From: Halichondria panicea
Taxonomy: Eukaryota; Porifera; Demospongiae; Suberitida; Halichondriidae
DNA: 64,000 nt
Assembly (NCBI RefSeq): GCF_963675165.1
Contig: NC_087391.1
Location: forward strand, 2,251,001-2,315,000
Reading direction: 5' to 3'
Shown here: positions 1-64,000 of the stretch, one piece after another
Layout of the letters: the number at the start of each line of letters is the position of its first letter
Position numbering within the stretch: the stretch's first letter is position 1
Made by a program: the position numbers and the translations under genes
The notes under the pieces: model-generated
The model's database searches: none
What the model saw: only the letters and a program-made list of their open reading frames with translations
What the model was told of the DNA's origin: nothing

Positions 1-1200
1 AAACACCAGTCACTTACCAGGTTCACAGTTACTTCCAGTGAATCCAGCCAGACAGGTGGTACATCTTGTGGATATGTTTCATCCAGATAGACACAGTGCA
101 CAGTTAAGGCTACTATCATATCCAGGCAAACAAGTGGAGCAGCTGGAGCTGAGATCAAGATTGCCTATGCATTCAGAGCAATTTGTGTTAGGGTCAAAGT
201 TAGTGGCCAAGCATGTTTGACAGAGTGTTGCTGGGTCCCCTCCTGGTAGAGCACACACACTGCAGTCTGTATCAGTGAACCTGTCTGGTTGTAGGCAGAG
301 AGAGCAGTTGGTGACTGGGTCTCTGTTGGGTAGGCAACTAGTACAGTCCGAGGTAATGTCCCAGCCTGGTAGGCACTGGGTGCAGACTACAAGAGGTGAG
401 GGGTCAAATCGGTGATCAGTACATTGACATGTCGCCACTCGTGGATTGTTCTGAGGTGTTGTGGTACAGTCAGATCCACAGAAACCAGGAGAGCACTCGA
501 CTCTGAAACTCATGGTCATGTGAGATATGTTGTGGAATCCAGTGAACGTCATCTCCTCTGTGAAGTCTGCTCCAAGTTGGAGGGTGTCCAGGTCAATCAA
601 CAAACTGTCTATTATGTTCGGGAGTCTGCTGTCCACGGCTTCTATGAAGAATTGAATCCGCCCCTATATATAGAAGGCAGGTAAAACCAAAAACCACTCC
701 ATGAAAAAAACATTAACTTACTGTCCATGCATTAAAAGTTGTGCTTGAAACAGGTAGAGGATTGGGTGCTACCCCCAGTAGTGCTGTTGGACCTTGACCG
801 AATGTTGTGCTCATTTCATTGAATGGGCAAGTGCTGGGGGACACTGAACAGTCTGTGAAGTTGTACCCAGTGCTGGTTCTTATCTCTAGTGATGCACGGA
901 ATGGTCTGATGGTCCAACGGAACCTGGTGTCACAGCTATTCTCTCCTGTGTTGTCACAGTTTCCAGATTTGAGTGGTAGTTCATCACAACACACTGGACC
1001 AAATGTTGTGTTTAAGTGACATTCAGCACACAGTCCGGTTGGGTTGGTGTAATTGACCAAGTTGACAGTTAGAATAAATTCACCACACACCTGCAAAGGA
1101 AATGTTTGAGCTCAGGCAATTTTCTGACCTCTAAAAGTAGCAACAGCTGGGATGACAATTAATGCCGCGTCCTAAATAGAGGTAAATGTAGCCACACCAT

Positions 1201-1251
1201 AGCCTCGATTCTAGCGGAATCAAATGTTTTTAAGTGGCCTGAAATCGAGGC
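1201..1251. repeat. Short hairpin element with CCTCGAT ends in intron 1 of gene A
   Basis: Starts AGCCTCGATTC and ends GAAATCGAGGC, an imperfect inverted repeat. It lies within a larger degenerate repeat in intron 1 marked by 'CTCTAAATATGC' strings. Counterparts: 9418-9468 (B), about 18224-18272 (C) and about 40878-40934 (F). Confidence 0.6.
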
Positions 1252-1387
1252 AAGTAGACTCTGTAGAGCTACCTTCAATTAGATGCGACTCTCTAAATAT
1301 GCAACACCAGGACTTCAACATAATTTTTCAACCTCCAAATGAAGCGACCTCTATTTTATGCTGTAGTTTTTTTATTTTGATTCTTAC

Positions 1388-1459
1388 AGTTTTGGATGTG
1401 GCCATCAGTATGACCGTGAGTAGTGCCACACGTAACATGTATCCTCTGGTAACCATCAT
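1388..1459 (-). other. Exon 1 of gene A (signal peptide)
   Basis: The exon encodes a short basic n-region followed by the hydrophobic stretch VALLTVILMATS and ends at a GTAAGA donor. Two adjacent ATGs (1457-1459 and 1454-1456) are possible starts. The same exon recurs at 9615-9683, 18417-18488, 27034-27105, 33666-33737, 41131-41208 and 54201-54296, and it defines the 5' end of each array member. Confidence 0.7.
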
Positions 1460-2410
1460 GATCTACACACTGCAAATTGAAAGCACAAATGTGACTACAA
1501 TGGACATACAATATTATAAATTAACATGTACATGTTCTTGGAGCTTGTATATGTATGTATAGCTTCGATCCCAGGCCGCACTTCTTCTGAGAGGCAAAGG
1601 AGGCTAGTATATGTAGAGATTGATGAATATGTAGATGATGTAGATCTACAAGAGCCTGGCATGCAACAACTGTCAGACTGACTGACACTGAGCCAGCAGG
1701 TCTAGAAAGTTAATCAAACATCTTACTTCTGCTAGATTATGTGTTCAATGAGCTGCTATAATTATATCAACCCAGTTACCTTAAACTTACCAAAGTATCA
1801 CTTATTCTTGACACAGCTACTTGTTCTCTTGATTACTATATACCTAAGTATGTCTGCTTGATCCAGACAGATCTATGATCCAGCCAGCCAAAAATAGATT
1901 ATTAATGAGATTCATTGTGAAATTAAGAGATCAGCGTGGGCAGATCTCACCACAATCTATGGTCACAGTGGTGGTTGAACTGCAGAGAGACGATACAGTC
2001 TATCTACTAGCAAAAAACAAATTCACCTCTGCCAACCATAAGCTCTGGTCCAGGCTGCCGCGCTTTTTAAGGAAAAGAACGCTGCATTGTAATTACGCAT
2101 CGATCATTTCGATCATACCATCATTTTCCCATTCTATAAAGTTCAGCAATACAACTGACACAAGTTCGATAAAAACTTGTTTGAATCGCCCAGATTGAAC
2201 TCGAGGCTTTGCCATGCATTCAGCACATAACACACCACAGGTAAAGTGACAAACTATCGACTATATCATAACTATATAGCAAGTTGTAAGGGGATAACAC
2301 ATTGTACTGGTTGAAACAAAAACTTTCTATATACTGGCTAAATTTGGAGAATAAATCATATCTATATCTAATAAAACAAACTGGACAGTTGCAAATAAGG
2401 CATACATAAC

Positions 2411-2500
2411 ACTCACAGGCAAATGGCGGCTGCAGGGATAAACAACCGAGTGAAAGAGATCCTTCGGGAGGTGAAACAATGTCATGTGAATTGGTACGAT
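2411..2500 (-). pseudogene. Relic of ABCD4-like signature (LSPGE) exon, unit A
   Basis: On the minus strand a segment reads HDIVSPPEGSLSL, then CLSLQPPFA, and ends in a TGTGAGTG splice-donor-like string. It corresponds to the ABC signature stretch of ABCD transporters (YDVLSPGE..., then ...LFYLQP). The frame is broken: RISFTRLF appears in a second frame between the two parts. Better preserved counterparts at 55.1 kb and 28.6 kb make the identification possible. Non-functional. Confidence 0.5.
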
Positions 2501-4018
2501 ACAAACTAGGCACATGCAGATCCATGTGTCACCGTGGTTACCCAAATGTAATGTGTTATTGTACCATGCAGGAAGCCATAATTATGTTTGACAATAATGA
2601 CAATATTAATTATGGTTTGACTACGGCAAGTACAATACATGCTACAGTACCGATAAACTTAAACTCCACCACATAAGGCTCTCCGCACTATTCTACACAC
2701 TTGAAGCCAGCTTTTTGCTTTTACGTGAAAAGGTAGCACAGGAGAGTTGATGAGGCAATTGAATCGGCATGCGATAAGACCTTATATGCCCTCGTTAGCA
2801 AAGTGCACGCAGCCTTCATACAATGCCATATAGAGAGAGTGACACAGCACATAAGGTATTCAAGAATACAATGGTGTGGTTTGCACAGACTTCACATGGT
2901 CATAATTAACCCGAGGTGCGCCGCGGCGCCACAGGGTATAGTAGTCGGTCAGTCTATTGTCTGTCTGTCGTCATTCAGTGTATTCTGAGTCTGCTCACCT
3001 GGATGCGATAGCGCTGTGTTTGTACCATGGATAGCCTCAACACAACAAGGTAGTAGTTTTAATTGGCAGATTTTGATGTTAAAGCTTTGTTGTCGAATAA
3101 AAGCGAGCAAGCTAAGAAGCTAAGAAGCTTAAACCTGCACGTTGGCCTTGATGTAACGCGGTTTTGATGTGAGGCTGTAGATTACACTAAACCCCAAATT
3201 AATGCATAGGGTTTGCAGCTCTAATTATATCCATGGTTACAGTAAACAAGTGAAAGATACGTGAAATAATCTGTGTGTATAAATGCATCTGAAAACCATG
3301 CAGGTGGGGGGAGGGATATGCTACTGTGCCAGAGAACTGGTGAGGGAACCACGTTTATCTCACCAGTTCTCTGGCATGCGTGTTGATTTCGCTTATTTGA
3401 AAGTCAGGAGAGGTCAACAGTTGTCATAACTTGTCAACATGTCATGTTACACATTGAAATTATTATGTGTCGCAGGTTCATGCAGACATTTGAGGTTAGT
3501 GAAATAGTATTCAACAACTGATAAAATGCACAAGAACAAAGGCAGTGGAGCAGAGGCTCCCATACACAAAGAGCCGCCTGGAGCGGGCCCCTATAGCTAG
3601 GCAAAGAACAACTATACAGAAAGAACCTACTAACGAACAGAACCAACAGAACCCATACAATAACAAGAACAGTACAATACAGGAAGTAAAGTTATCCACA
3701 TGAAATGATTAGTAATCTAATTAACACAACTACACTATACACATTACCATAATTATTTTGGCCACTGGCGCCACTCGTACGCGTAACTTGTAACCTATAA
3801 TTATGCATGTGTACTATCTGTTACATATATTATTGTTAATACACAGCCAAAAACAGTCTAGAGTAGTAATCGCTACGACACGCACTAGCTGCTATTACTA
3901 GTGTAGCATAATACCGAATCAGCTGCTGGCTCCATAAATTCATGAGATCGTTGATGACACGTGTATAGAACCTTCGCTGTTAGAAAGTGACAGGAAGTTA
4001 TTAGTGTACTGTGTAGTC

Positions 4019-4160
4019 AGGGTGTCATACAGGGAAAGGGGGGATACCCCCCCCCCCCCCTTTTGAGTGTCCATAGGTGGGTATTGAAATAACAGTTGAC
4101 CTTTTTTTAGCAACATTTTCTCATTTCCCCCCTCTACTACAAAATCCTGTATGACACCCT
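4019..4160. mobile_element. Short inverted-repeat element with AGGGTGTCATACAG ends
   Basis: Both ends carry the 14-bp inverted repeat AGGGTGTCATACAG / CTGTATGACACCCT. The inside has a C13 run and no coding potential. The matching site in the next unit (near 13095) lacks the element, so it inserted after the units duplicated. A related half end occurs at about 10812-10835. Confidence 0.7.
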
Positions 4161-5397
4161 CATTGCAGATGTGCACGTAGGAACATAAGAAGTTAAATCA
4201 GATGTATAAGCTAATTTCCAGCTACTCACAGGAATTATATAGCAAATGTTGGATTTTTAAACTGTGCAGTGGTCAGAGTGATATAGCAAGCATTCAAGTC
4301 AAAAGATTTTGTTACCGCCATAGTATAATCAGAGGAAACATAATTATGGTGGGATCAAATAGAAAATCCCAATTAGGAAATGAAGACTGTAAAAATAGGC
4401 GGTAGCAGATCTACACCATGTTATTTAATTATCAATCACTAAATAGCCATTGCAGACCAGAGGAGGTTGGACACGATCACGTGCAACAAATTTTGGCTCA
4501 GCTGGCTGACTATGATTTCAATGTAAAGTTCTAGCTTGTTTTGTTAGCGTATCAGAGACTAAGAGCTGACTATTTTAGACTTCCTGGCTCCTTTGGGATA
4601 TAACTACCCTGACATCCAATTATCCCCAAATATCCTCTTCATTCTGAAGAGCTATCAGTGCATAGAATGTTTACTAGATTCCTGCCAGACGGTACAATGC
4701 AAGCTATATTCAGCACTGCTGAACTATACTCTACCCTACAGTCTAGCTAATCCTGCTCCAACCAGGCAACAGATAAAGCTAGCCAGGCTCCATTAGCAAT
4801 AACTTCAGTATCTATGGTAACCTGAGAAAAAACTTTAGAATGTCACATGAATGATGACGCATGTTCAACCTCCTTTGACGCAGACCAGCCACATAGAAAA
4901 AAGAAAGCTGTGTGTGTGTGCTCGGTATAGTAAGCTAATGTTTACACGCATTGATGTTTCGATCAGCTGTTAATAATGTTAGAAAACAGTACATTACCTC
5001 AAGAGCTTGTAAGCCAATTACGTTGGCAGCCACTTGAGAAGCACTTAAAGTTGTACGTAGCTGCTTGCCAAATACGTGCATGTATTTAACTGTACACATG
5101 AAGGATGCAATGAAGTAGAGTAACAGAGAGAGTCAAGCTTTGTATAAAATAATAGTCATTCGATGTCATGCTAAATTAGCTAAATTGGCTACGCTTGATT
5201 TATTGAAAAGGGAAGTTTAATGTCCAGTGTACGCCACTGTAACAGATCTGTTCCGGCGTACTGATGCTCAACCGTGCTGTTTTGATAGCTACTTTGAAAA
5301 GTGTATCTAAATAGATCAGTGATTGCTTTCTGATCAAAATGTTCCATTCTTGAGAAAAAGCATGAGCTATAATAGGCAATCTATTATAGAGCCTACT

Positions 5398-5450
5398 CAG
5401 AGGAGGGAGGACACGATTAAGCTAAGGTTAATCATGTCCCCCCTCCTCTG
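5398..5450. repeat. Imperfect hairpin
   Basis: Arms CAGAGGAGGGAGGACACGAT and its near inverse, with the 8-bp centre AGCTAAGG. No coding content. Absent from the aligned position in unit B (near 14005). Confidence 0.6.
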
Positions 5451-5517
5451 GAGCCTACTAATGGGATAGTTATACAAGATGCAACTGGTTATCATGTACT
5501 ATAATATTATATGCATT

Positions 5518-5573
5518 AGCCTCGATTCCAGGCCGATTAAAATACGTATTTTAATCGGCCTGGAATCGAGGCT
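5518..5573. mobile_element. Perfect 56-bp palindrome of the CCTCGATTCCAGGCC element family
   Basis: Each 28-base arm starts AGCCTCGATTCCAGGCC, and the arms meet at AATAC/GTATT with no spacer. A less perfect copy sits at the aligned place in unit B (14064-14123). Other members with different centres: 43292-43371, 45534-45584, 55353-55412 and 57640-57715. Probably a non-autonomous hairpin transposon. Confidence 0.7.
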
Positions 5574-5590
5574 ATAATTATATGCATCAA

Positions 5591-5720
5591 AGTTTAAATC
5601 AGGAGGTCACCATTCACCAACAATGAGTAATTGATAATTTCCATCGTATAATAAGCAATTGCAAAGTAAGAGTGCAAATGCATCCTCATTAACAACATTC
5701 TATTGTAACGATGTGTGTGT
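5591..5720. other. Conserved noncoding block 3' of receptor genes
   Basis: A block with 'TCAGGAGGTCACCATTCACC' followed by a stretch ending near CATCCTCATTAAC recurs about 300-440 bp beyond the receptor stop codons at 14145, 22212, 30199 and 36577. It has no shared open frame. It may be 3' UTR, a polyadenylation region or a final noncoding exon of the receptor transcripts. Confidence 0.4.
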
Positions 5721-5914
5721 CCCTTCAATAGAAAATCTTTGTGACAATTATGGCCAGTCAACAACTGTACAATACATATGGTACAACGTACCGTGTAAAG
5801 GGTGTACAAAAGAACGGGAGGGGATGAGCTATTATGATTATACAGCTTAACAATTCATGCAAGTGAACTAGAAGTGAAGGTACAAAACTATATAATACAA
5901 ACAAACATGTCCAC

Positions 5915-7295
5915 TCACTGCCCTAGGTCATAATGAGATTCGGCCTCAAGTGTTATCTTGTCAGGCGTTGTGTTCATGTACACAGAGCTAGCCAGGGGGG
6001 CCAATGCAGGGGGCAATGCATTTGTACCATCTATAGGATTGTCGACGTAGTCATACGAATGTTTGACAGAGGAGGAACCAGAAAGGAATTCGCTAGCGTC
6101 TGCATAATCATAAGTGTGTTGAGACGTTTCCTCTTTTATCGAAGTAGGAAGAAAGTTGCTAGTTTCTGTATAATCGTGTTCAGGTCGAGCTGTTTGCTCT
6201 TGGGGATGATCAGCAGTATCGTACAAACTTCCATTAGGAGGTAGAGCTTTAGGCTGTACCTGTTTCGAGTGATGATTATTTGCTACATCGTATGCAGGGA
6301 GCTCAGCTTCATGCTTACCCAGTTTCGAGTATGCATTAACACTAGGTATAACTGGAGGAGGGGGGTAAGTTGTATCGTACTCGTCTCTCCCACGAATATC
6401 ATCATCTTCAATCTCTTCATAAGCTCCAGCAGACTTTGATGGATGCCTGGTCCCCTTCTTAGAAAGTGACTCCTCCGAAGGGGGGAAGGCTTCGTCATAG
6501 ACCGGCTGCTCGATAAATGTGGCCGTGTCATAGTCAGCCAGAGAAGTTGGTTGAGGGGTTACACTTGTTATTGGAGGTTGATGCAATTTAGAATAGTCTT
6601 TATTCTGTGGGTTGGTAAGAGGTGGTTGATGAGTATGATCAGCTGTGTCGTAAACAGGTGTGCCTTCTCTTGGCAGGTTGTTATCAAGACAGCTAGCTGT
6701 ATCATACATTGGTCCATCGAGAGTAGATGTGAGATCCTGGGTGCCTGTTTTTACCGTATGTGAGGGTGGGCTGACACTAGGGTGAGAGTAATCATCTTCT
6801 GTGTGCACATTCGAGGTCTCGTATAGCGAATTAGTAAATGCGTGATCATCTGATGACCCTGTTCCAGTCTTTAAGTCCATTTCCAATCCAGGGCCATATA
6901 TTGGATTCTGAAACTTATGTTCTGCTGACGATCCACTTCCAGTTCCAGTAATATCGTAAGCATTATGAGCTGCTCCTTCATCTGTTATAACAATAGCAGG
7001 AAACACGCACAAAGGTTATAACAATGAGTTGCTGGGAAAATATGAGCATGCAACTATAGCCATTGTAAGAAAGCATTATTACGAAGTATAACATGCCTAC
7101 CAATAGAGTTACACACAGTATAGGGATTAAATTAATACAGCATTAAACCGTGCAGCTCACCTGAAACAAATTTGATATGACCTCTCCTTTGATTTTTATA
7201 CACGAGTACACACACAATGATCACCAAGACAATTATCAACAGGAAGAGAGCTCCACCCGCTATACCACCCACAAGACCACCATTCACGGCAGAAA
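5915..7295 (-). other. Exons 4 and 5 of gene B (transmembrane and cytoplasmic tail)
   Basis: Exon 4 is 7161-7295 and exon 5 is 5915-6981, joined across a 179-bp intron in phase 1. Exon 4 is flanked by phase-1 introns on both sides, so skipping it would keep the frame and give a form without a membrane anchor. The tail has 22 tyrosines, including AYEEIEDDDI and VYMNTT. Confidence 0.75.
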
Positions 7296-9683
7296 CTGAC
7301 GGTGTAAATACAGGTCACATCAATCAACACTTGTTTGCACCTAATTAGTTGGCTAGATTGTGCATTAAGAATGATATGCCTGTGCGTGCACACCAAAACA
7401 TATCACTAAAGGAGGTTGGTCATGTAACAGCGCAGTTTTACGGAGGAATGTGCATGTACGGATAAAAAAGAAAAGATATACGGTACCTACAGAGAAAATT
7501 TGCTGTCATATAGCTATAGTAAGCTAAAGACTGCTAACGATCACAGCAGTCTACACTACATTGTAATAGTAAGTAATGATACGTCCTATACAGAATGTGA
7601 GTAGCATACCGTATAGCAGGTATTATTTTTCGAGGGTATAAACTTTCACGGAAAGACCGGTAGGAAGGATTTCGCGGATTTAATGTTCATGGGAGTATCA
7701 GCCCTTTTGCGCATGTATGCATACTGATATTAATGTTTGTGGGTATAAATGTTCGCGGTATAATTATGCTTGATCAACAAAAACCGCGAAAGTTTATACC
7801 TTCAAAATATACCCGCTATGTAGTCAAACTCAAAGCAATTAATTTATAAGCCAGATACTTATAGGTACATTGAGTTATGTCTTGGTTTGGTCTTAATATG
7901 GCTAGTAAACAGGAAGTGTAATAAAGGATTGAAAAACATTCAAGAACGCAACATTAAGATAAAATAGCTGACTTAGCGGGTTAAATCGTAACCAACCTTC
8001 TCTGGAACTCCCCCTAGTCAACTAAAACTTGTAAAAAGGTCAGCAATCAATAATAGCAATTAAGCACCTATACACCATTTACTAACAAACACCAATCACT
8101 TACCAGGTTCACAGTTACTTCCAGTGAATCCAGCCAGACAGGTGGTACATCTTGTGGATATGTTTCGTCCAGATAGACACAGTGAACAGTTAAGGCTACT
8201 ATCATATCCAGGCAAACAAGTGGAGCAGCTGGAGCTGAGATCAAGATTGCCTATGCATTCAGAGCAATTTGTGTTAGGGTCAAAGTTAGTGGCCAAGCAT
8301 GTTTGACAGAGTGTTGCTGGGTCCCCTTCTGGTAGAGCACACACACTTGTACTGCAGTCTGCATCAGTGAACCTGTCTGGTTGTAGGCAGAGGGAGCAGT
8401 TGGTGATTGGGTCTCTGTTGGGTAGGCAACTAATACAGTACGAGGTGATGTCCCAGCCTGGTAGACACTGGTTGCAGTTGGTAGAGGGATCATAGGTGGT
8501 CTGTACGCAAGTGGAGCAGCCAGTTGTAATATCCAGGTTATAGAGGCATTCGTTACAAGATGAAGGGTCTAATCGGTTATCAGTACATGTTAGAGTGCCA
8601 TCAGCTTGACATGTCGCTACTCGTGGATTGTTCTGAGGTGTGGTCATACAGTCAGGTCCACAGAAACCAGGAGAGCACTCGACTCTGAAACTCATGGTCA
8701 TGTGAGATATGTTGTGGACTCCAGTGAACATCATCTCCTCTGTAAAGTCTGCTCCAAGTTGGAGGTTGTCCAGGTCAATCAACAGACTGTCTATTATGTT
8801 CGGAAGTCCACTGTCCAATGCTTCTATGAAAAACTGAATTCGTCCCTAATAATTATATAAAATTATCAAAATTGTATATACGTGCAATGAATATGAACTT
8901 ACTGTCCATGCAGTCAAATCTGTTTTTGAAACAGGTAAAGGATTTTCTGTTACTCCCAGTAGTGCTGTTAGACTTTGATTGAATGTTGTGCTCATTTCAC
9001 TGAATGGGCAAGTGCTGGGGGACACTGTACAGTCTGTAAAGAAGTAGGGAGGGTTGACAGGATCATTTAGAGGTCTTGTCTCTAGTGATGCATCGAATGG
9101 TCTGATGGTCCAACGGAACCTGGTGTCACATCTCTCCTCTCCTGTATTGTCACAGTTTACTGAAATGTATGGTAGTTCATCACAACACACTGGTATTGTC
9201 TCTGTAGAATGGCTTGTATTCAGAGGATTCTGACATTCAGCACATAGTCCGGTTGGGTTGGTGTAATTGACCAAGTTGACAGTTAGAATAAATTCACCAC
9301 ACACCTGCAAAGGAAATGTTTGAGCTCAGGCAATTTTCTGACCTCTAAAAGTAGCGACTGCTGGGATGACAATTAATGCCGCGTCCTAAATAGAGATAAA
9401 TGTAGCCACACCATAGCCTCGATTCTAGCGGAATCAAATGTTTTTAAGTGGCCTGAAATCGAGGCAAGTAAACTCTGTAGAGCTACCTTCAATTAGATGC
9501 GACCCTCTAAATATGCGACACCAGGACTTCAACATAATTTTTCAACCTCCAAATGAAGCGACCTCTGGCTTCGTAATTATTTTATGCTGTAGTTTTTTTA
9601 TTTTTTATTCTCACAGTTTTGGATGTGGCCATCAGTATGACCGTGAGTAGTGCCACACGTAACAAGTATCCTCTGGTAACCAT
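5915..9683 (-). CDS. Receptor gene B: DSL-like, cysteine-module, single-pass receptor with polytyrosine tail (intact, 804 aa)
   Basis: Exons: 9615-9683, 8903-9304, 8104-8845, 7161-7295 and 5915-6981; they sum to 805 codons including TGA. Residues 1-23 are a signal peptide. Residues 24-157 resemble the MNNL C2-like domain of Notch ligands (GEFILTVNLVNYTNPTGLC, then CCDELP, then CDTRFRWTIRPF). Residues 158-405 start with FFIEALDSGLPN and a DSL-like FRVECSPGFCGPDC, then 11 CxxC modules (one irregular, CSTSVC). A helix follows at about 412-437 with Gly-rich entry. Residues 450-804 are a tail with four YDTA, two YSKL, YEEI and YMN motifs plus proline-rich PPPP stretches. Known family logic: DSL proteins bind Notch in trans; YEEI is the preferred Src-family SH2 site and YxN a Grb2 site. 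The receptor role is my inference. Start chosen as the only in-frame ATG before the hydrophobic core. Confidence 0.75.
7607..7819. mobile_element. Inverted-repeat element (TATAGCRGGTATTAT...) in intron 3 of gene B
   Basis: Ends are TACCGTATAGCAGGTAT and its near inverse ATACCCGCTAT, with inner mirrored strings GGGTATAAACTTTC / AAAGTTTATACC. A counterpart is at the same intron position of gene C (about 16360-16565), so it predates the B/C duplication. A separate copy is at 63746-63939. Noncoding. Confidence 0.65.
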
Positions 9684-10196
9684 CACGATCCACACACTGC
9701 AAATTGAAAGCACAAATGTGACTACAATGGACATACAATAATTATAAATTAACATGTACATGTTCTTGGAGCAGCTTGTATATGTATGTATAGCCTCGAT
9801 CCCAGGCCGCACTTCTTCTGAGAGGCAAAGGAGGCTAGTATATGTAGAGATTGATGAATATGTAGATGATGTAGATCTACAAGAGCCTGGCATGCAACAA
9901 CTGTCAGACTGACTGACACTGAGAGTTAATCAAACATCTTACTTCTGCTATGTGTTCAATGAGCTGCTATAATTATATCAACCCAGTTACCTTAAACTTA
10001 CCAAAGTATCACTTATTCTTGACACAGCTACTTGTTCTCTTGATTACTATAAATTATACCTAAGTATGTCTGCTTGATCCAGACAGATCTATGATCCAGC
10101 CAGCCAAAAATAGATTATTAATGAGATTCATTGTGAAATTAAGAGATCAACGTGGGCAGATCTCACCACAATCTACGGTCATAGTGGTGGCTATCT

Positions 10197-11087
10197 ACAG
10201 GGTTTTGCAGAATTCTTGCAACAGGGCTAAACAGACACAGCAATGACTTCCATATATGGAAGTCAACTGCTGACTTATAATAATATTATAGTGTACATGT
10301 CCAGGTATATGTATAATGAAAGATGTCCTGTGAGCCTAAGAGAGCATCAGCTTATTTATATTGACAACATTTAATTAAGGTGGCGGATGGTACACCAGGT
10401 GGATGCAAGGCAAATATTGTTGTGATGTTGGTGTGTGCAGAACTGTTGGCATAGCTGTGTATTGACTGATCATTATCAGTTGTTTTTAGTACCATTTGGA
10501 GGTTTTTGCATTCTTCAAAATAATAACCAGACAGAAGATGGCAAAGCAAAGAAGTGAGAGGAGCATACCTTCAAGACATGCACATTTTCAATGGTCATCC
10601 TGAAATGTTGGTTACAATATAAGGCCTATAAGGGGCAAGGCATCTGTCTTCAAGCTTATCAATATCAGCCAATACCACTGTTTGGAGGGTGTCATTAAAT
10701 TTTATCAACTGTTCTGGTATATCATTGAAAAGAGCAACAGTTATTACAAACGTATGAATATAAGCTGATGCTCTCTGGACATATTTCAATTCAAATGATT
10801 ATACACATACCAGGGTGTCTGTCATACAGGATTTTGAATTAGAGGGGATTTTGAAGAGTCACCAGAACATTAAAAAAAAAAGTCAACAGTTATTTCAATA
10901 CCCTACCGGCTATATGGATACTCAGTCGTATGACTGAGTGGATTGGAGCCAGAGGGGAATAATCATACATCCCTGTATGCTGCATATACATGTACATGTA
11001 CACAAAATAATTATTAGTTGACTTCCATATATGGAAGTCATTGCAATGTCTGTTTAGCCCTGTTGCAAGGATTTTGCAAAACCCTGT
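10197..11087. mobile_element. 891-bp inverted-repeat insertion carrying short minus-strand reading frames
   Basis: Left end ACAGGGTTTTGCAGAATTC and right end its near inverse, ending GCAAAACCCTGT. The mirrored ends extend inward through GCTAAACAGACA and the palindrome GACTTCCATATATGGAAGTC, about 85 bp per side. Comparison with unit A near 1975-2020 shows it sits inside unit sequence. Two minus-strand frames of 64-65 codons (10352-10549 and 10595-10789) have no motif I recognise; they may be captured host sequence. No transposase seen, so it would be non-autonomous. Confidence 0.65.
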
Positions 11088-11472
11088 ACATGTACTAGCA
11101 AAAAACAAATCCACCTCTGGCAACCATAAGCTCTGGTCCGGGCCGCCGCGCTTTAGAACGCTGCATCGTAATTACGCATCGATCATTTCGATCATACCAT
11201 CATTTTCCCATTCTATATAGTTCAGCAATCACAAGTTCGATAAAAAAAATTTGTTTGAATCGCCCAGATTGAACTCGAGGCTTTGCCATGCATTCAGCAC
11301 ATAATATACCACAGGTAAACTGACAAACCATCGACTACACAAGTATAGCAATTTTAAGGGGGCAATTTGATTGTGCTGGTTGAAATAAAAACTTTCTACT
11401 GGCTAAATTTGGAGAATAAATCATATCTATATCCAATAAAACAAACTGGACAGTTGCAAATAAGGCATACAC

Positions 11473-11560
11473 AACACTCACAGGCAAATGGCGGCTGCAG
11501 GGATAAACAACTGAGTGAAAGAGATCCTTCGGGAGGTGAAACAATGTCATGTGAATTGGT
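11473..11560 (-). pseudogene. Relic of ABCD4-like signature exon, unit B
   Basis: Minus-strand text HDIVSPPEGSLSLSCLSLQPPFA is nearly the same as in unit A and shares its frame breaks, so the damage predates the A/B duplication. It ends in the same TGTGAGTG donor-like string. Confidence 0.5.
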
Positions 11561-12219
11561 ACGATACAAACTGGCACATGCAGATCCATGTGTCACCGTG
11601 GTCCATTACCCAAATGTAATGTGTTATTGTACCATGCACGAAGCCATAATTATGACAATGACGATATCATTTATGTTAATTATGGCTTGACTATGCATAT
11701 GGTAAGTACAATACACGTATAGCTACAGTACCAATAAACTTAACTCCATGCACCACATGATATAAGGCTCTCTGCACTATTCTACACTTGAAGCCAGCTT
11801 TTTGCTTTTAGGTGAAAAAGGTATACGTAGCACAGGAGAGTTGATGAGGCAATTGAATCGGCATGCAGTAAGGCCTTATACGCCCTCGTTAGCAAAGTGC
11901 ACGAAGCCTTCATATGCATATAATGCCATATAGAGAGTGACACAGCACATAAGGTATTCAAGAATACAATGGTGTGGTTTGCACAGACTTCACATGGTCA
12001 TAATCAACCCGAGGTGCGCCGCGGCGCCACAGGGTGTAAGTAGTCAGTCAGTCTATTGTCTGTCTGTCTGTCGTTCTGTGTACTCTGAGTCTGCTCACCT
12101 GGATGCGATAGCGCTGTGTTTGGTACCACAATGGATATAGCCTCAACATAACAAGGTAGTAAATTTAAATTTGGCAGATTTTGATGTTAAAGCTTTGTTG
12201 TCGAAAAAAGCGAGCTAGC

Positions 12220-12421
12220 TACCGTATTACTAGAATATTTTGCTGGTGAAAAACCTTTGCGAATAAGCCAAATCAGCAGAAAATTTTACCCTTTGCGATC
12301 TAACTATTTCGTTCTGGCAAGGATCGTGTGTATTTACTAGTAATAATTTATTGTTGCGAATTGATCAACCAGCAAAGCTCGCAAATGTTTGATGCTCGCA
12401 AAACATTCTAGTAATAACGAT
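12220..12421. mobile_element. ~200-bp inverted-repeat element (ACCGTATTACTAGAATATT)
   Basis: Left end TACCGTATTACTAGAATATT and right end near-inverse ATTCTAGTAATAACGAT, with TTTGCG/CGCAAA strings mirrored inside. A second copy is at 36216-36421 in the E/F spacer at a different unit position, so these are independent insertions. Noncoding. Confidence 0.65.
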
Positions 12422-14063
12422 ACATGCACGTTGTCCTAGATGTACATGCGCGGCTTTGACGCGAGGCTGAAGACTACACTAACAGCTATTCAGGGCCGTA
12501 AGATGTTTTTACGGTGGGGGGCAAAGCATGCTACTGTGGCAGAAACTGGTGAAGGAAAACATGCTAATTGTTTATCTCACCAGTTCTCTGGCGTGCATGT
12601 TAATTTCGCTTATTTGAAAGTCAGGAGAGGTTCAACACTTGTTATAACTTGTCAACATGTCATGTGACACATCAAAATTGTTATGTCACAGGTTCATGCA
12701 GACATTTGAGAGTTTAGTGATAAAATACAAAGGTACAAGACAAAAGTGCATGGAGCAGAGGCTCATACACAAAGAGCCGCCTGGAGCGGGCCCCTATAGC
12801 TAGGCACAAAAGGAACAAAAAACAACTATACAGAAAGAACCTAGTAACGAACAGAACCATACAATAACGAGAACAGTACAATACAGGAAGTAAAGTTAAC
12901 CACAGGAAACGATTAGTAATCTAATTAACACAACTACACTATACACATTACCACAGAAATAATGATTATTTTGGCCACTAACGCCACTCATAGCTTGTAA
13001 CATATAATTATACATGTGTACTATCTGTATGACGTGTGTATAAGAACCTTCACTGTCAGAAAGTGACAGGCAGTTAGTGTACTGTGTAGTGCCTCATTGC
13101 AGCTGTGCACGTGAAGGGACATAAGAAGTTAAATCATATGTAAATTGCCTTACAAGCTCATTTCCAGCTATATACTCACAGGAATTATAATTATAGCAAA
13201 TGCAAATGTTGGATTTTTATACTGTGCAGTGGTCAGAGTGGTGGTGGTGTAGCAAGCATTCAAGTCAAAAGATGTGAATCTGCAACTGAACAACTGTAAA
13301 AAGTTATTGCTAATGTCAGACTGTACTGAGCCTGCGCATGGCTAGCTGTATCTGTTGCCTGATTGGAGCCAGGATTACCTAGACTATAGGGTAGAGTATA
13401 GAGTTTCTATGGTAACGTGAAAAAACTTTAGGAATGTCACATAAATGATTGACGCATGTCCAACCTCCTCTGACTGCAGGCCAGCCACATAGGAAAAAGA
13501 AAGCTGTGTGTGTGTGCTCGGTATATGCTAATGTTTACATGCATTGTATGTCTCGATCAGCTGTTAATAATTACCTCAAGAGCTTGTATGCCAATTACGT
13601 TGGCAGCCACTTGAGAAGCACTTAAAGTTGTAGCTCCTTGCCAACCATATACATGTATTAAAAAAAATACTGTATACATGCATTCATGAACCACACATGG
13701 ATGCAATGAGATAGAGCAACAGAGAAGTCAAGCTTTGTAGCTAGCATAAAAATAATAGGCTGGTTTCCTTCAATTAGCTAAATTGGCTAGGCTTGATTTA
13801 GGAAGTTTAATGTCTAGTACGCCACTGTAATAGATCTGTTCTGGACTGATGCTCAACCCTATATAACCGTGCTGTTTTGATAGCTACATTTGAAGCCCAT
13901 AACTTAAGCCCTTTGAAAGGTGTATCTAAATAAAGTGTTTAGATCAGTGATTGCTTTCTGATCAATTCTGGAAGGAAAAGCATGAGCTATAATAGTTACT
14001 ATAGAGCCTACTAATGGGGATAGTTATACAAGCTGCAACTGGTTATCATGTACTATAGGTATT

Positions 14064-14123
14064 AACCTTGATTCCAGGCCGATTAAAATACGTATTTTAA
14101 TTGGCCTGGAATCAATCGAGGCT
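14064..14123. repeat. Degenerate CCTCGATTCCAGGCC palindrome, unit B counterpart
   Basis: Aligned with the perfect palindrome at 5518-5573, but the arms differ at several places (ACCTTGATTCC, TTGGCC, AATCAATCGAGG). It shows the element was present before the A/B duplication and has decayed here. Confidence 0.6.
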
Positions 14124-14783
14124 ATATATGCATCAAAGTTTAAATCGGGAGGTCACCAATTCACCAACAATGCCAATGAGTAATTGGAGCAGTATCTAGC
14201 TAGCTGACATGCCAGAACTGACGTGAAACTGTTTGTGGTCACACCACCTCGCTCCGTGTTTCATATGCATTCCTATAATAAGCAATTGCAAAGTAAGAGT
14301 ACAAATGCATCCTCATTAACAACGTTCTATAATATGATAGGCCACCTCTTCAACCATGGAAGCCACACCTACATGCTCAAGTTCTGTATAGTGCACAAAA
14401 CACTCACGCAGCCACACCACTACATGGATAGCTGTCATAAACATGGTGTGTGTGTGTCCCTTCCATCGAAAGTATTCGTGACAATTACGGCCAGTCAACA
14501 ACTGTACAATACATGTGGTACAACGTACCGTGTAAAGGGTGTACAAAAGAACGGGAGGGGATGAGCTATTATGATTATACAGCTTTACAATTCAAGTGAA
14601 CCAGAAGTGAAAGTACAAAACTATATAATACAAACGAACATGTCCACTCACTGCCCTAGATCATAATGAGATTCGGCCTCAAGTGTTATCTTGCCAGGTG
14701 TTGTGTTTGTGTACAAAGAGCTAGCCAGGGGGGCCAATGCAGGGGGCAATGCATTTGTACCATCTATAGGATTGTCTACATAG

Positions 14784-17700
14784 TCATACGAATTTGGTAG
14801 AGGAGGGACCAGAAAGGAATTCATTAGCATCTGCATAATCATAAGTGCGTTGAGACGTTTCCTCTTTTATCGAAGTAGGAAGGAAGTCACTAGTTTCTGT
14901 ATAATCGTGTTCAGGTCGAGCTGCTTGCTCTTGGGGATAATCAGCAGTACCGTACAAACTTCCATTAGGAGGTGGAGCTTTAGGCTGTACCTGTTTCGAG
15001 TGATGATTATTTGCTACATCGTATGCAGGAAGCTCAGCTTCATGCTTACCCAGTTTCGAGTATGCATTAACACTAGGCATAACTGGAGGAGGGGGGTAAG
15101 TTGTATCGTACTCGTCTCTCCCACAGATATCCTCATCTTCAATCTCTTCATAAGCTCCAGCAGACTTTGACGGATGCCTGGTCCCTTTCTTAGAAAGGGG
15201 ATCACCCAATGGAGGGAAGGCTTCGTCATAGACCGGCTGCTCAATAAAGGTGGCCGTGTCATAGTCAGCCAGAGAAGTTGGCTGAGGTGTTACACTTGTT
15301 ATTGGAGGTTGACGCAGTTTAGAATAGTCTTCATCCGGTGGGTTGCGAGGTTGATGCAATTTAGAATAGTCTTTATTCTGTGCGTTGGTAAGAGGTGGTT
15401 GATGAGTATGATCAGCTGTGTCGTAAACAGGTGTGCCTTCTCTTGGCAGGTTGTTATCAAGACAGCTAGCTGTATCATACATTGGTCCATCGAGAGTAGA
15501 TGTGAGATCCTGGGTGCCTGTTTTTACCGTATGTGAGGGCGGGCCGACACTAGGGTGAGAGTAACCATCTTCTGTGTGCACATTCGAGGTCTCGTATAGC
15601 GAATTAGTAAATGCGTGATCATCTGATGACCCTGTTCCAGTCTTTAAGTCCATTTCCAATCCAGGGCCATATATTGGATTCTGAAACTTATGTTCTGCTG
15701 ACGATCCACTTCCAGTTCCAGTAATATCGTAAGCATTATGAGCTGCTCCTTCACCTGTTATAACAATAGCAGGAAACACGCACAAAGGTTATAACAATGA
15801 GTTGCTGGGAAAATATGAGCATGCAACTATAGCCATTGTAGGAAAGCATTATTACAAAGTATAACATGCCTACCAATAGAGTTACACACAGTATAAGGAT
15901 TCAAATTCAACTGCACAGCTCACCTGAAACAAATTTGATATGACCTCTCCTTCGATTTTTACACACGAGCACACACACAATGATCACCAAGACGATTATC
16001 ACCAGGAAGAGAGCTCCACCCGCTATACCACCCACAAGACCACCATTCACAGAAGACACTGACAATGTAAATACAGGTCACATCAATCAACACTTGTTTT
16101 AGCACCTAATTGGATTATGGATTAAAAATTTATTTAAGAATGATATGCCTGTGCGTGCACACCAAAACACAACTAAAGGAGGTTGGTCATGTAATAGCGC
16201 AGTTTTACGGAGGAATGTGCATGTACGGATAAAAAAGAAAAGATATACGTACCTACAGAGAAAAGTTGCTGTCATAGCTATAGTAAGCTAAAGACTGCTA
16301 ACGATCGCAGCATTCTACACTAGTAAGTAATGATACGTCCTATACAGAATGTGAGTAGCATACCATATAGCAGATATTATTTTTTGAGGGTATAAACTTT
16401 CGCGGAAAGACTGGTAGGAAGGATTTCGCAGATATAATGTTCGTGAGAGTATTAGCCCTTTGGCGCATGCATGCATGCTGATATTAATGTTCGTGGGTAT
16501 AAATGTTCGTGGTACATGCAAAAACCGCGAAAATTTATACCTTTGAAATAATTATACCCGCTATAATTATGGTAGTCATACTCGAAGCAATTACTTTATA
16601 AGCCAGATACTTACAGGTACATTGATTGGTTTGGTCTTAGTAGGGCTCGTAAACAGGAGGTGTAATATAGGATTGAAAAAAATGCAAGAACGCAACATTA
16701 AGATAAAATAGCTGAGTTAGCGGGTTAAACCGTGACCAACCTCCTCTGGAGTCAACTAAAACTTGAAGAGTAGGTAAACATCACAGCAATTAATCATTAC
16801 TAATTAAGAACCTATACACATTTACTAAACAAACACCAGTCACTTACCAGGTTCACAGTTACTTCCAGTGAATCCAGCCAGACAGGTGGTACATCTTGTG
16901 GATATGTTTCGTCCAGATAGACACAGTGCACAGTTAAGGCTACTATCATATCCAGGCAAACAAGTGGAGCAGCTGGAGCTGAGATCAAGATTGCCTATGC
17001 ATTCAGAGCAATTTGTGTTAGGGTCAAAGTTAGTGGCCAAGCATGTTTGACAGAGTGTTGCTGGGTCCCCTCCTGGTAGAGCACACACACTGCAGTCTGT
17101 ATCAGTGAACCTATCTGGTTGTAGGCAGAGGGAGCAGTTGGTGACTGGGTCTGGGTCTCTGTTGGGTAGGCAACTAGTACAGTCCGAAGTGATGTCCCAG
17201 CCTGGTAGACACTGGGTGCAGTTGGTAGAGGGATCATAGCTGGTCTGTACGCAAGTGGAGCAGCCTGTAGTAATATCCAGGTTGTAGAGGCAGTCGTTGC
17301 AGGCTACAAGAGGTGAAGGGTCTAATCGGTTGTTAGTACATGTTAGACTACCATCAGCTTGACATGTCGCTACTAGTGGATTGGTCTGAGGTGTGGTGGT
17401 ACAGTCAGGTCCACAGAAACCAGGAGAGCACTCGACTCTGAAACTCATGGTCATGTGAGATATGTTGTGGAATCCAGTGAACGTCATCTCCTCTGTGAAG
17501 TCTGCTCCAAGTTGGAGATTGTCCAGGTTAATCAACAGACTGTCTATTATGTTTGGGAGTCCACTATCCACGGCTTCTATGAAGAACTGAATTCGTCCCT
17601 ATCATTATTATAAATTATTTTACGTGAAATGGATATGAACTTACTGTCCACATAGTAAAATCTGTTTTTGAAACTGGCAGAGGATTTTCTGTTACTCCCA

Positions 17701-18488
17701 GTAGAGCTGTTAGACCTTGATCGAATGTTGTGCTCATTTCACTAAACGGGCAAGTGCTGGGGGACATTGTACAGTTTGTGAAAAAATATGGAGGGTTGGC
17801 AGCATTGGGTATACTGGGGGGTCTTGCCTCCAGTGATGCACCAAATGGTCTGATGGTCCAACGGAACCTGGTGTCACATTTCTCCTCTCCTGTGTTGTCA
17901 CAGTTACCAGATTTGAATGGTAGCTCATCACAGCACACTGGTAGCTGGTCAGCACTTGTCACGTTGATCAGTCTAGTCTGACATTCAGCACACAGTCCGG
18001 TTGGGTTGGTGTAGTTGACCAAGTTGACAGTGAGAATAAATTCACCACTTACCTGCTAAGAAGGAAATTATACCGATTTTGACATACTGTAATACCTAGA
18101 TTTAAGGTGACCCTCCAAATATGCAACACCTTCAAGCTTGGGCAATTTTCTGACCTCTAAAGTAGCACCAGCTGCTTAATGTCACGTCTTAAATGGAGGT
18201 AAATGTAGCCACACCCTAGACTTGATTCCGGCTACTGAAAAATAATGTTTTTAAGCGGCCTGAAATCGAGGCAAGTAGACTATAGAGTGGGAGCTACCTC
18301 CATTTACGACACCATGACTTAATATAATATTTATTTGTCAACTTCCAAAAGAAGTGACCTCTGGTTTTGTAATTATTTAAGGTATATGCTGTAATTTTTT
18401 TTATTTTGATTCTTACAGTTTTGGATGTGGCCATCAGTATGACCGTGAGTAGTGCCACACGTAACATGTATCCTTTGGTAACCATCAT
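14784..18488 (-). CDS. Receptor gene C: DSL-like, cysteine-module receptor with frameshifted distal tail (778 aa)
   Basis: Exons: 18417-18488, 17645-18052, 16848-17598, 15924-16058 and 14784-15754. The order is signal peptide (1-24), MNNL-like domain (25-160), DSL-like segment plus 11 CxxC modules (161-410), transmembrane exon (411-455) and tail (456-778). The tail keeps YEEI and carries an in-frame duplication giving two successive DYSKL motifs (KDYSKLHQP, EDYSKLRQP). Near 14797 a 2-bp loss relative to B, E and F shifts the frame, so it ends ...PSSTKFV at 14784 and lacks the last ~45 residues, including YDYVDNP and HYDLGQ. The old stop is still visible at 14648-14650. The shorter helix region (GGIAGGALFL) matches B, its closest relative. 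Probably still makes a receptor. Confidence 0.65.
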
Positions 18489-19329
18489 GATCCACACACT
18501 GCAAAATTAATGTGAGAACCTACATGTTTCTGGCTATAGAGATTGGTACGTGGTGAATATGTAGATGATGTAGAAGAAGTAATTGTCAAGCCTGGCATGC
18601 AACACATGTCAGACTGACACAATAAATAGCCAATCTACAGATCTAGAAATCTAATTCTGATATAATTATATAGAAATCTAGTTTTCTGACATGTTCAATG
18701 AGCTACTATAGTCTAATTATATCAATCCAGTTAACCGTAACTTACCAAAGGTACTACCTATTCTTGACACAGCTACTCTCTTGATGCTTGAATTAATTAG
18801 CCAGATTATTAATGAGATTCATTGTTGGAGATACGTGGGCAGATCTCACCACAATCATCAGCTTGTACTTGTGGAACTGCAGAGAGAGGATAATCTCCAC
18901 TAGCAAAACAAATCCATCTCTGCAAGCATAACTCTGGTCCGGGCCACCGCGCTTTTTAAGGAAAAGAACGCTGCATTGCAATTCATGAATAAATCATATC
19001 GTTTATGGTATTATCATACCATCACTTGCCCATTCTATAGTTCAGCAATACAACTGATACAAGTTCGATAAAAACTTGTTTGAAACACGCAGACTGAACT
19101 CAAGGCTTTGCCACGCAGGATGAACTCGAGGCTTTACCATGCATTCAGCACATAATACACCACAGGTAAACTGACAAACTATCAACTACACAAATATAGT
19201 AATTGTAAGGGGACAACACATTGTGCTGGTTTGAAAAAACAACTTCCTACTGGCTAAATTTGGAGAATAAATCATATCTATATCCAATAAAACAAACTGG
19301 ACAGTTGCAAATAAGGCATACACAACACT

Positions 19330-19415
19330 CACAGGCAAATGGCGGCTGCAGGGATAAACAACCGAGTGAAAGAGATCCTTCGGGAGGTGAAACAATGTCA
19401 TGTGAATTGGTACGA
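19330..19415 (-). pseudogene. Relic of ABCD4-like signature exon, unit C
   Basis: Minus-strand HDIVSPPEGSLSLGCLSLQPPFA with the same two frame breaks as units A and B, ending at the donor-like TGTGAGTG. Non-functional. Confidence 0.5.
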
Positions 19416-21876
19416 TACAAACTAGGCACATGCAGATCCATGTGTCACCTGGTCCATTACCCAAATGTAATGTGTTAATGTACCATACAGGAAGCCATAA
19501 TTATGTTTGCATGACAATGACGATATCATGTTAATTATAGCTTGGCTATGGCAAGTACAATACATGTGTAGCTACAGTACCAAAAACTTAAACTCCACCA
19601 CATGATATAAGTAAGGCTCTCTGCACTATTCTACACACTTGAAGTCGGCTTTTTGCTTTTACGTGAAAAGGGTTGCACAGGAGACAATATTAATGAGGCA
19701 ATTGATTTGGCATGCGGTAAGACCTTATATGCCCTCGTTAGCAAAGTGCAGGCAGCCTTCATACACTGCCATATAGAGAGTGACACAGCACATAAGAATA
19801 CAATGGTGTGGTTTGCATAGACTTTACATGGTCATAATTAACCCGAGGTGCGCCGCGGCGCCACGGGTATAGTAGTCGGTCAGTCTATTGTTTGTCCGTC
19901 GTTCCGTGTATTCTGAGTCTGCTCACCTGGATGCGATAGCACTGTGTTTGTAACACAATGGATATAGCCTCAACATAACAAGGTAGTTAAATTTGGCAGA
20001 TTTTGATGTTAATTTAAAGCTTTGTTGTCGAATAAAAGCGAGCTAAGCTAAGAAGCTACATGCACGTTGGCCTAGATGTACATGTGCAGCTTTGACGCGA
20101 GGCTGTAGACTATGCAAATTTTTTATCTCACCAGCTCTCTGGCATGCGTGTTGATTTCGCTTATTTGAAAGTCAGGAGAGGTTGAACAGTTGTCATAACT
20201 TGTCAACATGTCATGTGTGACACATTGAAATTGTTATGTCGCAGGATCATGCAGACATTTGTTCAACACACAACAAAGGTATAAGTAAGACAAAAGGCAG
20301 TGGAGCAGAAGCTCCCATACACAAAGAGCTGCCTGGAGCGGGCCCCTATAGCTAGACCCAAAAACAACTATACAGAAAGGACCTACTAACGAACAGAACC
20401 AACAGAACCCTTAACAAGCACACAGGAAGTAAAGTTAACCACAGGAAATGATTAGTAATCTACAACTACACTTATACACATTACCATAATTATTTTGGCC
20501 ACTGATGCCACTCGTATGCGTAACTTGTAACCTATAATTATGCATGTGTACTATCCGTTACATATACTGTTAATTAATATACAGCCAAAAACAGTCTGGA
20601 GTAGTAATCGCTACCACACGGAGTAGCTATTGCAAGTGTAGCATAATACTGAATCAGCTGCTGGCTCCATAGATTCACGAGATCGTTGATGACGCGTATA
20701 GAACCTTGCTGTTAGAAAGTGACAGGCAGTTATTAGTGTACTTTCACGTGCCTCATTGCAGATGTGCACGTGAAGGGACATAAGAAGTTGAATTAATTTC
20801 CAGCTACTCACAGGAATTATATAGCAAATGCAAATGTTGGATTTTGATACTGTGCAGTGGTCAGAGTGATATAGCAAGCATTCAAGTCAAAAGATTTGAA
20901 TCCACAACTGTTACAATACAGCGCTATAGTATAATCAGAGGAAACATAAATTATGGAGAGCTGAGACTGTATATTTACACACAACATGTGGAAGACTAAA
21001 TAGAAAACCCCAATTAGAAATTGAAGACTGTAAAAATAGGGGGTAGCAGATCTACACCATGTTATTCAATTACCAATCCTAAATAGCCATTGCAGACCAG
21101 AGGAGGTTGGACACGATCACGTGTAACAAATTTTGGCTGAGCTGGCTGACTATGATTTCAATGTAAAGTTCTAGCTTGTTTTGTTAGCGTATCAGAGACT
21201 AAGAGCTGACAATTTTGGACTTCCTGGCTCCTTTAGGGTATAACTACCCCGACATTCAATTATCCCCAAATATCCTCTTCATTCTGACGAGTTATCAGTG
21301 CATAGAGTGTTTACTAGATTCCTGCCAGCCAGTACAATACAAGCTATATACAGCACCGTTGAACTTATACTCTACCCTATAGTCTAGCTAATCCTGCTCC
21401 AACCAGGCAACAGATAAAGCTAGCCAGGCTCTATTAGCAATAACTTTTTATAGTATCTATGGTAACCTGAGAAAAAACTTTAGGAATGTCACATGAATGC
21501 ATGATGACGCATGTTCAACCTCCTCTGACTGCAGACCAGCCACATAGAAAAAAGAAAGCTGTGTGTGTGTGTGTGCTCGGTAGTATACTAATGTTTACAT
21601 GCATGCATTGTATGTCTCGATCAGCTGTTAACAATGTTAGAAAACAGCACATTACCTCAATAGTTTAGAAGCCACTTACATATGTTGGCAGCAACTTGAG
21701 AAGCACTTGAGAAGCACTTAAAGTTGTAGCTCCTTGCCAACTACGTACATGTATTTAACTGTATACATGAAGCACACATGCACAAGGAGGCAATGAGGTA
21801 GAGTAACAGAGAGAGTCAAGTTTTGTAGCTAGCATATAGGCTGGTTTCATTCGATGACTTGCTAAGAATTAACTAC

Positions 21877-22080
21877 CTTAAGGTGACATATTTTCACAGG
21901 CAGATTTGTTTGCGTTTTTACAGTTTTGTACATTTTGCTGGTATAATTTTTTGCGAAATGTCGATCTGGATACATTAAACAAGAGGGCGGCCAATTATTT
22001 GGGAGTACTAATTTTTGCGATTTTACTCTCATTCGCAGAAATAGCAGAAATTAATACACGCGAAAATATGTCACCTTAAG
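21877..22080. mobile_element. 204-bp inverted-repeat element with 19-bp perfect ends
   Basis: Left end CTTAAGGTGACATATTTTC and right end GAAAATATGTCACCTTAAG are exact inverses. Inside are mirrored GCG-rich strings and no reading frame. The aligned sites in units A and B (near 5180 and 13785) lack it. A MITE-like, recent insertion. Confidence 0.75.
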
Positions 22081-22771
22081 ATAAATTGGCTACGTTTGAT
22101 TTATTGAAAAGGGAAGTTTAATGTCTAGTACGCCACTGTAATAGATCTGTTCGGTATTGATGCTCAACCCTATTATAACATGAGGCTATAATTATTTGCT
22201 CAAAGTTTAAATCAGGAGGTCACCACTCACCAACAGTGAGTAATTGATAATTTCCATCGTATAATAAGCAATTGCAAAGTAAGAGTACAAAAGCATCCTC
22301 ATTAACAACATTCTATTGTAACGATAGGTCAGCTGTTCCACCAGGAAGCCACACCCCTACATGCTCAAGTTTTGTATAGTGTACAAAACACACACGTACG
22401 CAGCCACACGGATAGCTGTCATAAACATGTTGTGTGTGTGACCCTTCAATCGAAAGTATTCGTGTCAATTATGGCCAGTTCAACAACTGTATACAATACA
22501 TGTGGTACAACCAGCAGTGTAAAGGGTGCACAAAAGAATGGGAGGGGATGAGCTATTATGATTATACAGCTTAACAATTCAAGTGAACTAGAAGTGAAAG
22601 TACAAAACTATATAATACAAACGAATATGTCCACTCACTTCCCTAGGTCATAATGGGATTCGGCCTCAAGTGTTATCTTGCCAGGTGTTGTGTTCGTGTA
22701 TACAGAGCTAGCCAGGGGGGCCAATGCAGGGGGTATTGCATTCATACTATCTATAGGATTGTCCACGTAGT

Positions 22772-23015
22772 TGAGATAACTTCAATAATTCATTAAATCA
22801 GAACTCTGATACATACAAAATACACAGGCTATTTATACAAAAACAATACTAGAAAGAACCTTCTAGAACAATAGTACAGAAATGACTAAATAAGAACATG
22901 AAACCACTAGAACTAACACAACACAGTATTTACGGAATCACAGGTTTACAGTACAGTATTTACGGAATCACAAGTCTTTATCTTAATGTTAGTTCCATGT
23001 CGTAAGGATACCACA
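22772..23015 (-). mobile_element. Solo LTR inserted in the tail exon of gene D
   Basis: A 244-bp insertion is flanked by the 5-bp direct repeat GTAGT (22767-22771 and 23016-23020). Read on the minus strand it begins TGTGGTATCC and ends GTTATCTCA (TG...CA). It contains a TATAAATAG box and a short internal tandem repeat around GATTCCGTAAATACTGT. The other tail exons run straight through this site. These are the hallmarks of a solo LTR left by recombination of an LTR retrotransposon. It interrupts gene D after the SYDY motif. Confidence 0.85.
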
Positions 23016-24609
23016 GTAGTCATACGAATGTTTGGCAGAGGAGGAAGCAGAAAGGAATTCATTAGCATCTGCATAATCATAAGTGCGTTGAGACGTTTCC
23101 TCTTTTATCAAAGTAGGAAGAAAGTCGCTAGTTTCTGTATAATCACGTTCAGGTCGAGCTGCTTGTTCTTGGGGATAATCAGCAGTATCGTACAAACTTC
23201 CATTAGGAGGTGGAGCTTTAGGCTGTACCTGTTTCGGGTTATGATTATTTGCTACATCGTATGCAGGAAGCTCAGCTTCATGCTTACCCAGTTTCGAGTA
23301 TGCATTAACACTAGGTATAACTGCAGGAGGGGGGTAAGTTGTATCGTACTCGTCTCTCCCACGGATATCTTCATCTTCAATCTCTTCATAAGCTCCAGCA
23401 GACTTTGATGGATGCCTGGCCCCTTTCTTAGAAAGTGAATCATCTGGAGGAGGGAAAGCTTCGTCATAGACAGGCTGCTCGATAAACGTGGCCGTGTCAT
23501 AGTCAGCCAGAGAAGAAGTTGGTTGAGGTGTTACGCTTGTTACCGGAGGTTGACACAGTTTAGAATAGTCTTCATCCAGTGGGTTGGTAGGAGGTGGTCG
23601 ATGAGTAAGATCAGCTGTGTCGTAAACAGGTGTGCCTTCTCTTGGCAGGTTGTTATCAAGACAGCTAGCTGTATCGTACGTTGGTCCATCGAGAGTAGAC
23701 GTGAGATCCTGGGTGCCTGTTTTTACCATATGTGAGGGTGGGCTGACACTAGGGTGAGAGTAATCATCTTCTGTGTGCACGTTCGAGGTCTCGTACAGTG
23801 AATTAGTAAATGTGCGATCATCTGATGACCCTGTTCCAGTTTTTGAGTTCATTTCCAATCCAGGGCCATATATCGGATTCTGAAACTTATGTTCTGCTGA
23901 CGATCCAGTTCCAGTTCCAGTTCCAGTATTATTGTAAGCAGTACGAGCTACTCCTTCATCTGTTAACAATAGCAGGAAGAATATAAATATGTGTGGGTTA
24001 TTACTCATGCAAGAGGGATGTACAGTTAATAAAACTCGAGCCCGAGGGCAAGAGGAGTACAGCACAAGGGTATGACGTAACAACCTACTTATTGCTAATT
24101 GCGTATATATGTAATGAAAGCACCGCGGGTGCTGATGCCTCGGTGGAGATGCCAAAGCTACATAACATACAAAGCTACTATACACACATTATTATATGAA
24201 CATTTTTGCATTCATTAATTTTGCTGCATGCAAGCAGAATCCAGAATCAGGGAAACTCAAATAGTGGGTAATGATAGACCACGATTGTTGTTAAAAATGA
24301 TCGATGTAAAGTCTAAAATTAATTGCTGCATTAGCAGAGCCTTGCACTGGCTCTTTATTTCTCACACTCTTGCAGCTACCAATAGCTAGCGTTCTAGTGC
24401 AGAGCTAACTACTAAGTAGAATAGCAACACTTGGTGAACAAGTTTTGCTACGCACTCTTCTGAAGAGGTTACAATAACATTCCAAGTACTAGGCATAACT
24501 CGAGAACGAAGTATTATTTTGCAAATATGAATCCAAGAAAACATGACTAGAAGCCTATAGAAACTCTTACTTGATCCTTGAGCAGCTGTAGCAGTCTACA
24601 CAGACACAA

Positions 24610-24647
<38 letters not shown>

Positions 24648-27105
24648 TTGCGCATGCGCACCGAGGCATAATAATTTCAAGGATCAAATTTCAAGGGGAT
24701 CATTACCTAATGGACCAATCAGATTGCAAAACTTATCGGAATTCTGCAGGCACCAGTTTCTTATAAAAGCAATGCAAGCTAATAGGGTGGCCTGCATCAT
24801 GGGTATAATGTCAAGTACATTGACCACATCATGCATCCTGGGTAATGTCAAGTACATTGACCACATCCTGCATCCTGGGTAATATATTGAAGGATGTTAC
24901 TGTATTTACAACAGTAGGACGGTACAATCCTTTGATGTCTGACCACAATGAGCAATAAGAGTTTACGTACGTGCTATCGCTTCCAGGCCAAAATTTCGCA
25001 TGCAACTAATATTTTAGCCCTAGGCTTATTGTACAGTATACCCTGGCCTCAATAACAAAAGTTTAGGTTACCAGTAGGATTAATACAGAACCGTTCAAAC
25101 AGAATTTTTTTGCTGAATCAACTGTTCAACAAATTGCCTGAAAGTTGCCTAGTGTATGGTGGAATTAAGGGACTGAACCCATGCAAGTATTTCCAGGTTA
25201 ATTAGTTAAATAATTTTTAACTCACCTGAAACAAACTTGACGTGACATCTTCTCCTAAATTGACACACGAGCACACACACAACGATCACCAAGGGGATTA
25301 TCACCAAAAAAAGAGCTCCGCTCACTCCACCAGCTATACCAGCCACAAGATCAAATTCCACGGAAGGGGCTGTTGTTGCAACAGAAAGTATGAGTTTAGT
25401 TAACAGCTAATTAGCATGCTACACAAATAAAAGCCGTATATCCCAAGCGCATGTGCACCAAGGCATAAAAGTTCATAGTCAGAGGAGGCAGGTATGAAGC
25501 ATTTAACCTCTACCCATTAGTCGCTAATAGACTGATCAATATCCGCAAGCTTCTTACGAGTTTTTCTTTGCATCAGCACCCCCTGAGCCTTTGCTGCAGG
25601 TACCCTTAAAACAGTGCTAGCTGAATCATTTGAGCTGCAGCAGCTCCATAGATATCGATATAGATGGACGTGGAAAAAAGCAGCAGTTCAATTAAGCGAT
25701 TTGAAGAGACACCCTATTCTAAGAACGGTGGAAATATTCCTACACACCTAAAGCAGATAATTATCACGAAACAATAATGAGCCACGATTAATTATTCACC
25801 CCAGAACATATACATGTAGGAATTAGTAAAGGTAATACGTAATAATACCAATCTTTACAAAAAGACAGTCACTCACCAGGTTCACAGTTACTGCCAGTGA
25901 ATCCAGACAGACAAGTGGTACATCTTGTGGATATGTTTCGTCCAAATAAACACACTGCACAGCCACGGCTACTATCATATCCAGGCAGACAAGTGGAGCA
26001 GCTGGAGCCGAGATCATAATTGCCTACACATTCAGAGCAATTTGTGTTAGAGTCAAAGTTAGTGGCCAAGCATGTTTGACAGAGTGTTGCTGGGTCCCCT
26101 CCTGGTAGAGCACACACACTGCAGTCTGTATGAGTGAACCTGTCTGGTTGTAGGCAGAGGGAGCAGTTGGTGACTGGGTCTCTGTTGGGTAGGCAACTAG
26201 TACAGTCCGAGGTGATGTCCCAGCCTGGTAGGCACTGGGTGCAGACTACAAGAGGTGAAGGGTCAAATCGGTGATCAGTACATGTTAGAGTGCCATCAGC
26301 TTGACATGTTGCCACTCGTGGATTGTTTTGAGGTGTAGTGGAACAGTCAGGTCCACAGAAACTAGGAGAGCACTCAACTTTGAAACTCATGGTCATGTGA
26401 GATACGTTGTGAAATCCAGTGAACGTCATCTCCTCTGTGGAGTCTGCTCCAAGTTGGAGGTTGTCCAGGTCAATCAACAAACTGTCTATTATGTTCGGGA
26501 GTCCACTGTCCAATGCTTCGATAAAGAACTGTGTTCGACCCTAATAAAGAGTTCAAATCGTAGGTGAATAATTAATATAAACTTACCGTCCATCTAGTAA
26601 AATCTGAAACAGGTAGAGGATTGGATGTTACTCCCAGTAGTGCTGTTGGACCTTGACCAAATGTTGTGCTCATTTCACTGAATGGGCAAGTGCTGGGGGA
26701 CATAGTACAGTCTGTGAAGAAGTACCCCATGCTGGGTCTTGTCTCTAGTGATGCACCAAATGGTCTGATGGTCCAACGGAACCTGGTGTCACATCTCTCC
26801 TCTCCTGTGTTGTCACAGTTGGTGCTTGTGAGTGGTCGATCATCACAGCACACTAGTACTAACACGTCAGCGCTTGTCACACTACTCAGTGGAATAGCAC
26901 ATTCAGCACACAGTCCGGTTGGGTTGGTGTAGTTGACTAAGTTGACAGTGAGAATAAATTCACCTCTTACCTGCATACCGCAAAGAAAATAAATTATTGG
27001 ATATAGATAGTTTTTATTTATTCTGATTCTTACAGTTTTGGATATGGCCATCAGTATGACCGTGAGTAGTGCCACACGTAACATGTATCCTTTGGTAACC
27101 ACCAT
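22989..27105 (-). CDS. Receptor gene D: DSL-like, cysteine-module receptor, tail cut by a solo LTR (744 aa)
   Basis: Exons: 27034-27105, 26587-26970, 25877-26540, 25226-25369 and 22989-23959. Signal peptide 1-24, MNNL-like 25-152, DSL-like plus nine CxxC modules 153-373, transmembrane exon 374-421, tail 422-744. The solo LTR at 22772-23015 replaces the end of the tail: after SYDY the frame reads CGILTTWN and stops inside the LTR. The old 3' coding end (22635-22766) is still present beyond it. Intron 1 is only 63 bp, lacks in-frame stops and is a multiple of three, so retention would add 21 residues. The helix has an unusual proline (LVIIPLVIVV). Intron 4 is expanded to ~1.3 kb by a shared inverted segment. 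Most tyrosine motifs, including YEEI, remain. Confidence 0.65.
24058..24675. repeat. Segment in intron 4 of gene D, inverted relative to intron 4 of gene G
   Basis: Shared strings include GAAAGCACCGCGGGTGCTGATGCC, GAGATGCCAAAGCTACAT, an AC microsatellite (about 24600-24650) and GCGCATGCGCACCGAGGCATAA. They appear in reverse-complement order at 51262-51950. B, C, E and F lack the segment. Perhaps a transposon or a gene-conversion tract; ends are approximate. Confidence 0.65.
24783..24885. repeat. Two-copy tandem repeat in intron 4 of gene D
   Basis: GTCAAGTACATTGACCACATC followed by a CATCCTGGGTAAT-type string occurs twice in a row, unit about 40 bp. No function apparent. Confidence 0.6.
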
Positions 27106-27329
27106 GATCCACACACTGCAGAGCACAAATATAATTATATATACATGTACATGGAGCTTGTAGGGCTAAGGTATATAGATCTACAAGCAGATCAAATAAG
27201 TCCAGACTGACACTGATTTATAGTTCAGACATGTTCAATGAGCTAATTATATCAACCCAGATTACCTTAACTTACCAACAGCACTAGCACCTATGCTTGA
27301 TATTCTTGAATTTAGCTTGATCGAGCTAC

Positions 27330-27988
27330 AGTGGTTTTCCATACCTTTGCAGGCCGGCTATACTCCAAGAGCACTGCAACCACAATGTAGTGATTACCTG
27401 TCTGTCCACCCACACATCACAAAAATCAATGATGGGTAAAATACTGGCTATTGCAGACTTTTCACACAACTCAAGGGGTTACTACTCTACTTTCACAGCA
27501 CTCCTTCTATAATTATAATGCTTGAGGTCAACAAGCTGCTTTCGGAAATATCCAATTTTGAGCCTAGTAAATACAGGCCCTCCGCTCCCTATAGCTATAC
27601 ATACAAGTTTTAGCTCATATCATTTTGCCACAATGAACCAAGCAACAAGTTAGCTGAGCTACCATCAGAGCTACCATCACTTCAGTCAGACAAAATATGA
27701 GACACCTGGAACATTTAGCGGCTATTATAATTATTTGGCGAGTGAGCTATTAGAATTTAGCGATTTTTAATTTGACGTCTTAGGCTACTACAGCAATTAG
27801 GTCCACTAATTTGGCAGTTTTGAAATTGCCAAATTAAAACCAGTTACAGTTTGCATTTTCAGGCCATAGCAAGTAATTTTGTTGGCTTGTTACTAACAAT
27901 CATAACAGAAGCCAACCAAAATACTATATTTACTACATTGTGGTTGCAGTGCTCTTGCAGTATGCCTGCAAAGGTAAGGAAAACCACT
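27330..27988. mobile_element. ~660-bp element with ~60-bp imperfect inverted ends
   Basis: Left end AGTGGTTTTCCATACCTTTGC continues through AGAGCACTGCAACCACAATGTAG. The right end mirrors it (CTACATTGTGGTTGCAGTGCTCT, then TGCCTGCAAAGGTAAGG and AAAACCACT). The interior has no reading frame of note. Not seen in the other spacers. Likely a non-autonomous DNA transposon. Confidence 0.65.
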
Positions 27989-28587
27989 ATATGATCTATC
28001 TTTAGTCTAGTCTATATCAACCACACAGAGATAATTTTATTGTAATGAGATTCATAATTGTTGGAAATAATTATTATTAACAGTCAAGAGTTCATCATGA
28101 ACTCTAAATAGCGTGAGCAAATCTCACCACAATCCACTAGTATTTTTTGTACTTCCAGAGAGACGATGAAGTCAATCTGCTAGCAAAACAAACCCACCTT
28201 TGGTCCAGGCCGCCGCATCAACAACGCTGCATGATAATCTCCCGCAATATGAATATGATAATCATCGATTATTCCTTTGCCCATGCATCTACTTTAGCAA
28301 TACAACTGACATAAGTTCAATAGAAACTTAACTACACATTTGAAACGCGCATATCGAATGAACTTGAGGCTTGCCATGCATTGGCACATGATACACGGTT
28401 AAAGTGACAATACCATCGACTACACGATCTAGTACTATTTAGCAAGTTAACGGGACAACATCTAGTACATACTGGTGAAAGAACAACTTTCTACTGGGAT
28501 AAACTTGGAGAATAAATCATCCAAAGAAAACAAACTGGACAGTTTTATTGCATGATCACAAACAAGGTCTAAACAACACTCACAGGC

Positions 28588-28665
28588 AAATGGCGGCTGG
28601 TGGTAGAATAACCGAGCAAAGAGATGTCCTTTGAGCTTCTCCAGGAGGGGGGGGGAAACAATGTC
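28588..28665 (-). pseudogene. Relic of ABCD4-like signature exon, unit D
   Basis: Better preserved than in units A-C: minus-strand HDIVS, then a G/C-run expansion, then PPGEAQR followed by frame-shifted remains of SLFARLFYHQPPFA and a TGTGAGTG donor. It retains the PGEAQR core of the ABC signature but is out of frame overall. Confidence 0.55.
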
Positions 28666-30609
28666 ATGTGAATTGGTACCACTGTACTACTCCACAATAC
28701 AAACTAGGAGTAATCGGCACCTGCATTATCAACAATGTGTCCCAGTGTTACCCAAGGCATGTAGTGTACGTGTTAACTTATTGTACCAGGAGGCTATAAT
28801 TATGTCCGTGCTTGCATGCAATAGTATAGCTACATGTACATTATTTTGATACCTGGAAACAATAACAATATCATTATATAGCTTTACTGCGCAAGTATAG
28901 CTACAGTACCAATAAACTTTAAACTGTCCTCTCTGCAGAGCAAAATACAATATTGATGAGGCAATTGAATTGGAAGACGTGGTAAGACACCTGGCCTTGT
29001 TAGCAAAGTGTATGCAGCCTTCACAATGCCATAATTATAGAGAGCTGCACATGCTATTAAATTCAAGAATACAGTGTGGTTTGCACAGACTCCGTGTGGT
29101 CATAATTGATTGCCCGTGACATAATAATCATTACACACACACAATGAAATGTATAGCGGGGAGTAAATATTGAGAGCAGGGCTTTCAAACAGCAGTTACA
29201 TAGTGTGTACTCAATACTAAACTAATGTTTACATGCATTTTATGCTCCGTGCATGGTGTTCAGTACATGGCTCGGAATGAACACAACGCTGATCAGCTGT
29301 TGATCATGTTAGAAAACAGCACACTATCTCATGCAACAAGAGCTTGTAGACCAATTACGTGCAGCTACTTAAGTTGGAGTTGCTTGCCACCTATTAGTGT
29401 ACATGAAACAAACAGGGACGCAATAAGGTAGAGAATCAGGCTTTAATTGTGGCTACGTAGCATATTAATTAACAGACTAGTTTCATTATTGATTCGTTTT
29501 GCTAAGTCTTGGGGAAAAAGAGAAGTTAATGTCTACTGTAGAAGCTAGATCTAAATCTGTTCCGTACTGATGCTCAATCCCTACCTGCAGTTGATTATAC
29601 ACGTGCCTGTTTTAATTACATTTGAGTGCCCATAATTAACGTGAAATGGCTTTCAAATCAAAATGTTCCATTCTTGAAGAAAAAGCATGAGCTATAATAA
29701 TTATAGCTGTATAGCTAGGCTATCTATTACTATAGAGAGTATAATGGAATCTAGTTACAAACTGCAACTGTATAATTATCATAATTATACTATTTATATA
29801 ATTATGCACACAAGAAAGCAAAAGTTTATATACTCTCGCTATTGACGGCCACCTCGATATACTAGGCATTTGGTTTGGCGCGGATTGCTAGCAAGATGTA
29901 AACTCGCCCTGAAATGTGGCCACTTGCTATTCCGTATACTGGTCAGTTCTGGCTGCCTCAATACGTTTATTACGGCCGGAAATGACGTTTAAGGTGTGGT
30001 TTGGTAGATAAAATTGGAATAGAGAACAAAATAATTTATTGTCCTTGAGACAGAACCGCAAAACTAGTCATTATAGATTCGAGGCAGGACCGCTATTTAG
30101 CTGCGGCTATTTTCTGAATGCAGCCACCTCGATATTGCGGCCAAACTGCATTCTCCCAAGGGTGATCGGATTAACGAAAGTCCACCGTAAATATTAAAAT
30201 CAGGAGGTCACCATTCACCAACAATGAGTAAATAACTACGCAATTGTAATTTCCATTGACCGAAGAGTGCAAATTAATGCATCCTCATTAACTATTGTAA
30301 TACGATAGGCCAGCTGTTCCATCAGGAAGCCACACACCTATGCTTCAGTTCTGTACACAGCCACACCACTACATGGATAGCTGTCATGCATACATAATTT
30401 ATGTAGTGTACGTGTGTGCCCTTAAATCGAAAGTCTTTGTAACAATTGCCGACTGGTTGTACCATTACATGGTACAACCAAAATATTTTATGGTGCAGTG
30501 TAGGTGTACAAAGAAGGAAAGGGATGGGTTATTATGATTTTACAGCTTAACAATTCAAGTGAACCGGAAGTGAAGGTACAAAACTATATATACAAACGAA
30601 CATGTCCAC

Positions 30610-33600
30610 TCACTGCCCTAGGTCATAATGAGATTCGGCCTCAAGTGTTATCTTGCCAGGCGTTGTGTTCGTGTACACAGAGCTAGCCAGGGGGGCTAAT
30701 GCAGGGGGCAATGCATTTGAACCATCTATAGGATTGTCTACGTAGTCATACGAATGTTTGACAGAGGAAGAACCAGAAAGGAATTCGTTAGCGTCTGCAT
30801 ATTCACTGGTGCGTTGAGACGTTTCCTCTTTTATTGAAGTAGGAAGAAAGTCACTAGTTTCTGTATAATCGTGTTCAGGTCGAGTTGCTTGCTCTTGGGG
30901 ATAATCAGCAGTATCGTACAAACTTCCATTAGGAGGTGGAGCTTTAGGCTGTAACTGTTGTGGGTAATGATTATTCGCTACATCGTATGCAGGGAGCTCA
31001 GCTTCATGCTTACCCAGTTTCAAGTATGCATTAACACTAGGTATAACTGTAGGAGGGGGGTAAGTTGTATCGTACTCGTCTCTCCCACGGATATCCTCAT
31101 CTTCAATCTCTTCATAAGCTCCAGCAGACTTTGACGGATGCCTGGTCCCTTTCTTAGAAAGGGGATCACCCAATGGAGGGAAGGCTTCGTCATAGACTGG
31201 CTGCTCAATAAAGGTGGCCGTGTCATAGTCAGCCAGAGAAGTTGGCTGAGGTGTTACACTTGTTATTGGAGGTTGACGCAGTTTAGAATATTCTTTATTC
31301 TGTGGGTTGGTAGGAGGTGGTTGATGAGTATGATCAGCTGTGTCGTAAACAGGTGTGCCTTCTCTTGGCAGGATGATATCAAGACAGCTGGCTGTATCAT
31401 ACATTGGTTGATCAAGAGTAGACGTGAGATCCTGGGTGCCTGTTTTTACCGTATGTGAGGGCGGGCTGACACTAGGGTGAGAGTAACCATCTTTCGTGTG
31501 CACGTTCGAGGTCTCGTACAGTGAATTAGTAAATGCGTGATCATTTGATGACCCTGTTCCAGTCTTTGAGCCCATTTCCAATCCAGGGCCATATATCGGA
31601 TTCTGAAACTTATGTTCTGCCGATGATCCAGTTCCAGTTCCAGCATTATCGTAGGCATAATGAGCTGAGGAAACACATACTAAATGAGTGTAAATGAATT
31701 GACAAAACTATCTTCGTCAGGAAGCCTTTGATATGCCCTTAATTGTGTAAACAAACAGGAGGATATTCATGACAACACCATTCAAACGGTACTTCTTTTT
31801 TTGCCAGGACAGACTACTTCTGAAAAACGTACCCTTCTCCCATTGACCTTCACCTCACATCACACACATTTTCACCCACCTGAAACAAATTTGACGTGAC
31901 CTCTCCTTCGAACTTGACATACGAGCACACACACAACGATCACCAAGACGATAATCACCAGGAAGAGAGCTCCGCCCACTCCACCAGCTATACCACCCAC
32001 AAGACCAACATTCACGGAAGAGCCTGCATGTTGTTGTAAATGGAAGTACAAATAGATCACATTATTCTACAACCTAATGAATAAAAACCGTATGGCTCTG
32101 GCGCATGGACACCATAGAATATGGCTACTCAGTACAACATAACAGTTGAAGAGACGGTAAAGGTCACGAATGCTAGTAAAGCATTATCAAACCAAACACC
32201 AGTCACTCACCAAGTTTGCAGTTACTTCCAGACAAACAGGTGGTACAGTTGGTAGAGAGATTTCTGTTGGGTAGACACTGGGTGCAGTTTGTCTGTAGAT
32301 CATAGAATTCCAACAAACATGATGTACAGTTAGTGGTTGGGTCATAGTTGTCATCCAAACAGGTAGAACAGTTTGTAGTGTTGTCCAGGTTGTAGAGGCA
32401 GTCCTTGCAGGCTACAAGAGGTGAATGGTCTAATCGGTTGTTAGTACACGTTAGACTACCATCAGTTTGACATGTCGCCACTCGTGGATTGTTCAGAGGT
32501 GTGGTGGTACAGTCAGGTCCACAGAAACCAGGAGAGCACTCGACTCTAAAACTCATGGTCATGTGAGATATGTTGTGGTATCCAGTGAACGTCATCTCCT
32601 CTGTGAAGTCTGCTCCAAGTTGGAGGGTGTCCAGGTCAATCAACAGACTGTCTGTTATGTTTGGGAGTCCACTATCCACAGCTTCTATAAAGAACTGTAC
32701 TCGTCCCTACATACAACATGTACATGTAAAGGTAGGTGAAATGAACACAAACTTACTGTCCACGACAAAATATCTGTTTTTGAAACAGGTAGAGGATTGG
32801 GTGTTACTCCCAGTAGTGCTGTTGGACCTTGACCGAATGTTGTGCTCATTTCACTGAATGGGCAAGTGTTGGGGGACATTGTACAGTCTGTGAAGAAGTA
32901 CCCCATACTAGGTCTTGTCTCTAGCGATGTACCGAATGGTCTGATGATCCAACGGAACCTGGTGTCACATCTCCCCTCTCCTGTGTTGTTACAGTTGCCA
33001 GACATGAATGGTAGCTCATCACAGCACACTGGTACTAAATTGTTAGCACTTGCTACATCACTCAGTGGAATAGCACATTCAGCACACAGTCCGGTTGGGT
33101 TGGTGTAGTTGATGAAGTGGACAGTAAGAATAAATTCACCACTCACCTACAAGAGATATACCAATTTTGATAAACAAGAGTATGATCATAATGCTGATAC
33201 TAATGAAGGCCACCAGTAAAAAAGCACTCCAAACGGAGTTAAAATTTGCCATCAATGACTGATTGTAAACTTTTGACTATATAGTCTAACAAGCGGAATG
33301 TTTGAGAGAGGGAACGTCTGGTAACTATTGTACAGATTCCGTGGCCCTTGCTGGTCGGTAATAATTATGTGTTTAGTGGGTGGTAACACTCCTTGATTTG
33401 CCAATTTTAACATAAAATAAACGCAAAAAAGATAATAAGTTTATAAAGAGTTCAGACCAAGCAAGAGCTAGCTAGTTGTGAATAAAAATTAATTTGTCTA
33501 CATGTGATTTGTCTACATGTGACTTAACGAATATCTTGCAGGTGACTATACATTCCTCAGACAATAGCAATAGTGACCAGACGTTTCACTCCCCCCCCCA

Positions 33601-33737
33601 GCCCCAACGACGTGTTTGCGAGACTACTTCTTTACCAGAGGTCTTCTCTTCAATTATTTACTCACAGTTTTGGATGTGATCATCAGCACGACTGCGATTA
33701 GTGCCACACGTAAAATGTATCCTCTGATAACCACCAT
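30610..33737 (-). CDS. Receptor gene E: short-ectodomain DSL-like receptor with polytyrosine tail (intact, 718 aa)
   Basis: Exons: 33666-33737, 32757-33146, 32211-32706, 31880-32023 and 30610-31664, total 719 codons with stop. Signal peptide 1-24; MNNL-like 25-154 (CAECAIPLSDV, CCDELPFMSG, CDTRFRWIIRPF); DSL-like FRVECSPGFCGPDC, then only five CxxC modules in residues 155-319, the shortest ectodomain of the array; transmembrane exon 320-367 (GGVGGALFLVIIVLVIVVC); tail 368-718 ending HYDLGQ. Exon 5 uses an acceptor that replaces the usual TDEGA start with AHYAYDNAG. The tail has YEEI, four YDTA and YTN. Intron 1 (519 bp) lacks the repeat found in A, B, C and F. All splice sites are canonical. 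Confidence 0.75.
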
Positions 33738-34160
33738 GATCTAAAAGCACAAAACCCATACAATCATCAATCATGACCAAAAGTGATAACAGTATTTATA
33801 ATAGTAAGATCTAGAGCTAGCTTGTAGATACAATTAGTTCTGGCATAGTCAAAGAGCTCAGTTACTAACTTACCGAGCTTCAGTAACTCACATTCTTGGC
33901 ATGACACTAAAGTATACGTATTGTATGTATAATGAGATTCATATAATTATTGCTGGATTGCGTGGGCAGATCTTTCTTTCCACCAACATTATATCTACAA
34001 CTCTGCCATGCATTCCAGCACATGATACACAACACTAAACATCTATACCCACAAGCCATGCTACAAATTAGCCGTGCAAGAGATTGTGTATGATTAGTGT
34101 ACATATACTGGAACATTTAATAATTATTATTATTGTATTCCCAACAACACTGAGTAGAGT

Positions 34161-34301
34161 TCACAGACACTGAGTGCGGCCTGGAGAGAACCTGTGCCCC
34201 ACACTCAGCAATGTGATGGTGAGGCTCTTTAGGGTGGAGTAGAACAGACACTCCGTCTCCTCACTCAGAGCAGAAGTGGCCTCGTCCAAAACTACACAAT
34301 A
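34161..34301 (-). pseudogene. ABCD4-like exon with Walker B and H-loop (relic, well preserved)
   Basis: Minus strand, after a TTTCAG acceptor: YCVVLDEATSALSEETECLF, then YSTLKSLTITLLSVGHR, then a TGA. This is the Walker B aspartate-glutamate (VLDEATSAL) and switch histidine (SVGHR) of an ABC half-transporter, closest by eye to ABCD4. It is isolated, with its partner exons decayed or missing, so it is a fragment. The same exon near 54904-54990 is more damaged (VLDEVTSTPP, then stop). Confidence 0.75.
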
Positions 34302-34497
34302 CTGAAAGTTTTGTTTGGTGGAGAAACAACTTTCTACTGGCTAAATTTGGAAATAAAATTATCATTAATCCGATAAAACAAACTAGGCCGTTCAGTGCAT
34401 TGAGGTCTACACAACACTCACATAATAATCACATCTATTCAACAAAACTAACTGAGCTGTTTAGTGCATGACCACAAACAAGGTCTACACAACACTC

Positions 34498-34575
34498 ACT
34501 CGCAATGGTGGCTGGTGATAAAACAACAGAGCGAGAGAGATCTTTTGAGCTTCACAGGAGAAACAATGTTATACC
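34498..34575 (-). pseudogene. Relic of ABCD4-like signature exon, unit E
   Basis: Minus-strand NIVSPVKLKRSLSL followed by CCFITSHHCE and a GTGAGTG donor. Comparable to the copy at 55.1 kb (YDIVSPGEAQK) but with the glycine-glutamate core lost and the frame broken. Confidence 0.5.
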
Positions 34576-34601
34576 TATAGCAATCAAGGAACCACACCAT
34601 T

Positions 34602-34743
34602 GTATACTAGCTAGCTTGAATGCCTGTGTCACTATTTATATTGTAAGTGATTTGGTACCATACCACAATAAATGGCACGACACAAATGACGTTCCATCAA
34701 GCCAACTAATTAATAGTAACACAGGCATTCAAGCTAGTATATA
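34602..34743. repeat. Foldback repeat (TATACTAGCTAGCTTGAATGCC)
   Basis: Left arm TATACTAGCTAGCTTGAATG and the inverse CATTCAAGCTAGTATA at the right, about 24 bp each, next to a TA microsatellite. No coding content. Confidence 0.6.
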
Positions 34744-35299
34744 TATATATACAATTGTGTGATTTACACGACTTTACATGGTCATATCCAATGGTTAGGC
34801 CCAGCTGCGGAAAACAGGCTAGGCCCGCTTGGTGTCCAACCTTCTCTTTGAAATTCGAAATTCAGGATAGACTTAAACCAACAAATCAGCTCATTTTTTG
34901 AATTAGCAAATAAAAATATTTGATTTTGACACTGGGAAATTATCAGATTGCATGGAAACACGCATACAAGCTAGGCAACAGATGTGCATTCACAACAATA
35001 GGTGTAGTCAAATCACGAGGACAACACGTGGTGAGATCTGTCTTTGCACACAGCAGACTACAAAATAGAAAACCCCAATTAGAGACTCTCGTTAATATCA
35101 TGACGTTGTAACGGATTGGAGTACGTTATGCACTCGCCGAATTTCTTGTTTCTTCGCTTTTTCGTGCTTTTCTTTTCCTGGCAATCCTAGCAACGTTCAC
35201 ATTGCAATTAGTTTTGTAAGTAACAGTCGTGTGTGCATGTGCTTAATAACAGGAACAACTTTTCATTTGGTCTTGTCGATACTAAACTATTACATATTA

Positions 35300-35489
35300 A
35301 TAGTGCATTTTTGGGTAAAATTTTCGTGGTTTTCGGTTAAAGCTCTGACCACGAATGAAGCAACCTTGCCTACCTTTACCTGCAGCGCAAGCAGCAACCA
35401 CAAAAATATTATCCACAAGTTGACTAAATATTGCTTAACCACGAATGTTTATCCCCCCCCCCCCAATGAAAATTACCAGCTATACGGTA
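35300..35489. mobile_element. Inverted-repeat element, GTAATTTTCGTGG family (degenerate)
   Basis: Right end AAAATTACCAGCTATACGGTA; the left end is eroded (GGGTAAAATTTTCGTGG). The inside is mirrored (GACCACGAATGAAG). Contains a C12 run. Confidence 0.55.
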
Positions 35490-35709
35490 CACTTTACAAG
35501 TACAACATGTATCTCAAGTATTTTTTTGCATTTTACCATTTGCCCTAAAATTCCAAGTGAGCTGCAAAGGGCAGTACTTTACTCAGCTGTTACTCATGTT
35601 AGAGAACAGCACATTACCTCAAGAGTTTGTAAGCCAATTAAATTGGCAGCCATGCACTTGACATGCACTTGAGAAACACTTAAAGTTGTAGTTCTTTGCC
35701 AACTATATA

Positions 35710-35912
35710 TACCGTATAGCGTGTAATTTTCGTGGGGCAAAATATTCGTGGTTGGAGGTTTGACCACGAATATTTTACCCACGAATGAAGCGACCTTGCC
35801 TATACCTTTACCTGCAGTGCAAGCACCAACCACGAAAATATTACCCACGAAATGTCTCAATATTGCTGAACCACGAATATTTTGTCCCCCGAAAATTACC
35901 CGCTATACGGTA
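35710..35912. mobile_element. ~200-bp inverted-repeat element, GTAATTTTCGTGG family (good copy)
   Basis: Left TACCGTATAGCGTGTAATTTT and right mirror AAAATTACCCGCTATACGGTA; then CGTGGGGCAAAATATTCGTGG mirrored by CCACGAATATTTTGTCCCCCG. Other copies: 49239-49440 and partial ones at about 48895-49016 and 63630-63730. Noncoding MITE-like family. Confidence 0.7.
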
Positions 35913-36215
35913 TGCATGTATTTTAATTACTGTATACATGTACATGCATGAACAATACACCGATGCAATGAGGTAGAGCAACAGGAGTCAAGCTCTGTAG
36001 CTATAAATAGGCTGATACTTGTTTTGCAAGAGTTAGCCTGGTTTGCTTGAAAGTGATTTATGGATGATATTAAAGGGAAAAGGAAGTTTATATATCTATT
36101 GCGAATGTGAAGCCACTGCAATAGATCTAAATACACATGTATAGGACTGTTCAGTATACTGATGCTATACCATTATAACCGTGCCTGTTTTGATTTGAGT
36201 GCCCTTAACGAGAAC

Positions 36216-36421
36216 TACCGTATTACTAGAATATTATGCGGGTGAAATTGTGAATGAGCCAAATCAGCAGAAAAGTTGACCTTTTTGCGATCTAACTATT
36301 GCGTTCTGGAAAGGATCGTGTGTATTTACTAGTAGGTTTTGCATTTTATTGTTGCGAATTGATCAACCCTCGCAAAGTTCGCATATGTTTGATGCTCGCA
36401 AAATATTCTAGTAATATGGTA
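36216..36421. mobile_element. ~205-bp inverted-repeat element (ACCGTATTACTAGAATATT), second copy
   Basis: Same ends as 12220-12421: TACCGTATTACTAGAATATT at left and AATATTCTAGTAATATGGTA at right. Interior strings match (GTTGCGAATTGATCAACC). Confidence 0.65.
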
Positions 36422-37000
36422 TAGGATTGTGAAAATTTAAATAAACTTTGTATTAATAGCCGTTTGAAAGGCCTATCTGAACAACAATGAAGGTGTCCAG
36501 CTAATAATGTCTTCATCTGGCTGTGTACGGACAGTAGTTACTGGAAACTTACTACGCACAAGCAAACAAAGTGTAAATCAGGAGGTCACCATTCACCAAC
36601 AATGAGTAAACAGTTCATTGTATAGCAGTAACTGCAAAGTGTTAAAAGTGCAAATGCATCCTCATTAATGCAATGTCCTATTGTAATACGATATAGGCCA
36701 GCTGTTCCACCAGGAATCCACAATTATATCACCGACAATCATACATGCTCCAGTTCTGTATATTTGCACAAAAAACACAGCCACACCAATAGCTGTCATA
36801 AACATGTAGTGTGTGTGTTCCATCGAAAGTTTTTGAAACAATTATGGTCCGTCACCAACAGTACAATTTTATGGTGCCGTGTAAGGTGCATGTACAAAAG
36901 AATGGGGTATTATGAGTAATTATGAACATACAGCTAACAATTTATGAACCAGAATTGAAGGTATAAAACTCTATATAATTATACAAACGAACATGTCCAC

Positions 37001-40000
37001 TCACTGCCCTAGGTCATAATGAGACTCGGCCTCAACTGTTATCTTGCCAGGTGTTGTGTTCGTGTACACAGAGCTAGCCAGGGGGGCCAATGCAGGGGGC
37101 AACGCATTTGTACCATCTATAGGATTGTCCACGTAGTCATACGAACGTTTGGCAGAGGAGGAACCAGAAAGGAATTCGTTAGCGTCTGCATAATCATAAG
37201 TGTGTTGAGACGTTTCCTCTTTTATCAAAGTAGGAAGAAAGTCGCTAGTTTCTGTATAATCGTGTTCAGGTCGAGCTGCTTGCTCTTGGGGATAATCGGC
37301 AGTATCATACAAACTTCCATTAGGAGGTGGAGCTTTAGGCTGTACCTGTTTTGGGTGATGATTATTCGCTACATCGTATGCAGGGAGCTCAGCTTCAAGT
37401 CTACCCAGTTTCGAGTACACATTAACACTAGGTATAACTGCAGGAGGAGGATAAGTTGTATCGTACTCGTCTCTTCCACGGATATCCTCATCGTCAATAT
37501 CTTCATAAGCTCCAGCAGACTTTGATGGATGCCTGGTCCCCTTCTTAGAAAGTGAATCGTCTGGAGGAGGGAAAGCTTCGTCATAGACCGGCTGCTCAAT
37601 AAATATGGCTGTGTCATAGTCACCCAGAGAAGTTGGTTGGGGGGTTACCGGAGGTTGACGCAGTTTAGAATAGTCTTCATCCAATGGGTTAGTAGGAGGT
37701 GGTTGATGAGTATGATCAGCTGTGTCGTAAACAGGTGTGCCTTCTCTCGGCAGGATGTTATCAAGACAGCTGGCTGTATCATACATTGGTCCATCGAGAG
37801 TAGACGTGAGATCCTGGGTGCCTGTTTTTACCGTATGTGAGGGTGGGCCGACACTAGGGTGAGAGTAATCATCTTCTGTGTGCACGTTCGAGGTCTCGTA
37901 CAGTGAGTTAGTAAATGCGCGATCATCTGATGACCCTGTTCCAGTTTTTGAGTTCATTTCCAATCCAGGGCCATATATCGGATTCTGAAACTTATGTCCT
38001 GCTGACGATCCAGTTCCAGTTCCAGTTCCAATATTATTGTAAGCAGTACGAGCTGCTCCATCATCTATTAACAATAGCAGGAAAAGATAAGAGTTACTTA
38101 CATGCTATACAATAAGTCCCCTCCAAGGCAAAAAATAGAGAAACTACATAATCATATTCTAGCCTAGGTTAGTGCTTATTGTAAACAACCTCAAACCCGG
38201 CATCAATTATGTAAATACAGAAAACATAATTATGGTTACCCGTAGGATATATTAATACAGCACCTGTTTGCAGCACCGTTCAAACAGTCCAAACATGCAC
38301 TCTTCCTTTTTTTTTTGCTAATTCATAGGGAATGACTATTATTCCAGAACTCAACCATTTCCTTCACACACATAATTATGTATTAGGTTAAGTAGACAGT
38401 TTAGTTATGCCGAGTTATTAACTTTTAACTCACCTGAAACAAACTTGATGTGACCTCTTTTCCGAACTTGACACACGAGCACACATACAACAATCACCAA
38501 GACGATGATTACTAGGAAGAGAGCTCCACCCACTCCACCAGCTATACCACCCACAAGACCAACATCCACGAACAAGTCTGTTGTAACTGAAAATACGATT
38601 TTAGAATTAATTTTAAAATCCGCCCCTAGCGCATACACACCATTTCACGGTCAGAGGAGGCAGGTATGAAGCATTAACCTCTACTCATTATAAGGTCGCT
38701 AATGGACTGATCAGTTTTTATTTGCAAACCATTCAGCTATGTAACCTGTTTTTAAGGGTATCTGCTAAAGCAAAGGCTCATGGGGTGCAGTTCCAGATAT
38801 GAAGATGCCATAGACGTGGAAAAAAGAAACTTCGATTTGAAAATAAACCCTATCCCTAAATAACGGTGGCTGAATCCAAATATTCCTACATCCTAAAGCA
38901 GATATACACTATTAACCGTAATCACCCCAGAACATAAACGTTGGTAAAGTAACTATCAAGCTTACAAAACACCAGTCACTCACCAGCTTCGCAGTTATTT
39001 CCAATGAATCCAGACAGACAGGTGGTACATCTTGTGGATATGTTTCGTTCAGAAAGACACACTGTACAGTTACGGCTGCTATCATATCCAGGCAGACAAG
39101 TGGAGCAGCTGGAGCTGAGATCGCGATGATCTATGCATTCAGAGCAATTTGTGTTAGGGTCAAAGTTAGTGGCCAAACATGTTTGACAGAGTGTTGCTGG
39201 ATCCCCTCCTGGTAGAGCACACACACTGCAGTCCGTATCAGTGAACCTGTCTGGTTTTAGGCAGAGGGAGCAGTTGGTGACTGGATCTCTGTTGGGTAGG
39301 CAACTAGTACAGTCCGATGTGATGTCCCAGCCTGGTAGACACTGGGTGCAGTTGGTAGAGAGGTCTCTGTTGGGTAGACACTGGGTGCAGTTGGTAGAGG
39401 GATCTCTGTTGGGTAGACACTGGGTGCAGTTGGTAGAGGGATCTCTATTGGGTAGACACTGGGTGCAGTTGGTAGAGGGATCTCTGTTGGGTAGGCACTG
39501 GGTGCAGTTTGTCTGTAGGTCGTAGAATTCCAACAAACATGATGTACAGCCATTGAGAGGATTGAAGTTTGTGTCTAAGCATGACAAACAGTTGGTCGAT
39601 GGGTCGTATCTTGTACCTATAATGCACGTAGAGCAATTTTTATCAGCATCATAGTTTGTATTGATACATGTTGAACAGGTTTGGCCAATATTGTATCTAG
39701 GAAGGCAGGCTATGCAATTGGTGGTTGGGTCATAGTTGGTCTGTACACAAGTGGAGCAGCCAGTAGTAATATCCAGGTTATAGAGGCAGTCGTTGCAGGC
39801 TACAGGGTCTAATCGGTTGTCAGTACATGTTAGAGTGCCATTAGTTTGACATGTCGCTACTCGTGGATTGTTCTGAGGTGTGGTGGTACAGTCAGGTCCA
39901 CAGAAACCAGGAGAGCACTCGACTCTAAAAGTCATGGTCATGTGAGATATGTTGTGGTTTCCAGTGAACGTCATTTCCTCTGTGAAGTCTGCTCCAAGTT

Positions 40001-41208
40001 GGAGGTTGTCCAGGTCAATCAACAGACTGTCTATTATGTACGGGAGTTTACTATCCACGGCTTCTATGAAGAACTGAATTCGTCCCTATAGAGGTAAGAA
40101 ATTATCAAAACAATACCACAGAGAAAAGTACTACTTACCGTCCACGTATTAAAATCTGTGCTTGAAACAGGCAAAGGATTGGGTGTTACCCCTAGTAGTG
40201 CTGTTGGACCTTGACCGAATGTTGTGCTCATTTCACTGAATGGGCAAGTGCTGGGGGACATTGAACAGTCTGTGAAGCTGTACCCCATGCTGGGTCTTGT
40301 CTCCAGTGATGCACCGAATGATCTGATGGTCCAACGGAACCTTGTGTCACATCTATCCTCTCCTGTGTTGTTACAGTTGCCAGAACTAGATATAAATGGT
40401 AGTTCATCACAACACACTGGTATTGTGTCTGTAGGATAGCTTGTATTCAGCGGTCTCTGGCATTCAGCACACAGTCCGGTTGGGTTGGTGTAGTTGACCA
40501 AGTTGACAGTGAGAATAAAGTTACCACTCACCGGCTAAGAAATAGAACTTGATAAGCACTACAAACAATATAGAGTTACCGTAATTGATGTAATTACAGC
40601 GCCACTCTAATTATACGAATTCGAAATTTTCGGCCATAATATTATGTATAGCACCAATTTGTTTTATGTATACACCGTAATTATAGTCTAGTAAATTTTT
40701 TCTGGCGCTGTAATTACATTAACTACGGTACCGTAAGACCTCGATTTAAGGCGACCCTCCAAATATGCGACACCCAGGAGTTTCAGCAATTTTCTGACCT
40801 CTAAAAGTAGCAACAGCTGCGTTGACAATTAATTTTTAATGTCGCGTTCTAAATAGAGGTAAATGTAGCCACTCCCTAGCCTCGATTGTAGCCCACTGGA
40901 AAATCAGTTTTTAAGCGGCCTGAAATTGAGGCAAGTATATAGACTCTGTAAAGTTACCTCCAATTAGATGCGACCCTCTAAATATGCGACACGTACCAGG
41001 ACTTCAATATAATTTTTCAACCTCCAAAAGAAGCGACCTCTGGCTTCATAATTATTAAAAAGTGTCGCTTTAAATCGAGATCTTACGGTAGTCTAGTTTG
41101 ATTCGTCTGCTTGGATATTAATTTACTCACTGTTTTAGATGTGACCATCAGCACGACTGAGAGTATTAGTACCACACGACGTAATATGCATCCTCTGATA
41201 TTAACCAT
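37001..41208 (-). CDS. Receptor gene F: longest DSL-like, cysteine-module receptor with polytyrosine tail (intact, 930 aa)
   Basis: Exons: 41131-41208, 40139-40534, 38984-40085, 38434-38586 and 37001-38064; 931 codons with stop. Signal peptide 1-26; MNNL-like 27-158; DSL-like FRVECSPGFCGPDC then 20 CxxC modules within residues 159-525; transmembrane exon 526-576; tail 577-930 with 23 tyrosines (YNN and YTN Grb2-type, four YDTA-like, YSKL, AYEDIDDEDI in place of YEEI). Four near-identical CTQCLPNRDPSTN modules (39-bp DNA repeats, about 39345-39510) show recent expansion. At exon 2 the usual CAG acceptor has become CCG; using the TTAG three bases upstream keeps the frame and adds one proline. 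Ancestral DSL roles are in cell contact signalling; the tail suggests kinase-dependent signalling in the receptor-bearing cell (inference). Confidence 0.75.
39345..39510 (-). repeat. 39-bp tandem repeats coding CTQCLPNRDPSTN modules in gene F
   Basis: About four consecutive copies of a 39-base unit containing TCTCTGTTGGGTAGACACTG (plus strand), differing by one to three bases. The period equals 13 codons, one cysteine module, so copy-number change keeps the frame. Other genes have one or two copies here. Confidence 0.85.
40577..40730. mobile_element. 154-bp inverted-repeat element in intron 1 of gene F
   Basis: Left TACCGTAATTGATGTAATTACAGCGCCA-type end (first 20: TACCGTAATTGATGTAATTA) and right mirror TGGCGCTGTAATTACATTAAC...GGTA. 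No coding content. Only F has it. Confidence 0.7.
40729..41090. mobile_element. ~360-bp inverted-repeat element in intron 1 of gene F, shared by A, B, C
   Basis: Left TACCGTAAGACCTCGATTTA and right mirror TAAATCGAGATCTTACGGTA, with GGCGACCCTCCAAATATGCG strings inside. Degenerate counterparts occupy intron 1 of A (about 1110-1380), B (about 9325-9600) and C (about 18085-18410), but not D, E or G. A smaller CCTCGAT hairpin is nested in it. Confidence 0.65.
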
Positions 41209-42148
41209 GATCCACATAGATTTACTGTAAAGCACAAGAATATACAATTCGTGACAACCATGTGTACTATACGTGTACATGTTCCTGGGAGCTGGTGAAT
41301 ACGTACATGTATAGATGCAGTAGAGAATGAAAATTATGCTAGATATCTAGTCGAGTCAAAAAGCACAGATTGTTGCCTACACGCAGTCTACATCAGGCCA
41401 TCTGACACTGACAGATCTAGTTCTAGCCGGCATGCTCGAAGAGCTGCGTCAATTCGTACTTACCAAGCTAACACATATTCTTGACACCACTTTCTCTATC
41501 AAGGTAGTTCAGAAAAATAATAATGAGATTCATTGTTGAATTGATGATAGCGTGGGCAGATCTCACAATTGTATTACATGAAACCAGCTAATTACACAGA
41601 CTAAAGTCTAAACAATTCTTGCATAGTCCACAAACCATCAGCTTGTATGTATGGTCAGTAATTGATGATGAACTGCAGAGAGAGAGGGAGAGGGAGAGAG
41701 ACGAGAGACGATACAGTCTACTCAGTTAAAAACCCACCTCTGCCATGCATTGAACACATATGATACACCAAACCTTAAGAATCTACTCTACAAATCCATA
41801 CTAAAATTAAGTTAGCAAGTTGCAAAATCACTGCACATACAAAACTATTGTATATGTACATGTATAGTCATGTCCCCTACTTCCCACAGTAGGACAATTA
41901 GCGAGGTTTCTCTTACTTCCAGTCACAGCTGCTGGTTGTAGTAAGGGAAACCATGGTAATTGTTTATCTCACCAGTTCTCTGCCACAGTAGCTGCAGCAC
42001 CACCACCAAGCCTGTTACCAGCTGGGCCTGTAACCGTGGATATGACCATGTGGAGTCTGTGCAAACCACACCATTGTGTACTGGAATGTATACATGTATG
42101 TTGGGTCACAGTGTACTGACTGCAATTTTTGTATGCAATATGTCTTAC
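41209..42148. other. Stretch upstream of gene F without recognised gene
   Basis: Contains a GA-rich microsatellite (about 41678-41712). The stretch 42,000-42,090 is the reverse complement of the spacer text near 2870-2910 (ATGGTGTGGTTTGCACAGAC type), showing an inversion between units. I see no exon here. Confidence 0.5.
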
Positions 42149-43291
42149 CAAGCCTGCCATTTCAATTGCCTCATCAATATTGACTTTTGTGTACCCACCC
42201 TGCAGAAGGGAACGGATTACGTTACTCGCCGTAGTCAAGTACACGATATTATCATTGTATCCAAGGTGTTATAATTAATGTTAATCTCTCCTGTAACATG
42301 TGCTAGCACTAACAATTAAACATGGCTTCCTTGTACAATAACACGTTACATGCATGGCCTGGGGTAATGCAGACCAAGTCTACACACATAGTGCACGCAT
42401 CCTTATTTGAAGTGACAGGTAGATAGTTAGTGCTAGTAGTACGCACTTCATTGGTATTATAAGTACAAACAGCAACAGATGTGCATATGAAATCTATTAG
42501 ATATTACTCATATACCAACCAATTACTGCATGTAAGCAAAGAATGTTTAGATTCCCCTGAAGCAGCTAATTTCCAGCTGCTCACAAAAGGACTACGACAT
42601 AATGAATCAAAATTAGCAAATATAAGCCTTCAATATTCAACTGATACGATACTATGCAACGGTCAGAGTGGTAGCACGTTACGTGTATTAATAAATTGTC
42701 AGTGTATACAAGGCAACAGAAGTGAGCCCACAACACGGCACACGTGTAACCATGAATCCATAGAGTGAGCCAACAGCTAGTCTAATCAAAGGAAACCATG
42801 GTGGGATCAATACAGAAGCTGAGACTGTTTACACACACAACATGTGGAAGACTAAATAGAAAACCCCCATTCAAGAATTAAAGACTGCAAAGCTGGGTGG
42901 GAACACCAATAAAAGTCCCTATAGAGTGATAAGAGTTATAGCCAGCCATGCATGCATATTGCATAGAAGCCATCCATTGCACCTAAGGCTATTATTTTGT
43001 TGAAAAGCCACTGTCGACTTTGTACCTTTGTCCAGATGTCAAATCTGCTGTGTATACATAGTGACTGATGCATGTACATGTAGCCATAACAAGTACACAG
43101 TGAGCATTTAATGCACTTTTCATTTCAGTAATACAGAGTGCGTGACCTGCTGGGATACCATAAGTGCGTAACTTGTGTGTTACGCACTAAACAAGAACTG
43201 CATGTGGTCATGTTCTGCTGGCCAGCCATATTGACAGTGAGGTAACTGGCTTCCCAGATTACAAGTACATCAGAAGGGCAGCTAAGTAGCT

Positions 43292-43371
43292 AGCCTCGAT
43301 CCCAGGCTGAGTTTTCGCTTTCATAATTAACTTAACCGTTATAAGCGAAAACTCGGCCTGGGATCGAGGCT
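43292..43371. mobile_element. CCTCGATCCCAGGC hairpin element
   Basis: 80-bp inverted repeat with AGCCTCGATCCCAGGC ends and mirrored GTTTTCGCTT / AAGCGAAAAC inside. Orthologous in the second relic at 57640-57715. Lies between ABCD4-like exon remnants. Confidence 0.65.
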
Positions 43372-43435
43372 ACTAAGTACGTAGCTAGAACATTGAACCC
43401 ACAATAATGATCGTGAATTGTACACTCTAATTGCA

Positions 43436-43633
43436 CAAAAACAATATGTTAATTAAAGTCATGTATCCTAGCAACCACAATTAATTCTTGTGAACTGAAT
43501 GGAGGCTACACAACCAGAAACTATTACCTACTAGTAAGTTGTGAAATGTTGGCATTAAATTGCCAACAAGTTCACAAGAATTAATTGTGGTTGCTAGGAT
43601 ACATGACTTTAATTAACATAATTATTGTTTTTG
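43436..43633. repeat. Long-arm foldback in ABCD4-like relic copy 1
   Basis: About 60-bp arms: TTAAAGTCATGTATCCTAGC at the left is mirrored by GCTAGGATACATGACTTTAA at the right, including AACCACAATTAATTCTTGTG. The second relic (57,820-57,950) has only one arm, so the other arm arose here by inverted duplication. Confidence 0.7.
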
Positions 43634-45533
43634 TGTGCTTACCCTGGGTGAGTGGTCTTCAGTTTCCTCTTTAGGGGACTCAGGATAAGCAATCTGTAGC
43701 AGTAGTGAACAAACGTAAGCCTAAAGGTGCTATTCAGTATTGTGTTTACTTTATCCGTGTTTTATCTGCGCTATGAGGTCACCTAGCAACAAGAGATAAT
43801 TTATAAGCAATCCCACAGAAACACAAACAGCAATGCAGACTGACACTCTCTCTTAAAAAGGAGAAACACAAACATGCCTGTCTCTTAACAGTTAGTTTGC
43901 TTAACTGTGTTAGCGCAATCAAGGAAGTGAAATGTGGAAAGTATATCTTTGTAATCTGCAACAGAAACAATTATCTTCCCACATTCAGACCCTAGTGTAT
44001 ACTCTTCATGTTCTACTCATTCACATACATAGTGTCCCGGCTGCAGTAGTGTAATGGTCAGACTCACTAGTACTCAAAAAGCCTGGTTTATAGGGTAAGG
44101 TTGTACCTGCATGGCTAGCCAGAGAGCCGGAGGTGAGGTATGCCTTCTGAGGTAAGAACATCACATAATGATGGCTCCCATCACAGCACAACTGAGCACG
44201 CCCAGTAACCGGTTCCCATAGTTTCCTTAGCACCCTCAACAATGCAGTGCCTGGAATGCAGAGGTATAATTATACATGTGGTAAGCATCTCCTCACCAAA
44301 AAGTCACGAACATGTTTCTCCAAGGATGAGTATATTGCATCCCCTTGGTGAAGTTGAAACTGCATTTGGTGATGGGACAAGCATAACACTATACCACGCA
44401 TGGAACAAATATTCCCACTGCACGAATTGATATTGCGCTCAGTGATACAAGACACACGAAGCAACAAGTATGCCTATATATACCATTCGTAAAGTAGGAA
44501 TGACACAAATCTATATAGTATAATAGTCACCTTGGCTGTAACTTGTTTGCCATGCCCTCTAGTCCGCCTGACTCCCCCTCCTTGTCACCAGAGCCACACC
44601 TCTTCTTATCCTCTCTCTCCATTTCCTTCAACACCTCTATTAGCTCTCCCAACCTGCAGAGACAGGACAGCTTATATTAATTAATTATACTGAATGACAT
44701 GCACAACATTCATGCTCCAATAGTCACAAGTACATGTTCAAGCTTAATTCTCATTGTGAATTAGTGTACACGCGTATATCTGATGAACTAAGGTACAGTG
44801 GTAAACCTCACAAGTAGCCCCATGCACTCCCCTGTTAATCCATTAATTAAATCGTGGATAGAAAGAAGACTGCAGTCAATAAACAAACATGCATGCATGC
44901 TTTTTATACATCAACTGCTTCTATATAAACATAATTATAAACATTGACTAATGACACAAACAGCACGTTACAAAAGCACCAATTTATCATTGCCCAGGAT
45001 TAAGTACCTGTGAGTGAATCCTGCAACCTCTGCAAATGAAACAGCTGTGTCCACAAGCTTTGAGAACCCATTCAGTAGGTAGAGTGAGAAGAAAGAGAGA
45101 AAAATAATTTAACAATTAGTGACAAGATGCACTTTGTACCCAGTCATTTGAGAGTGTGAGCAATCTTTCGTGGCATTTGAACGAGCAGGTCGAGTACTTA
45201 TTCTAGGGACAGACACACAAAACACAACCTATGGTTATCGCATGCCCCTGGCGCATGTGCACTGAGGCATAACAAGTAACTTAATAACAGAGCAGGTTGG
45301 GAACGTAACCACCTCACCATGCTGACACTGCTGGCCAGGTCAGAAGCACTCATGTTGTCATACTTGCCCATGAAGACAGCCACACCAATGAGAGAGTAAC
45401 TGATGACAGTGCTGGAACATAAACACTGAGACTGTAGGTAGGTGAAATGTTATACATGTAGTTTTGGTAAGAATCAACAAACAAACAAATTAATAATGAC
45501 ATTAACTATGTAGTCTCATGGCTAGCTGTGCAC

Positions 45534-45584
45534 TAGCCTCGATCCCAGGCCGCTCTTCCTTATTGAGGCCTTGTGAAGGAGGCT
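45534..45584. repeat. Short CCTCGATCCCAGGCC hairpin remnant
   Basis: Begins AGCCTCGATCCCAGGCCGCTC and ends GAAGGAGGCT, a decayed inverted repeat. The aligned place in copy 2 (about 60375) lacks it. Confidence 0.5.
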
Positions 45585-46750
45585 AGCTGTGCACATGCAG
45601 ACCTCATTTTAATACCCAACTTACAGTTGAGAGGGAATTGCCAGTGCACTGATTTCAGTTGGGCGTTCAGCAGCACCTGGGAGATGCGAAAGCCGCTAAT
45701 TAAAGTAATATTATAGCTACAGAGATCTACTCCGAGCAGTTTGTTAGCTTTCTCTCTCTCATTTTCTCCTCCTCTGATGGGGAGGAAGGAGAGTTGGTTA
45801 GTGAGCACAGCTATATAGTCTGACACACACTGACTTACTGGTAGAAAGCAATGGCCTCTGCATTTGCTCTCACTTGAGTGTGGTGGAACCTGCATGTAAA
45901 AGATTGCAAGAAAATTAAGAAAAATTCTGAAGGTTGGATGTCACATACACAGTATGTTTTGTTGCAACTTGTAACAGTTTCACCATTTTAAGAAGGCTTA
46001 GTACGTGACTTTTACGTCCATCTTTATTCTTAACTTAGATCGGCTTGTAATGATAAAAATGTCTCCTAGGACTCACCTGAAGTCTCCCTCCTTCCTTTCC
46101 TGCTGGAAGATGACACTGACTATGGCACTCATGATGAATTTGTTGATGAGTATGCTCAGAGCAAAGAACAAGTGGACACCCAACACTCCATAGTGATACC
46201 AACCCAGTCTGCATGGACACAGTTGATGAAGTACTATATATATACGTACTGAAATGCAGTTAAATAAACATTATCAATAAACCAGGTACATGTATAGACA
46301 TGTCCCAGGACTTACACAGCAGCTCATCATGCTATGCAGGTGTAAGGTATACAAAGTATTAACGCTTACATTACGTACACGTATACACTCTATTAAAAGT
46401 ATATGCGGCTCATGCACCCAACAAACGTTCTGTAGGAGTAATAAGCGATGAGAAAAGGTTGTATTATGATTTTGGGTATAGCAGTTGACTGATCTGGTTA
46501 CAGAACCTGTTCACATCCTCAGTGATTCGCTGATCCCTGCAAGATAAAAAGGGTTTTTTGAATTCAGCAAATTCAGCAAACACATCACCACCTCTTTAAT
46601 AATAAGTATATCTTAACATTGTGTACTGAACTGCTGTTTCGATACAATAGTAACTTATGGGTTGTCTATTCTCCGATGAGGATGTATTAAGTGATTTTAA
46701 CAGGCATGGAGGTATATATTGAATGATGGTAGCCCTCCAGCAAACATACA

Positions 46751-46985
46751 CCAGACCTGCCACAAGCTTAACACAGTTTGGCACTGTAGACATGAGTGTA
46801 TGTCGTCTCTAATATAGGACATTGTGGTATCAAGTGCATAAACAATACTAATAGTTTTACAAAGCAGCACAATAGAAAATTTATTTTCAACATGTGACTT
46901 GACTATAATTATAGTTCACAAAGATCATTATAGTGATCATGTTCTATCGGTCTAACAGTACAAAGACAAAGTGCACAGACAAAAC
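46751..46985. promoter_or_regulatory. Intergenic gap between divergent ABCD4-like and SLC15-like copies (copy 1)
   Basis: About 235 bp separate the most 5' ABCD remnant (minus) from the SLC15-like ATG (plus). The same arrangement at 61,520-61,736 includes a TATATATAGG string at about 61561-61570. It would serve as a shared promoter region if either gene is expressed; no motif beyond the TATA-like string is seen. Confidence 0.3.
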
Positions 46986-48742
46986 ATGTCGTCAAAAATG
47001 AAAGAACGTTCTATTTCGATCAACAGTACAACTGACAAGTTAGCTCTGTCATCGAGACAATGCTGCAGGTTGAGTTATAAACCAAGACGAGTGTCTTCAA
47101 AGGGAGCTGTGCTTGTGCTGATATGGATAGCGCTGGTGATGATGAATTTAGGAGCTGGCTCACGGCAGACAGCACAAGGAACACTGGTCTCGATTGTGTA
47201 CTTGAATATTAGTAATTCGGATGTAAATCTAACCACAACTCAGTACATTAACTACGCTCTCCCGATTGCTGCATGGCTATTAACTGCCATCATATCCGGG
47301 TGGATTGCTGACACAAAGCTTGGAAACTATAAGACAGTAAAGCTCGGACTGATTGCACTTTTCTCAGCAACAATTCTTGATTGCATATTGACACTAACTC
47401 AACAAAAGTACCTTCATGGCACCTATACCTAGTGGTCGAGACTTTACCAAAATGACTCATATACGTAGGAAATGCTATTGTCATAGTTTCCTCAATTCAG
47501 TTGGGTTTGGATCAGATGCCTGATGCCTCCTCTGAAAACATCACTAGCTTTATAGCCTGGTTCGTGTGTTGTGCTCACACTGGAATCTTGGTCTATCAAA
47601 TAGGAGATAACTATTGCTCGCTTCACCCAGAAAAATACGCTAAGCCTGCAATAAGCTTGCTATCTGTTTATGTATGGCTATCGCTCTTTGCTCCGATTTC
47701 CTTCTCTCTCCAAAATGGATAACTAAAGAGCCCACATCTTCACGATGCTTTACATTGATATATCAGGTGTTGAGATTTGCTAACCAAGCACAAGGCTCCC
47801 CTCAATCGCAGTTCTCTCACATACTGGGAGGAAGACATACCTTCTAGACTAGATCTTGGTAAGTCAAGATATGGTGGACCGTTCACTACAGAGCAAGTTG
47901 AAGATGTAAAAATTGCCTCGAGCTATACGTGAGCTTCTCGAACTTCCCCGAGGCCAATTATATCCATAGAGTACTTGCAACAGTGCATTAACTATAGTAT
48001 ATTCGTAGCATGGTGTTAATGTGTGCTATTAATTTGCTGCTAAAAATGTTCATAGTAAGCATACCTATGCCCATAATAATGGTGTCATACTTTCTTTCCA
48101 GCTACATCATCCCATAATAATTGGCGATTATCCAAAAAAGAGTTTAAACTTAACCCAGTGTGCTGTCGCCATTTCACTGGATACTAGTTCACCATGGTGG
48201 ATTATGCTCTCAACACTCGTGCATGAAATTGCTGTCTACCCTTTTCTCGTTAAGTGGATCCCTACCATTCTGAAGCGTATCGTAATCGGATCGCTACTGA
48301 CACTACTGTTTAACATTACATACCTGGTCATTAGCGTTGTGCAGGCTGCTGATGAAAATAATCGACACTTTCTGGATAGAGCTGCTTCACTCAGTCATAT
48401 CGGCACAGATTGTACTGCTACTGTACACAGCAATGCTGGAGTTCGTATGTGCTCAGACTCCACAGAATTTAAAAGGATTTGTGATTGGCTACACTTGGTG
48501 CACGTACTCTCTGGCAAGCATTCTCGCTGCAGTCACATTCTCAATAGTAGCTGCAAATACAAACAACAGCAGCAATTATGGCGCAGTGATTTTCTGCTCA
48601 GTTACAACGGGATTGTCGCTGATAAGTTTGATATTGATGTGTTTTTGGCCTACTGGTACAAACAGAGAGTAAGAGACTCTGACGAAACACAGACACTTGG
48701 GTGGAGGGAGTGTACAGAAAATACTTTCCGGAAAGTTCGTAG
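46986..48742 (+). pseudogene. SLC15/POT-like transporter pseudogene (copy 1)
   Basis: Aligned with the copy at 61737-63470 from the ATG (46986) to the old TAG (48740-48742). It keeps GWIADTKLGNYKTVKLG and CAQTPQNLKGF but has several lesions. A deletion in the loop after ILTLTQ brings a stop near 47432. A frame change occurs around 47700, and an insertion of about 130 bp at roughly 47913-48040 interrupts the segment after the 'GGPFTTEQVEDVK' motif. A damaged luminal loop lies near 48116-48160, and one T is lost from a T-run near 48640. The POT family moves di/tripeptides or histidine with protons; this copy cannot. Confidence 0.8.
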
Positions 48743-49853
48743 ACATACCCAGTATAGGTTTCTATACTTAGCGAATATAATTATGAATCTTGTTAAAAAA
48801 TGCAATGCAGGTCTTAAGTGTGAAATCACGAATGTATAATAATATTATGATAATTTATAAGCACAACAAAGTGTGAAAGAAAATAAAAACAACATACGTA
48901 AATCCGGGGGTAAAATATTTGTACATGGTTTCATAGTTGAACACTACGAAATTTACCTGCAGTGCAAACAGCAACCACAAATATTTGGCCCCCTAGAAAT
49001 TACCCACTATACAGTAATTAAATTAATGCAAAAAATGTTTACTTAGTGCATGAAATCATGTCATACATCATAGGCCCTGATAAATTATGCTCGGAATAGT
49101 TTAGCATATAGTTGTCTAAAGAATAATTGGAATCAATGTTCATTTTAAGTTTTGCGCGTCGTCATGGCAAAAAAATGGCTGAAGGTGAGAATATTATGTA
49201 TCAATTCAAGTCAGCAAGATAATACTGAGAATCATGATTACCATATAGCTGATAATTTCGTGGGGCAAAATATTTGTGGTTTGCATGGTTGAAGCTCTGA
49301 TCACGAATATTTTCCCCATGAGTGAAGCGACCTGCCTACCTTTTACCTGCAGCAACAACGAAAATATTATCCACGAAGTGACTAAATATTGTTCAACCAC
49401 AAATTAATGTTTTACCCCGAAAATTACCTGCTATACGGTATATCAATGTCTCGTGTCAGTTGTGTGGTGCGTTTATGTCTATGTATAGTAGTCGTGATAG
49501 GGCCTAGCCGGGAAAACAACCCTTATGGAGCAAACTTATAATGTTCAGTACGCTACAAAGTATATATAGCTATTTTAGGATTTTGGTTTTCTTTCGTAAG
49601 AAGCAACTTCAATATCTTCTCTACCTTTTCAAATCCTAAAATGTTGTATCAGGGTCTAGCTAGTCACCAACTGTACAATACATGCATGCATGTGGTACAA
49701 CCAAAATATTTTATGGTGCCGTAAGTGTAAAAAGAAATGGGTTATTATGATTATAAAGCTTTACAATTCAAGTGAACCAAAAGTGAAGGTACAACATGCA
49801 ACACACAAACAGACACGTACTTCCTTATAAATATACAAACGAACATGTCCACT
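48743..49853. other. Spacer between SLC15-like pseudogene and receptor gene G
   Basis: No gene seen. Holds a partial inverted-repeat element at about 48895-49016 and a fuller copy at 49239-49440 (GTAATTTTCGTGG family). The last ~150 bp resemble the 3' flanks of the other receptor genes. Confidence 0.55.
49239..49440. mobile_element. ~200-bp inverted-repeat element, GTAATTTTCGTGG family
   Basis: Left TACCATATAGCTGATAATTTC and right mirror GAAAATTACCTGCTATACGGTA-type end (last 13: TGCTATACGGTA plus flank); inner GTGGGGCAAAATATT mirrored by AATGTTTTACCCC. Same family as 35710-35912, more diverged. Confidence 0.6.
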
Positions 49854-49911
49854 CACTGCCCTAGGTCACATGAGATTCGGCCAGGTTCGTGTTGTGTTTG
49901 TGTACAAAGAG

Positions 49912-52900
49912 CTAGCCAGGGGGGGCCAATGCAGGGGGCAATGCATTCGTATCATCTATAGGATTGTCTACGTAGTCATACGAATGTTTGACAGAGGAGG
50001 AACCAGAAAGGAATTCATTTGCATCTGCATAATCACAAGTGCGTTGAGACGTTTCCTCTTTCATCAAAGTATGAAGAGATTTTATCGAAGTAGGAAGAAA
50101 GTCACTAGTTTCTGCATAATCATGTTCAGGTCGAGTTGCTTGTTCTTGGGGATAATTGGCAGTATCGTACAGACTTCCATTAGGAGGTGGAGCTTTAGGC
50201 TGCACCTGTTTTGGGTAATGATTATTCGCTACATCGTATGCAGGAAGCTCAGCTTCATGCTTACCCAGTTTCGAGTACATGTTAACACTAGGTATAACTG
50301 CAGGAGGGGGGTAAGTTGTATCGTACTCGTCTCTCCCACGGATATCATCATCGTCAATCTCTTCATAAGCTCCAGCAGACTTTGATGGATGCCTGGTCCC
50401 CTTCTTAGAAAGTGAATCGTCTGGAGGAGGGAAGGCTTCGTCATAGACCGGCTGCTCGATAAATGTGGCCGTGTCATAGTCAGCCAGAGAAGGTGTTATG
50501 CTTATTACCGGAGGTTGACGCAGTTTAGAATAGTCTTCATCCTGTGGGTTGGTAGGAGGTGGTCGATGAGTATGATCAGCTGTGTCGTAAACAGGTGAGC
50601 TTTCTCTCGGCAGGTTGTCATCAAGATAGCTGGCTGTATCGTACATTGGTCCATCGAGAGTAGACGTGAGATCCTGGGTGCCTGTTTTTACCGTATGTGA
50701 AGGTGGGTTGACACTAGGGTGAGAGTAATCATCTTCTGTGCGCACGTTTGAGGTCTCGTACAGTGAATTAGTAAATGCGTGATCATCTGATGATCCTGTT
50801 CCAGTCTTTAAGTCCATTTCCAATCCAGGGCCATATATCGGATTCAGAAACTTATGTTCTGCTAACGATCCAGTTCCAGTTCCAGTTCCAGCGTCATTGT
50901 AAGCAGTACGAGCTGCTCCATCATCTGTTAACAATAGCAGGAAGAATATAAAAAATATGAGTACGTATGTGCTATATACAACAAGTCGTCTCTAGTCCTA
51001 TAGCCTTGGTGCTTATAGCTTCATGTTGTATGCATGGTAACTCCACCAAGGCATTAATACTACCCCCAGTGCTGCTTTCATTGTTATGCATGTGAACACA
51101 GAAAAAATACAATTAGGATTACTACAACACCGTTCAAACAGCATTTCAAACAGTCAAATAGTCTTCTTTGCTGCTAATCAACTGTCTTAACCAATGGTAC
51201 AAGCTGCGCTGTGCTAATGCCTAGCTCTCGCCGTTGTTTTGCTTTCACTCAAAAACTATTAGAAGAGGTATAATTATGCCTCGGTGCGCATGCGCAAGCG
51301 AGGTATACGGTAGTGTGTTTGTGTGTCTGTGTGTGTGTGTGTCTGTGTGTGTGTGTGTGTAGACTGCTACAGCTGCTCAAGGATGAATGAAGTGCAAGTA
51401 AGAGTTTCTATAGGCTTCTAGTCATGTTTACTTGGATTTTAATTCGTGGATTTGCAAAATAATGCTTCGTTCTCGAGTTATGCCTAGTTTTGCTTACTTG
51501 GAATGCCATTGCAGCCTTTTCAGAAGAGCACGCAGCCAAACTTGTTTACCGAGTGTTGCTACTCTACTTAGTAGTTAGCTCTGCACTAGAACGCTAGCTA
51601 TTGGTAGCTGCAAGAGTGAGAAGCGAGCTGTAAGGCTCTGTTAATGCAGCCATTAATTTTAGACTTGAACTTTTGGCATAGATCGTTTTTAACAACAATC
51701 ATGGTCGATCATTACCCACTCTCCAAGTTTTTGCATGCAGCAAAATTAATTTGTTTATCATGTGTATAAAACTTAAAGCTATTAGTAGCTTTATGGTATG
51801 TAGCTTTGGCATCTCCACCGAGGCATCAGCACCCGCGGTGCTTTCATTATATATATTGATTGCAATTGTTGACAGAATTGAATTCCACAGTCATTATAGG
51901 AGAGGAGCTGAATGGAGACACAGTCAGCTTTACTGTATCCCTTGTGCGGCTACACCTTGAAGCATAATTAGGGACTAACTCCAGAACCCAGCCCATTCCT
52001 TCACACGTATTAGGTTAACTCACCTGAAATAAATTTTATGTGACTTCTTTTCCGAACTTGACACACGAGCACACATACAACAATCACCAAGACGATGATC
52101 ACCAGGAAGAGAGCTCCACCCACTCCACCAGCTATACCACCCACAAGACCAACATCAACGGAAGAGGCTGTTGAATTAATTCATCTAATTAGCACGGCTA
52201 AACTAATATAATAATTATGCAAGTCTCCACGCACCAAGGCACGTACGGTTAGACGAAGTGCACAAAATTTAACTCTACTGACATTTGCATGCTTTCTAAC
52301 CGTAACCCTTCTTCAATTGCAATATTTCACTGCAGAACTGTTCTTTAAGGGTAGCTACAGCATATGCTTGTTATAAGGGTGTGGCTGCATGGACATGAAT
52401 ACGGAAAAACGAAGCAAGCGACTCTAAGAGACAACTGACCACGGCACCCCTCTGTCTCACACAATATTGGGTTAGGGTCTGGGTTAAAGATTATAAGAAC
52501 ATCCAGTCAATCAGCACGCAGAACTAATTTGTAGCTGAATCTCCACCTATTTTACAGATCAGATATTAATTAGTGTAACTATAGGCCTCCTCTGTCGTCA
52601 CAGTTATATAAAAATGGTAATAGCGACTCTACTAAAGCATATACCCTTACTAAAACATCAGTCACTCACCAAGTTCACAGTTACTTCCAGTGAATCCAGG
52701 CAGACAGGTGGTACATCTTCTGGATATGTTTCGTCCAGATAGACACACTGCACAGTCACGGTTACTATCGTATCCAGGCAGACAAGTGGAGCAGCTGGAG
52801 CCGAGATTGCGATTGCCTATGCACTGAGAGCAATTTGTGGTAGGGTCAAAGTTAGTGGCTAAACATGTTTGACAGAGTGTTGCTGGGTCCCCTCCTGGTA

Positions 52901-54296
52901 GAGCACACACACTGCAGTCTGTATCAGTGAACCTGTCTGGTTGTAGGCAGAGGGAGCAGTTGGTGACTGGGTCTCTGTTGGGTAGGCAACTAGTACAGTC
53001 CGAGGTGATGTCCCAGCCTGGTAGACACTGGGTGCAGTTGGTAGAGAGATCTCTGTTGGGTAGGCACTGGGTGCAGTTTGTCTGTGGGTTGTAGAATTCC
53101 AACAAACATGCTGAGCAACCATCAGAAGGATTGAAGTTTGTGTCCACACATGATTCACAGTTATTCAATCGATCATACCTTGTGCCCATAGAACAAGAGC
53201 AATTTGTATCAGGATTATAGTTGACGCTGATACATGTTGAGCAATTTTGGTTAATATTGTATCCAAGAAGGCAGGCTGTGCAATTAGAGACTGGGTCTAA
53301 TCGATTATCAGTACATCTTAGAGTGCCATCAGTTCGACATGTCGCCACTTGTGGATTGTTCTGAGGTGTGGTGGAACAGTCAGGTCCACAGAAACCAGGA
53401 GAGCACTCGACCCTGAAACTCATGGTCATGTGAGATATGTTGTGGTATCCAGTGAACGTCATCTCCTCTGTGAAGTCTGCTCCAAGTTGGAGGTTGTCCA
53501 GGTCAATCAACAGACTGTCTATTATGTTCGGGAGTCCACTATCCAATGCTTCTATGAAAAACTGGATTCGTCCCTATAATTATAGAGGTAAAAAAATGAT
53601 AGATTCTACAGAGAAATATTATACTTACCATCCACATAGTAAAATCTGTACTTGAAACAGGCAGAGGATTGGGTGTTACTCCCAGTAGTGCTGTTGGACC
53701 TTGACCGAATGTTGTGCTCATTTCACTGAATGGGCAAGTGCTGGAGGATATTGTACAGTCTGTGAAGTTGTACCCCATGCTGGGTCTTGTCTCTAGTGAT
53801 GCACCAAATGATCTGATGGTCCAACGGAACCTGGTGTCACATCTCCCCTCTCCTGTGTTGTCACAGTTGGTGTTTCTGAATGGTTGATCATCACAACACA
53901 CTGGTACTAGCTGGTCAGCACTTGCCACATGACTCAGTGGAACAGCACATTCAGCACACAGTCCGGTTGGGTTAGTGTAGTTGATGAAGTTGACAGTAAG
54001 AATAAATTCACTCCTAACCTATACAAATTAAGAGATATTCATATTCTGATATGCACAATAATCTATAAACTGGTCGCTTTTTATGTGAGGCTAGTGTACG
54101 CAAAACAAGAAAGAATTATATATGGAGCTAAATTATAGACGAAATGTCCAGGGGCACATAATTAGAAAGGGGTTTTACTTCGAAAAAATACGGTACTCAC
54201 TGCTTTAGATGCGACTATTAGCACGACTGTGATTAGTGCCACATGTAACATGAGGACATGCACTCCTGGTAACATGCATCTTCCGATAACCACCAT
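49912..54296 (-). CDS. Receptor gene G: DSL-like, cysteine-module receptor with frameshifted tail end (848 aa)
   Basis: Exons: 54201-54296, 53629-54018, 52670-53573, 52024-52167 and 49912-50924. Signal peptide 1-32 (longer n-region than in other copies); MNNL-like 33-162; DSL-like plus 15 CxxC modules (one reduced to CSC) in 163-463; transmembrane exon 464-511; tail 512-848. A G-run near 49917-49925 has seven Gs where B has six, so the tail ends ALAPPG and loses about 25 residues (YTN and HYDLGQ). A further ~17-bp loss near 49880 damages the remaining end. An extra ~24 bp in the tail adds a second KEETS-like stretch. YEEI is kept (AYEEIDDDDI). Intron 4 (1.1 kb) holds the segment inverted relative to gene D. 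Confidence 0.65.
51262..51950. repeat. Segment in intron 4 of gene G, inverted copy of that in gene D
   Basis: Carries TTATGCCTCGGTGCGCATGC, a GT microsatellite (about 51317-51360), ACTGCTACAGCTGCTCAAGG and GGCATCTCCACCGAGGCATC, the reverse complement of 24058-24675 in the same internal order. Borders estimated by eye. Confidence 0.65.
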
Positions 54297-54699
54297 GATT
54301 CACACACTGCAAAACACAAACATACAATACGTGAGAATCATAAATGTTCCTGGAGCTTGCACAGATTACAAGGTGAAGCATGCCAGCCAACAAATCTGAC
54401 AGATCTAGTTCTGGCATAGCTGCTATCAAACTGGTTACTATACCTTCACTTTCCAATTCTTGACATAGCTAACAGCTAGCTAGCTTACAATTCTAGTATC
54501 TATGCGGTAGACTGATTAATCATAATGACATTCATTGATAGCGTGGGCAGATATCACCGCAATCAGAGACTGGCAACAAACTAGGAATAAAAAACACACA
54601 TGCACAAAAGGAATAAATAATTATAATACGTCTAATACGATTCTTGCATAGTCCACAAACCATCAGCTTGTATGGTCAGTAAGTAGTTTATGGTGGAAC

Positions 54700-54740
<41 letters not shown>

Positions 54741-54903
54741 GATAATTAAGTCTACAGTACCCGCTAATGTACACAAAACTCATTTCTGCCACGCATTGAA
54801 CACATGATGCACCAAAGCTAAGAATCTACTCTACAAGCCATGTTACAAGTTAGCAAGGGGTTACAACATCTTGTATACTAAAGTCTTTACTGCATGACCT
54901 GCT
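54297..54903. other. Region 5' of receptor gene G
   Basis: No gene seen. Includes an AG microsatellite (about 54702-54740) and text aligned with the region upstream of F (for example ACAAACCATCAGCTTGTATG near 54654 and 41630). Confidence 0.5.
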
Positions 54904-54990
54904 TAAGAGAGGACCTGTGCCCCACACTCAGCAATGTGATGTTGAGACTCTTTAGGGTGGAGTAGAAGTGACCTCGTCAAGAACTACACA
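54904..54990 (-). pseudogene. Relic of ABCD4-like Walker B/H-loop exon, unit G
   Basis: Minus-strand CVVLDEVTSTPP then stop. A deletion of about 45 bp relative to 34161-34301 removes ALSEETECLF and shifts the frame; the end still encodes the LLSVGHR text in another frame. Confidence 0.65.
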
Positions 54991-55117
54991 ATAACATTTG
55001 TTTGGGTGAAAAATAAAATAAATTTCTATTGGCTAAATTCAGAGAATAAATCATTATCATTATCTAAAACTAACTGAGCCGTTTAGTGCATGATCACAAA
55101 CAAGGTCTACACAACAC

Positions 55118-55200
55118 TCACAGGAAAATGGTGGCTGGTGATAGAACAACCGAGCAAAAGAATCTTTTGAGCTTCACCGGGAGAAACGATATCATACCTA
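55118..55200 (-). pseudogene. Relic of ABCD4-like signature exon, unit G (best preserved)
   Basis: Minus-strand YDIVSPGEAQK continues, after a one-base frame change, as DSFARLFYHQPPFS and ends at a TGTGAGTG donor. This matches the ABC signature and following helix of ABCD4-type proteins (LSPGE.QR.SFARLFY.QP). It anchors the identity of the more damaged copies in units A-E. Confidence 0.65.
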
Positions 55201-55352
55201 CATGTATATAGCAATAATAAAATTAATGTTAATTGTGAAATATGAGCATCAGAGAGAAGTTGATACCATCGATGTGAATTGGTACCATACCACTGCACCA
55301 TACAAACTAGGAGCTAGTAATTGGCAAACAAAATTAATGATGGCTAGTTAAT

Positions 55353-55412
55353 TAGCCTCGATCCCAGCCCCTCTCACTCTTTCTCAACTGAGAGCGGCCT
55401 GGAATCGAGGCT
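55353..55412. repeat. CCTCGATCCCAG hairpin element
   Basis: 60-bp inverted repeat with AGCCTCGATCCCAG / CTGGAATCGAGGCT-type ends and the distinct centre CTCTCACTCTTTCTCAACTG. Confidence 0.6.
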
Positions 55413-55450
55413 ACTAGTTAATGTACAGGAAATCAACACAGCCTGCAGTT

Positions 55451-55590
55451 AGAGGAGGTACGACATGCAGGATCAATTTGAGCACTTTAATTACACTCCG
55501 TTCATGTGTAAGGCCTAGGTTTATTAATGCTGAGTCAGCTAATCAAGTCTTTTAATTAGCCTAATTGATCCTGCATGTCGTACCTCCTCT
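55451..55590. mobile_element. 140-bp inverted-repeat element with 26-bp ends
   Basis: Left AGAGGAGGTACGACATGCAG continues GATCAA; the right is the exact inverse, TTGATCCTGCATGTCGTACC then TCCTCT. The flanks share GCCTGCAGT, a possible target duplication. Confidence 0.7.
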
Positions 55591-55594
55591 GGCC

Positions 55595-55680
55595 TGCAGT
55601 GCTGCATGTAGGTTACTTGTTATGGTCATGCCCCCATGCAGTGCTGCATGTAGATTACTTGTTATGGTCATGCCCCCATA
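55595..55680. repeat. Two-copy 42-bp tandem repeat
   Basis: GCAGTGCTGCATGTAGGTTA and the following TTGTTATGGTCATGCCCCCAT occur twice in succession with one or two changes. Confidence 0.75.
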
Positions 55681-57639
55681 CTTCCCACAGTAGGTACAGT
55701 GCAGTGAGGTTTCTCCTACTATAATAATACATTGCAGTCCAATAAGGCTGTCACAGCTGCTGGTTGTAGCATAGATAAAGGAAGAGAGAGATTGGAAACG
55801 GAAGTGGTGCACGTGACCATTTAACATTAGTTCTACCAAGAGTTCATTAATGAACTCTTGGTTCTACACAGAGGCCTCAAAAACTATCTACATTTTATCC
55901 TATTTTTTGCCGGGTAACTTGCTCAAAATAAGAAACTTGAGACATTATCTCCTTCAGCAATAACACGCCTATTCTGTGGTACTAGCTAATGACTGACCAC
56001 ACCCAGTAACAGGAGACATATTATATATAGAAGTATAAAATTATAAGCTTCAAAGTGCTATTTTAGGATTTTTGATTGCTATAACGTGTAAGCGTCCTGG
56101 TTATAACTTTCAAAATAGGTATAGTATATAGAAGCTGCACAGAATGAGCATATTTGCTAGTGGTTTATTCTCCACAACGTGTAGAAATGGCATTAGCTTG
56201 GGCACCTCGCAAGCCACGCCCTTCAGATAATGCTGTAAAGACAGCCTCGATTGAACTGCGGGGAAGAGCGAATGTTCATGGCCTAGCTGGGATAATGGAT
56301 CAATTAGTCTAAACACATGCACAGTGCAGGCATTCCTTTTTGAAAGTGACAGGTAGATAGTCAGTGTTATAGTCATTGGTATTATAAGTACAACAGCAAC
56401 AAAATGCATGTGAAGGTCTATTAGCAAATTAAGGCTTATAAAGAGAAGTTCTCTTCATAAACCCTTGCTACATGTATTAGATCATACATCAATTGCTGAT
56501 TTGCAAACGTTTATGAACATGCAGTACAGCTTATCCTTAGCATGAAGCCATTCTATATAGCACTTGGATACATAATAACCAAGTCAAGCAATGTCCTTTG
56601 CTAATTCGGCTTCACAGCATGCAGGGAAGAGAAAAGTTGACATCTAGAGTAATTCAAGCTAAACTAAAAAAAAATTAAAAACAGAGTAAAGACAACAGAC
56701 GTAGAGCTTTTCAGTGGTGTAAACTTACTTCTCTAGAGTACCTCCCCTCCCAGCCCCTGAGTGATCGCTAGTGGATAGGAGAACTAGAAACAACCTCAGA
56801 ACGGTCAACCGCAAAAATATTCGCGATCGTTAAAATCATAACGCGGAGTGTTTCAACGGTTTACACAGGGAGGCCCGGTCGTTTCTAATCCCTTTCCTTT
56901 TCAATTTATGCTGCATGTAAGAAAAGAATTTTGAGGAAAAAATTGCCCGCAGCTAATTTCCAGCTGCTCACAAAAAGACCACGACATAATGATTAGTAAA
57001 TACAAGCCTTCAACATTGATACGATACTATGCTACAGTCAGAGTGGTAGCACGATACGTGTATTACTAAATTGTCAGTGTATACAAGGCAACAGAAGTGA
57101 GCCCACAACATGGCACACATGTAACCATGAATCCATAGAGTGAGCCAACAGTTAGTCTAATCAGAGGAAACACATGTGAGCTCACAATACACAGAGCTGA
57201 GACTGTATTTACACACACAACATGTGGAAGACTAAATAGAAAACCCCCATTCAAGAATTGAAGACTGCAAAGGCTGGGTGGAACACCAAGGTATTCAATT
57301 AAAACTCTCTATAGCTATATATAGCCATATTGCATCCATTGCACTTAGGTTATTTGCTGAAAAGCCACTGTTAACTTTGCACTTTTGTCCAAATGTCAAA
57401 TCTGCTGTGTACATAGTGACTGATGCATGTGTATACATGTAACATAATAAATATACAGTGAAAATGCACTTTTCATTTCAGTAACACAATCATGCAGAGT
57501 GCACAGCTGACTATAACAAACTGTGTGTTACGTACTAAAAAACAAGAACTGCATGTGGTCATGTTCTGGCCAGCCATGCTGACAGTGAGGTAACTGGCTT
57601 CCCAGACTACCAGTACATTAGAAGGGCAGCTAAGTAGCT

Positions 57640-57715
57640 AGCCTCGATCTCAGGCTGAGTTTTCGCTTTTATAACCTAACTGTTATAAGCGAAAACTCGG
57701 CCTGGGATAGAGGCT
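57640..57715. mobile_element. CCTCGATCTCAGGC hairpin element, copy 2 locus
   Basis: Orthologue of 43292-43371: AGCCTCGATCTCAGGCTGAG at left and the near inverse CTCGGCCTGGGATAGAGGCT at right. Confidence 0.65.
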
Positions 57716-58678
57716 ACTAGGCTACTATGGGATCGAGGGTACTAACTTAGAAGATAGAATTGAGCTAGAACATTGAATCCACACAATAATTATCATGAAT
57801 TGTACACACTAATATATTGCACAAAAACAACACTTACAGTCATGTATCCTAGCAACCACAATTCTTGTTACAATAGAGAACTGAATGGAGGCTACACAAC
57901 CAGAAACTATTACCTACATGTACTAGTAAGTTGTGAAATTTTAGCTGTTGCTTACCCAGTCTGGGTGAGTTTCCTCTTTAGGGGACTCAGGATAAGCAAT
58001 CTGTAGCAGTGAACAAAAGTAGGCCTAAAGGTGCTATTCAGTATTGTGTTTACTTTATCCGGGTTTTATCAGCACTATGAGGTCACCTAGCAACAAGAGA
58101 TAAGCAATCCCACAGAAACACAAACAGCAGTGCAGACTGACAGTAAATGACTCTCTCTTAAAAGGAGAAACACAAACATGCCTGTCTCTTAACAGTTAGT
58201 TTGCTTAACTGTGTTAGCGCAATCAAGGAAGTGAAACGTAGAAAGTATATCTTTGTAATCTGTAACAGAAACAATAACTAGAGCACTAAAGTGCAAACCC
58301 TCGGCCGGCTGGTGACATGATTAAGAAACCAGAAGAGTGATATAATGCAGTGCATGTAGTGATGTATGACTGAGCTGTCTAGCATGCACAGCAACTCAGG
58401 AGCAATAAAACTAAACCAGATGCTGAGTTTTAGTGATACATAGATATATGCACTGTGGATCACAGCAAAGAAGCTTGGAGTCTCAGAGAAGTATGGCTCC
58501 TGGAGTATAGTAGGACCTAGCAGTCTGCTACAGAGACAGCAAGCCAGTCACAATTCTAGCTTTCTATTTTAGCGACCCTTTTCCATTGTTCCTGGTACGG
58601 GATCACTTCAGCTGTAAATACGCAGGGTGCCTCGAATAAAGGCCGTGTGTAGTTAGCTAGCTGCCAACGTGTAAGCTA

Positions 58679-59150
58679 GTCTCAGGATCAGCCCCCTCCT
58701 GAGAAGGGGTCTGAGCACTCTTGATGTAGTTTTGTTGCACACGCTGGAATTCCAGCGGCTCAATCAGATTGACTTATTCTAGTCAGGTGATATTATAGGA
58801 GGCAATAAAGAACTGCACGTTGCTCAACGCATTTGGATAATCATTAACGCATTACGCATGGTAAACGCTTCATACATAGACGCTGCTACGAAGCATAAGC
58901 AAGCCAAGCAGGGGTCCTTGGGCACAGAGAGTTAGCACCACAGGCAAAAGACATACATGTAATAGAATTGAAGCACCTTCTTCAGAGATAGAGAGATGCC
59001 TGCGCTTGACACTTTGTACAATTAATAAATACGCGGGGGTGTAAGGTCAGGAATTGATTACATTCCATTGGTCTGGCACATTCCACTGTGAAATGACCTC
59101 AAGACAAGAGTGCTCAGACCCCTTCTCAGGAGGGGGCTGATCCATGAGAC
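58679..59150. mobile_element. ~470-bp inverted-repeat element
   Basis: Left TCTCAGGATCAGCCCCCTCC continues TGAGAAGGGGTCTGAGCACTCTTG; the right is its near-exact inverse ending CATGAGA. Arms about 44 bp. ACGTGTAAGC occurs on both sides, which may be a target duplication or part of the older sequence. No coding content. Confidence 0.65.
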
Positions 59151-59194
59151 TACGTGTAAGCATAGATACTATAAATTACTGTAATTTATACTAT

Positions 59195-59405
59195 CTATGG
59201 TGTAAGTTAGCTTTTGCTCGCTTTTATTCGATAACGAAGCTTTAACATCAAAATATGCCAAATTTAAAACTACTACCTTGTTGTGTTGAGGCTATCCATG
59301 GCATAAACACAGTGCTATCGCATCCAGGTGAGTAGACTCAGAATACACAGAAGACAGACAGACAGACTGACTGACTACTATAACCCGTGGCGCGCCTCGG
59401 GTTAA
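59195..59405. repeat. Inverted piece of receptor-spacer sequence
   Basis: Reverse complement of text near 2905-3120: TTTATTCGATAACGAAGCTT, CTACTACCTTGTTGTGTTGAG, GCTATCGCATCCAGGTGAG and the CGCGCCTCGGGTTA end all match in mirrored order. It shows that spacer DNA moved into the ABCD4-like relic. Confidence 0.7.
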
Positions 59406-59542
59406 TTATCTTCCCACCTTCAGACCCTGTTTATACTTGTCAACTCATTACTCATTCACATGCATGCATGGTGTCCCAGCTGCAGTAGTGTAATGGTCAG
59501 ACTCAATCAAGAAGTCTGATATTATAAATTAGGGTAAGTTGT

Positions 59543-61520
59543 ACCTGGCTAGCCAGAGAGCCGGAGGTGAGGTATGTCTTCTGAGGTAATATGTCTTCTG
59601 AGGTAAGAGCATCACATAATGATGGCTCCCATCACAGCACAACTGAGCACGCCTAGTAACCAGTTCCCATAGTTTCCTTAACACCCTCATGATCAACAGT
59701 GCCTGGAATGCAGAGGTATAATTATACATACATGTGGTAAGCATCTCCTCACTAAAAAAGTGAGTCCAATCTTCCGTGGCATTTGAACGAGCAGGTCGAG
59801 TACTTATTCTAGGGACAGACACACAAAACACGACCTACGGTTATCGCATGCCCCTGTGCACTGAGGCATAATGAGCAACTTAATAACAGAGCAGGTTGGG
59901 AACGTAACCACCTCACCATGCTGACACTGCTGGCCAGGTCAGAAGCACTCATGTTGTCATACTTGCCCATGAAGACAGCCACACCAATGAGAGAGTAACT
60001 GATGACGGTGCTGGAACATAAACACTGACTATAGGAAGGTGAAATGTTATACATGTAGTTTTGGTAAGAATCAACAAACAAACTAATTATAATGACATTG
60101 ACTATGTACTATCAGGAGCCCATAAAGAGAAGGAGCGGCTAACTACGGGGATCACGTCTCGTAAGTGGTTATGACCGCATTTCGATAATTATATGCAGGG
60201 TCACTAAGTGGTTGAATCCCTACACGTGTTATACGCAATGCAGGGATGCGGTTTGCAAGCACTTAGTCGCTTCCATACAAGGAAGTGCGGTTTCACCGGC
60301 AATTACGAGACGTGATCCCCGAGTGTATGTTGAAGTTAGCCGCTCCTTCTCTTTATGGGCTCCTGGTACTATGTAGTCTCATGGCTGTGCACATGCAGAC
60401 CTCATTTTAATACCCAACTTACAGTTGAGAGGGAATTGCCAGTGCACTGATTTCAGTTGGGTCTTCAGCAGCACCTGTGAGATGCGAAAACATACGTAAG
60501 AGCCGCTAATTACAGTGATAATATATAGCTACATAGATCTACTCTGAGCAGTTTGTTAGCCTTCTCTCTCTCATTTTCTCCTCCTCTGATGGGGAGGAAG
60601 GAGAGTTGGTTAGTGAGCACAGCTATATAGTCTGACACACACTGACTTACTGGTAGAAAGCAATGGGCTCCGCATTTGCTCTCACTTGAGTGTGGTGGAA
60701 CCTGCATGTATACCAAAAGATTGCAAGAAAATTAAGACAAATTCTAAAGGTGGGATGTCACGTACACAGTATGTTATTGCAACTTGTAACAGTTTCACCA
60801 TTTTAAGAAGGCTTAGTACGTGCATGACTTTTACGTCCATCGTTATTCTTAACTTAGATCGGCTTGTAATGATAGAAATATCTCCTAGGAGTCACCTGAA
60901 GTCTCCCTCCTTCTTTTCCTGCTGGAAGATGGGACTCATGATGACTTTGTTGATGAGTATGCTCAGAGCAAAGAACAAGTAGACACCCAACACCCCATAC
61001 CAACCCAGTCTGCATGGACGCAGTTGATGAAGTACTATATACGTACTGAAATAACAATAAACCAGGTACATGTATAGACATGTCCCAGGACTTACACAGC
61101 AGCTCATCATGCTGTGCAGGTGTAAGGTACAAGTATTAACGCTTACATTATGTACACGTATACTAAAAGAAATATACTGTATATGCGGCTCACCCAACAA
61201 ACATTCTGTAGGAGCAGTAAGCGGTGAGAAACGGTTGTATTATGATCTTGGGTAACAGTGACTGATCTGGTTACAGAACCTGTCCACATCCTGAGTGATT
61301 CGCTGATCCCTGCAAGATAAAAAGAATTCAGCGAATTCAGCAAACACATCACCACCTCTTTAACAATAATAATATAGATACATTGTGTACTGAACTGCTG
61401 TTACGGGTTGTCTATTCTCCGATCAGTGGTGTTGAGGATGTAGTAAATGATTCCAGCGGGCATGGAGGTATCGAGTGATGGTAGCCCTCCAGCGAACATA
61501 CACCAAACCTGCCACAAGCT
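59543..61520 (-). pseudogene. ABCD4-like ABC half-transporter, decayed copy 2
   Basis: Exon remnants from 5': about 61405-61520 (WRATITRYLHAR, then frame change, then GIIYYILNTTDRRIDNP), about 61196-61313 (DQRITQDVDRFC), about 60897-61010 (NKVIMSPIFQQEKKEGDFR), about 60655-60702 (QVRANAEPIAFYQ), about 60424-60475, about 59918-60012 (GVAVFMGKYDNMSASDLASS) and about 59543-59695 (LRKLWELVT...LLPQKTYYL, with an 18-bp duplication). The three exons between KYDNMSAS and the P-loop follow-on, present in copy 1 at 44.3-45.1 kb and including Walker A, are deleted. Both copies share a frame break after RFCNQIS, so decay began before duplication unless an unusual splice is used. Confidence 0.7.
60113..60365. 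mobile_element. 253-bp hAT-like inverted-repeat element with target duplication
   Basis: Ends CAGGAGCCCATAAAGAGAAG... and its inverse ...CTTCTCTTTATGGGCTCCTG, about 31 bp, followed by mirrored ATCACGTCTCGTAA. Flanked on both sides by GTACTAT. The matching site in copy 1 (about 45510) has no insertion. CAGG-type ends and a 7-bp direct repeat fit a non-autonomous hAT-like element, although hAT usually duplicates 8 bp. Confidence 0.75.
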
Positions 61521-61736
61521 TAGCACTGTATATGTGTAGACGTGGGTGTATGTCGTCTCTATATATAGGACATTGTGGTATCAGTGCATAGCACAATTAA
61601 ACAATACTAATAGTTTTACAAAGCAGCACAATAGTATTTTCAATATGTGACTTGACTATAGTTTACAAAGATCATTATTGTATAGTGATCATGTTCTATC
61701 GGTCAACAGTACAAAGACAAAGTGCACAGACAAAAC

Positions 61737-63293
61737 ATGTCGTCAAAGATGAAGGAACGTTCTATGTTGATCAACACTACAACTGACAAGTTAGCTCTGT
61801 CGTCGAGACAATGCTGTAGGTTGAGCTATAAACCAAGACGAGTGTCCTCAAAGGGAGCTGTGCTTGTGCTAATATGGGTAGCGTTGGTGACAGTGAATTT
61901 AGGAGCTGGCTCATCGCAGACAGCGCAAAGAACACTGGTCTCGATTGTGTACTCGAATATTAATGGTATTTCGGATGTAAATCATATAAATCTAAGGACA
62001 TTTCGGTACATTAACTACGCTCTCCCGATTGCTGCATGGCTATTAACTGCCATCATATCCGGGTGGATTGCTGACACAAAGATTGGAAACTACAAGACAA
62101 TAAAGCTCGGACTGATCGTACTTTTCTTAGCAACTATTCTTGATTGTATATTGACACTAACTCAAGTCAATCAGTCAAAGGCATCTTCATGGTACCCAGC
62201 GGTCGAGACTTTACCGAAATGCCTCGTATACGTAGGAAATGCTATTGTCATAGTTTCCTCAATTCAGCTGGGTTTGGATCAGATGCCTGATGCTTCCTCT
62301 GCAAACATCACTAGCTTTATAGCCTGGTTCACATGTTGTGCTCAAGCTGGAATCCTAGTCTATCAAATAGGAGATAACATAACACAATGTTGTCATGAAA
62401 CATATATACAGATGTACATTAAGCCTGCAATAAGCTTGCTATCTGTTTTATGTATGACTATTGCTCTTTGCTTGGATTTCCTTCTCTCTCCAAAATGGAT
62501 AACTAAGGAGCCCACATCTTCACGATGCTTCACATTGATATATCAAGTGTTCAAATTTGCTACCAAACACAAAGCTCCCCTCAATCGCAGTTCTCTAACA
62601 TACTGGGAGGAAGACATACCTTCTAGAGTAGACCTGGGGAAGTCAAGGTATGGTGGACCGTTCACTACAGAGCAAGTTGAAAATGTAAAAACTGTACTAA
62701 AAATGTTCATAGTAGGCTTACCTATGCCCATAATAATGGTATCATATTTTCTTTCCAACTACATCATCCCATACTTCCGAACAAGTGTCCATTACTATTC
62801 AAACAACAGTTCAAACTTAACCCAGTGTGCTTCCTACTATTCAAACAACAGTTCAAACTTAATCCAGTGTGCTTCCCTGGATACTGTGACTAGTTTATCA
62901 TGGTGGATGATACTCTCCACAATCGTGCATGAAATTGCTGTCTACCCTTTCCTCGTTAAGTGGATCCCTACCATTCTGAAGCGTATCGTAATCGGATCGC
63001 TACTGACATTACTCTTAAACATTACATACCTGGTCATTAGTGCTGTGCAGGTTGCTGATGAGAATAAATCTATTTTCACTGGAATAATCGACACTTTCTG
63101 GATAGAGCTGCTTCACTCCATCATATCAGCACAGATTGTACTGCTACTGTACACAGCAATGCTGGAGTTCGTATGTGCTCAGACTCCACAAAACTTAAAA
63201 GGATTTATGATTGGCTGCATTTGGTGCGTATACCCTTTGACAAACATTCTCGCTGCATTCATATTCTCAATACTAGTTGCAAATTGCACCTAA
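61737..63293 (+). CDS. SLC15/POT-family-like transporter, truncated by premature stop (518 aa)
   Basis: Single exon. ATG at 61737 (context AAAACATGT); an earlier in-frame GTG at 61722 is not a likely eukaryotic start. Several hydrophobic helices. Family landmarks: GWIADTKIGNYKTIKLG (like the PTR2 motif around GxxADxxxGxxxT), SFIAWFTCCAQAG, SRYGGPFTTEQVENVK before the mid-protein helices, and CAQTPQNLKGF late in the protein (like APKSMKG). The N-terminal ExxERF proton-coupling motif is not seen, so a classical proton/peptide mechanism is doubtful. A TAA at 63291-63293 comes before the last helix; the same frame stays open for 58 more codons to a TAG at 63468-63470. A 42-bp tandem duplication (62791-62877) repeats YYSNNSSNL. 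POT proteins carry peptides or histidine across plasma or lysosomal membranes. Confidence 0.65.
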   Translation: MSSKMKERSMLINTTTDKLALSSRQCCRLSYKPRRVSSKGAVLVLIWVALVTVNLGAGSSQTAQRTLVSIVYSNINGISDVNHINLRTFRYINYALPIAAWLLTAIISGWIADTKIGNYKTIKLGLIVLFLATILDCILTLTQVNQSKASSWYPAVETLPKCLVYVGNAIVIVSSIQLGLDQMPDASSANITSFIAWFTCCAQAGILVYQIGDNITQCCHETYIQMYIKPAISLLSVLCMTIALCLDFLLSPKWITKEPTSSRCFTLIYQVFKFATKHKAPLNRSSLTYWEEDIPSRVDLGKSRYGGPFTTEQVENVKTVLKMFIVGLPMPIIMVSYFLSNYIIPYFRTSVHYYSNNSSNLTQCASYYSNNSSNLIQCASLDTVTSLSWWMILSTIVHEIAVYPFLVKWIPTILKRIVIGSLLTLLLNITYLVISAVQVADENKSIFTGIIDTFWIELLHSIISAQIVLLLYTAMLEFVCAQTPQNLKGFMIGCIWCVYPLTNILAAFIFSILVANCT

Positions 63294-63470
63294 AAGTACT
63301 GCACAGTGATTTTCTGCTCAATTGCAACGGGATTGTCGCTGATAAGTTCGATATTGATGTGTTTTTTGGCCTACTGGTACAAACAGAGAGTAAGAGACTC
63401 TGACGAAACACAGACACCTTACACTTGGGTGGAGGGAGTGTACAGAAAATACTTTCCGGAAAGTTCGTAG
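63294..63470 (+). other. Open frame downstream of the SLC15-like premature stop
   Basis: In the same frame as the transporter, starting right after the TAA: CTVIFCSIATGLSLISSIL then a helix-like run to YWYKQRVRDSDE and TAG. The pseudogene copy near 48565-48742 has the matching text without this TAA. It is the former last transmembrane segment and C-terminus. Confidence 0.7.
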
Positions 63471-64000
63471 ACATACCCGGTAGTTTTCTATACTTAGCGA
63501 ATATAATTATGAATCGTGTGAAAAAATGCAATGCAGGTCGTAAGTGTGAAATCACGAATGTATAATAATTATTATGATAATAATTTATTTATAAGTATAT
63601 AACAAAGTGTGAAAGAAAGTAAAAACAACACACGTAAATTCCGAGGGGCAAAATATTCGTGGTTGAACACAACGAAATTTACCTGCAGTGCAAACAGTAA
63701 CCAGCCCCTAAAATGACCCACTATACAGTAAGTGAAAAATTTTTATTGTATAGCGGGTATATTTCGAGGGTATAAATGTTTGTGGTTTTCGCGGATTAGG
63801 CATTAACCGCGAATTTAAATATTGCATGCATGCATGCTGCAAAAAGGGCGCTATTCCACGAAAATTAAATCCGCAAAAACCTTTCTAAAGGCATTTCCGC
63901 GAAAATTTTATACCCTCGAAATATATACCCGCTATACAGTATAGTGCATATGAAATCACAATAGGCCCTGATAAATTATGCTCGAAATAATTTAGCATAA
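63471..64000. other. 3' flank of the SLC15-like gene
   Basis: No gene seen. Aligned with 48743-49060 after copy 1. Contains a partial GTAATTTTCGTGG-family remnant (about 63630-63730) and an inverted-repeat element at 63746-63939. Confidence 0.5.
63746..63939. mobile_element. ~194-bp inverted-repeat element (TATAGCGGGTATAT family)
   Basis: Left TTGTATAGCGGGTATATTTCGAGGG-type end (first 20: TTGTATAGCGGGTATATTTC) mirrored by CCCTCGAAATATATACCCGC at the right. Inner GGTTTTCGCGGATT is partly mirrored. Same family as 7607-7819 and ~16360-16565. Not present after copy 1. Confidence 0.7.

Follow-up and report, generated by a model that had tools for sequence, protein, structure and literature searches.

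Delta-related genes with tyrosine-rich tails form a tandem array in the sponge Halichondria panicea and may encode recognition receptors

The receptor families KIR, SIRP, and Hydractinia Alr are tandem families with common ectodomains and different tyrosine tails, in which immunoglobulin-type heads are combined with ITIM or ITAM tails. Notch ligands of the Delta/Jagged type carry EGF repeats in bilaterians. To our knowledge, the receptors for tissue compatibility and microbe sensing in sponges are poorly known. Five Delta genes have been described in Amphimedon queenslandica, including AmqDelta4, which has MNNL and DSL domains without EGF repeats, a single helix, and a cytoplasmic tail (PMC3482393), and SH2 and PTB sites have been predicted in the tails of sponge Deltas (PMC3482393; PMC2770060). 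The accessible part of the Amphimedon account makes no mention of a tandem array, a cysteine-module stalk, head sharing, or array-specific tails (PMC3482393).

The window analyzed here, a stretch of 64,000 nucleotides of H. panicea DNA, contains seven copies of one gene family (A to G), all on the minus strand (Table 1), at the place where an earlier note on this DNA had reported them. The array is larger than the seven members described there, as A to G make up its right half only: the complete array comprises 14 genes (C15:2.187-2.305 Mb), seven of them left of the window. In the whole genome, we found 43 strong head exons, 14 in this first array, 24 in two sister arrays on C15 (14 in the second and 10 in the third), and 5 elsewhere, which puts the family at about 43 copies, broken ones included. 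Our literature search, which included Hydractinia and outside of which lay most subscription journals, found no earlier report of such an array among the papers listed.

Exon 1 encodes a hydrophobic leader, exon 2 an MNNL-like region, exon 3 the end of C2, a DSL-like region and cysteine modules, exon 4 a hydrophobic helix, and exon 5 the tail; signal peptide and helix were assigned by eye. The junction phases are 0,0,1,1 in B to G, which have five exons in the window, and 0,0,1 over the three in-window exons of A, in agreement with the proposed common exon plan, phases, and domain order as far as A is visible. The helix and tail exons of A, expected outside the window, were indeed located just left of it. 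Every donor is GT and the acceptors are AG, those of E exon 5 (31664) and F exon 2 (40534) being set by eye. The 3' ends of the tails are interrupted in C, D, and G, and the reading frames of B, E, and F run through without a break; by our own count, the tails of 10 of the 14 genes of the first array are open. The picture of a clustered, length-variable, and partly degraded family is supported.

Table 1. Gene models and tandem repeat (window positions unless C15 is given; exons in the order 1 to 5)
Feature	Span	Exons	Strand	Remarks
Gene A, exons 1-3	18..1456	1456-1388, 1090-722, 663-18	-	TGA inside exon 3
Gene A, exons 4-5	C15:2.2486-2.2500 Mb, left of window			exon 4 frame broken; exon 5 open tail
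Gene B	5915..9683	9683-9615, 9304-8903, 8845-8104, 7295-7161, 6981-5915	-	open throughout, 804 aa
Gene C	14648..18485	18485-18417, 18052-17645, 17598-16848, 16058-15924, 15754 onward	-	tail frame broken near 14800
Gene D	22635..27105	27105-27034, 26970-26587, 26540-25877, 25369-25226, 23959 onward	-	tail split after SYDY by an insertion of ~240 bp without GT-AG ends
Gene E	30610..33737	33737-33666, 33146-32757, 32706-32211, 32023-31880, 31664-30610	-	open throughout; short stalk, 5 CxxC
Gene F	37001..41208	41208-41131, 40534-40139, 40085-38984, 38577-38434, 38064-37001	-	open throughout; long stalk; with exon 2 start at 40534, about 927 aa
Gene G	49921..54296	54296-54201, 54018-53629, 53573-52670, 52167-52024, 50924 onward	-	frame lost toward the 3' end of the tail
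39-bp tandem repeat, gene F exon 3	39334..39509		-	13-residue Cys module LPNRDPSTNCTQC

The head had been proposed to resemble that of Notch ligands. The HMM check suggested for exons 2 and 3 did not confirm this when taken literally: in a Pfam scan of these exons from B, F, and G (three of the seven genes; the tails of B and F and one transporter ORF were also scanned), neither MNNL nor DSL exceeded the cut-off, the best MNNL score being E 0.27. Within its own genome, the exon 3 head of gene B matched C14:4395906-4396226 (E 3.1e-8), a place that Pfam scores above its cut-off as DSL (49.5 bits) and that is adjoined by an MNNL (40.9 bits). In profile-profile comparisons with Pfam-recognized exons only, the DSL region scored 1.7e-14 with this C14 exon excluded (6.7e-16 with it included), and the MNNL region scored 5.9e-7 against six such exons. 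These comparisons repeat tests with wider sets chosen by eye (7 of 18 DSL-type and 9 of 14 MNNL-type places), because two rows of the wider MNNL set (C7 and C15:40 kb) had originally been found by their similarity to the array; the MNNL value is weaker than the 1.4e-10 obtained with three extra rows, two of them picked in this way. Controls with swapped profiles, made with the wider sets, gave 0.0032 in the DSL test and 0.022 in the MNNL test. The canonical DSL profile matched Jagged and Delta crystal sequences (best E 3.6e-19). The profile of the array's own DSL region found no significant Notch ligand in the PDB (best Delta-like 4, E 0.93), and an AlphaFold2 model of the gene B head was too poor to interpret (mean pLDDT 35.6, pTM 0.29). 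At the level of sequence profiles, the homology of the array heads to MNNL/C2 and DSL is supported, via Pfam-recognized exons of the same genome and not by Pfam directly.

The C2-DSL order is common to the array and bilaterian Delta/Jagged. In the array, the DSL unit is altered in that the third cysteine is missing, an extra cysteine is present in GFCG, and the GHY-type loop has given way to PQNNPRVATC in gene B and similarly in the other five genes aligned; the canonical DSL pattern of six cysteines with a GHY-type loop is not preserved. Where EGF repeats would be, the stalk consists of 13-residue CxxC cysteine modules, which largely account for the 3 to 58 CxxC per gene, and past the DSL region it contains 2-17 N-x-S/T sequons (38 exons counted). 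Pfam scans of the third exon of B, F, and G gave no EGF match. Neither the changed DSL nor the stalk of modules is known from a bilaterian Delta or Jagged. We merely suggest that the module may have arisen from the DSL end, as the best-scoring stretch lies at the expected spot in four of seven canonical DSL sequences (p 0.001, 0.0074, 0.032, and 0.13), which is not so in the remaining three. Exon 2 contains a variable loop: when it was scanned with 25 overlapping windows of 12 codons, pN/pS reached 1.13 in one of them, which is no proof of positive selection; judging from Jagged1, we take this window to be the apex loop between strands 1 and 2 of C2.

Directly left of the array, on the same strand, lies a Delta-type gene with EGF exons (C15:2.180-2.186 Mb; DSL at 2184612, MNNL at 2185045), behind which come, in order and in the same orientation, a helix exon and a tyrosine-rich ORF of 238 residues containing FDNPIY; from this order we infer that head, helix, and tail ORF are joined. 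This gene shares with the array the C2-DSL head and the tyrosine-rich downstream ORF, and its DSL end (TSTNCTQC) resembles the array module, whereas it differs in having EGF exons and in keeping the canonical DSL cysteines. The view that the array's pairing of head and tail is unlike any known Notch ligand could not be upheld, because this neighbor appears to have a tyrosine-rich tail with FxNPxY and because Deltas of Amphimedon, one of which lacks EGF repeats, are predicted to contain SH2/PTB sites. Homology of the array tail to the neighbor's tail was not established (best E 0.027, not alignable over its length).

The array genes could in principle be lineage-expanded ordinary Notch ligands, namely EGF-less Deltas that activate or cis-inhibit Notch and need their tail for ligand endocytosis only. 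We consider this unlikely, as about 43 heads, the loss of the third DSL cysteine and of the GHY-type loop, the variable exon 2 loop, and some 22 mostly conserved tyrosines, which exceed the needs of endocytosis, all argue against it, even though it would agree with the C2-DSL homology, the adjoining Delta-type genes, the FxNPxY in the tail, the Notch-type LNR repeats present in the genome, and the EGF-less Delta known from Amphimedon (PMC3482393). A genome search for the Notch NOD family gave no match, and its controls likewise gave none. The main partner of the heads is probably no longer Notch.

The tail of about 350 residues is as rich in tyrosines as had been claimed, with 22 in B, 20 in C, 19 in D, 24 in E, 23 in F, and 22 in G up to the first stop, and 23 in the open tail of A outside the window. 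These tyrosines are selectively conserved. Among 12 of the 14 tails, 20 tyrosines had a mean conservation of 0.978 versus 0.874 for 308 other residues (permutation p 0.00015), and in comparison to a divergent copy, 16 of 18 tail tyrosines were kept versus 136 of 289 other residues (p 4e-4). Purifying selection was seen in the tail (dN/dS 0.37), the exon 3 head (0.28-0.37), and exon 2 (0.56-0.66). It is therefore very improbable that we are looking at a decaying tandem array of little function that is homogenized by gene conversion: the broken gene A and the damaged tails of C, D, and G would fit, but the low dN/dS of exon 3 and of the tail, far under 1, the tyrosine-selective conservation, and the predominance of open tails in the first array would not.

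The long tail contains the motifs FxNPxY, YEEI, YxN, and a repeated YDxA, and an ITAM-spaced YxxPhi pair was absent from tail B. The tail of the family's minimal member is a weak relative (E 0.001). YEEI and FxNPxY, together with the length-variable cysteine stalk and its sequons, would also suit adhesion or aggregation molecules, in which head and glycosylatable stalk attach the cell to other cells or to matrix, and the tail leads to Src-type kinases and the cytoskeleton, with no recognition role. Such molecules need neither a variable loop nor common heads at loci with different tails, and we regard this explanation as rather doubtful.

The sister arrays have the same head as the first array but a different helix exon and a shorter, tyrosine-bearing tail unlike the long one, recognized in 17 of their 24 genes (7 of 14 heads in the second array, 10 of 10 in the third); the long-tail query matched in the first array only. 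Between the first array and its sisters, pS was 0.22-0.27 in exons 2 and 3 versus 0.72 in exon 4 (one row per gene for 25 genes: 10 of 14, 6 of 14, and 9 of 10 in the three arrays), and the tails do not align. Exon 4 of the first array may be an unrelated exon instead of a diverged one. Homology of the long to the short tail was not established (best E 0.17), and tyrosine-selective conservation was not significant in the short tail (p 0.20, 19 rows). In the head trees, most forks of which were weak, any array fell on one side of a branch in 0 of 200 bootstraps. The nearest neighbor came from the own array for 26 of 38 exons 2 (p<2e-4) and 19 of 38 exons 3 (p 0.04), and as the heads lean to their own array in this way, exchange of heads is at most partial. 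Heads and tails within one gene family are here seen to evolve apart.

We consider it likely from these sequence features that the array genes encode Delta-derived recognition receptors, single-pass proteins of the cell surface that signal through tyrosines. Their ancestor would be a sponge-type Delta ligand whose EGF repeats were replaced by the cysteine-module stalk. The head would bind a cell-surface or matrix partner via variable C2 loops, with stalk length setting the reach, and the tail tyrosines (FxNPxY, YEEI, YxN, repeated YDxA), once phosphorylated, would recruit PTB and SH2 proteins and endocytic adaptors. Heads may have been copied between loci with different tails, or the helix-tail cassette swapped; one recognition repertoire would then feed different outputs, as in paired receptors elsewhere.

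As in paired and allorecognition clusters, we found a tandem family with common ectodomains and distinct tails. The layout resembles that of KIR, SIRP, and Hydractinia Alr, but the heads are C2-DSL and tail B has no ITAM-spaced pair. By this analogy, the array may have an immune or self-recognition role, as the earlier note had supposed, and the decoupling of heads and tails makes this idea more plausible. The specific reading as a self/non-self or microbe-recognition system, with a C2-DSL repertoire of variable apex loops and expandable stalks copied between loci of one chromosome with different tyrosine tails, is put forward tentatively, as a possibility against which we would still bet. If true, a sponge would have paired-receptor logic that does not depend on immunoglobulin domains. 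The array suggests that Notch ligands became receptors themselves, and a large, clustered, tyrosine-tailed Delta-derived family offers a concrete candidate for the receptors of sponge compatibility or microbe sensing.

With the exons of gene B as queries, the window yielded seven head-exon sets and six tails, every one of them on the minus strand, in line with the seven tandem genes of the earlier note. Splice models likewise reproduced its shared exon plan, with five exons and phases 0,0,1,1 in the six genes that have all five exons inside the window, and gave 0,0,1 for the in-window exons of gene A; the starts of exon 5 of gene E (31664, preceded by CAG) and exon 2 of gene F (40534, preceded by TAG) were set by eye. 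Genes B, E, and F have an open frame from ATG to stop. In gene A, exon 3 contains a TGA and the frame of exon 4 is broken. In genes C and G the frame is lost close to the end of the tail, and an insertion of ~240 bp without GT-AG ends (window 22780-23020), possibly a small mobile element, splits the gene D tail. The Tyr-rich tail was also found as described, with 19-24 tyrosines per tail, counted up to the first stop.

The earlier note had proposed HMM searches for MNNL and DSL in the head, and here exons 2 and 3 of genes B, F, and G gave no MNNL or DSL match over the Pfam cut-off, the best match below it being MNNL (E 0.27). The homology to Notch ligands was instead borne out by intermediates within the genome and by profile-profile tests. 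Exon 3 of gene B matched C14:4395906-4396226 (E 3.1e-8, 34% identity), which Pfam recognises as DSL (49.5 bits) and which adjoins an MNNL match (40.9 bits). Comparing profiles of the window's exons with profiles built from other exons in this genome gave 6.7e-16 for DSL, with seven rows, and 1.4e-10 for MNNL, with nine. As two of the nine MNNL rows had been found by similarity to the array, both tests were redone with Pfam-recognised rows only (six each, excluding the C14 DSL exon), which gave 1.7e-14 for DSL and 5.9e-7 for MNNL; swapped-pairing controls with the wider row sets gave 0.0032 and 0.022. The canonical DSL profile matched structures of Jagged and Delta, with a best E of 3.6e-19, whereas the array's own profile had no significant match to them. 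AlphaFold2 gave no usable model of the head. The DSL unit of the array has lost the third of the DSL cysteines as well as its GHY-type loop, and GFCG holds an extra cysteine. Because of the profile matches, these alterations, and the insignificant match of the array's own profile, we regard the head, as judged from sequence, as homologous to Notch ligands yet divergent.

The stalk after the DSL unit consists mostly of a 13-residue module, LPNRDPSTNCTQC (39 bp), which is found in tandem in gene F, and CxxC motifs there number 3 to 58 per gene among genes with exon 3 readable to its end. Several canonical DSL exons end much like this module (e.g., CFQGYMDPSTNCTQC and CLEGFNNTSTNCTQC), and in a module scoring test the best stretch lay at the canonical DSL end in four of seven sequences (p 0.001, 0.0074, 0.032, and 0.13). 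The similarity suggests that the stalk may be an amplified DSL-end segment. A minimal member of the family carries two modules of the 13-residue type after its DSL-like unit and a Tyr-rich tail weakly related to the array tail. MNNL-type genes adjoin it (genome stretch L038, 2803-5751; C15:37-43 kb), a possible intermediate neighbourhood, and one of them has several EGF repeats but is without a Pfam DSL match.

In the 131.5-Mb assembly (39 contigs), the exon-2 query gave 55 matches, 43 places being at E 1.2e-39 or better (table); none of the 43 lies on C15 to the right of the window.

Positions of head copies and of the peptide-transporter-like gene
Feature	Position	Strand	Content
Array 1	C15:2.190-2.305 Mb	minus	14 exon-2 matches
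Array 2	C15:1.07-1.13 Mb	as array 1	14 exon-2 matches
Array 3	C15:1.259-1.319 Mb	opposite to array 1	10 exon-2 matches
Single copies	C15:1.92 Mb and C15:1.96 Mb		two exon-2 matches
Minimal member	C15:37 kb		one exon-2 match
C6 pair	C6:5.30 Mb		two exon-2 matches
Peptide-transporter-like copy	window 46956-48839	+	not one open frame
Peptide-transporter-like copy	window 61689-63293	+	

After assembly, array 1 comprises 14 genes, A-G and seven to the left of the window, and all 23 pieces found in the genome with the 350-residue long-tail query lie in it. A short tail with NPVY was recognised for 10 of 10 heads in array 3, 7 of 14 in array 2, and the C15:1.92-Mb copy; most short-tail copies have a YDYIQV end. 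A third tail type, distantly related to the short tail and with NPLY or NPLH, NPVY, and YDYIQM/I, occurs in the C6 pair.

Array 1 differs from arrays 2 and 3 at synonymous sites by 0.26-0.27 (exon 2) and 0.22-0.23 (exon 3), near the within-array values for heads (0.20-0.25). In exon 4 the difference is 0.72 (25 genes), and tails of array 1 do not align with those of arrays 2 and 3. Between arrays 2 and 3 this is reversed, as helix exons differ by 0.04 while heads differ by 0.23-0.24, which suggests that the helix part was homogenised recently. These two arrays, with nearly identical helix exons, are in opposite orientation ~0.15 Mb apart. A tree was built from 44 heads, of which 39 came from the arrays and the satellites near them, four were canonical, and one was the minimal member. 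The arrays did not separate on it: array labels changed 16 times, compared with 17.6 for shuffled labels, and 58 of 200 shuffles had a count that low. None of 200 bootstrap trees placed any array by itself on one side of a branch, and 25 of 41 inner branches were weak. A lean toward the own array persisted among nearest neighbours, which came from the same array for 26 of 38 heads with exon 2 and 19 of 38 with exon 3. A lone cassette swap at the founding of array 1 would be insufficient by itself to account for such mixed heads. On the plain reading, either head exons would have been copied from one array to another, or the helix-tail cassettes would have been exchanged and made uniform, leaving heads and tails with separate histories.

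Over 12 of the 14 array 1 tails, scoring sites with 10 letters or more, mean conservation was 0.978 for 20 scored tyrosines versus 0.874 for 308 other residues (permutation p 0.00015), and 16 of the 20 tyrosines were invariant, versus 117 of the 308 other sites. Between gene B and the most divergent array 1 tail, 16 of 18 aligned tyrosines and 136 of 289 other residues are kept (p 4e-4). In the short tail, Tyr-selective conservation was not significant (p 0.20). The gene B tail contains FQNPIY, YEEI, YMNT, and ten YD-containing sites; FxNPxY suits PTB or endocytic docking, YEEI Src-type SH2, and YxN Grb2-type domains. Nei-Gojobori dN/dS by array, pooled over pairs that are not independent, was 0.28-0.37 for the exon-3 head, 0.56-0.66 for exon 2, and 0.37 for the tail. 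Within exon 2, pN/pS reached 1.13 in one of 25 overlapping windows, the one after CAEC, which, by comparison with Jagged1, would lie between C2 strands 1 and 2, in one of the C2 apex loops. These loops vary among human Notch ligands (PMC5538765).

Immediately left of array 1, and on its strand, are two genes of Delta type whose MNNL and DSL exons pass the Pfam cut-off. EGF exons sit between the DSL exons of both and the next gene; Pfam recognises one such exon in the nearer gene, and those of the other gene were identified by eye. The nearer one (MNNL 41.1, DSL 42.5, EGF exon 29.3 bits) continues, by putative splicing, with a helix exon and a 238-residue Tyr-rich ORF with FDNPIY. In Amphimedon, Delta4 is EGF-less, and SH2 and PTB sites are predicted in Deltas (PMC3482393); an EGF count of 0 is also given for an Amphimedon Delta in PMC2770060. 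The pairing of a Notch-ligand head with an SH2-docking tail, which the earlier note did not know from elsewhere, thus has likely counterparts beside the array and in Amphimedon Deltas; it varies a type already known from sponges and does not make a new one.

The peptide-transporter-like gene, which matches SLC15A4 structures best (E 9e-8), is repeated inside array 1 and past its right end, with more copies in genome stretches L040 and L004, and a similar gene adjoins the C15:1.92-Mb head copy; it looks as if it had been duplicated together with the receptor family. Genome-wide, 53 MNNL matches are listed, 39 of them above the Pfam cut-off. MNNL-positive exons cluster at C12:1.81-1.87, C14:5.64-5.73, C6:3.97-4.03, and contig C2:2.05-2.08 Mb, the last also DSL-positive; the other three clusters are absent from the genome's DSL match list. 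Exons at C4:5457205-5457588 and C4:5594023-5594406 have three consecutive DSL units, resembling the multi-DSL genes reported in cnidarians (PMC2770060). LNR (Notch) repeats over the cut-off gave at least three matches in at least two places (C10:2883718 and C17:277797-278177), so that, with these counts as lower bounds, Notch-like receptors appear few against tens of ligand-like heads.

Taken together, we consider it likely that this is a large family of Delta-derived, EGF-less, Tyr-tailed receptors whose heads and tails evolve apart. Homology and tails are the firmer parts of this reading; a role of the Tyr-tailed receptors in recognition is an inference. The family may be one of paired receptors, which is testable.
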